Of a DNA stretch of 41,405 nt, positions 1-41,405 are shown in pieces. How positions within the stretch are numbered: position 1 is the stretch's first letter; each line of letters opens with the position of its first letter. Origin of the DNA: Candidatus Woesearchaeota archaeon (GTDB lineage: Archaea > Nanobdellota > Nanobdellia > Woesearchaeales > UBA10216); contig JACPTE010000001.1 of assembly GCA_016192945.1 (NCBI GenBank), forward strand, positions 1 through 41,405, written 5' to 3'. The position numbers and the translations under genes are program-made. The notes under the pieces are model-generated. The model had not been told where the DNA came from, made no database searches, and worked only from the letters and a program-made list of their open reading frames with translations.

Positions 1-109
1 CAAGGTCATCAGCTATCCTCCTCCAAAGCATGATGTTGTCACTATAAGCCTTCTTCTTAAGCTCGGTGATGAGCTGCTTCAGTTGCTCGTTTGTTGGCCC
101 TGTTCTCAT
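1..109 (-). CDS. rpl18e: Ribosomal protein eL18 (L18e), N-terminal fragment, truncated by window edge
   Basis: Reverse-strand translation from ATG at 107-109: MRTGPTNEQLKQLITELKKKAYSDNIMLWRRIADDL..., an L18e-like N-terminus; follows rpoD and tRNA-Leu in the usual archaeal order. Confidence 0.85.
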   Translation of the reverse strand, partial: MRTGPTNEQLKQLITELKKKAYSDNIMLWRRIADDL

Positions 110-149
110 TTTATTGTAATTTTAATCCAGTTAATCCGGTAACTTATTA

Positions 150-266
150 TGCGGGGGACGAGATTCGAACTCGCGCACCCACTAAGGGACAAGGCCCTCA
201 ACCCTAGGCTCCATGCGCGATAGCTCGCATGAAATTGCGCATTTGGCCAGGCTCTGCCACCCCCGC
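150..266 (-). tRNA. tRNA-Leu (anticodon GAG) with about 31 nt extra sequence, probable non-canonical intron
   Basis: Acceptor GCGGGGG/CCCCCGC + A discriminator; D-arm GCA-GAGCCTGGCCAAA-TGC; anticodon loop TTGAGGG (anticodon at 197-199); variable arm CCC/GGG; T-arm GCGAG-TTCGAAT-CTCGT; 117 nt in total. Confidence 0.88.
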
Positions 267-279
267 ACATCAGCATAAA

Positions 280-1068
280 TCACTTCTTGCCAAGCTCTTT
301 CTGGAAATCAGCCAGCTTGCCCTCAAAGATGCTTACTGCAGACTCTAAAATCTCCCTGCAGTCAAGCTGGCCCCAGGACTCAACGAAAACGACAAAGTCA
401 TTCTCGCTGTCATCTACATTCACTGCGCCCCCTGTCAGCTCATCAATTGAATCTGAAATGTTGCTCCTGACAAGCCCCTTCTCGTTAATGACAACCTTAC
501 CCCCCTTGAGCTCAAACACACTGGGGAAACTTTCAACCAGCGAAGGTTCCTTGATTTCTGAAACATTCCTGATAACAGGATAACGCTTGTAATAAACAAG
601 GCCCGGGCTCCATTTTGCGTGCTCCTTGCCCTTTCCCAGCACTGCCGTTGCCTCTATCTCAAGCTTCTGGCCCTTCAAAAGCCGGGCAACAGGCATCTTC
701 CCGAAAACAGCCTTAACTTTCGGGTCCTTTGATGAAAGCTCTTCTGAATAAACATACCCTGCTGCATCTGAAACAAGAGTAAGCTTCAGCTGGCATCTTG
801 CGCATCCGACCCCGCCGCACTTGCAAGACTCAGGAAGCGTATAGCTTTCAAGGTCAGTCTTCAATGGAACCAGACCAAGCCTGTGGGCAACCATCTCATC
901 ATACATCACAGAGCTGTTCTTTCTAATCTCCACTTCCTCAATTGCCAGCACAGGCACTTCATCCATGGCAATCCTCCTGATGGCATTGACTACAGAAGCA
1001 TTGGTGCCGTGAACAGCAAAAACAAGCTTGTTAGACTTCTTATCGTAATCCAAAAGCTCAATTTCCAT
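280..1068 (-). CDS. rpoD: DNA-directed RNA polymerase subunit D (Rpo3)
   Basis: MEIELLDYDKKSNKLVFAVHGTNASVVNAIRRIAMDEVPVLAIEEVEI... with Cys cluster CKCGGVGCARC; in r-protein operon. Confidence 0.95.
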   Translation of the reverse strand: MEIELLDYDKKSNKLVFAVHGTNASVVNAIRRIAMDEVPVLAIEEVEIRKNSSVMYDEMVAHRLGLVPLKTDLESYTLPESCKCGGVGCARCQLKLTLVSDAAGYVYSEELSSKDPKVKAVFGKMPVARLLKGQKLEIEATAVLGKGKEHAKWSPGLVYYKRYPVIRNVSEIKEPSLVESFPSVFELKGGKVVINEKGLVRSNISDSIDELTGGAVNVDDSENDFVVFVESWGQLDCREILESAVSIFEGKLADFQKELGKK

Positions 1069-1470
1069 TTAAACCCTCCTTCCCCTCTTGCCTCCCTTTT
1101 TCCTGCAGCCGTCATGGGGAATCGGGGTCACATCCTCTATAATCCCAATCCTGAGCCCCATCCTTGAAAGAGCCCGAACAGCTGCCTGTGCACCAGGACC
1201 CGGGTTATTGGGCCCGTCATGGCCTCCTGGGGCCTTTATCTTCACATGTATGCCAGTCAATCCCTTCTCAAAAGCAACCTCTGCAGCCTTTTTTGCAGCA
1301 GCCATTGCAGCGGTAGGGGAGCTTTCCATCCTGTCAGCCTTCACAACCATGCCGCCAGAAGCCCTGCTGATAGTCTCTGTTCCTGTAATGTCTGTAATGT
1401 GGATTATCGTATTATTATAGCTCGCATAAATATGCGCTATTCCCCACCTGACAGGCTCATTCCTTGCCAT
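1069..1470 (-). CDS. rps11: 30S ribosomal protein uS11
   Basis: [38 protein letters not shown]...[13 protein letters not shown]11 signature. Confidence 0.97.
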
Positions 1471-1990
1471 GCCTTGCCTCCACTGCTGCCCGCTCAGGAT
1501 GATCTGATTTTGAAAACGGGCTCTTGCTTATAAACCCTATCTTGCCCTCCTCTTCAGTCTTCACAAGATAAGAAGGGGCTGTAACCTTCTTGTCATTGAC
1601 TGTAACATGCGAATGGACTATCATCTGCCTTGCCTGCTTAATAGAGCGGGCAAGGTTCTTCTTAAACACTATTGTCTGAAGCCTCCTGTCAAGAACATCC
1701 TTAAGCCCAATATCCAGGACAGACTCCAGATTCCTTGACTTGATAAGGCCCAATGACATTACCTTCTCAAGAAGCTGGATGCTCTCCTTCTCTGACTGGG
1801 GATTCTTAAAAGCGATAAGCCTCTTGGCCTGCTTTGAAAAGGTCCTAAGCAGCGAGTTAGCCCTCCAAATCTCCCTCTTGTTTGAAAGCCCGTAATCATC
1901 AAGCAGCACCCTCTCCAAATCAATCCTTGCCTTCTGCCACATATGTGAAGGCATGGTGAACTTTTTCCTGATTCTCCTTGGATCGCCCAT
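1457..1990 (-). CDS. rps4: 30S ribosomal protein uS4
   Basis: [35 protein letters not shown]..., S4 RNA-binding domain; operon context. Confidence 0.96.
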
Positions 1991-1994
1991 TTTA

Positions 1995-2486
1995 TTATCC
2001 TGTCTTGCCTCCTACCTTGCTCTTTACAACGCCCATAACCTTTCCCTTGTTCCTCCTGAAGTTGCTCCTGGTTCTCTGGCCCCTCACAGGAGCTGCCATG
2101 CCGTGCCTGATGCCCTTGTAGCTCCTTATCTTCTTCATGAGCTTGATGTCATTCTCAATGGCGTAATCCAGATCTGTAGTAAGAAGGTGCTTGTCAACGC
2201 CATCTTCAGCATCCTTTCGCCTGTTGAGCATCCAGGAAGGAAGAACACTCACAGAGTTCCTGATGTTGCTTTCAAGCCTCTTAACCTCATCATCATTGAG
2301 GTAACCGGTCTTCCTCTGCCTGTCAATGCCGCTCAGAACGCAGATGGAATTGGCAAATGAGTAGCTAACTCCCTTAATCCTCCTCAATGCAGCGGCTATC
2401 TGCTTATTTCCGTCAAGGTCTGTGTTTACAATCCTGACTAAATACCTGAAATCCTTGTCTTCCTGAATCTTTTTATCTTCTGCCAT
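1995..2486 (-). CDS. rps13: 30S ribosomal protein uS13
   Basis: DFRYLVRIVNTDLDGNKQIAAALRRIKGVSYSFANSICVLSGI...YKGIRHGMAAPVRGQRTRSNFRRNKG. Confidence 0.96.
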   Translation of the reverse strand: MAEDKKIQEDKDFRYLVRIVNTDLDGNKQIAAALRRIKGVSYSFANSICVLSGIDRQRKTGYLNDDEVKRLESNIRNSVSVLPSWMLNRRKDAEDGVDKHLLTTDLDYAIENDIKLMKKIRSYKGIRHGMAAPVRGQRTRSNFRRNKGKVMGVVKSKVGGKTG

Positions 2487-2504
2487 CGTATTGCATAACT
2501 TATA

Positions 2505-2589
2505 ACAGCCGATTCACGCGAGAATTTGAAAGATAAGACAGCTTTCAAACCCTGACAACGCTTGCCTGCAACAGGCTTACTCGGGCTGT
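2505..2589 (-). promoter_or_regulatory. Candidate structured 5' leader RNA of the rps13-rps4-rps11-rpoD operon
   Basis: Plus-strand coordinates of pairings: 2505-2512 with 2581-2589 (ACAGCCGA/TCGGGCTGT, one bulge), 2525-2532 with 2542-2549 (TTTGAAAG/CTTTCAAA), 2564-2568 with 2572-2576 (GCCTG/CAGGC); lies just below the minus-strand TATA box. Confidence 0.45.
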
Positions 2590-2610
2590 AAGGTCTGGGA
2601 TATAGAGGAT

Positions 2611-2620
2611 GTTTATAAAG
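2611..2620 (-). promoter_or_regulatory. TATA box for the ribosomal protein operon
   Basis: CTTTATAAAC on the minus strand, about 25 nt upstream of the structured leader start. Confidence 0.55.
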
Positions 2621-2744
2621 GTATTGTAAAGATTTTTAAATTAAATCAATCGGTAATTTCTTGATGGCAGGAGACTCGGCAATTGATTGGCTAAAGCCTG
2701 ATACACCGTATCATTGGGCTGGCCTGGTAATGATTATTCTTGGA

Positions 2745-4718
2745 ATGAGATTCATCATAACCCTATTTTTTGCAGTGTTGCTCTTGGCTTCGTTTTCTAA
2801 TGCAGAAAACGGTCAAAACCCAAGAACCATCCTTTCAGAAGCAGGTGAATCTTGCGATAATACCCATTTACAAGCTATATGCATTAATGGCGCGATTTGC
2901 GTAAATAATATTTGCAGGAAGCCAAGAGGAATTGGCGAACCATGTGACTTGTTTTCTAAAGATTGCAGCAATGGATTAAAATGCGATGATGGGACCTGCA
3001 GAGAAAGCAAACTTTACGAAAGCTGCTATTTTAATATCGACTGTGAATCAAGGAACTGTGTCAATGAAACATGCATTGAAAAGGAAGACCTAACATTTTG
3101 TAATGGAGCTGCAGGAAGCTTTTGCTATAAAGATGTTGATTGCCAAGAAGCATTAAAATGCGCCACTAATGTCTGTACAGAAGGGAATGAAGGAGATTTA
3201 TGCACTTTTGATATTGACTGCAAAGCAGGCCTAAAATGCGGCAGTAAAATGTGCAGCCTAGGGGGAGAAAGCTCGCTATGTGATCGAGACTCGGATTGCC
3301 AAAAAGGCCTTGAATGTTTCACAGGAGAAAGAAGGTGCAGAGAATTAAAAGTCAATTCATGGTATTGTGCAGCAGGCTTTAAAGATTGCCCAAAAGGAAC
3401 AAAATGCATTCCAGATAATGAACTAAATCCAAGAAGTGCTGGCTCTTGCAGCGATGGAAGCATAGGAGCAAGTTGCAACAAAGACGCTGATTGTAAAAAC
3501 GGAATTTCATGTTTTGAAGGCATTTGTTCAAAAAAAGGGTCAACAAATATATGCAGAGACGTTTCGGATTGCCAAGAAGGAATGATCTGCAGTAACATAT
3601 TCAAATCCCCTAATAATTTGATTGCTGGATGGTTAGGGAGCTTTAAGAAAGAGCATTTTCTTGGAGTCTGCGTCCAGCCGAACCTAAACTCGTGCATAAT
3701 AAGTAAGGAACCCTCGAGTTTGAATGAGGAATTGCCGATTGATAAAAAAACAACAAAAAGTGGAGAGTGCATAAAAGAATCGTTTAAGGAAGTTCAAAGG
3801 AAAGAATTCCCTACTGTGAGTGGCAGGCTTATTTTAAGGTTAATCGATTGTGACAACTGTGAAATAGAAATCAAGACTCATTCTCGAGGCAGTATTTTGA
3901 CAAGAAAATCCGACAACAAATTTATCACAAAAGAGTTTGATTATAACGACAATGAAAAAGCCTTAATCATCATAAAGAGGAAAATAAATGACCAAGAAGG
4001 AAGAATATCTGTGCTTGTCGATTTAAAGTCCAAAGGCGGTGATAATGAAGTGTTGATATCTTCAGCACAGGATACCAAAAAAATTGAAGGGTTTAAAATT
4101 GAAATAAAACAGAAATATGGAATAGATGTGGTTGATACAGACGCCAAATGGTCGCAATATGAACTTGAATTGATAAAGCAGGCATTAGAAGAGTTGCCAG
4201 CATCATTCTTAGAAAAAATGCCTGTTAAAAAAATTGTAAGAAAGGCTCCTTTTTTAGACAGGAAAGGATTAGTGGTCAACAGGGACCCGACAACAGTAGA
4301 AATTCATGATGGCGCATTGCTTCAGGGCACGTATAGTCCTGAGCAAGAATTTACAAGTGGTTTTAAGGGCCAGATGGTGCATGAGATTACCCATACAGTG
4401 CAGTTAAACGGGTATAATGGAATTTTCTCAAATCAATATGAAAACCCCATTCTTAAAAGTTTCATGGATGCAGTAGGCTGGAAAGTAGGACTATATGTTC
4501 CTTTCTTTGATTCTTTAATGGGGATTTTTGGGAGGGATTTTATTGCAGGATGTGAACCTTCGGTATTCCCTTCAGAATATGCATCTGCAAACCCGAAAGA
4601 AGACATGGCTGAATCTGTTGCGTTTTATGTTTATGATCCTGAATATCTTTCAGAAATATCCCCTGCAAGATATTCGTGGATTAAACAGAATCTGTTTGAT
4701 GGGAAAGAGTTTAAGTGA
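2745..4718 (+). CDS. Secreted Cys-rich-repeat protein with C-terminal zinc metalloprotease domain (HEITH...EDMAES; lethal-factor-like/ATLF-type gluzincin)
   Basis: Signal peptide MRFIITLFFAVLLLASFSNA; about 8 CxxDxDCxxGLxCxxxxC repeats; HExxH in GQMVHEITHTVQ, then downstream NPKEDMAESVAFYVYDPEYL. The ORF extends upstream to 2661/2664. Confidence 0.7.
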   Translation: MRFIITLFFAVLLLASFSNAENGQNPRTILSEAGESCDNTHLQAICINGAICVNNICRKPRGIGEPCDLFSKDCSNGLKCDDGTCRESKLYESCYFNIDCESRNCVNETCIEKEDLTFCNGAAGSFCYKDVDCQEALKCATNVCTEGNEGDLCTFDIDCKAGLKCGSKMCSLGGESSLCDRDSDCQKGLECFTGERRCRELKVNSWYCAAGFKDCPKGTKCIPDNELNPRSAGSCSDGSIGASCNKDADCKNGISCFEGICSKKGSTNICRDVSDCQEGMICSNIFKSPNNLIAGWLGSFKKEHFLGVCVQPNLNSCIISKEPSSLNEELPIDKKTTKSGECIKESFKEVQRKEFPTVSGRLILRLIDCDNCEIEIKTHSRGSILTRKSDNKFITKEFDYNDNEKALIIIKRKINDQEGRISVLVDLKSKGGDNEVLISSAQDTKKIEGFKIEIKQKYGIDVVDTDAKWSQYELELIKQALEELPASFLEKMPVKKIVRKAPFLDRKGLVVNRDPTTVEIHDGALLQGTYSPEQEFTSGFKGQMVHEITHTVQLNGYNGIFSNQYENPILKSFMDAVGWKVGLYVPFFDSLMGIFGRDFIAGCEPSVFPSEYASANPKEDMAESVAFYVYDPEYLSEISPARYSWIKQNLFDGKEFK

Positions 4719-4764
4719 ACTATTTTTCATCAAATTTTTATATCCTTGCAGAGTTAATATCTTC

Positions 4765-6003
4765 ATGAAATTCGCCCACATGGCAGACTGCCATATAGGG
4801 AGCTGGCAGAGGACTCCAAAGCTTGCTGATGCCAGCATAACCGCCTTCATGAAAGCCATGGACATATGCGCTGAAGAGAAGGTTGACTTCATACTAATCT
4901 CTGGAGACTTGTTTGACACATCAATGCCTGCCCTGGACAAGCTGAAGGAGGCTGTAGCAAAGCTCAAGGAGATAAAGGATACCGGAATTCCTGTATATGT
5001 GATTGCCGGAAGCCATGACTACAGCCCAACAGGAAAGACCATGCTTGATGTGCTTGAAAAGGCAGGGCTGTTCACAAATGTCTCAAGAAGCTTTGAAGAG
5101 GATGGGCAGCTGAGGTTTGAGTTCACTGTTGACAGGAAAACAGGGGCTAAAATAGTTGGGATTCTTGGGAAAAAGGGAGGGCTTGAAAAGCACTCCTATT
5201 CCAGCCTGCTCAAGAAAGAGCTTGAAGCAGAAAAGGGATTCAAGATATTCATGCTTCATTCAGGAATAGAGGAATATAAGCCAAAGCACCTTGAGCAGAT
5301 GGAGGCAATACCGCTTTCAAGCTTCCCAAAGGGGTTTGATTATTATGCAGCAGGGCACATACACGGCGTTTTCAGCAGGGAAGAGCCTGAATACGGGCTC
5401 ATAGCATTTCCAGGGCCGCTGTTCCCGAATAATTTTGACGAGCTTGAAAAGCTTCATAATGGGGGGTTTTACATCGCTGAAACTGTGGTGAATGAAGGGA
5501 GCAGCAACATAAAACTCAGGCACATTCCCATAAAGCTATACGATTTCCTCCCAGTCAGCATTGACTGCAATGGAAAAACGCCACAGGATGTTGAACTGGA
5601 GCTGCTGAAAATCACCAAGGACAAGGACTTCTCAAACACAATAGTTGGACTAAGGGCCTTTGGAACAATAAAAGGGGGGAAAACAACAGACATCAATTTC
5701 AGGGAAATAATAAGCGCTTTCTATTCAAGGGGGGCTCACTGCGTGCTGAAAAACTCATACGCGCTTACAAGCGAGTTCTTTGAGGAGAAAAAAGTGCACA
5801 CAGGCACTGTTGAGGAGCTGGAACTCTCCATAATGAACGAGCACATTGGACAGGCAAAGATTTTTGAAAGGGAAAAAGAGATGGAGATAGCAAAATCCCT
5901 GATGCAAGCCCTTGGAAAGGAAAAAGATGAGGGCGAGAGGCAGGCTGACTTTGATGCGAGGCTCATTGAAGATGTCCAGAGGATTCTTGATATAAGGCTT
6001 TGA
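4765..6003 (+). CDS. mre11: DNA double-strand break repair protein Mre11 (calcineurin-like nuclease)
   Basis: MKFAHMADCHIGSW...FILISGDLFDTSMP...VYVIAGSHDYSP...FMLHSGIEEY...YYAAGHIHG phosphoesterase motifs. Confidence 0.9.
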   Translation: MKFAHMADCHIGSWQRTPKLADASITAFMKAMDICAEEKVDFILISGDLFDTSMPALDKLKEAVAKLKEIKDTGIPVYVIAGSHDYSPTGKTMLDVLEKAGLFTNVSRSFEEDGQLRFEFTVDRKTGAKIVGILGKKGGLEKHSYSSLLKKELEAEKGFKIFMLHSGIEEYKPKHLEQMEAIPLSSFPKGFDYYAAGHIHGVFSREEPEYGLIAFPGPLFPNNFDELEKLHNGGFYIAETVVNEGSSNIKLRHIPIKLYDFLPVSIDCNGKTPQDVELELLKITKDKDFSNTIVGLRAFGTIKGGKTTDINFREIISAFYSRGAHCVLKNSYALTSEFFEEKKVHTGTVEELELSIMNEHIGQAKIFEREKEMEIAKSLMQALGKEKDEGERQADFDARLIEDVQRILDIRL

Positions 6004-6214
6004 ACTCCTGCTCAGGCTCAAGAAAATAGCCCTTTGCAGCCAGCTCATTGGCAGCATCATCTGACATGACTGCGTAATAAGCCCTGATAAACCCGAATTT
6101 CTTAACACTGCTGGCTGATAAACCTTCAAGCAATGAATCAAGGCAGTCAAGCCTGCTTGATGGCTCATCCCTTCCTATCCTGATAAAATAGCCTGAGTCC
6201 AATCTTATCACCAC
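5963..6214 (-). CDS. Small conserved-type hypothetical protein (83 aa)
   Basis: MVIRLDSGYFIRIGRDEPSSRLDCLDSLLEGLSASSVKKFGFIRAYYAVMSDDAANELAAKGYFLEPEQEF...; start overlaps the stop of the subtilase gene. Confidence 0.6.
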   Translation of the reverse strand: MVIRLDSGYFIRIGRDEPSSRLDCLDSLLEGLSASSVKKFGFIRAYYAVMSDDAANELAAKGYFLEPEQEFKALYQESSGHLQ

Positions 6215-7401
6215 ACAATCCTTTTAACAATCTCCACCAGCCCGCGCTTCCCTGACAAGAGCCCCATAACCATCCTGTCAGCCCTGACCAGGCCTGAGCC
6301 AAAGGTGTCTGCATCCCCCAGCGCCTCAGCAGACTGCCCAATTAACTCTGAAATGCTGCCGCCCCTTAAAAAAGGCAGGGCAAGTGCAATTGAGCCTGTA
6401 ACATGAGGGGCTGCCATGGAAGTGCCGCTCAAGGTGGCATACGACCCGCCAATATACGACGATATAATCTCAACGCCGGGGGCAGAAACATCATTGGTGT
6501 AGAAAACATTGCTGAATGATGCGTGCCCATTATAGCGGTCAACAGCAGCCACAGCAATTACCGGCTCTCCAAATGCAGCAGGATAGCTTGCATACTCTCC
6601 ACCGTCGTTTCCAGCAGCTGCAACAATAACCAACCCGTTATTGTAAGAGTAATCGCAAATATCCTGGAATGCAGACGAGGCAACAGGGCTTCCCAAGCTC
6701 ATGTTGACTACATCCATGCCGTTTTTCAAAGCCCACTCAACGCCTGCAATAACATTGCTTTCCATGCCAGAGCCATTTTCATCAAGAACCCTGATTGAAT
6801 ACAGCGTGCTGCCAACAGCAACGCCATAATTCTGCCCGCAGCTGATTCCTGCAACATGGGTGCCGTGACCATTCCTGTCCAATGGATTGTCATTGTTGCC
6901 TACAAAATCATAGCCCTTCAAATCCTCAAAGTTGGAGCTAACCTCTGGATGGCCATACTCAATGCCTGTGTCTATTATGCCAATCCTTACGCCTTCTCCA
7001 ACAGAATATTTCCTGGCCTCGTAAGCTCCTATGTTGATGAGGTTCCATAAATCGCCCTTCCTGTTCAACCCTGATGATTTCACAGGAGCAGGGATTGAAA
7101 AGCGTGCAGATGCCTCAACTGAGCTGATAAGACTGGTGAACTCAGCATAAGCCATTGAATTCTTAACCAGCCCTACAGCATCAGCCCTGTCGCATTCAAA
7201 ACTTATGTAAGGGATAAACTCGTAAACATGGCTGACTCTTCCCAACCTGCCAAGCCTTTCAGCCAGCCTGCCCTTTTTCATTCCCTCTGCCCGCACTATA
7301 AGCTCCAGGCTGCCTTGGCTGACGCCCTTCTTTAAAGCTGAGTGAATGAGATTCTGCCTTTTAAGCATAAGCTGGCTGCTAACCCTGCCGAAACTGAACA
7401 T
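6208..7401 (-). CDS. Subtilisin-like serine protease (S8 family), no evident signal peptide
   Basis: Catalytic triad motifs GIIDTGIEY (Asp), NGHGTHVAGI (His), SGTSMAAPHVTG (Ser); N-terminal propeptide-like region. Confidence 0.92.
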   Translation of the reverse strand: MFSFGRVSSQLMLKRQNLIHSALKKGVSQGSLELIVRAEGMKKGRLAERLGRLGRVSHVYEFIPYISFECDRADAVGLVKNSMAYAEFTSLISSVEASARFSIPAPVKSSGLNRKGDLWNLINIGAYEARKYSVGEGVRIGIIDTGIEYGHPEVSSNFEDLKGYDFVGNNDNPLDRNGHGTHVAGISCGQNYGVAVGSTLYSIRVLDENGSGMESNVIAGVEWALKNGMDVVNMSLGSPVASSAFQDICDYSYNNGLVIVAAAGNDGGEYASYPAAFGEPVIAVAAVDRYNGHASFSNVFYTNDVSAPGVEIISSYIGGSYATLSGTSMAAPHVTGSIALALPFLRGGSISELIGQSAEALGDADTFGSGLVRADRMVMGLLSGKRGLVEIVKRIVW

Positions 7402-7456
7402 TCAGGAAACATGCCCTTACGAATTAAAATGTGTAAGCAGGAAATTCCCGAAAGAA

Positions 7457-7476
7457 CAATTAAAAAAAATGAAAAC
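7457..7476 (-). terminator. Possible U-rich archaeal terminator downstream of gatB
   Basis: Minus-strand GTTTTCATTTTTTTTAATTG tract in the gatB-subtilase intergenic region. Confidence 0.3.
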
Positions 7477-7556
7477 AAATCAAAATTATAGGAAAATCTC
7501 CGATAAAAGGGGGATAAAACGAAAAGAAAGGGCATTTAGTCGGATTTATCCAGACA

Positions 7557-8936
7557 TCACTTATGCAGAGCCACTCTACTGAGAATTATTTCCCTGACTT
7601 TCCTGGGGTCTGCACGGCCCTTTGTCCTTGCAATCACCTGGCCAACAATGAAATTAAGGGCTTTCTCTTCGCCTTTCATGTAATCGCTTACAGCCTTCCT
7701 GTTGGAATTTACAGCCTCATCGCACAGCCTTTCAAGCTCTGAAACATCACTCAAAACAAGGAGTCCCTCATCCTTGACATATGCCTCAACATCAAAGGGC
7801 TTATCAGCCAGCTTCTCAAGAATCTTCTTGCCAACCTCATCAGTAATCCTCCCCTGCTCAACAAGCCTCAGGAGCTGGATTATATGGGACTCGTCAAACT
7901 CCAGATCCTGCAGCTCCTTTTTGTTATAGTTCAAAACCCTCAACAGCTCCCGCCTTAGCCAGCGGGCTGCAAGAACCGGGTTGACTTTCGCAGCAACCCT
8001 CTCAAACAAATCAGCAAGCAGAATCTCTGATGAAAGAATCTCTGCATCTGCCCTGTCAATCCTCAGCTTGCCAATATACCGCTCCATCTTCTCATGGGGC
8101 TTCTCAGGGAGAGCCTTCCTGATGGATGCAGCATAGCGCTCACTTACGTGGATTGCCGGAAGGTCTGGCTCAGGAATGAACATGTAATCCATGGCAAGCT
8201 CCTTCTTGCGCATAAAAACCGTTTCCTGAAGCTGCTCAACCCATGCCCTTGTCTCAAGCTCAACCCTCCTGCCAGAGCTGACAAGCTTCTCCTGCCTTTT
8301 TGCCTCGTAGTTAATTGCTGAGACTATGCTCTTCAGCGAGTTTACATTCTTAACCTCAACCCTGCTGAAATCAGGGCTTATGGAAATGTTCACGTCGCAC
8401 TTAATGCCTGAATCAGGATTAACAGCCCGGATGTATCCTAATGTAGTGATTAAGCGCTTAAGCCACTCCCTTACCTGCTCGGCAGATGTGAAGTCAGGCT
8501 TGGTCACAATCTCAACCAGGGGGTAACCAGACCTGTTGTAGTCAACAAAGCCAGTCTCAGGGTCCCACCTTGCAGGGTCTTCCTCCAGATGAACCTCCTC
8601 AATCCCTATGCCAAGAAAATTCCCATTAACCCCCACAGGGCTTGAATATGTCCCGGAGATAGTCCTCTGGTAGCCTGAAGGCAAATCAGGCCAGGAATAA
8701 TGCTTTCTCTGAAAAAGAAGCCTGCTGTTAAGGGAGCATCCAAGAAACTGGGCTATGGCAATAATCCTGTCAAGGGCATCCTTGTTGGGAAGCATTGGCT
8801 TGCTTCCGGGCTGGGAAGTGCAGACAGGGCATATGGTCGTATTAGGAGATGCCTCAGCATCAATCCTGCAATTGCAGAACAGCTTTGCATCAACAAAGAT
8901 GTAGCCATGAACCTCAATGCCAATCTTCAACTGCAT
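7557..8936 (-). CDS. gatB: Asp-tRNA(Asn)/Glu-tRNA(Gln) amidotransferase subunit B
   Basis: MQLKIGIEVHGYIFVDAKLFCNCRIDA...TICPVCTSQPGSKPMLN-type motif, KHYSWPDLPSGYQRTIS, HLEEDPAR, DYNRSGYPLVEIVT, C-terminal YqeY-like domain. Confidence 0.95.
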   Translation of the reverse strand: MQLKIGIEVHGYIFVDAKLFCNCRIDAEASPNTTICPVCTSQPGSKPMLPNKDALDRIIAIAQFLGCSLNSRLLFQRKHYSWPDLPSGYQRTISGTYSSPVGVNGNFLGIGIEEVHLEEDPARWDPETGFVDYNRSGYPLVEIVTKPDFTSAEQVREWLKRLITTLGYIRAVNPDSGIKCDVNISISPDFSRVEVKNVNSLKSIVSAINYEAKRQEKLVSSGRRVELETRAWVEQLQETVFMRKKELAMDYMFIPEPDLPAIHVSERYAASIRKALPEKPHEKMERYIGKLRIDRADAEILSSEILLADLFERVAAKVNPVLAARWLRRELLRVLNYNKKELQDLEFDESHIIQLLRLVEQGRITDEVGKKILEKLADKPFDVEAYVKDEGLLVLSDVSELERLCDEAVNSNRKAVSDYMKGEEKALNFIVGQVIARTKGRADPRKVREIILSRVALHK

Positions 8937-8999
8937 AATGCCCTGATATTACGGCGGTTTTATATAGTTTGCCAAATAATCCAAAAAAGGAACACGACC

Positions 9000-9539
9000 A
9001 TGCCTGGAAAAATACAGACAGTAAACTGGAAAGACGAACTGACAGGGCTTGAGGAAAAGGAAAAGTGCCATGATGGGGAAGGCATCCTGCACAGGGCATT
9101 TGTATTAATGCTCTTCAATGGAAAAGGGGATGTTCTCCTTACAAGAAGAAGCAGAAAGAAAAGGCTGTGGCCAGGATACTGGGAGGCGTCAATAGCAAGC
9201 CACATAAGAGAAGGGAAAAGCGTAGAGCAGGCTGCATTGAGGAGGGCTCATGATGAGCTTGGAATCAGGATACAAAAAGCAGAGTTCCTGCTCAAGTTCC
9301 GCTATAAGATTCCGTACATGGACAAAGGCTCAGAGAACGAGATATGCCACGTTCTTGCAGCTGTTTACAGCGGAAAAATCAAGCCGAATCAGAAAGAGAT
9401 TTCTGAATGCAGGCACATTGGCTATTCTGAGCTGAAAGATGACTGCGAAAAGCCAGACTACTCGCCATGGATGAAAATAGCCATCAGGCAAATGGCAAAA
9501 CACAGGATTAACCCGACAAATAAAACACGAAATATTTAA
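9000..9539 (+). CDS. NUDIX hydrolase resembling type I isopentenyl-diphosphate isomerase
   Basis: LHRAFVLMLFNGKGDVLLTRRSRKKRLWPGYWEASIASHIREGKSVEQAALRRAHDELGI...ENEICHVLAAVYSG...PNQKEISECRHIGY matches IDI-like layout; TATA-like TTTTATATA at about 8959-8967. Confidence 0.75.
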   Translation: MPGKIQTVNWKDELTGLEEKEKCHDGEGILHRAFVLMLFNGKGDVLLTRRSRKKRLWPGYWEASIASHIREGKSVEQAALRRAHDELGIRIQKAEFLLKFRYKIPYMDKGSENEICHVLAAVYSGKIKPNQKEISECRHIGYSELKDDCEKPDYSPWMKIAIRQMAKHRINPTNKTRNI

Positions 9540-9545
9540 ATAAAG
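9531..9545 (+). promoter_or_regulatory. TATA promoter of the surface-protein gene at 9565 (leaderless-type spacing)
   Basis: AATATTTAAATAAAG centred about 28 nt before ATG 9565. Confidence 0.6.
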
Positions 9546-9564
9546 TCTTCTCAAAGGATATAAT

Positions 9565-12500
9565 ATGCACAAAAGAGGGCAGGTAACAATATTCATTGCC
9601 ATCGGGCTGCTTATCATAGTCCTCGCAGGCATATTCATCCTCGCAACCCAGCCAAAGAAGCCTGTAAGCGCCCTAAATCAGGCCTCCCTTGAGCAAAGCG
9701 GGCTGGATGTACAGCAATACGTAAAGACGTGCCTTCAGCAGAAACTCTCAGAAGCAAAGGAATTCGGGCTAAAAGAGCAGCTCAGGCAGGTGCAGGAGGC
9801 TTACATCCAGGAGCAGCTAAGGCAGTGCTCAGACTTCTCTGAATTTGAAAAGCAAGGGCTCACTGTAAAGGCAGGAGAGCCAAAAGCAGAGGTGATTCTT
9901 ACAGGCCAAGTGCTGATGGTGTCTGTAAACTACCCAATCACTGTCAGAAAAGGGGATGCAGAAATAAGCATGGGGAAATTCAACGAATACATAAAGAGGG
10001 ACTCAACACTGCAGCTCAGGCAGGACACAACACTCACATCAAGCAGAAGAACGCTTACAACAGACGACGGAAGAGCACAAATCACCATACCCCAGACAGC
10101 GCTAATAACAAAAGACGGGCAGCAAATAGACGGGCTATCAATGAGAATAATTGACAAGAACTTCAACAGCCTTGACAACCCTGTTGTTTATACTGGAGTG
10201 GCATACGAGGGCTTGCCTGAAGGAGCCAAATTTGAGCCAGGCATAGAGCTTACGATAAAATACGACCCTGGCAAGCTGCCTGGAGTGCCTGAAGAAAGCC
10301 TTGCAATAGCCTATTATGACGAGGAAAAAGGCATCTGGACAGTGCTTGACAGCAGGGTTGACACAAGCAGCAAAACAGTGACAGCAACAATAACACACTT
10401 CACAAAATTCGCAATAGTATACGGGTGCACAGGAACAGACAATGAGCAGGCAATAGACCTGGGATTCCTGTACAAGGCGCCATGCTATGCTGAAGGGGCA
10501 GGGGCAGGAGCAGAATGCCCGCAGTGGATAATCAGGAAGAGCCCAGCCAGCAGCGAGTTCATAAGAAAGCCTGAAGATGTAGGAAAAGGGGCTGCACAAG
10601 GGCAGGGGCCTGACTCAGGCCCGATATACGCCCCCCCGGGGCAGGAAGTCAAGATATACAGCGAGTTCAAAGACCTCTCAATTGGAGAATGCAGGAACAG
10701 CTGGGATGCTTCAAAGGATGGCATCCCGGCAGGAACATACGGCTACAGGCAGGTAAAGGACGCAGGAAGCAAGAAATCAGCAGCCCAGATTGAATTCAGC
10801 CTTATGCCCAATGGAGGGAGCTGCGCATCAAAGGCCAGCGTAATAGTTAAGTGCGACGATGAATGCACAGACTTCAAGCTGAACACAGAAGAGGCAAAGC
10901 CAGACCAGATAAAAAAAGAGGGAAACACATACAACATAACATTCACCGCATCCGCACTCAAGGCAAACGACAAAAACACACTGAGCTTCACAGTAAAAAA
11001 CCTGTACGAGGCGTGCTCATCAGCAGAGGCAATGCTGACACTGAGCGGGAAAGGGATGTTTGAAAAGTGCCCTGAAAGCTCAGGAGAGGAAGACTACCTG
11101 ATACAGGGCTGTGCCTGCGGCAGTAAAAATGCGAACATAATATACGATGCCGACAAGGTAGCAAAAAACAGCAAATTCAAGGAAATTGCAGCAAAAAAGC
11201 AGAAAGAGCTAACAAGCGAGGAGAAATCAATACTCAAAGAGGCAGTTGCCAAGGGAAAAGAGCAATACTGCATAAACAACAACATAGTCAGCAAGGAAAG
11301 GCTGCAGCAGGAAAAATCCAGAATCTCAGGATACCTCCAAACATTCAAGGAACTGGCAAAGGATGAACAGCTAACAGGATGCTGCAGCAAGGAAGCAGAG
11401 CTATACCCCGACCTGTCAACAGAAAAGGGAAAGGAAGGCTGCGAAATAGTCGTATGCAAAAAAAAGGAAAGCTATTTCTGGGCATACACCGGCTGGGAAT
11501 TCAAGGATGGAAAAAGGCAGGCAAAGAACGAGCAGAAATGCAAAGGAACAGGGGGAAGCAAGCCCACATTCCTGGCAATGGGATGCGGAATAACATCAGG
11601 CGCAACAGGCGGGGGAGCATCACCAGGAACTCCAACTACACCAACTACGCCGAGCCAGCCAGGGCAGCAGCCACCAGCACAGCCCGGAAAACAGCCTCCA
11701 GGCACAGGACAGCCAGGAACAGGAACCCAGACAGGCACAATAGACCTTGACAACTGTAATGCAAACAATGTGGGAAAGGCAGCATGCAAGGACAGCAACA
11801 CGCTGGAATACTGCCTGGAAACAACACCAGATCCCAGCCAGCCAGCAGCATACAGCAAGATATCAGCAATATGCAGCAACGGGTGCGACACAACAACAGG
11901 AAAATGCAAGACACCTGACGACTGCAAAACAAGAGAAGACACAAGCAAGAGCCCAAGATGCAGCAGCAGGGACACAAACTATGCAGAGGTCTGCTTAAGC
12001 TCGGAAATATGGGGCTATAACTGGCTTGCTGTAAAGTGCGCCAACGGGTGCGACACAACAACAGGAAAATGCAAGCAGACCGTAACCACGCCGCCCCAAC
12101 AGCCGCCAGCGCAACCCCCGCAGCCATCCCAACCAAATCCAGGAACCTGCCCTGCAGGATACTCATTCAACGGGGCATGGGGAAGGCCCACAAGCAAGGC
12201 AACAGAAGCAAGCAGCAAATACTGCAACGGGGACAAGCTTTACTTTTACAATGCAGACAGCACAAGAACAGACCAGACTGGAAACCTGCTCGGATCTGCC
12301 TGCGAGAAAAAGTGCGATAATGGATGCGAAGCTACAAGCGCAGCCACAAACGAGGGGAAATGCAGGGAAAATCCTGTAACTCGGCCCTCAGGGCCTGAAG
12401 GGTATGAGCTGATGAGCGGAATTTCAGAAAGCTGCGGCGCAACGAGGGCATCATACCTTTACATCTGTGGAGGGGACCAAAACAGCAACTTTCAGGCAGT

Positions 12501-13197
12501 CAAAAACAGCCAATCAGCCAACTCATTTGCATGCAAAGATGGAAAGTGGTTCAAAAAAGACTGCGCTACACTGGGAGGGTGCGTGGAAGAGACTGGAAGG
12601 TGCCTTGTATCAGAGCCGGAATGCCCTGTAACTTACGCTGTAAAATATGCAGCTGCGCCAGAAATGAACCAGGAATGCCAGAACGTGAATTTCTGGAAAT
12701 CGGAAGATTATGTAAGCTGCAAGGATGGCGTATCATTATACTGCGACAAAAGAGGGAATGCGTGCATAAGCAAGCCAGGCAAGGAGCAATGCCAGTGCAC
12801 AGCAGACAACAAATGCCTGGCAGAAACCCAGTTCAACTGCAAAAGGTTCGGGGAATCATGCAATCTCGGAGAGGTATGCTGCGGAGATGAAACTCTGAAT
12901 TACTGCTACAGACCATTAAAGATAAGCCCAAGCGGCACATGCACAACAAAAGACACAAGCCTGGTGAAGTGCAGCAGGGAGAGCCAGGCATGCGGTCCGG
13001 AATTCCCGCAATGCTGCGATGAAGATAACTTTGTATGCACAAGAGACCGGCCATGGGAGCCTGCAAACACAGCAGGCCACTGCAAAAAGAGAACCAGCCA
13101 GGGACAGCGCTGCTCATACCTGCTGGGGGATGCTGACTGCTTCAAGGACTTAACATGCTCAGGATTCCCAACGCCAACATGCATAAAGTCAAAATGA
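9565..13197 (+). CDS. Large Cys-rich surface protein with type IV pilin-like N-terminus
   Basis: N-terminus MHKRGQVTIFIAIGLLIIVLAGIFIL; shared ectodomain ending SLAIAYYDEEKGIWTVLDS...HFTKFAIV; Pro/Thr linkers; several Cys-rich modules. Confidence 0.8.
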   Translation: MHKRGQVTIFIAIGLLIIVLAGIFILATQPKKPVSALNQASLEQSGLDVQQYVKTCLQQKLSEAKEFGLKEQLRQVQEAYIQEQLRQCSDFSEFEKQGLTVKAGEPKAEVILTGQVLMVSVNYPITVRKGDAEISMGKFNEYIKRDSTLQLRQDTTLTSSRRTLTTDDGRAQITIPQTALITKDGQQIDGLSMRIIDKNFNSLDNPVVYTGVAYEGLPEGAKFEPGIELTIKYDPGKLPGVPEESLAIAYYDEEKGIWTVLDSRVDTSSKTVTATITHFTKFAIVYGCTGTDNEQAIDLGFLYKAPCYAEGAGAGAECPQWIIRKSPASSEFIRKPEDVGKGAAQGQGPDSGPIYAPPGQEVKIYSEFKDLSIGECRNSWDASKDGIPAGTYGYRQVKDAGSKKSAAQIEFSLMPNGGSCASKASVIVKCDDECTDFKLNTEEAKPDQIKKEGNTYNITFTASALKANDKNTLSFTVKNLYEACSSAEAMLTLSGKGMFEKCPESSGEEDYLIQGCACGSKNANIIYDADKVAKNSKFKEIAAKKQKELTSEEKSILKEAVAKGKEQYCINNNIVSKERLQQEKSRISGYLQTFKELAKDEQLTGCCSKEAELYPDLSTEKGKEGCEIVVCKKKESYFWAYTGWEFKDGKRQAKNEQKCKGTGGSKPTFLAMGCGITSGATGGGASPGTPTTPTTPSQPGQQPPAQPGKQPPGTGQPGTGTQTGTIDLDNCNANNVGKAACKDSNTLEYCLETTPDPSQPAAYSKISAICSNGCDTTTGKCKTPDDCKTREDTSKSPRCSSRDTNYAEVCLSSEIWGYNWLAVKCANGCDTTTGKCKQTVTTPPQQPPAQPPQPSQPNPGTCPAGYSFNGAWGRPTSKATEASSKYCNGDKLYFYNADSTRTDQTGNLLGSACEKKCDNGCEATSAATNEGKCRENPVTRPSGPEGYELMSGISESCGATRASYLYICGGDQNSNFQAVKNSQSANSFACKDGKWFKKDCATLGGCVEETGRCLVSEPECPVTYAVKYAAAPEMNQECQNVNFWKSEDYVSCKDGVSLYCDKRGNACISKPGKEQCQCTADNKCLAETQFNCKRFGESCNLGEVCCGDETLNYCYRPLKISPSGTCTTKDTSLVKCSRESQACGPEFPQCCDEDNFVCTRDRPWEPANTAGHCKKRTSQGQRCSYLLGDADCFKDLTCSGFPTPTCIKSK

Positions 13198-16100
13198 AAA
13201 TGGCAAAAAGAGGGCAAATAACACTGTTCATAATAGCAGGCATAGCCATACTCTTCCTCTTTGTAGGCCTGCTAATGGTACTCAAGCCAAAGGATACCAA
13301 CCAGAGCAGAGCGAATGCCGCGGCCTTTGACAGCTATGTTGCAGCTACAAGAAGCTATGTGAACAGCTGCCTTGACAAAAGTCTGTTTGAGGCATCAGAA
13401 AGTTACCCATTTAGGCAGGAGAACAAAAGGCTTCAGGAGGCGTACATAGAGGCAAGGCTCAGGGAATGCAATGATTTCACTCGATTAACAGGAAAAGGAA
13501 TTGACATATCTGAAGGGAATGCAAAGGTGGAAGTAATCCTAACAGACAATGTTCTTGTTGCACACGCAACATATCCACTTACGATAAGCGACGGAAAATT
13601 GAAGGCAAGCATAAGCGAGTTCAGTTCCCAAATAAAGATGAACTCTGAATCAAAGCTGGTGCAGGGCAGTGATGGTATAGAAAAAGGTGTAGACATAGTT
13701 TCAGGCAACAGGAAGGCAGAGCTCATATTGATTGAAAAAACTGCTGCAATCAAGGATGGCCATGTTGTGGACAGCATAGGAATAAAGATGACTGAAAGGA
13801 ACTTTGAAAACCTGGGCAACACGCAAGTTATAGGCTCTACTGTATATGAGGGGGAGCCTGATGGAGCGTTATTTGACAAGCCTGCTGTGATAAAGATAAG
13901 CTACAGCAATGCAGAACTGCCTGAAGGAACAGATGAAAACTCGCTCGCAATAGCGTACTATGACCTGGAAAGCAAGCGATGGGTGGGACTGGAAAGCTAT
14001 GTAGACGCTCAATCCAAAAGTGTTTCTGCAAGAATCAACCATTTCACAAAATTTGCAATAGTGGCTGGCTGCGGAAAATCAAATCCGCAGGAGATACAAT
14101 TTGGTTTCATTGATAACTGCGCATCAAACAGCGGCGAGCAGTCTTTCAGCTTCAGCTTCATAAAGGACGGAGACAGCACCTGCGTAAGGGATAAAGAGCC
14201 CATATACATAAAGCTAAACTGCGACGGACAATGCGGAGAAGTGCTTTTCAATGGGCAAGCATTGCAAAAAAAAGAAGATTCATATGCAGTGCTATCAGCA
14301 GGCCTGCTGAAAAAGTCAGGTCAGGAGAATATTCTTACAATAAAGTCCGAAAAGAATGGATGCAACTCTGCACAGGGAACTTTCAGCCTCTTTGGAACAG
14401 GCATGCTTCCGAAATGCGGAAGCGGAAAGATAGCAAGAAGCTGCACATGCGGGCAGATAAATCTGGGGCCAGTATATGACGACCAGGCATATAGAAGCCT
14501 GATTACAAACAGGGACTACAGGGAATTAAGCGACAATGAGCTGGAAAAGGCAGTCTCTCCGGGAAGCCAGTCATACTGCTGCGAGGACAAGCCAAGCAGA
14601 AAACCTTGCCAGGAAAGTGCTCAGACATCTCAGCAGGCATGCTCTGTTCAAGACAGAATCAACTTACTCTGCAAATATGGGCCCAATAATGACGTGAACT
14701 ACAACCCAGCATACCCTTCATGCAATGGTGTAGTGAACGGAAGGCCAGTGGGCTTCGCAGACCCATCAATTGGTGAGGAGCTCAATATTCTTACAAACTA
14801 TAATCGAGACTCAGGCCTTACCACTGTTACAGAATACTCCAGCGGAGGAAAATATTCCAAAAACTTATTCTGCAATCTGCAGCAGGGAACCAAGAGCCAA
14901 CAGACTTCAGGTGAAGGGAACCGGGTTATGGATGCAACTCTAATGGGCCCTAATTCATCCAGTGTAGGGGATGTTATCCAATTAGAGGCAAATTTAGCAG
15001 GAAACAGCCTGCAAAATGCAGATATCTGGATTGCAACATCAGATTACAGAAGCCCTTACCCATACAAGTGCAATGGAAAAATTATCGGCGAATGGTGCCT
15101 TATAAGTGAAGCCCGTCTGTCAGGTAACACAGGAAAAATCGCAGGGCAATGGACACCCCAGCAACCAGGCCAATATATTGCTGCAGTCAATGCCTATCAA
15201 AATGACGGGAAAAAATGCACAGGAAATCCGAATAGACCGCTTCCGAAAGACTGGCTTGAGTGTGCTAAGGGAAGTATAAGCATAAAAATAAGCGAAAAAA
15301 CAGGCAACAAGTTTTCCGTTTTTGTATCAGGGCCTGCCACAGCAAACCAAGGGGAAATGTTAACCTTCTCAGCGTCAGTCAACAACATACCTAAAGAGAA
15401 TACATTATCAAAAGGGTCTTTGTACGCGATGGCAGAGATATGGGCAACCACAGCCGACCAAAAGCTTCCTGAAGGATGCAATGGAGAAAAATCAGGGCCT
15501 TGGTGCCTCTTGCAAAGAAAATACATAGACGCTCCCGATCCAACAACATTCAATGCTGAATGGAAACCGGCAAAATCAGGCAAGTACATTGCTGTTGTAA
15601 ACGGGTTTACCTCATTAATAAAATGCAGTGGAAACCCATTCGGGATTCCAAGCGACTGGATAAGGTGCGGCACACAGGATTCCATAGTGGTTGATGTAAA
15701 AGAAAAATCAGAGGGAATAATCGTAAGTGAAGGCAATTATGAAAAAGTATACGAAGGAAGAGGCTTGGAAAGATATTGCACTAAGGACAGCCTTGGCATT
15801 GTGGACAACATAAACGGCAGGGAAGGCTATGACCTGCTGTGCACTGCCAACAAAGGATATTACCAGTTCATTGAGTGCGACACTGACGGGAAAACAGAGA
15901 GGCAACCAAGGGATGCTGGGAAAACATCAGTCCAGGGAACAATTATAGATGTTAAAGGTAGCGACTACATTTGTGCCAGCAATGACGGCTATGAGCAGTG
16001 GGAAAAATGCGGCGGTGAACCTTTGTCAGGGGGGCAGGGACTTTATATTCCTGACAAAGGAACCACAGATGTCAACAATAAAAGGTTTTATTGCTGTCAT

Positions 16101-17348
16101 GACAGGCTTTACACTGCTCCGTGCAGCCAGGTTGAGCCAAAACAAAGTAATTTGTGCATCCACACAGAATTCTCAGACCTAACATCAGAGGATAAGCAGC
16201 TTCAATTGGCAAGGGATACTGGCGCGTCATACATTAAGCAAATCTTCCCATGGAAATCAGCTCAGCCTAACGGTCCTGAGGAATACGACTGGAAAACTTT
16301 TGACAGGTGGTTTGAAAAGATTAGGACGAAAAACCTTAAGGTAATCGCACGCATTTCATTAGCTCCTGAGTGGGCAAGGACAGAGAAAGGGGTAAATACA
16401 GGATATAAATCTGATTATTGCGGTTTTGGCTGTGAAATATCAACAAGGCCTGATATGGACAAGATTGGCAAGTTTTCTGAGTTCATTGGAAAATTTGTTG
16501 AAAGGTACAAGCCAGAATATGTGCAGATATGGAATGAGCCAAACCTTGCAATAGAATGGTCCAACAAGGGAGTGAACCCCTCCGAGTATAACCAGATGCT
16601 TAAGTCAGCATATACCGCTATCAAAAAGGCAAATCCAGACACCCAAGTTATCATGGGCGGATTGGCGCCTACTACAACAGACAGCTTTAAAGAAAATAAT
16701 GGCCTGGTATCTTCTGATGAGTTTGAATTCATAGACGGAATGTATAAGGCTGACAAGGATATAGGAAACTACTATGATTTAATAGGCGTTAATTCACACC
16801 CATTCCCTGAAACTACAGCCTCTATGAAGTGCGACGGCAGTACACCGAAGCTTACAAACCCCTTTGACAATAGCATTGAAGTAAGCTGGATGATCAACGG
16901 CCAAAAAGACCAGTATGGAAAGCCAACTAATGCAGGTGGCAACTGCTGGGCTTTTGACAGGGTACGGCTTTTGCATGACTACTTTGCTAAGAAAATAGTT
17001 GCATCAAACCTTGACAGCCCAAAGAAAATAGCAATAATGGAGTATAGCACATATCTCAACTCGTACTTTCAGTATAGGAGGGATATGAGTGACAAAAATG
17101 CAGTAAAAGATGAGGAAAACCGTCAGGCAGCAGAGCTAAAGAGCGGCTATGAAAGGGCTTCAACAGAATGGAAGGATTGGGTAGGCCCTGTATGCTGGTT
17201 CCTTGCTTCTACACCAGATAAATGGGAAAACGAAGGCAACTTCTTTAAAAAAGATTATACCGTCAGGTCAAGTGCCTGCTCGTACGGCATTTATTCAGGC
17301 AGGCCGCAACTTTCATCATTTTCTGACTCGTGCACTCAGCTTGTTTAG
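13194..17348 (+). CDS. Large surface protein: pilin-like N-terminus, Ig-like repeats and C-terminal glycoside hydrolase (clan GH-A-like TIM barrel)
   Basis: MAKRGQITLFIIAGIAILFLFVGLL; tandem paralog of the preceding ORF; C-terminus has YVQIWNEPNLAIEW (acid/base) and IAIMEYSTYLNSYF (nucleophile candidate); start overlaps previous stop as ATGA. Confidence 0.8.
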   Translation: MKMAKRGQITLFIIAGIAILFLFVGLLMVLKPKDTNQSRANAAAFDSYVAATRSYVNSCLDKSLFEASESYPFRQENKRLQEAYIEARLRECNDFTRLTGKGIDISEGNAKVEVILTDNVLVAHATYPLTISDGKLKASISEFSSQIKMNSESKLVQGSDGIEKGVDIVSGNRKAELILIEKTAAIKDGHVVDSIGIKMTERNFENLGNTQVIGSTVYEGEPDGALFDKPAVIKISYSNAELPEGTDENSLAIAYYDLESKRWVGLESYVDAQSKSVSARINHFTKFAIVAGCGKSNPQEIQFGFIDNCASNSGEQSFSFSFIKDGDSTCVRDKEPIYIKLNCDGQCGEVLFNGQALQKKEDSYAVLSAGLLKKSGQENILTIKSEKNGCNSAQGTFSLFGTGMLPKCGSGKIARSCTCGQINLGPVYDDQAYRSLITNRDYRELSDNELEKAVSPGSQSYCCEDKPSRKPCQESAQTSQQACSVQDRINLLCKYGPNNDVNYNPAYPSCNGVVNGRPVGFADPSIGEELNILTNYNRDSGLTTVTEYSSGGKYSKNLFCNLQQGTKSQQTSGEGNRVMDATLMGPNSSSVGDVIQLEANLAGNSLQNADIWIATSDYRSPYPYKCNGKIIGEWCLISEARLSGNTGKIAGQWTPQQPGQYIAAVNAYQNDGKKCTGNPNRPLPKDWLECAKGSISIKISEKTGNKFSVFVSGPATANQGEMLTFSASVNNIPKENTLSKGSLYAMAEIWATTADQKLPEGCNGEKSGPWCLLQRKYIDAPDPTTFNAEWKPAKSGKYIAVVNGFTSLIKCSGNPFGIPSDWIRCGTQDSIVVDVKEKSEGIIVSEGNYEKVYEGRGLERYCTKDSLGIVDNINGREGYDLLCTANKGYYQFIECDTDGKTERQPRDAGKTSVQGTIIDVKGSDYICASNDGYEQWEKCGGEPLSGGQGLYIPDKGTTDVNNKRFYCCHDRLYTAPCSQVEPKQSNLCIHTEFSDLTSEDKQLQLARDTGASYIKQIFPWKSAQPNGPEEYDWKTFDRWFEKIRTKNLKVIARISLAPEWARTEKGVNTGYKSDYCGFGCEISTRPDMDKIGKFSEFIGKFVERYKPEYVQIWNEPNLAIEWSNKGVNPSEYNQMLKSAYTAIKKANPDTQVIMGGLAPTTTDSFKENNGLVSSDEFEFIDGMYKADKDIGNYYDLIGVNSHPFPETTASMKCDGSTPKLTNPFDNSIEVSWMINGQKDQYGKPTNAGGNCWAFDRVRLLHDYFAKKIVASNLDSPKKIAIMEYSTYLNSYFQYRRDMSDKNAVKDEENRQAAELKSGYERASTEWKDWVGPVCWFLASTPDKWENEGNFFKKDYTVRSSACSYGIYSGRPQLSSFSDSCTQLV
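14936..15713 (+). repeat. Two tandem Ig-like domain repeats within the GH-containing surface protein
   Basis: Repeated WxPxxxGxYIAxVNxxxxxxxKCxGNPxxxPxDWxxC...SIxVxV preceded by GPxxxxxGDxxxxxA and EWCL/PWCL motifs. Confidence 0.6.
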
Positions 17349-17411
17349 GGAATGGTGCTAAGAGAAAAATTAATCTGGCCTGTAATAATTGACAATTTGA
17401 CAATAAAACAG

Positions 17412-17951
17412 CTATGCCTTGCGGACAAATCCATAAACAGCTGTAACAGCATCCTTCGCCTGCATTGTGCCCATCCCAAGCGACAGGAAAAGCTGCCTTA
17501 TGTCGTTCTCAGCCCTCATCAAGTAAGGCTCTGAGGCAAATGAAGCCGCAACAACCATGACCTTGTGCTCGCGGCACAGCCTTATGTTCCTCATGGCGTT
17601 TTCAACAACATCCTGCCTGTGGCGTGAGGAAAGCATGCCTGAAAGGGGGAAGCAGACTGCAACGCCCCTATCCGCAAGCTCCTTGTAGAATGAGTGCCTC
17701 AGCGGCTGTGCCAGCCCAATTATTATTTTCGCCTTGTTATTCCCCCTGCTGATGTCAGAGACAGTTATATCCGCGCTCTTTAAGCTTGCTGTATAAAGCC
17801 TTACCTGAGTTTGCTGCTTCAGCTCCTCAACCCTGTTATGGCTTTCAAGGGGGCTCTCATAAAAGAGCGCCAAACCCCTGATGCCCAGCCTTTCAGCCAT
17901 GTCTATCATTTCCCTCTCATTTCCTTTCGGAGCAACTATGTCTATGAACAT
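17412..17951 (-). CDS. rnp3: RNase P p30-like subunit (Rpp30/Rnp3, PHP-like TIM barrel)
   Basis: MFIDIVAPKGNEREMIDMAERLGIRGLALFYES...IIIGLAQPLRHSFYKELADRGVAVCFPLSGMLSSRHRQDVVENAMRNIRLCREHKVMVVAASFASEPYLMRAENDIRQLFLSLGM. Confidence 0.75.
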   Translation of the reverse strand: MFIDIVAPKGNEREMIDMAERLGIRGLALFYESPLESHNRVEELKQQTQVRLYTASLKSADITVSDISRGNNKAKIIIGLAQPLRHSFYKELADRGVAVCFPLSGMLSSRHRQDVVENAMRNIRLCREHKVMVVAASFASEPYLMRAENDIRQLFLSLGMGTMQAKDAVTAVYGFVRKA

Positions 17952-17955
17952 TTTT

Positions 17956-18333
17956 TCAGTTTTCTCCAATAAAGATGATGTTATCCTCCTTCCTAAAATC
18001 AGCATCACCTGTCAATATTTTTGCATTATGAAGCCTGGCAGTTGCAAGAACTATTGCGTCTGCCATCCCGAGCTTCTTAAGATGCTTGTTTTTTCCTGCA
18101 AGCAATGCTGTTTGCGCGCTTAAAGGAACAACAAAGGAAGAGTGGATTACAAAATCAATCTTATTGTCTGCTTCATCAGGAAGAGCATTCAGGAGGAAAT
18201 TGTATATTTCTGCTATATTTATTGAGCTGACAATTATTTCCTCATCGCTGTCAATGAATTTTTTTGCCTTTTCGCCGTTCGGACTGCCCTTAAAGTATTC
18301 AATCCACGCCCAGCTGTCAACTAAAACGGTCAA
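17956..18333 (-). CDS. vapC: PIN-domain toxin VapC
   Basis: VDSWAWIEYFKG, INIAEIYNFL, LGMADAIVLATA, ILTGDADF: PIN acidic residues; adjacent antitoxin. Confidence 0.9.
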   Translation of the reverse strand: MTVLVDSWAWIEYFKGSPNGEKAKKFIDSDEEIIVSSINIAEIYNFLLNALPDEADNKIDFVIHSSFVVPLSAQTALLAGKNKHLKKLGMADAIVLATARLHNAKILTGDADFRKEDNIIFIGEN

Positions 18334-18514
18334 TCTCTTCCCTCAGGAATTCTTTTTTAAAGCCTTTCAGCGAGCCAAACATTGATTTTCTGGGTTTTTT
18401 CATGTTCAAGACGAGCTTCATTATTGTTTCATCAAATGTTTCTGCCTTCAGCTCATCCTTGATGTGCCTGAGGAGGTCCATTGTTTCTGATTTGACAGCT
18501 ATCGTGGTAGTCAT
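18317..18514 (-). CDS. vapB: VapB-type antitoxin
   Basis: 65-aa protein MTTTIAVKSETMDLLRHIKDELKAETFDETIMKLVLNMKK... overlapping vapC. Confidence 0.85.
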   Translation of the reverse strand: MTTTIAVKSETMDLLRHIKDELKAETFDETIMKLVLNMKKPRKSMFGSLKGFKKEFLREEIDRFS

Positions 18515-18521
18515 TATATTG

Positions 18522-18541
18522 ATATAACTTATAAGTTATAT
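18522..18541. promoter_or_regulatory. Perfect 20-bp palindrome, candidate VapB/VapBC operator
   Basis: ATATAACTTATAAGTTATAT, self-reverse-complementary, 7 bp upstream of vapB ATG, partly overlapping the TATA-like ATATTTAAAA (18538-18547). Confidence 0.65.
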
Positions 18542-19434
18542 TTAAAATTTTCTAATTTGGAGCTGACAATTGCACACGCACTGCACAACTCCCTGCCCGC
18601 GGGCTCTCCACACTCTCTGCAGCAGCTTAATTCCTTCCCAACAGGCAAGCACTTCAGGACGGGCATCATCTTCAAGAAAGAATGCACTATTCCCAGTTTA
18701 GAGCCCGGATGCATTGCTTCCAGCCCGTTTAGCATGTCCCTTACTGAAGCCCTGAAAGACCCTGCAGCATTCGGGCACTCTGTGAATTTTATTTCAAACC
18801 CCTGCAAAAAAGCATATGTTGCGACTTCCTTTTCAGAGCATAGGTATAATGGCTTTACCCGCGGGGTGAACATCCTGCTGCTTATCTGCCCTGTCTTAGG
18901 CCCAAGCCTTGCCAGCAGGTGAGTGTTGGACTTTATCATGTTCATTGTTATTGTCTGCGCCTCATCATCAAGGTTGTGCCCTGTTACCAGATAGTCATAA
19001 TCCCTTGAAGCCCTGTTCAGCAGATACCTTCTTAATATTCCGCAGGCCATACACGGCTGGAAAGCCTTCTTAGCCAATAATTCGTCAAGTGTAAACCCAA
19101 AATAATCCCTGTAAGAGACAATGTTCAGGCGTATGCCATTAGCTGTGCAAAACCTCTTCAGATCTTCAATAGTCCCATCCCTGTATCCATGAATCCCCTC
19201 ATTTATTGCGAGGGCCTCAACATCATACCCCAGCTTTTTAAGAATATAAAGGATAGTGGTGCTGTCCTTGCCGCCGCTTGAGGCAACAGCGAGCTTATCA
19301 GTTCTGCCAAAAAGCCCAAACCGCCTGATAGTTCGCTTAACCTTTTCCTCAAAGTGCCTTATGAAGTGCTTCCTGCACAAAGCACGCCCTGCAATGATTA
19401 CAGCCGCCTGCCTGCAGTAAAAACAATCAGCCAT
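18529..19434 (-). CDS. ttuA: tRNA thiolation PP-loop protein (TtuA/NcsA/Ctu1 family)
   Basis: CFYC...CRKH, SSGGKDST PP-loop, CMACGILRR, ATYAFLQGFEIKFTECPNA, C-terminal zinc-type C..C motifs. Confidence 0.9.
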   Translation of the reverse strand: MADCFYCRQAAVIIAGRALCRKHFIRHFEEKVKRTIRRFGLFGRTDKLAVASSGGKDSTTILYILKKLGYDVEALAINEGIHGYRDGTIEDLKRFCTANGIRLNIVSYRDYFGFTLDELLAKKAFQPCMACGILRRYLLNRASRDYDYLVTGHNLDDEAQTITMNMIKSNTHLLARLGPKTGQISSRMFTPRVKPLYLCSEKEVATYAFLQGFEIKFTECPNAAGSFRASVRDMLNGLEAMHPGSKLGIVHSFLKMMPVLKCLPVGKELSCCRECGEPAGRELCSACAIVSSKLENFKYNL

Positions 19435-19520
19435 GAGGTCAGGCTTATCCGGCTCACTATATTAATATTGTGCAGAATATAGGAATATTGCTCCAAAAAA
19501 GGCAGCAAACACAATGCGCA

Positions 19521-19531
19521 ATATTTAAATA
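19521..19531 (+). promoter_or_regulatory. TATA promoter for the 19.5-34.1 kb surface locus
   Basis: ATATTTAAATA centred about 28 nt before ATG 19554. Confidence 0.55.
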
Positions 19532-19553
19532 GTCAAAAAAAAGGATAAAACGA

Positions 19554-20000
19554 ATGGGAAAAAAAGTTATTGTAATAGGATTTCTCACAATAATTGCCAT
19601 TTCCATCCTTATTGGAGGGTATTTTGTATTGCTGAAGGGGAAAAATGAGCCTTCACCAGCTCTACAAGAAAAAAACCCCAGCGAGAGCTTAAGTGAAATA
19701 TCGGCTGCAGGGGATGGAAAAACCATTCCCATTAACCAAAGAAAATACATCAAGGGCTATATAGAAAAAGCTGAAGTCAACTCAGGAGCGCTGTCAATCA
19801 GGATAAAAAACCAAGCCATAAGCCAGGATTTTACGTCTGATAAGTACACCTACATTTTTACAACAATTAATTCAGCCCAAAAGCCAATCATGCTGCAGGA
19901 GATAGAACAGGGAAATTATAACCTGATAGGAAAATACACCCTCATAGAATACAAAGAAGAAAACGGGAAATTAGTGGCAAAAACGATAAGCGTAACATGA
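19554..20000 (+). CDS. Single-TM N-terminally anchored hypothetical protein
   Basis: MGKKVIVIGFLTIIAISILIGGYFVLLKGK; stop overlaps next start (ATGA). Confidence 0.65.
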   Translation: MGKKVIVIGFLTIIAISILIGGYFVLLKGKNEPSPALQEKNPSESLSEISAAGDGKTIPINQRKYIKGYIEKAEVNSGALSIRIKNQAISQDFTSDKYTYIFTTINSAQKPIMLQEIEQGNYNLIGKYTLIEYKEENGKLVAKTISVT

Positions 20001-23000
20001 AAATGGATAAATCCGGAATCTTGTGCTTAAGCATAATAACAGGCATCCTTCTTATTGCAGTCCTGCCAGCAACAAATGCTTACATCGGATGCACCAGTGA
20101 TAGGACTGTAGGGTGCGATGACGCTGCCTGCGCCAGGGGAGCTGCCCAAAAAGCATGCACTTATGAATGCACATCATGCGGGGAAGTGACCTCAGGAGCA
20201 TGCGGGGGAGGATGCCCCTGTACGTGGCAGGGAATGCAAGACTGCGGTAATGCGCCTGGAGGGGGAAGCAGCTCAGGTGGGGGCGGCCAGGCAGCAAGAG
20301 TAGTGGGAGACATAGTGAGCCCGGACAACAAGATATACCAAAAAACAGGAACAAACTGCCCGAACAACATAAACTCGGATACCATAAAGATAAACGAGGG
20401 CGCAACAGAAAGCACATGGGGCTGCAACCCAAACGCATACTACGCGGTTTCAACTTCAACAGGAACAAAAACAATAACATTAACACCGCCACAAGGGCTT
20501 GATTGCGACAGGTGGGCATTAACTTATCATATCAATGGCCAGGACCAGGCAGGGGGAACAGGCACAGGCTGCTCAGCGCAGATAAATGTCCAGCCAGGAG
20601 ACTGGACAAACCACCTTTGGTTCTATCTGAAGCCCATATGCACTCCAAGCCCTGAGATATGCGACGGGGTGGACAACAACTGCAACGGGCTGGTTGACGA
20701 GGGATTTGATAACGATGGGGACGGGTTCTCAACGTGCGGGACAAAAACCACGCAATGCTGTTCTGCAATAGGATGCCAGCCTGGGACAGGAACTGACAAT
20801 AGGTGCGAAGACTGCAATGACGACCCCACAACAGGCGGAGCAGACATACATCCCGGCGCCCAGGAAAGGTGCGACGGAGTAGACAGGAACTGCAACGGGC
20901 AGCCATATGACGGAGTAGACCCTGACACCTGCAGGCAATCATGCGAGGCAGGCTACACGCAAGCTCCGGGAGTCCTGGGCTCGGATGCATACTCTTTTAC
21001 AGGAACTGACGGAAAAACTTACCTTGTGCAGATGATGATAAACAATGCAGGAACAACAAGCTGGGATAGAAAAGCCCCATATGAGCCTGCATCTGCAAAC
21101 GGGATTGACTGGGGTGCAAGGACACAGTGGGAGGCAGTTGACCTGACAAACGTGAACGCAGCCCCGAACATACCAGACCCTGCATTTGCGGGCGCATGCT
21201 CATTCATGTACACTGGAACTGACAACAAGCTCTACTTTGCCCAGACAATCATCCACTCAGATGGGAAAAGGGCATGGTCACGAAAATGCGAAGTGAACCC
21301 TGGAGCACAAAACGCCAAATATGGAGTTGACTTCACCACATGCAGCCAGTGGGGCCCTTACGACCTCTCAAATGAGCCAATCCCGAATGTTGCCAAGGCA
21401 GACAGGGCATTTGCTGACTGCGACATTATGACATTCACAGATTCAGGTAATGTGCCAAGATACGTGCGTTCGCTAATCCACAAAGACGGAAGAAGAAGCT
21501 GGAACGAGGTGTGCAGGATGGACCCTGCCAAGCAGTACGGAGTTGACTTCACCACATGCACCCAGTACAGATACGTGGACCTTGGCCAGGAAAAGGCAAA
21601 CCCAACAGACCCGAAATTTGTGGGACTGCATTCATACACATACACATCCTCAACAGACAACAAAAAATACGTTGTGCAAAGCCTCACCCATGCTGACGGG
21701 CAAAGGGGCTGGTGGAGAAAATGCCCATCAGACCCCGCTGCAGTTAACGGAGTCAACTTCCAAGCAGGAAACCCAGTGTGCGGCGACCAATGGACACTGG
21801 TTCCGTTCACAGGCATTGAAAGCGCACCACCACAAGGCAGCGCAGGCACAGCATCAGCGCAGGGAATAACAGGGGCAGTGGTATCAACCACGACAGCAAC
21901 AGTCAGGGTCCACTTCAGCTCAATTCCCGGAGCAGCCAACGTATATGTTGACGCGACTTCAGTGGGCAGCACAAACGACCCTGGAGACTCAACCACACTT
22001 CCGCTAATGCTTGACATTCCTGCAGGAACACACACAATAAAATTCTCAAAATCAGGATATAACGATTACACAACAACAATAACCGTGACAGAAGGCTCTG
22101 GGCTGCAGGAAGTGGCAGCAACCCTAACCCCGCTGGTCCCTCCAGGAAGCATACAAGTAGATACGGCCCCGCAAGGCGCCAATGTCTACATAGGGGGCAG
22201 CCTGAAGGGAACTACGCCCACAACAATAACCGACCTTGTCCCGGGAACATACACGCTGAGCATAATAAAGGCAGGATACTACACACAAACAAGGACAGCA
22301 ACAGCAGATTCAGGAGGGACAGCAGCAGTGTCAGCAACACTCGCACCTTCTGGCTCCCCAATCCCTGACCAGATGCCAAAGGGAAATGTGGAAACAGCTG
22401 ACTGCAACACCATAACAGGATGGGCATGCGACCAGGACCTGCCAGACCAGCAGATACAGGTAGACTTCTGGACAGACCAGGGAATTGCAGGCTCTGCTCA
22501 GGCAAACCTGCCAAGCATCGATGCAGTAAAGGCAGCGTGCGGAGGAAGAAGCAACGCACACGGATTCTCATTTGACGTGCCTACATACCTGAGCGACAGG
22601 ACAACACTCCTGAAAGACGGAAACAGCCACGCCATAAGGGCTATGGGAATAAACATAAACCCCAACTCAGCACAGCCAGGCAACAGGTATGATGCAGGAG
22701 GCCATCCTGAACTTACAAACAGCCCAAAAACAATAACATGCACCTCACACGATACAATCGGCTACATGGAGACAGCTAATTGCAACACCATAACAGGATG
22801 GAGTTGCGACCAGGACAGACCAGACCAGCAAATACAGGTAGACTTCTGGGAGGTCATCCAGTCACCAACAGGGACAACAAGGCAGATAATAGGAAGCACT
22901 CCTGCAAACCTGCCAAGCATCGATGCAGTAAAGGCAGCGTGCGGGGGAACAAGCAACGCACACGGATACACATTCACAATACCCAGCAACCTGAGGACAG

Positions 23001-24115
23001 GAACCCACGCAATAGAGGCATACGGAATAAACATAGACCAAAACGGGAACAGGATGCCTGCAGGAAACACGAGACTTGTAAACAGCCCTAAAACAATAAC
23101 GTGCACAGCCCCGCCACAGCCAAACGCAGGCAACAGGTGGATAAGAGACGCATGCTGCGGGGACGACCCTAACGAGAATGTCAAGCAAAGCTACGACGGC
23201 TGCAACACAGGATGCTGCCCAGCCAACAAGTGCTATGAGCCTGCAACAAATGCGTGCATAGCAAGCGGATATTCCTCAGGAAGAAGACTATGCTACAACG
23301 GGGAATGGACAGACAGGTCAAACATACTTGCAATCCTCCTCAGGGACTATTCAGCGCAGGAGGGCTTCACTGACAGCTCAATATACTGCGGAACCTACCA
23401 GGAGGCACTGAACAGGTACAACTACCCCATACTCCAGAAAATAGCAGAGGACTACTTCAAGGGAACCTGCCACCTGGGGGGGACACCAAACACTCCATGT
23501 TCCAATGATGTGTGCGTAATGGAATACGCCCCTGGAAAAGTCATCCTGGGAGGCTCGCTCAACATAGAGCCAGGCAGCACAACATTTGGAGACATGCTGA
23601 CTTTCAGCGGAGACTGCAGCTACGCAATGGCAGCCACAGACGGGCAGATAAAGCAGTGCAACACAAACTCCAAGAAACTATGGTACAACAAAAACTCAAG
23701 AGTATTCCTATACAGCAGCGAAGACATAAACCTGAGGGCTGGAGACTGGACATCAATAGTGCAAAGGGCAAACGCCATGCCAAAGGGACAGGAGATAAGC
23801 CTGCCAGTTCCTGAAACAAAAACAGTTGACAAGCTATACTGGGCCAGCAAAGGGCATAAGGGCGTTATAGGCGATGTAGGCTCTGGATGCGCCAGCGATT
23901 TAGTGAACTATGAGTACCTCTATGCAAAATACACGGGCTTCAGCACAGACATATGCTCCTCTGCAAGCTACCTTAACGAGGGCGAATGCAATTTGAATTC
24001 AGGAGAATACGAAATCAGCGCAGCCAGGAGAAAGGACGAGTCAAGCAGGGTATTTGACGCCTGGCAGGACCTGACATCAAAACTCAGGATTAATCCAGCC
24101 AGAACAACAACATAA
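19997..24115 (+). CDS. Giant secreted multidomain protein: MopE-like Ca-binding motif, four W/DG repeats, two PEGA-like domains, duplicated GWxCDxD domain
   Basis: Signal peptide MKMDKSGILCLSIITGILLIAVLPATNA; EICDGVDNNCNGLVDEGFDNDGDGF; PEGA-like GANVYIGGSLKGTTPTTITDLVPGTYTLSIIKAGY; duplicated CNTITGWxCDQDxPDQQIQVDFW. Confidence 0.8.
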   Translation: MKMDKSGILCLSIITGILLIAVLPATNAYIGCTSDRTVGCDDAACARGAAQKACTYECTSCGEVTSGACGGGCPCTWQGMQDCGNAPGGGSSSGGGGQAARVVGDIVSPDNKIYQKTGTNCPNNINSDTIKINEGATESTWGCNPNAYYAVSTSTGTKTITLTPPQGLDCDRWALTYHINGQDQAGGTGTGCSAQINVQPGDWTNHLWFYLKPICTPSPEICDGVDNNCNGLVDEGFDNDGDGFSTCGTKTTQCCSAIGCQPGTGTDNRCEDCNDDPTTGGADIHPGAQERCDGVDRNCNGQPYDGVDPDTCRQSCEAGYTQAPGVLGSDAYSFTGTDGKTYLVQMMINNAGTTSWDRKAPYEPASANGIDWGARTQWEAVDLTNVNAAPNIPDPAFAGACSFMYTGTDNKLYFAQTIIHSDGKRAWSRKCEVNPGAQNAKYGVDFTTCSQWGPYDLSNEPIPNVAKADRAFADCDIMTFTDSGNVPRYVRSLIHKDGRRSWNEVCRMDPAKQYGVDFTTCTQYRYVDLGQEKANPTDPKFVGLHSYTYTSSTDNKKYVVQSLTHADGQRGWWRKCPSDPAAVNGVNFQAGNPVCGDQWTLVPFTGIESAPPQGSAGTASAQGITGAVVSTTTATVRVHFSSIPGAANVYVDATSVGSTNDPGDSTTLPLMLDIPAGTHTIKFSKSGYNDYTTTITVTEGSGLQEVAATLTPLVPPGSIQVDTAPQGANVYIGGSLKGTTPTTITDLVPGTYTLSIIKAGYYTQTRTATADSGGTAAVSATLAPSGSPIPDQMPKGNVETADCNTITGWACDQDLPDQQIQVDFWTDQGIAGSAQANLPSIDAVKAACGGRSNAHGFSFDVPTYLSDRTTLLKDGNSHAIRAMGININPNSAQPGNRYDAGGHPELTNSPKTITCTSHDTIGYMETANCNTITGWSCDQDRPDQQIQVDFWEVIQSPTGTTRQIIGSTPANLPSIDAVKAACGGTSNAHGYTFTIPSNLRTGTHAIEAYGINIDQNGNRMPAGNTRLVNSPKTITCTAPPQPNAGNRWIRDACCGDDPNENVKQSYDGCNTGCCPANKCYEPATNACIASGYSSGRRLCYNGEWTDRSNILAILLRDYSAQEGFTDSSIYCGTYQEALNRYNYPILQKIAEDYFKGTCHLGGTPNTPCSNDVCVMEYAPGKVILGGSLNIEPGSTTFGDMLTFSGDCSYAMAATDGQIKQCNTNSKKLWYNKNSRVFLYSSEDINLRAGDWTSIVQRANAMPKGQEISLPVPETKTVDKLYWASKGHKGVIGDVGSGCASDLVNYEYLYAKYTGFSTDICSSASYLNEGECNLNSGEYEISAARRKDESSRVFDAWQDLTSKLRINPARTTT
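20974..21826 (+). repeat. Four tandem ~70-aa repeats (YxVQxxIHxDGxRxWxRKC...YGVDFxTCxQWxxxDL)
   Basis: Repeat-to-repeat similarity in protein of ORF 19997: TYLVQMMINNAGTTSWDRKAP / LYFAQTIIHSDGKRAWSRKCE / RYVRSLIHKDGRRSWNEVCR / KYVVQSLTHADGQRGWWRKCP. Confidence 0.7.
22394..23107 (+). repeat. Tandem duplicated GWxCDxD...SPKTITC domain (two copies, about 380-bp spacing)
   Basis: GCAAACCTGCCAAGCATCGATGCAGTAAAGGCAGCGTGCGG at 22502 and 22904 is identical; both copies end in NSPKTITCT. Confidence 0.8.
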
Positions 24116-24126
24116 ACACAACAACC

Positions 24127-24942
24127 ATGATGGCATCCAGGAAATCCCAGGTAACCATATTCATAATAGCAGGGCTTGTCATGTTCATGATAGCAGGGCT
24201 CCTGCTTTACCTTGGAAGCAGCGTGCAGACAAGAAAGGAAGCATTATACTCAGACTCTTCACCAGTAACAAGATATGTGAGCGAGTGCGTAAAGAGAGCG
24301 GCAGAGCAGGGGATGGACAAGGCAAGCACACAGTCAGGATACATATTCGCAAGCCAGAACGGCCCAACCAGCGATTACTACTCCACCAGCTACGAAGGAA
24401 AGCTGTATGTCACACGAGGCATGCTGAAAATCCCGTTCGCTGTAGGGGAAAGAGGATACTCCCTGCAATCAAGGCAGGATATTGAAAGGCAAACAGAGCA
24501 ATACATAAACAGGGCAATAATGAACAACTGCATTGACTTCGGAAGCTTCCAGAGGCAATATACGGTCATTGCGGCATCAGGCCCTGAAACAAACGTCACA
24601 ATAACAGACAAGGAGATTTTCACGCACATGAAAATGCCTGTAGAGATAACAGAGCTGTCAACAGGCTCAAACTACAAGATAAGCGACTTCTCAGCATCAA
24701 AAGCAACTCCAATAGGGGAGGTTCACCATGCAGCAGAGATTATTGCGGGCGAAATATCAATAAGGCAAAAACTCGGCAGTTTTGATGCAGAAAACCCAAA
24801 CATACCTGGAAACATAAACGGCGTGTCAGCAGCCCATGAAGAAGTCAGGCAAGGCAGCAGAGTAACAGGAATCATACTGACACTAGAAAAATCAGGGGCA
24901 AGATTCACATTCGCAATAGAAAACACAAGGCAGGCCGGCTAA
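24127..24942 (+). CDS. Pilin-like surface protein (271 aa), short paralog of the 9565/13194 N-terminal domain
   Basis: MASRKSQVTIFIIAGLVMFMIAGLLLYLG; VTRYVSECVKRAAEQGMDKASTQSGYIF...INRAIMNNCIDFGSF pattern. Confidence 0.7.
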   Translation: MMASRKSQVTIFIIAGLVMFMIAGLLLYLGSSVQTRKEALYSDSSPVTRYVSECVKRAAEQGMDKASTQSGYIFASQNGPTSDYYSTSYEGKLYVTRGMLKIPFAVGERGYSLQSRQDIERQTEQYINRAIMNNCIDFGSFQRQYTVIAASGPETNVTITDKEIFTHMKMPVEITELSTGSNYKISDFSASKATPIGEVHHAAEIIAGEISIRQKLGSFDAENPNIPGNINGVSAAHEEVRQGSRVTGIILTLEKSGARFTFAIENTRQAG

Positions 24943-24944
24943 AA

Positions 24945-27900
24945 ATGAACCTTGGAAAAAAACAGATAATGCTAACTGTGTTTCTGCTTTTAGCTGCAGC
25001 AATAGTCCCATCCCTGCTCTCTGAAAAAGCCATTGCAGAGAGCGGATGCTGCTACAACCCCAACGCGCCCATTGTGGCGTGCAGCAGCACAGTACAGGTT
25101 GACTCCATACAAGACTGCTGCCCACAACCAGAAGCGTCATTCCCAACATACTACTCAGCAGAAGTCCAGAACCAGCAAGCATGCCTCCAAAACTTCTTCA
25201 GGGCACAAACAAACTGCAACACCCTTGACCAATGCACCCAGGGATGCTGCTGCCCCGAGTCAAGGGTGAGGGCCAGGGCATTATGCAGGCAGACATTCCA
25301 CCCATTTGCTAACGGCCAGCCAACAGACTGCCAGACAGCATGCGCAACAACACCGCCAATACAAACATGCTCACTAAGCCTCAACGCAATAAACATAAAG
25401 GGGGAAAAGCAGATACAGCTTGTCTGGAACAACAATTGCGGGGCAGACACCTTCACCATAGAGCGGTGCGAGGGAAACAACTGCAACAACTTTGCAGCAC
25501 TCGCAACCTGGCACGCAACAAGCTACTTAGACAGGGACAGCGCCATCAAATGGAACCAATACTACTCATACAGGCTTACAACAACAGCCAATGGGCAAAC
25601 ATACACTGAAACAAAAACAATATACTCTGGAGACATTGAGTGCTGGAAAAATTTTGGGACATACAATTTCTGCATAAGCGACTTCACATACCAGCAGGAG
25701 CCAATCAAAAGCTACCTGATAACAATCCTGAACTACCCTGCAGATGACACTGCATTCAGCCAGAAAGTCAATGACGAATTCGGCGGGAAATTCAGGACTG
25801 CAAGGAACTGCAACACCAACAACCAGCTTTCGTCAGCAAGCACAAGATGCCCTGCAGGAAGGATATGCACAGTGGACAGCAACGGCGCGGGAAGATGCGT
25901 TGAAACAACAGAATGCAGCGTCATTGGAAAGCCATTCGGGCTTTTCAGCAGCAGGACAAGCTGCGAAACAGGGCATTACTGCTTCCTTGACAAATCAGCA
26001 GGAAACGCCAACACGTGCTATGACTGCTCTCCAAGGATGAGCTGCTACGACTACAAGTCAAGGGATGCATGCGAAACAAACAACTGCGGTGCAGGGAACT
26101 GCGTATGGAACACAGTTGGAAACGCAGAGCTCGGGACAGGGGTCTGCGTAGATTACCAGAAGAACAACTGCGCATGGTGCGACAAGAAGGGCACAGAGGG
26201 CGTAGGGAGCCTTAAAGGATACAACACAGTATTTGACAGGTGCAGCCAGGAAAAAACAGCAGCCCTTTCAACGCCAACATACGACTGCACAAGAGCAGTG
26301 AGGCAGTGCACATCAACATGCCTGAACTTTGACATAAACCAGTGCAACGCACACACCGCAACAATAGACAGGAGCACAAACTCGCTGGTAATATCTAACC
26401 CTCCGGGAGACTTGTGCGGGCTTAACGTCTGCCAATGGTATGGCACAGAAACAGCAGGAAGATGCAGGAAAGACGCTGACTTTGATGAGCGCTATGACTG
26501 CCAGACAACAGACTGCGAGAAGGACTACTTCCCTCCAGAAACCACAATCACAGAAAACAGGGGCAGCCTGATAGCAGACGTATTTGACAGGAGGGCTGTT
26601 GACGATTATGGAGGATTCACCACAACCTCCACAACCTATATCTGCTCATCAAACGACCAGGCAAGGGGCTGTGCAGACACAACACAGGGATACACTGCAT
26701 TAACCCAAAGGTCTTCAAGCATACTTGAACTGGTACGGCAGAATACTCTCACAGAGGGAACCAACTACATAAGGTACTACAGCAAGGACCAGAACAAAAA
26801 CCTGGAGACAGTAAAGCGGATGACACTTCAGGTGACAATACCTGTTGACGGAAGCCTGACATTAACAGCAACAGATGCCTCAACCCACGAGAATCTGGGT
26901 GCAGACACTTACATTGACCGCTTACCAACATCAGCAGGAACAACACCACTGACAATATACCACCTAATCCCCGGAAGCCACACATACAGGATAACAAAAC
27001 AGGGATACACAGACGGGACTGGGGATGTCACAATAATCGCAGGCGAGACAGCAACACGAAACATTGAGATGAGCCAGACAGTAGACAACAACGGACGACT
27101 GGCGGTGTCAGTAACTGACAGCGAAACAGGAGACATATTGCATGCAGACGTGTACATGGACAGCTCAGCAGCAACAAGCGGAACAACACCACTCACAATA
27201 CCAGGCCTAACGCCAGGAGCGCACAGCTACAGGATAGCAAAACAGGGATACACAGATTCAACTGGAAGCATAACAATCACTGAAAGGCAGATAACCTACC
27301 TGAGCGCAACCCTCGGAGCCAGAAACCCCCAGACAGGATACCTTTCAATAACAGCAACAGACAAAGACACCAACACAGCATTAAACGCTGATGCATACAT
27401 AGATGAATCAACAACACCAGCAGGAACAACACCACTCACAACAAGCCTCAGCCAGGGAACCCACCGCTACAGGATTGCAAAAACAGGATACAGGGAAAGC
27501 TCAGGAACAGTAACAATAAACCAAGGGCAGGCAACACAAATAAACGTGCAGCTTGAGTTCATACCAGTTCCTGGAACTGGCGTGCTATCCATGAGCGCCT
27601 CAGACGGCACAGACAGCCTTATTGCAAACGTTTACCTGGACGACTCAACAACACCAGCAGGAACAACACCACTCACAACAAGCCTCCAGCCCAACACGCA
27701 CACATACAAGGTTACAAAGACAGGATACCAAGATTCCTCAGGCTCATTTACAATACAAACAGGAAGAACCACCACAGTCAGCGTGCTGATGACACGCTCA
27801 GCCAACCCGCCAAACACAGGAGGAGTATTCATACGAACAACAGACAGCATTACAGGGAATCCTGTAAATGCCAACGCATACATAGACAGCTCAACAACAC

Positions 27901-30900
27901 CAAGCACTACCCCGACAACAATCAGCGGGCTAACGCCAGGAACACACAGCTACAGGATAACAAAACAGGGATATAATGACAACACAGGAACAATCACCAT
28001 AGAAAGCGGGCAGACAGTTACATTAAGCGCACAGCTAAGCCCTGCAACAACACCTCCAGCAGGCAATGGAAACCTCGCCATAAAAGCTATTGACAGCGCA
28101 TCATCTGAGCCTGTTGAGGCAGACACATACATAGACGGCGCTACTACAACAAGCGGAACAACACCAATAACAATACACAACCTCGCCCCAGGAGCACACA
28201 CATACAGGATAGCAAAAACCAACTACAAGGACATTGAGGGGAGAGTTGAGGTAACAGCAGGAACAACCACCTACCTTATCGTATCAATGATACCCCCGAT
28301 TCCAACAAGCACAGGGAACTTGTTTGCATCAGCAACAGACTCCTTAAACAACAACCAATTATTTGCCAGCATATACATTGACGGGGCAACAACACCAGCA
28401 GGAACAACACCACTGACAATAACAAGACTAACCGCAGGAAACCACAACTACAGAATATCAAAGACAGGCTACCAGGACAGCCAGGGCAGCATACAAATCA
28501 ACGCAGGAGACACAGCCACATTGAACATGCAACTAAGGCCTGTATCCAGCACAGGGCTTTTCGTGACTGCAACAGACGTTCTCACACAACAATCACTGGC
28601 TGCAGACGTATACATGGACAGCTCAGCAGCAACAAGCGGAACAACACCAGTAAGCATCCCAGGGCTCCAGCCAGGAAGGCACACCTACAAGATAACAAAA
28701 TCAGGATATAAGGACTACAACAGCCAGATAGACATACAGGCAGGACAGGCAGCCACAGCAAATGCGATAATGGAACTGGTAACAGCCCCGAACAGCGGCA
28801 ACCTGTCAATCATAGCCACAGACGGCAATGCGAACATCATTGCAGAGGTATCAATAAACAGGGCATACAGGGGAACAACACCTCTGACAATAAACCTACA
28901 GCCAGGAATCTATACTTACGCCATAACAAAGCAGGGATACGATGACGCAATGGGCGAAGCAACAGTAACAGCAGGAAGAACAGCCTACATCACAGCAAAC
29001 CTAAACCCCGCATACAGACCAAGTGAGCTGACAATAACGCTCATTGAGCCAAAACTGTCCGCAACAAGCCAGAGAGTCTACAACCTGGTGATAAGGACCA
29101 ATAAGGAAGCAGACTGCAAGGCAAGCTTCCTGGCTGACAGAACCTATGAAGACATGCCCCTGACATTCACACAAGGAAACAACGGAATGCGCAGCCTGAA
29201 TGACTATTCGGGGACAGATGAGAAAACCTACGTAAAATGCAGGGACAGGGAAGGCACAATAAGGGCTGCCGAATTCAACATACAATACTTAGGCACGCCG
29301 CCATCAATAAGGCAGATATACGCTGACAACGTGAATGACGTGCCGATAGCATCAACAATGACAGCAATAACAGACCAGCAAACTGTATGCAAGTACTCAA
29401 AAAGCCAGGAAGCTGCCTACAGCGGCATGACGCCATTCCTTGGCTACAACGAAAACTCGGCAGAAGCCTATAAATTGGTGAACAAGCACAACCTGACAGC
29501 AGCAGGCGGAGACCTCATTGACAGGCAAACAAACACATTCTACGTGATGTGCCAGAACAAGGCAGGAGTGCTGTCAACAAAAGTCCCTGTAAGCATAATA
29601 GTTGACACCAATCAGGAACCGACAATAACACCTGACTACAATGAATACTACCCAAACACAACAGTAGAGTTTGGAGTGATAACAAACAAGTGGGCAAAAT
29701 GCAAATACTCAAACAGCTCAGACTACTCAGATTACAGGGACTTCAGCAGCGTCCCAACAATGAGAATAAAAGACAGGCTCACCCTTTACCCAGGCAGCTT
29801 CACATACTACATAAGGTGCGTATTCCTCCAGGGAGCGGTAAGGGAAACCTCAATACACTTCGTGGTTGACATAACCCCGCCGACCAGCCCTAAAGTAGAG
29901 GTTGAAAACATAACCAGCAGGAGCATAATAAAGGCAAAGTGGAAATCAGAAGACAACGAATCAGGAATAAAGCTCTACCAATACTCAGTGACAAACTCAT
30001 CAAACAATACAATACTGGACTGGACATCAACATCCCAGGAAAGCCAGAGCATTACAGGGCTTGAGCTGGCTAACGGAACAACATACTATGTTTCTGCCAA
30101 AGCGCAAAACAACGCAGGCCAGTTCAGCAGGGATGCAACAGGCATAGGCGTAAAGGCCAACTTCGCAACATCAACAAGCTGCCAAAACGGAGTAAAGGAT
30201 GAAGGGGAAACAGACATAGACTGCGGGGGGAGATGCAGCGACCAGTGCGGCAACATGATGAAATGCAGGAACAACGATGACTGCCAGAGCAGCTACTGCG
30301 CCCTGAACCAGACATGCTACCAGCCCACCTGCTACGACAAGGTCAGGAACGGGAACGAGTCAGGAACAGACTGCGGAGGACGAGCCTGCAGGGCATGCGA
30401 ATCAGGAAACGAATGCAACAGCGACTCAGACTGCAGGTCAAACCACTGCATTTCAGGAATGTGCACAAACCAGACATCCACAGACACCTGCTCAAACAGC
30501 AAGATTGACTATGGAGAGACAGACATAGACTGCGGGGGGGTGTGTGCATCAGTAAAGAACAAGAAGTGCGAAGACGGCAAGACATGCACAAACGAGACAG
30601 ACTGCCAATCAGAAAAATGCATAGCCAACACCTGCGCATCAATAGACGACCGGGATGGGGATGGAATTCCTGACAGCAAAGACAACTGCCCTGACGCATA
30701 CAACCCAGACCAAAAAGACACAAACAATGCAGGAATAGGCGATGCGTGCAACAAAGACATAGACGGAGACGGCATGGATGATGAATGGGAGAAGAAATAC
30801 ACCTGCCTTGACATTACAAAAAGGGACAGCACAACAGACCCTGACAACGACACCATGTCAAACATCAGGGAATACCAAACTCACACCATTCCAAACGGGA

Positions 30901-31445
30901 AAAAGCTCAAGGGGCAGCTGAACCCCTGCAAAAAAGACACTGACGGGGATGGATTTGAAGACGGAACAGAATACAATGAAAACTCAGACCCTACAGACGC
31001 AAACTCCAAGCCAGAAAACCACCTTCTTCTGGTGCTCCTATGGGCTGGAGCAGCAATACTGATACTGGCAGCAGGCTATCTGATATTGACAAGACTTGCC
31101 AGAAAACCTGCACAAACCCCGCAGAGAACAGGAATGCAGCCTGGGACACCAACCAAGCCGCCAATTCAGCAGCCAAGAACTCCCATAATCATCAGCCCCA
31201 AAACAAGGCAGGCGATAATCAGAAAGAGGGAGACAGGGCTTGCAAGCCAAAGAAGCGAAATACTCAGTGAGTTTGAGGCGAAACCCAAGACAGAATTGCA
31301 GGCCCAAAAGCCAGAACTGCCAAAAGAATCCCTGGCAGGGCAGCAGGACAGGGTCTTTGAAATGCTGAGGAAGGAGACATCTGAGCTAACACAGCAATCA
31401 CAGCAAAAAAGCCAAGCTGTACAGAAAAAAAGGGGAAACAAGTGA
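24945..31445 (+). CDS. Giant (2166 aa) surface protein: Cys-rich N-terminus, nine PEGA-like repeats, Fn3-like region, Cys-knot repeats, TSP3-like Ca-binding repeats, C-terminal TM anchor and cytoplasmic tail
   Basis: Signal peptide MNLGKKQIMLTVFLLLAAAIVPSLLSEKAIA; PEGA-like YIDxSTTPAGTTPLTI..GTHxYRITKxGYxD; DRDGDGIPDSKDNCPD; LLLVLLWAGAAILILAAGYLIL near the C-terminus. Confidence 0.85.
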   Translation: MNLGKKQIMLTVFLLLAAAIVPSLLSEKAIAESGCCYNPNAPIVACSSTVQVDSIQDCCPQPEASFPTYYSAEVQNQQACLQNFFRAQTNCNTLDQCTQGCCCPESRVRARALCRQTFHPFANGQPTDCQTACATTPPIQTCSLSLNAINIKGEKQIQLVWNNNCGADTFTIERCEGNNCNNFAALATWHATSYLDRDSAIKWNQYYSYRLTTTANGQTYTETKTIYSGDIECWKNFGTYNFCISDFTYQQEPIKSYLITILNYPADDTAFSQKVNDEFGGKFRTARNCNTNNQLSSASTRCPAGRICTVDSNGAGRCVETTECSVIGKPFGLFSSRTSCETGHYCFLDKSAGNANTCYDCSPRMSCYDYKSRDACETNNCGAGNCVWNTVGNAELGTGVCVDYQKNNCAWCDKKGTEGVGSLKGYNTVFDRCSQEKTAALSTPTYDCTRAVRQCTSTCLNFDINQCNAHTATIDRSTNSLVISNPPGDLCGLNVCQWYGTETAGRCRKDADFDERYDCQTTDCEKDYFPPETTITENRGSLIADVFDRRAVDDYGGFTTTSTTYICSSNDQARGCADTTQGYTALTQRSSSILELVRQNTLTEGTNYIRYYSKDQNKNLETVKRMTLQVTIPVDGSLTLTATDASTHENLGADTYIDRLPTSAGTTPLTIYHLIPGSHTYRITKQGYTDGTGDVTIIAGETATRNIEMSQTVDNNGRLAVSVTDSETGDILHADVYMDSSAATSGTTPLTIPGLTPGAHSYRIAKQGYTDSTGSITITERQITYLSATLGARNPQTGYLSITATDKDTNTALNADAYIDESTTPAGTTPLTTSLSQGTHRYRIAKTGYRESSGTVTINQGQATQINVQLEFIPVPGTGVLSMSASDGTDSLIANVYLDDSTTPAGTTPLTTSLQPNTHTYKVTKTGYQDSSGSFTIQTGRTTTVSVLMTRSANPPNTGGVFIRTTDSITGNPVNANAYIDSSTTPSTTPTTISGLTPGTHSYRITKQGYNDNTGTITIESGQTVTLSAQLSPATTPPAGNGNLAIKAIDSASSEPVEADTYIDGATTTSGTTPITIHNLAPGAHTYRIAKTNYKDIEGRVEVTAGTTTYLIVSMIPPIPTSTGNLFASATDSLNNNQLFASIYIDGATTPAGTTPLTITRLTAGNHNYRISKTGYQDSQGSIQINAGDTATLNMQLRPVSSTGLFVTATDVLTQQSLAADVYMDSSAATSGTTPVSIPGLQPGRHTYKITKSGYKDYNSQIDIQAGQAATANAIMELVTAPNSGNLSIIATDGNANIIAEVSINRAYRGTTPLTINLQPGIYTYAITKQGYDDAMGEATVTAGRTAYITANLNPAYRPSELTITLIEPKLSATSQRVYNLVIRTNKEADCKASFLADRTYEDMPLTFTQGNNGMRSLNDYSGTDEKTYVKCRDREGTIRAAEFNIQYLGTPPSIRQIYADNVNDVPIASTMTAITDQQTVCKYSKSQEAAYSGMTPFLGYNENSAEAYKLVNKHNLTAAGGDLIDRQTNTFYVMCQNKAGVLSTKVPVSIIVDTNQEPTITPDYNEYYPNTTVEFGVITNKWAKCKYSNSSDYSDYRDFSSVPTMRIKDRLTLYPGSFTYYIRCVFLQGAVRETSIHFVVDITPPTSPKVEVENITSRSIIKAKWKSEDNESGIKLYQYSVTNSSNNTILDWTSTSQESQSITGLELANGTTYYVSAKAQNNAGQFSRDATGIGVKANFATSTSCQNGVKDEGETDIDCGGRCSDQCGNMMKCRNNDDCQSSYCALNQTCYQPTCYDKVRNGNESGTDCGGRACRACESGNECNSDSDCRSNHCISGMCTNQTSTDTCSNSKIDYGETDIDCGGVCASVKNKKCEDGKTCTNETDCQSEKCIANTCASIDDRDGDGIPDSKDNCPDAYNPDQKDTNNAGIGDACNKDIDGDGMDDEWEKKYTCLDITKRDSTTDPDNDTMSNIREYQTHTIPNGKKLKGQLNPCKKDTDGDGFEDGTEYNENSDPTDANSKPENHLLLVLLWAGAAILILAAGYLILTRLARKPAQTPQRTGMQPGTPTKPPIQQPRTPIIISPKTRQAIIRKRETGLASQRSEILSEFEAKPKTELQAQKPELPKESLAGQQDRVFEMLRKETSELTQQSQQKSQAVQKKRGNK
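26843..29020 (+). repeat. Nine tandem PEGA-like repeats (about 80 aa / 240 bp each)
   Basis: Periodic G(N/Y)LxIxATDxxxxxxLxADxYIDxSxTxxGTTPLTIxxLxPGTHxYRIxKxGYxDxxGxxTIxAGxTxxLxxxL. Confidence 0.85.
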
Positions 31446-32021
31446 AAGCCCAGATTTCAGGACAGGTATTCATATACATATTCTCCATGATAGTGGCCTC
31501 AGCAGTGCTGATATTCGGGTATGTTGCAATAACCAACCTGAACAAAGTAAACACAGAACTACAGATGACACGGTTCACAGAAAAGCTGAGGGAAGACTTT
31601 GACAGCGCAAAAGGCTTCGGAACAGTAAGGAACGAGCAATCCTACAAAGAGATACCCCAGCAAATACAAAATGTATGCTTTGCATACATTGAGAAGATAT
31701 ATGAGCCGAGAAGCAGCATGGCAGCAAGATTAAGCCAGATTGAGGACATCCAGATAAGGAACTCCATAGAATCAGACCAAACAGCATTCAGCCAAAACCC
31801 CCCGGATACCAGCTCAATAAAGAACGTGTTCCTAATCAAGATGCTTCCAAGTAACAAACGGGAGGCTGCAACTAAGGATGACAGGCTGCGGGAACAGGGT
31901 CATAGTCTCAAGTCCGACAGAGCTGCAGGGCACAAAACACAACGGAGAGGGATGCAGTTCCAACAGCGAATGCCAAAGCGAATCATACTGCGACAGCACA
32001 TGCAAGCCAGTCTGCTCCTAA
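31442..32021 (+). CDS. Pilin-like membrane protein, apparently frameshifted near 31840
   Basis: GTG start overlapping the previous TGA; MKAQISGQVFIYIFSMIVASAVLIFGYVAI; frame 0 is coherent to FLIK, then +1 frame gives CFQVTNGRLQLRMTGCGNRVIVSSPTELQGTKHNGEGCSSNSECQSESYCDSTCKPVCS* ending at 32021. Confidence 0.65.
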
Positions 32022-32025
32022 TAAA

Positions 32026-33081
32026 ATGACCAAGGGAAAAAAAGGCGCCATAGGGGAACAGGTAAACTGGATATACGTGATGATAGCAGGAGGGCTAATC
32101 TTACTGTTCTTCTCAGGGCTTGCATACAAGCAGAAAGAGGCTGCAGACAAGAATGCAGCCCAGGAATCAATCAACACGATAGACTGGCTCACAACACAGC
32201 CGCCCCAAAGCTCTCAAATAGTCAAGATACCAAACCTAAAGCTGAGGATAGAATGCCAGGAGCAGGGCCCTACAACAGTGTCAAACATACTAAGGATAGG
32301 CGACATATCGCTCCAGGAGAACGAGGTAATATTCGGGGGGGAGGTTAACAGGAACGAGCTTACAGCCATGACAAGGGAATGGTCAGCCCCATTCAAGGTG
32401 ACAAACCTCATCTACCTCGCCGGGAATGACACCCGCTACATAATAGTGGCAAGCAATCCCCGGCATGAAGCACTTGCACAGGAACTGTTTTACCAGATTC
32501 CAGATTCACTCAACAAAAAGCTGTACAGGGCAACTGACGCGATAGACGAAGCCCCTGAAAGGAGAATAGTGGCTGTCACAATAAATTCAGAGCCAGCAAA
32601 CCTCCAGAACAGCATTGACTTCAGCAAATACCAAGAAGCCATGGCAATAAAGATAATACCAAGCCAGGACAGCACAGAATACGGGCAGGTGGAATTCCGC
32701 CAGTATGACAAATCAGCAGCTGGGTTTGTTGAACCGCCGCAAACAGCAATCTACAGCGGAATAAGCATGCTCATAGGGGCAATATACTCGCAGGACGCTG
32801 ATTCCTACAGGTGCAATTCCAAAAAGGCATACCAAAAGCTGGAGCGCGTCAGCAGGGCATACTCAGAAAAGGCAAACATCCTGAAAACAGAAGCACAGAA
32901 AACCACAAACAGGCAGCTCCCTGACCCATGCACACCAGGAATGTACAACGATGCCCTGACAGGCATAAACAGCCTGAATTCAAAAGCAAGGGCATTTAAT
33001 GAGAATATCCTGGCGGAAATGCAGTCACTAGAAAACAAGAACAGGGAGCTGCTGAGGGCAGCATGCCCTACAATATACTGA
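32026..33081 (+). CDS. Membrane-anchored hypothetical protein of pilin-like cluster
   Basis: MTKGKKGAIGEQVNWIYVMIAGGLILLFFSGLAYKQK; co-directional, 4 nt after the corrected upstream stop. Confidence 0.65.
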   Translation: MTKGKKGAIGEQVNWIYVMIAGGLILLFFSGLAYKQKEAADKNAAQESINTIDWLTTQPPQSSQIVKIPNLKLRIECQEQGPTTVSNILRIGDISLQENEVIFGGEVNRNELTAMTREWSAPFKVTNLIYLAGNDTRYIIVASNPRHEALAQELFYQIPDSLNKKLYRATDAIDEAPERRIVAVTINSEPANLQNSIDFSKYQEAMAIKIIPSQDSTEYGQVEFRQYDKSAAGFVEPPQTAIYSGISMLIGAIYSQDADSYRCNSKKAYQKLERVSRAYSEKANILKTEAQKTTNRQLPDPCTPGMYNDALTGINSLNSKARAFNENILAEMQSLENKNRELLRAACPTIY

Positions 33082-33086
33082 CAAAA

Positions 33087-33581
33087 ATGGGAAAAAAGCA
33101 GGCACAGACCAGGATGATTGAAACAGCAGCTGTAGTGATAGTATTCCTCATGCTGCTGGCATTCGGATTCGTGTTTTACGCAAACATACTCAGGGGAAAC
33201 CTGAATGAAAAGCTGGCAGATGCAAAAGAAACAAGGGCGCTCAAGATTGCAAAGACAGCGCTGAACATGCCTGAACTGCAGTGCAGCAAAACGCAGCCAA
33301 TACAAAACTGCTTTGACAAACTCAAAATACAGGGCTTCCAGGCAATAATCCAAAGGGACTCAAATGACGCAAACACATACTACTATGACCTGCTGAAGGA
33401 CAGCAAAATAACAATAAGGCAAATCTATCCAATTCAAGTCTCACAATACTCGCAGACAATATATGAAATGGGAACCGAACAGTCAAAGCAGTCAATATGG
33501 ATGCCAATAGCAATATACGACCCCCTTAAAGATACAGCCTCATTCGGGATACTCACAGTTGATGTATATGAACAAGCTTAA
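33087..33581 (+). CDS. Pilin-like membrane-anchored hypothetical protein
   Basis: MGKKQAQTRMIETAAVVIVFLMLLAFGFVFYANILRG; co-directional. Confidence 0.65.
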   Translation: MGKKQAQTRMIETAAVVIVFLMLLAFGFVFYANILRGNLNEKLADAKETRALKIAKTALNMPELQCSKTQPIQNCFDKLKIQGFQAIIQRDSNDANTYYYDLLKDSKITIRQIYPIQVSQYSQTIYEMGTEQSKQSIWMPIAIYDPLKDTASFGILTVDVYEQA

Positions 33582-34101
33582 GGGAAAGAAATCGCAGATG
33601 GAGATAATAGGGCTTGCAATCATAGTTGCAATAGCCCTTATAGGAATGTTCTTTGCCATAAAATACCTCACAAAAACACGGGAGAGGAGCACAGAGGCAA
33701 GCGACAAGCAGATAGCCTCGTCATTCATAAACACACTCCTGTCAGAAAAATTTGAGATAGAATCATGCAAGCAGGGAATAGAGATGAAAGAGCTGATAAA
33801 GGACTGCACAGCCCAGGCAGACAGGCAGCAGGCATGCAGCAGCAGCAGCAGCCTAGGAGCGACACTCACTTATTGCCAAAAAGCAAGGGAATCAACACAG
33901 CAAATCCTGGACGCTGCATTCGGAGACCAGCAGAACATCCAGTATGAATTCAAGGCTGAAAAATCCAATATTGACGGAAACACAGAAATATGGAGCATTT
34001 CCCGCGGATGCTCAACTTACAAGAACAAGGTGCTTGCCCCCCCATATGTCCTTCCAACAGACAATGAGCCAGTAATAATCTCAATGGGAATATGCAGCTG
34101 A
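33562..34101 (+). CDS. Pilin-like membrane-anchored hypothetical protein
   Basis: MNKLKGKKSQMEIIGLAIIVAIALIGMFFAIKYL; starts inside preceding ORF; ATG at 33562 or 33568. Confidence 0.65.
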   Translation: MYMNKLKGKKSQMEIIGLAIIVAIALIGMFFAIKYLTKTRERSTEASDKQIASSFINTLLSEKFEIESCKQGIEMKELIKDCTAQADRQQACSSSSSLGATLTYCQKARESTQQILDAAFGDQQNIQYEFKAEKSNIDGNTEIWSISRGCSTYKNKVLAPPYVLPTDNEPVIISMGICS

Positions 34102-34110
34102 ATGAGGAAT

Positions 34111-35940
34111 TCAGGAAATTCTTTTAGTATTATAAAACAATGGATTGCCATTGTATGCATCAAACCCTATGTAAACAGCAGAATTATCACTATACTGCTG
34201 GGTAACCTGCCAATCCCTTGGCTCTGGCTGGCCTGAATTATACACCTTACCCTTGATAAAATACACATTACTCCCAATAGTTGGGCTCTGGAACTGGACA
34301 ACGATAGTTATAGGATTGGTGTAATCAAGCCTCGCAGGCAGGCGAGCTGTTGATATGGTGTACAGGTTGAAACCAGGGCTGCCACTAAAGTATTTGACAG
34401 CGATTGAATCTCCAGAAGAATCTCCAGAATTGACTGGAGTAACGCAGTAGCCGTGACCATCGCTGATGGACAGCTCGCAGAGGCCTGCCTCAGACTTCCC
34501 GTCTGTAATGACCTCTGTGCTTATCACCGCATCACCAATGCCAATGCGGAGATTTTTGATGATTGCGGCGGTGTGGGATGTAACAACTCCTTTTGGAGTC
34601 ACCTGTTTATCCCTTGTAAATGTCCAGTCTCCATTCAAGCTTATCAAATCAGAATCCGAGCAATAGAAAATCAGGTTAATGTCATTGTCATTACAATCGT
34701 ATGGGGTTGTTGGGGTGCTAATGTATCCTGAAGGGAGACTGCTGCCGCTGCACACACTAATAGGAGGGCTTGTGTAGCCGTCCTTATCATTATCCTGATA
34801 GCCTGTGAGAATCTGCCATACAGAGCCATCATCAGGGTTGCAGTCATTCCCATTAAGATAAGTAAGCCCTGCAGGATAAGAGCAATCATTATTCGTGCAT
34901 AAACTGACTGCTGAAGGGCCTCCTGCAACATCAAGGTCGTGGTTATCATAGCAAGTCCTCAAAACAAACTTCCTGCTATCAGAATCATCGCAGTCAACAT
35001 TATTATCAGAATATCCTGCATCATTCCCAACGCACGCAATTGTGCTGGAGCCGTAACTATCAGAGTCAGAATCCCTGAAACGCAGCCTCCACTTCAGCCC
35101 TGCCTGCGAATCTGCAACAGGGTCATCGCTGCAGTCATCAGCCCCATTAAACTGGCTCTGAGACTCACGATACCCTACAGGTGAATGGCAATCAGAGCCA
35201 ACGCAAGCCTGAACCTGGCTGCCAACAGTATAGCTGTCATCATCCTTATCCTGAAAGCACGGCAAAAACTGCCACTTATCCCTGTTGTTGTCATCGCAAT
35301 CATTAATGGCAGATGGATGAGCCTGATAGTTCTTGTCTGTGATGGCTTCAACACCGCAGAAATCCTTCACCCCATCAGCACCCAGAGAATCAGTGAACCC
35401 GTCACCATCCAAGTCCTTATACCCTGTTATGCATGTGCAGGAAACATTCACAATGCCATCCGCCTTTTCAAGGACGTTAATACCGCTGCACATCCTCGTT
35501 CCATTTATGCTCTTCGGGAAAACAATGACCTTCTCAAAGCCATCAAGATACCCATTGCCATATTTTAGTGTCACCTCACTATGCTCAGATGACAATGAGC
35601 CAGCTCCAGAAATGCTGACTTCAAAAGGCCTGCCGTCAAGGTTGGGAGGCAATTCAAACTTCCTGTAATAACCGTTCTCAGAGGCAGCTGCAAGGCTCAG
35701 CTCTGTCTCAATCACAGATGAAACATCATTAATCAGGTCCTTATCCCTTTTCTGCTTGGTCTCAACAAGCTTGTCAGATGAAGCAGCCAGGAAAATAGTA
35801 AATGCTATGACCATTACAGTCACAAGCATTGCAGCCTCCATTGAAGACTGGCCCTTCCTTGAAAAAAAACGGCAACTCGCCCTGCACGACCTGCCTGAAC
35901 AAACACCTCTTAACATACAGACCAATAATGGCTCGGGCAT
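34111..35940 (-). CDS. Class III signal peptide (type IV pilin-like) protein with tandem MopE-like Asp-rich Ca-binding repeats
   Basis: SRKGQSSMEAAMLVTVMVIAFTIFLA (QxSxE motif); DCDDNNRDKW / DCSDDPVADS / DCDDSDSRKF / DCNPDDGSVW / DCNDNDINLI repeats with DxDxDxY motifs; true start uncertain (35916 also possible). Confidence 0.75.
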   Translation of the reverse strand: MPEPLLVCMLRGVCSGRSCRASCRFFSRKGQSSMEAAMLVTVMVIAFTIFLAASSDKLVETKQKRDKDLINDVSSVIETELSLAAASENGYYRKFELPPNLDGRPFEVSISGAGSLSSEHSEVTLKYGNGYLDGFEKVIVFPKSINGTRMCSGINVLEKADGIVNVSCTCITGYKDLDGDGFTDSLGADGVKDFCGVEAITDKNYQAHPSAINDCDDNNRDKWQFLPCFQDKDDDSYTVGSQVQACVGSDCHSPVGYRESQSQFNGADDCSDDPVADSQAGLKWRLRFRDSDSDSYGSSTIACVGNDAGYSDNNVDCDDSDSRKFVLRTCYDNHDLDVAGGPSAVSLCTNNDCSYPAGLTYLNGNDCNPDDGSVWQILTGYQDNDKDGYTSPPISVCSGSSLPSGYISTPTTPYDCNDNDINLIFYCSDSDLISLNGDWTFTRDKQVTPKGVVTSHTAAIIKNLRIGIGDAVISTEVITDGKSEAGLCELSISDGHGYCVTPVNSGDSSGDSIAVKYFSGSPGFNLYTISTARLPARLDYTNPITIVVQFQSPTIGSNVYFIKGKVYNSGQPEPRDWQVTQQYSDNSAVYIGFDAYNGNPLFYNTKRIS

Positions 35941-35999
35941 TTATAAACTTTCCTAGAAAAATTTTTATCCAAGCGCAGAAAACGTGCAGCTATACGAAT

Positions 36000-36473
36000 A
36001 TGGAAAAATCTGCAGGAGTGGTAATTTTCAGAAACAACAACGGGAGGGAATACCTGCTTCTCAAATACAACCAGCCTCTCTACTGGGATTACACAAAAGG
36101 GCACATTGAGCCTGGGGAATCGGAGATTGATGCTGCAATAAGGGAAACAAGGGAGGAAACAGGGCTGACTGGGATAAATATTCTAAGCGGATTCAGGGAG
36201 AAGATAAGCTACTATTTCAGCAGGGAAGGAAAGATAATATACAAAGAGGTTGTTTTCTTCACAGGGGAAACACACAAGGGAGAAATTAAAATATCCCCTG
36301 AGCACGAGGGCTACGAATGGCTTCCATACGAAGCGGCCTTAGAGAGGCTAACTTACCCGAAAAGCAGGGAAATCCTGCGGAAGGCTGAAAAATTCATAAA
36401 AGGCAAATGCCAACATAGCGAGGCTATACCTCAATCAAAACCGCCCTTGCAGGAGCCCCGTCACCATCCTTAA
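36000..36473 (+). CDS. NUDIX hydrolase (diadenosine polyphosphatase-like)
   Basis: MEKSAGVVIFRNNNGREYLLLKYNQPLYWDYTKGHIEPGESEIDAAIRETREETGL Nudix box. Confidence 0.9.
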   Translation: MEKSAGVVIFRNNNGREYLLLKYNQPLYWDYTKGHIEPGESEIDAAIRETREETGLTGINILSGFREKISYYFSREGKIIYKEVVFFTGETHKGEIKISPEHEGYEWLPYEAALERLTYPKSREILRKAEKFIKGKCQHSEAIPQSKPPLQEPRHHP

Positions 36474-37044
36474 TCTTCAAGGGAAGCCCTGCAAAAACAT
36501 ATTTGCCAGGCTTAACCCTGCCAAGGTCCAGCCCCTCAAAAACAGCCATGTTTCCAATAAGAATCTGATGAGTTCTTGACTGCCTGTTTCCAAGCTGCTT
36601 TACTGAAAGATAGTCTATCCCAACAGTTTTTACCTTCTTGCCAGCCAAATACTGAGCTGCAGAGTCATCAATATACACATAGTCTTTGTAGAACTGCCTG
36701 TATCCCCTTAATGAGTTTGATGTCTTCAGCAGGATTATGTCGCCTTTTTTTATATCATGCTTTTGCAGGTCCTCTGCAGTAATTTTATCCCTGCATTTCG
36801 TCAAGTCAAGAACCTTGCAGCCGCCATAAAGCGATTCCAAAGGCACTTTGTCCGCACCAACATCATTCTCAAACACATGGCAACGCGCATCAATATGGGT
36901 TCCTGTATGGCTGCCGAAAGTAATTTCTGATTTCTGTGTAGCATCCTTCGGCACCCTTGAAACAATCCTTATCTTAACCATAGGATTGCCAGGATAAACA
37001 ATCATGCCCTCGCTTATCGTCATTGATATATCGTGGATTTTCAT
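36424..37044 (-). CDS. Cyclase family protein (kynurenine formamidase-like, PF04199-type)
   Basis: MKIHDISMTISEGMIVYPGNP...GSHTGTHIDARCH metal-binding motif. Confidence 0.88.
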   Translation of the reverse strand: MKIHDISMTISEGMIVYPGNPMVKIRIVSRVPKDATQKSEITFGSHTGTHIDARCHVFENDVGADKVPLESLYGGCKVLDLTKCRDKITAEDLQKHDIKKGDIILLKTSNSLRGYRQFYKDYVYIDDSAAQYLAGKKVKTVGIDYLSVKQLGNRQSRTHQILIGNMAVFEGLDLGRVKPGKYVFAGLPLKIKDGDGAPARAVLIEV

Positions 37045-37955
37045 TTCTTTTTCACTTCATGCCCTCCAAACTCATTCCTCATTGCAGCAAGCGATTTTGC
37101 CCAGAACTTGTCCCTGTCCCTTGAAATGAACCTTGCGTATAAGGATGCTGTTATCACGCTGAATGCAACATTCCTGTCTATTGCCTCCTGTATCGCCCAT
37201 CTGCCCTCCCCAGTATCATCCACATAGCCTACCAGCCTGTCCAGCCTTGCATCACTTGAGAATGCTTTTTCCATCATTTCCATCAGGAATGAGCGCACTA
37301 TGCTGCCCTGATTCCATAAGTTTGCCACCTTCCTGAAGTCCAGTTCCTTGCTGTAAGGGCTTTTATGCAGCAACTCAAATCCCTCGCCTATTGCCTGCAT
37401 CATCCCATACTCAATGGCGTTGTGGACCATCTTGACATAATGGCCTGCCCCTGGCGAGCCCATATAGCCGTAACCACCCTTAATCGCAAGAGACCTGAAG
37501 ACAGGCTCAACATGCCTGAAGGCCTTCTCATCCCCGCCAACCATAAGGCAATAACCCAGCTTGGCAGCCACAACACCGCCGCTTGTCCCAACATCAAGAA
37601 ACCGTATTCCCCTTGCTTTTAGCGACTCTGCACGCCTCGCAGAATCCCTGTAGTTTGCGTTGCCTCCATCAACTAGTATATCGCCTGCAGAAAGGAAAGG
37701 AACTACCTTGTTTACATACTCCTCTGTAACAGGGCCTGCCGGAAGCATAATCCACACAATCCTTGGCTGGGAAGCCTGCTTAGGCAGCAGCCTGAACAAC
37801 TCCTCAACTGAATAAGCCGGCTTTGCACCTGCCCTGGCAACCTCCTTTAAAGGCTCAGGGGAGCGGTTATTGGCAACAACCCTGTGCTTCTTTGACAAAA
37901 GCCTGAGCACCATGCTCTTGCCCATCCTTCCAAGACCAATAAATCCGATTTCCAT
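37041..37955 (-). CDS. gnd: 6-phosphogluconate dehydrogenase, decarboxylating (short GntZ/YqeC-like form)
   Basis: MEIGFIGLGRMGKSMVLRLL...DGGNANYRDSARRAESLKARGIRFLDVGTSGGVVAAKLGYCLMVGGD...GAGHYVKMVHNAIEYGMMQAIGEGFELL. Confidence 0.9.
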   Translation of the reverse strand: MEIGFIGLGRMGKSMVLRLLSKKHRVVANNRSPEPLKEVARAGAKPAYSVEELFRLLPKQASQPRIVWIMLPAGPVTEEYVNKVVPFLSAGDILVDGGNANYRDSARRAESLKARGIRFLDVGTSGGVVAAKLGYCLMVGGDEKAFRHVEPVFRSLAIKGGYGYMGSPGAGHYVKMVHNAIEYGMMQAIGEGFELLHKSPYSKELDFRKVANLWNQGSIVRSFLMEMMEKAFSSDARLDRLVGYVDDTGEGRWAIQEAIDRNVAFSVITASLYARFISRDRDKFWAKSLAAMRNEFGGHEVKKK

Positions 37956-37956
37956 T

Positions 37957-39063
37957 TCAAACCCCCCTACCAGAATAGACAACAACTCCTTTTATATAAT
38001 CATCCCCTTCCTTCCCAAAAGCCTTCTCAAGCTCATCAACTGAAAACCTGTGCGTGATTACCCTTCCAAGAATGCCATCATACTGCCTTTGAATTCCGGC
38101 TATGTCCCTTAATGCCATCTCAAAATGAGCCTTCTGGGAATTCACGCTCCCAAGAAGAACAAGATTTTCCCTCACAATCTTGTTGACCATCCCTTTTATG
38201 TTGAAGCAAAGCTCCTCAGCCCCTTTTGGAATGCCCAAAAAAACATAAATAGAATTCCGTTCCATCAGCCCTATAAGGTCTATCACAAGCTGCGTAGCTC
38301 CAGTAGCCTCTATCACAACATCAACCTTCCCTGTCCTCTTTATTATTCCATCCATGCCTGTTTCCCTGATGTTGATATACTCTGCACCAAGCTCCCTAAC
38401 CAGCCCAACCTTAACATCCCCCTCAGGCCGCCTTCCGAGAACATAAGTCTTAACGCCATTAATGCGAAGAACAGCGACTGCAGCCATTCCAACAGAGCCC
38501 ATCCCAAAAACAACAGCCCTCCTTTTTGACAAGTCAAATCCGGGAATCCTCTTCTGGATTTCCTTAACCTGTAGGACTGCCTTTTCAATAATGCTGAAAG
38601 GCTCGGCCAATACAGCCACATCAGCAATGCCCCTGGGAACCCTGACAAGGTATGCCTCATCCTCAACATAGACCTCTGAATTAAACCCGTGCCTCTTATG
38701 CTGGCCAGAGGCTGTGTAAAGGCCTGTTTCGCAGAAATCACTCCTTCCATTATTGCAGGGAAGGCACTTATTGCAGCCGTGCCTGGGGATAATAGCAACA
38801 AAATCCCCCTTCTTCAATGACTTAACACCCCTGCCAGTATCCAGAACCCTGGCAAAGCCCTCATGCCCGATAACCAGCTTGTCATCACCATCAGGGCTGT
38901 CAACAAGGCTGTTCTCAATGATATCCCTGTCAGTGCCGCAAATGCCTACCTGAAGCATTTCCAAAAGAACATCTCCAGAGCCTGTCAACCTGGGAGTTGG
39001 AATAACAAACAGCTCCACAATTCTCCTGCCCTTCCTGACACCTATAGCCCTCATCTCCCCCAT
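37957..39063 (-). CDS. gdh: Glucose 1-dehydrogenase (zinc-dependent MDR family)
   Basis: QVGICGTDRDIIENSLVDSPDGDDKLVIGHEGFARV..., CxxCxxGRSDFC structural zinc site, AVVFGMGSVGMAAVAVL; archaeal Gdh layout. Confidence 0.85.
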   Translation of the reverse strand: MGEMRAIGVRKGRRIVELFVIPTPRLTGSGDVLLEMLQVGICGTDRDIIENSLVDSPDGDDKLVIGHEGFARVLDTGRGVKSLKKGDFVAIIPRHGCNKCLPCNNGRSDFCETGLYTASGQHKRHGFNSEVYVEDEAYLVRVPRGIADVAVLAEPFSIIEKAVLQVKEIQKRIPGFDLSKRRAVVFGMGSVGMAAVAVLRINGVKTYVLGRRPEGDVKVGLVRELGAEYINIRETGMDGIIKRTGKVDVVIEATGATQLVIDLIGLMERNSIYVFLGIPKGAEELCFNIKGMVNKIVRENLVLLGSVNSQKAHFEMALRDIAGIQRQYDGILGRVITHRFSVDELEKAFGKEGDDYIKGVVVYSGRGV

Positions 39064-39121
39064 AGAACAAAGCCAGCTGCAGATTTATTTAAAGTTATTG
39101 GAACTTTGAGTTTACAGACAG

Positions 39122-39427
39122 CTACGACACCCCTGTGATTGTGCTAAGGCTGGATGTGCTGACAGCAGCATCAGCCACTTCAGGGGCAGCCATAAACGAG
39201 CCAAGCGAGCTTTCTGAAACTACCAAAGCACCTGTTATGCCTGCATTTGAGTCAAGGTTGGCAACCCCAAGAGCAGCGCCTGCAAAACCACTGCCTGCAT
39301 TGAGAACATCACTGCCAGCATCAATAAAGACTAATCCGAGGGTAACTGCAAACAAGAATGCCATCAAGCCCAAAACACGGTTTTTTCCATCAGCCATCTT
39401 AAGTTCGCCAAGCCTCTTTAGATCCAT
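39122..39427 (-). CDS. Small hydrophobic/secreted hypothetical protein
   Basis: MADGKNRVLGLMAFLFAVTLGLVFIDAGSDVLNAGSGFAGAALGVANL...; start uncertain (39427 or 39397). Confidence 0.5.
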   Translation of the reverse strand: MDLKRLGELKMADGKNRVLGLMAFLFAVTLGLVFIDAGSDVLNAGSGFAGAALGVANLDSNAGITGALVVSESSLGSFMAAPEVADAAVSTSSLSTITGVS

Positions 39428-39457
39428 CAATCACTCAAGTGATATATAAAACTTTGC

Positions 39458-39470
39458 AAATATTTAAATA
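39458..39470 (+). promoter_or_regulatory. TATA promoter for polX (leaderless-type spacing)
   Basis: AAATATTTAAATA centred about 29 nt before ATG 39493. Confidence 0.6.
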
Positions 39471-39492
39471 TGGAAAAAATACGAAGAAACAC

Positions 39493-41220
39493 ATGAAGAA
39501 TTCTGAAGTGGCAAAGGTGCTGTATGACATAGCGGACATGCTTGAACTGCAGAACGTGGACTTCAAGCCGCAGGCATACAGGAAGGCAGCAAGGAGCATA
39601 GAAGAGCTTCCAGAGGAGATTGAGCAGGTTTACTCCAATGCAAAAAGGGAAGGGCTCATGCAAATAAAGGGGGTTGGAGAGGGAATCTCTGAAAGGCTGG
39701 AAGAGCTTCTGCTCACAGGAAAGATGAAATACTACACAGAGCTGAAGAAAAAATTCCCAAAACACATCTCAGCACTCATAGAGGTTCCGGGACTGGGCCC
39801 TAAGAAAATAAAAAAGCTTCACGAAAGGCTGAAAATAAGCAGCATAGAAGAGCTTGAGAAGGCAATACAAAAGCACAAGGTTTCTGAAATTGAAGGGTTT
39901 GGGGAAAAGACAGAGGAGGAAATACTAAAGGGGATAGAGCTTGTAAAGGCTGGCAAGAAGAGAATCCTGCTAAAGGCAGCACTGGAAATTTCTGAGGAAA
40001 TAATATCAAGAATCAACGCAACAGGATATGCCGAGAAAACAATAGCAGCAGGCTCACTCAGAAGAATGCAGGAGACTATAGGAGACATAGACATACTGGC
40101 TGTCTCAGCCAACCCTGCGAAGGTAATGGAGTTTTTTACGACAATGAAAGGCGTCAAGAGAGTGCTGGCAAAGGGGGGAACCAAGAGCAGCATCCTGATG
40201 AAAGACGGGCTTCAGATAGACCTGCGTGTTGTTGAGGGAAAAAACTTCGGCGCAGCACTACAATACTTCACAGGGAACATCCAGCACAATGTCAAGCTGC
40301 GCGAGATTGCAATAAAAAAAGGGTGCAAGCTGAACGAATACGGCATATTTGACGGGAAAAACAGCCAGGTTGCCGGAAAAACAGAGCAGGAAGTGTACAA
40401 GTTCCTGGGGATGGGCTACATAGAACCAGAGCTCAGGACAGACAGCGGGGAAATAGAGGCTGCAATGAGCCGCAATCTGCCAAAGCTGATTGAATATGGA
40501 ACAGTCAGGGGAGACCTCCACTGCCACACAAGCAAGACAGACGGATACGACAGCCTCCCTGAAATGGCTGATGCTGCCAAAAGGCAGGGATTGGATTACA
40601 TAGCAATCACAGACCACTCTGTATCAGAAAGGGTGGCATCAGGCCTCAAGGAAGAGGAAATGGAAAAATGGCTCATGGAAATAAGGGAATACTCAAGAAA
40701 AGTCAAGGGGATAAGGATTTTAGCAGGCTCAGAGGTCAGCATAAAGCCTGATGGAACGCTTGACTACAGCGACGACCTCCTGAAAAAGATGGACATAGTC
40801 ATCGCATCTGTGCACTCCAGGTTCAAGTCAAGCAGGGAGGAGATGACAAGGCGGATAACAAAAGCGCTAAGCAACAAAAACGTGGACATACTAGGGCACC
40901 CTACAGGCAGGCTAATACACCAAAGGGAGCCATATGAAGCAGACATGCAGGCAGTAATAAAGGCTGCTGCTGAAAACAAAGTGCTGCTGGAAATAAACTC
41001 CCAGCCAGGCAGGATGGACCTGAAGGACATTCACGTAAAGCAGGCGAAGGAGCTCGGGGCAAAATTCGTCATTAACACAGACTCCCACAGCATCAATGAA
41101 TTAAGGAACATCAATCTTGGGATAGCGATAGCAAGAAGGGGCTGGCTGGAGCCTCAGGATGTTATCAACACAAGAGCGCTGAAAGAACTCCCGAAATTCT
41201 TCAGGAAGATAAGAGACTGA
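39493..41220 (+). CDS. polX: DNA polymerase X family protein with PHP domain (PolX)
   Basis: HhH motifs ([16 protein letters not shown]), [20 protein letters not shown] motif [13 protein letters not shown]...DYIAITDHS...HPTGRLI...INTDSHS. Confidence 0.93.
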
Positions 41221-41224
41221 CAGC

Positions 41225-41405
41225 TCATTTTTTTACAGAGCAAACAACAGCATAATCCGGACAGCAGTCACCATACTTAGAACAAACAGAATCACAATAA
41301 CACCCAAAAGAAGACTTACCACCACAAAAACCAACACAACTCTTAGAAGAAGAAACCTGGACCTTAACAAGAGGCTCGCACTTAAAATGAGTGGCTGATG
41401 AAGCT
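41225..41405 (-). CDS. Partial gene (C-terminus): surface protein ending in a somatomedin-B-like domain
   Basis: Minus-strand open frame ...ASSATHFKCEPLVKVQVSSSKSCVGFCGGKSSFGCYCDSVCSKYGDCCPDYAVVCSVKK*; eight Cys with SMB spacing. Confidence 0.75.
   Translation of the reverse strand, partial: ASSATHFKCEPLVKVQVSSSKSCVGFCGGKSSFGCYCDSVCSKYGDCCPDYAVVCSVKK

Follow-up and report, generated by a model that had tools for sequence, protein, structure and literature searches.

We found that three proteins encoded in the window (the whole stretch of DNA analysed here, 41,405 nt, corresponding to contig C18 in an assembly of 1.07 Mb and 92% completeness from a Candidatus Woesearchaeota archaeon) begin with the same N-terminal module followed by interchangeable tails, and that they very probably represent a modular surface display family. 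Processing of the module N-terminus by a prepilin peptidase is probable, and the building of the module into a filament or tip is a tentative proposal; display is firmer than a filament. The module genes of the window, together with the enzymatic domain of one of them, are:

9565..13197, + strand: NTD protein 1, 1,210 aa, with a class III-like leader and helix (residues 1-30), a Cys-Cys ectodomain (to ~154), a ZU5-like domain (~160-290) and Cys-rich C-terminal modules
13194..17348, + strand: NTD protein 2, 1,384 aa, with leader and helix, Cys-Cys ectodomain, ZU5-like domain, Ig-like repeats and a GH39-like glycoside hydrolase
16284..16667, + strand: segment of the GH39/clan GH-A-like catalytic domain of NTD protein 2 that matches best, containing ...QIWNEPN...
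24127..24942, + strand: NTD protein 3, 271 aa, the short type without ZU5-like domain or payload, which opens a conserved operon

As the first-pass annotation had described, the N-termini are of one type, reading MHKRGQVTIFI at 9565, M(KM)AKRGQITLFI at 13194 and MMASRKSQVTIFI (RKSQVTIFI) at 24127. In NTD protein 2, the second ATG at 13200 is also a possible start. The annotation further held that the ectodomains behind these leaders are related, and this was borne out. Within residues 1-300, NTD proteins 1 and 2 share 37% identity across 298 positions (E=1e-67), and NTD protein 3 aligns to both, with E=3e-7 and 2e-9, at ~25% identity. With the membrane segment cut off, the alignments of NTD protein 3 still score 6.6 to 8.3 SD over shuffled sequences and above all shuffles. 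A profile-profile comparison of 55 short with 27 long relatives gave 99.9% probability and E=3.8e-37 over 163 columns, the ectodomain included. Since this match is so strong and similarity is left without the membrane segment, the three ectodomains are to be regarded, on sequence comparison, as homologous well beyond chance.

The part common to all three proteins covers residues ~1-155. NTD proteins 1 and 2 share a second, ZU5-like domain at ~160-290 (marked by 'HFTKFAIV'), which the first-pass annotation had not separated and which NTD protein 3 lacks. The predicted structure of this domain in NTD protein 2 (pLDDT 91.9) matches ankyrin ZU5 in Foldseek with a best E=2e-5, and single-domain matches reach TM scores of 0.53-0.63 by target length. 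A search with the module of NTD protein 2 for related loci returned only bacterial ZU5-like parts. Beyond these domains the proteins diverge as had been claimed: NTD protein 3 stops, NTD protein 1 continues into Cys-rich modules, and NTD protein 2 into Ig-like repeats and a glycoside hydrolase. The latter is predicted to be GH39/clan GH-A-like, with a match to PF01229 (GH39) at E=9.9e-5, below the Pfam cut-off, and matches in the PDB to GH39 (E=7e-5) and PslG (E=0.0014).

The claim of one N-terminal family with interchangeable payloads holds far beyond the window. Of 371 genomes sampled from the phylum, 314 (~85%) encode the module, often in several copies each, although members devoid of the leader may be under-sampled, as the search profile includes it. 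We gathered 137 distinct members, 59 of them below 330 aa in length and 78 above (the latter in part incomplete at the end of their stretch), whose tails range from none to more than 1,500 aa. Pfam matches among 60 tails include M23, Amidase_2, GH25, NlpC/P60, C39, beta-lactamase2, NAGPA with phosphatase, GH39, NosD and Ig/cadherin domains; most of the tails are without a match. The module itself is covered by no model in Pfam or NCBIfam. The genome under study encodes two members outside the window. One, on contig C41, has 474 aa and a C-terminal M23 peptidase (PF01551, E=3.3e-16, 59.7 bits against a cut-off of 28.7) with intact zinc motifs H..D and HxH (HEGTD, HLHF); the other is divided between two contig ends, of C16 and C10, and comprises ~1,200 residues together. 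A further candidate, C5:61830, was rejected, as it matches the ZU5-like half only.

Short members have no tail of their own, and here the neighbouring gene comes into focus:

24945..31445, + strand: 2,166-aa secreted surface protein, Cys-rich, with nine PEGA repeats, TSP3 and a C-terminal membrane segment, directly after NTD protein 3

This arrangement recurs. Where the neighbour of a short member could be read (51 cases), a large secreted-protein gene follows directly in 37 (within 100 bp, same strand, at least 400 aa, hydrophobic N-terminus), compared with 19 of 470 control genes, and the payload therefore seems to be either fused to the module or supplied by the next gene.

We found that the junction [KR][GAS]|Q[VI][TS][ILV][FY] occurs in nearly all of 99 members, and that nowhere in the family is conservation higher than at the +1 Gln and the two Cys. 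Of 108 members, 100 have the [GAS]Q junction, against 8 of 154 other genes of the same loci whose products have a basic residue and then a hydrophobic stretch; all 8 belong to the P1-P4 cassette described below. This distribution argues for a prepilin-peptidase (class III) site, rather than a generic anchor, at the module N-terminus. As for the position +5, it is occupied by Phe or Tyr in 91 of 99 members, and Glu is absent. Glu at +5 is typical of bacterial type IV pilins and is not universal in archaea. The predicted structure of NTD protein 3 (pLDDT 86.4) consists of a helix at residues 6-39 followed by a mixed alpha/beta head. A fold search of the short type against the PDB gave no match at E<=0.001 (best E=0.046) and no solved pilin. 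Sequence profiles against the PDB found no natural protein below E=0.3, with one pilin at E=0.3-0.6 and one designed-type protein at E=0.01. Likewise, no Pfam pilin match was obtained in 55 short members or in the three window proteins. We do not claim membership of the bacterial pilin family for the module, because a test for the motif of that family was negative and the module lacks Glu+5.

Downstream of the 2,166-aa protein, four overlapping and conserved genes with pilin-like N-termini fill positions 31442-34101:

31442..32029, + strand: P1, KAQISGQVFIYIFSMIVASAVLIFGY..., with a homologue in L050 (E=2e-4)
32026..33081, + strand: P2, ..VNWIYVMIAGGLILLFF.., with a homologue (E=1e-12)
33063..33581, + strand: P3, ..QTRMIETAAVVIVFLMLLAFGFVFY..
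33559..34101, + strand: P4, KKSQMEIIGLAIIVAIALIGMFF..

The first-pass annotation was silent on their pilin-like nature. In other families (L050, L077, L095), a short module gene is likewise followed by one or more large secreted-protein genes and then by P1, P2, P3 and P4, and the P1-P4 order itself is widely kept across genomes. P2 was found in 262 of 343 genomes, usually with 1-2 matches each; it occurs in 260 of 293 module-positive and 2 of 50 module-negative genomes (hand tally, Fisher test, shared ancestry uncorrected). In most genomes the module genes sit apart from P1-P4, and most members are not beside motor genes either. The layout in the window resembles the PilY1/minor pilin tip complex in that a large secreted protein is encoded with four minor-pilin-like genes. 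The 2,166-aa protein matches PEGA, TSP3 and fn3 in Pfam, but the PilY1 beta-propeller is absent from its Pfam matches as well as from those of 39 downstream partners.

As the annotation had stated, no assembly ATPase, TadC-like protein or prepilin peptidase is encoded in the window, and we found all three elsewhere in the genome, where it had proposed to look. The prepilin peptidase lies on contig C7 (33202-33519; PF01478, E=2.5e-12, above the cut-off), and such a peptidase is encoded by 353 of 371 genomes. Two loci, on C1 and C11, each combine a TadA-type ATPase with two TadC-type proteins, and resemble DPANN type IV pilus loci 1 and 2, in which, across several DPANN lineages, an ATPase and TadC are accompanied by coiled-coil proteins (Hamm et al., 2024, PMC11291902). 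The passages of that paper considered here describe neither the module nor its payloads nor P1-P4. On C15 lies a third, divergent locus with genes for an ATPase of 769 aa, a nine-helix protein of 727 aa, three small proteins with five or six helices and two soluble proteins. ATPases of this type (~770 aa) are strongly conserved beside a ~730-aa nine-helix, weakly TadC-like protein. In ~50 near-complete genomes we obtained only weak PF00437 matches, mostly without a standard TadC; the idea that the module is kept in genomes lacking an assembly ATPase was dropped, as the weak match corresponds to this ~770-aa ATPase. The third platform protein was detected in 79 of 80 genomes tested, module-bearing or not, and because it is near-universal also where the module is missing, the third locus gives no clue to the motor used by the module. 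The assembly parts are thus present in the genome and none is module-specific.

Taken over all of this evidence, we lean slightly towards the module being a modular, minor-pilin-like surface carrier that works with P1-P4 and TadA/TadC-type motors in small archaea, which the small genome and the family relations suggest to be a DPANN lineage of Nanoarchaeia type. The prepilin peptidase of the genome would cleave off the short basic leader at [KR][GAS]|Q, and the hydrophobic helix would remain in the membrane or join a type IV pilus-like filament. The ectodomain, presumably tied by a disulfide, would stand outside the cell and bear the payload, either fused to it (Cys-rich modules, Ig-like repeats with a glycoside hydrolase, M23 or other cell-wall hydrolases) or provided as the large secreted protein of the next gene. 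P1-P4 may form a conserved minor-pilin complex that acts as partner of the carriers, and the TadA/TadC-type motors would move them. Cleavage, disulfide, interaction with P1-P4 and the motors, location in a filament or tip, and a role toward other cells are what we infer. Pilin-like assembly, which the first-pass annotation had put forward, stands as regards the class III-type leader and the peptidase and motors of the genome, and falls short as regards the head, which has no match among solved pilins, the missing Glu+5, and the placement of members mostly away from cassette and motors. Of what the annotation had named as refuting it, neither dissimilar ectodomains nor a genome devoid of prepilin peptidase was found. 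We also count against the carrier model that tails of at least 1,000 aa cannot fit into a filament shaft.

These points would be expected if the proteins were simply membrane-anchored independently of any pilus machine, with an uncleaved or merely trimmed N-in helix and the ectodomain forming a stalk close to the membrane: the lack of a pilin fold match and of Glu+5, the dispersal of members far from pilus loci and the very large payloads all suit such proteins. What a simple anchor leaves unexplained is the near-invariant Gln after G/A/S, otherwise shared only by P1-P4, as well as the co-occurrence with P2 and the P1-P4 operon in several families, and we regard it as unlikely. The tight linkage of the short type to a large secreted-protein gene and the fixed order of four small pilin-like genes could, in turn, reflect a short piston or pseudopilus, made of short members and P1-P4, that helps to export or release the next-door protein instead of carrying it. 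Minor pseudopilin sets of type II secretion resemble such a fixed four-gene order. We consider this quite improbable, since long members covalently bear the payload on the same module, which speaks for carrying and not pushing, these archaea are expected to be single-membraned, with no outer membrane to cross, and most partner proteins have a hydrophobic N-terminal signal of their own. A chance likeness of short N-termini in front of unrelated ectodomains, suggested by the low complexity of hydrophobic segments and the modest identity of NTD protein 3 to the other two, is refuted by the ectodomain-wide profile match, the similarity outside the membrane segment and the near-invariant Cys pair, and its probability is vanishingly small.

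Returning to the module as a surface carrier, modular pilins as such are already known in bacteria, where more than 1,200 proteins of 264 architectures, thought to be located at the pilus tip, were recognized (PMC8179133). Similar to PilB and PilC of Streptococcus sanguinis (PMC8179133), a small N-terminal module bears a large unrelated functional module. In contrast to the bacterial proteins, which are defined by the motif IPR012902, the family described here is archaeal, has no Pfam or NCBIfam entry, carries a different +5 residue and a Cys-Cys ectodomain, and recurrently bears murein hydrolases. In function, as proposed here and with no sequence similarity claimed, it is akin to the Myxococcus Kil system (KilLMN), whose interchangeable minor-pilin Tad tips with variable domains are matured by prepilin peptidase and act on prey at contact (PMC12075869). 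The action of Kil tips was shown genetically (PMC12075869), whereas the archaeal module was examined here at the sequence level. We found no description of the module family in the limited literature searched, which does not prove its absence from the literature.

Little is known about how tiny, mostly uncultivated and presumably host-dependent archaea recognize other cells and how they hold or attack them. The combination of a shared anchor with varied tails suggests a common kit of these archaea for touching or attacking other cells, and the module family gives concrete, testable genes, whose products combine a leader of prepilin type with tails as different as adhesin-like repeats and murein hydrolases. 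Cell-wall hydrolase domains were reported in archaea, prominently in Nanoarchaeota (Strock et al., 2025, PMC12352652), and peptidoglycan degradation genes in Woesearchaeota. The hydrolase payloads fit these reports, and we infer their target and role. The main text of Strock et al. does not mention pilins or pili, whereas here hydrolase domains are fused to one recurring surface module, which ties such enzymes to a surface carrier. A census of archaeal pili failed to identify the pilins that go with a nanoarchaeal pilus ATPase (PMC4858521). It is a doubtful extension that DPANN-type archaea possess a phylum-wide contact system in which a fixed set of four minor-pilin-like proteins, together with a motor of type IV pilus kind, offers exchangeable tips, peptidoglycan hydrolases among them, to partners that are bacteria or archaea. 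Such a system would be an archaeal counterpart of the Kil tips and would supply at least part of the pilins missing for nanoarchaeal pilus ATPases. The P1-P4 cassette can serve as a marker for locating the system elsewhere.

Apart from the loci discussed above, an archaeal origin is suggested by the left end of the window, which encodes ribosomal proteins, an Rpb3-type RNA polymerase subunit and GatB/GatE.

In the family to which the window belongs, seven genomes (G003, G038, G064, G143, G176, G253 and G282) lack both the module, i.e., the shared N-terminal domain with a class III-like leader and a Cys-Cys ectodomain, and the pilin-like P2. The motor/platform pair is retained in all seven, and the prepilin peptidase in six; it is possible that the module and P2 were lost jointly in these genomes.

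The retained pair is of the type encoded on contig C15 of the window's own genome. There, G000:C15:1285-8773 (L173) represents a third, divergent, putative secretion motor locus, which encodes:

T2SSE-type ATPase, 769 aa
platform protein with nine helices, 727 aa
three small proteins of ~190 aa each, with five or six helices
two soluble proteins

We found that this platform type is present in 79 of the 80 genomes tested, and that identity of the ATPase ranges from 41 to 64% across the 14 relatives read.

Within the window, two further genes neighbor the module and pilin-like genes:

19997-24115, 1372-aa secreted PEGA protein with a MopE-like metal-binding motif, immediately upstream of the short module protein (24127)
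34111-35940 (-), 609-aa protein, convergent to the P1-P4 cassette of pilin-like genes

A relative of the former (31% identity) adjoins module genes in stretch L063. The N-terminus of the latter, RKGQSSMEAAMLVTVMV, is class III-like, and the protein also contains acidic repeats of the DCDD type; a relative is encoded in L066 (E=2e-11).

In a relative, one module protein has a tail that is unusual as a surface payload:

L118:805-3882, module followed by phosphodiester glycosidase (NAGPA), then a dual-specificity phosphatase-like domain

In the window's genome, the same stretch of another module protein is encoded both at one end of contig C16 (L017) and at one end of contig C10 (L016/L128); hence, C16 and C10 probably adjoin.
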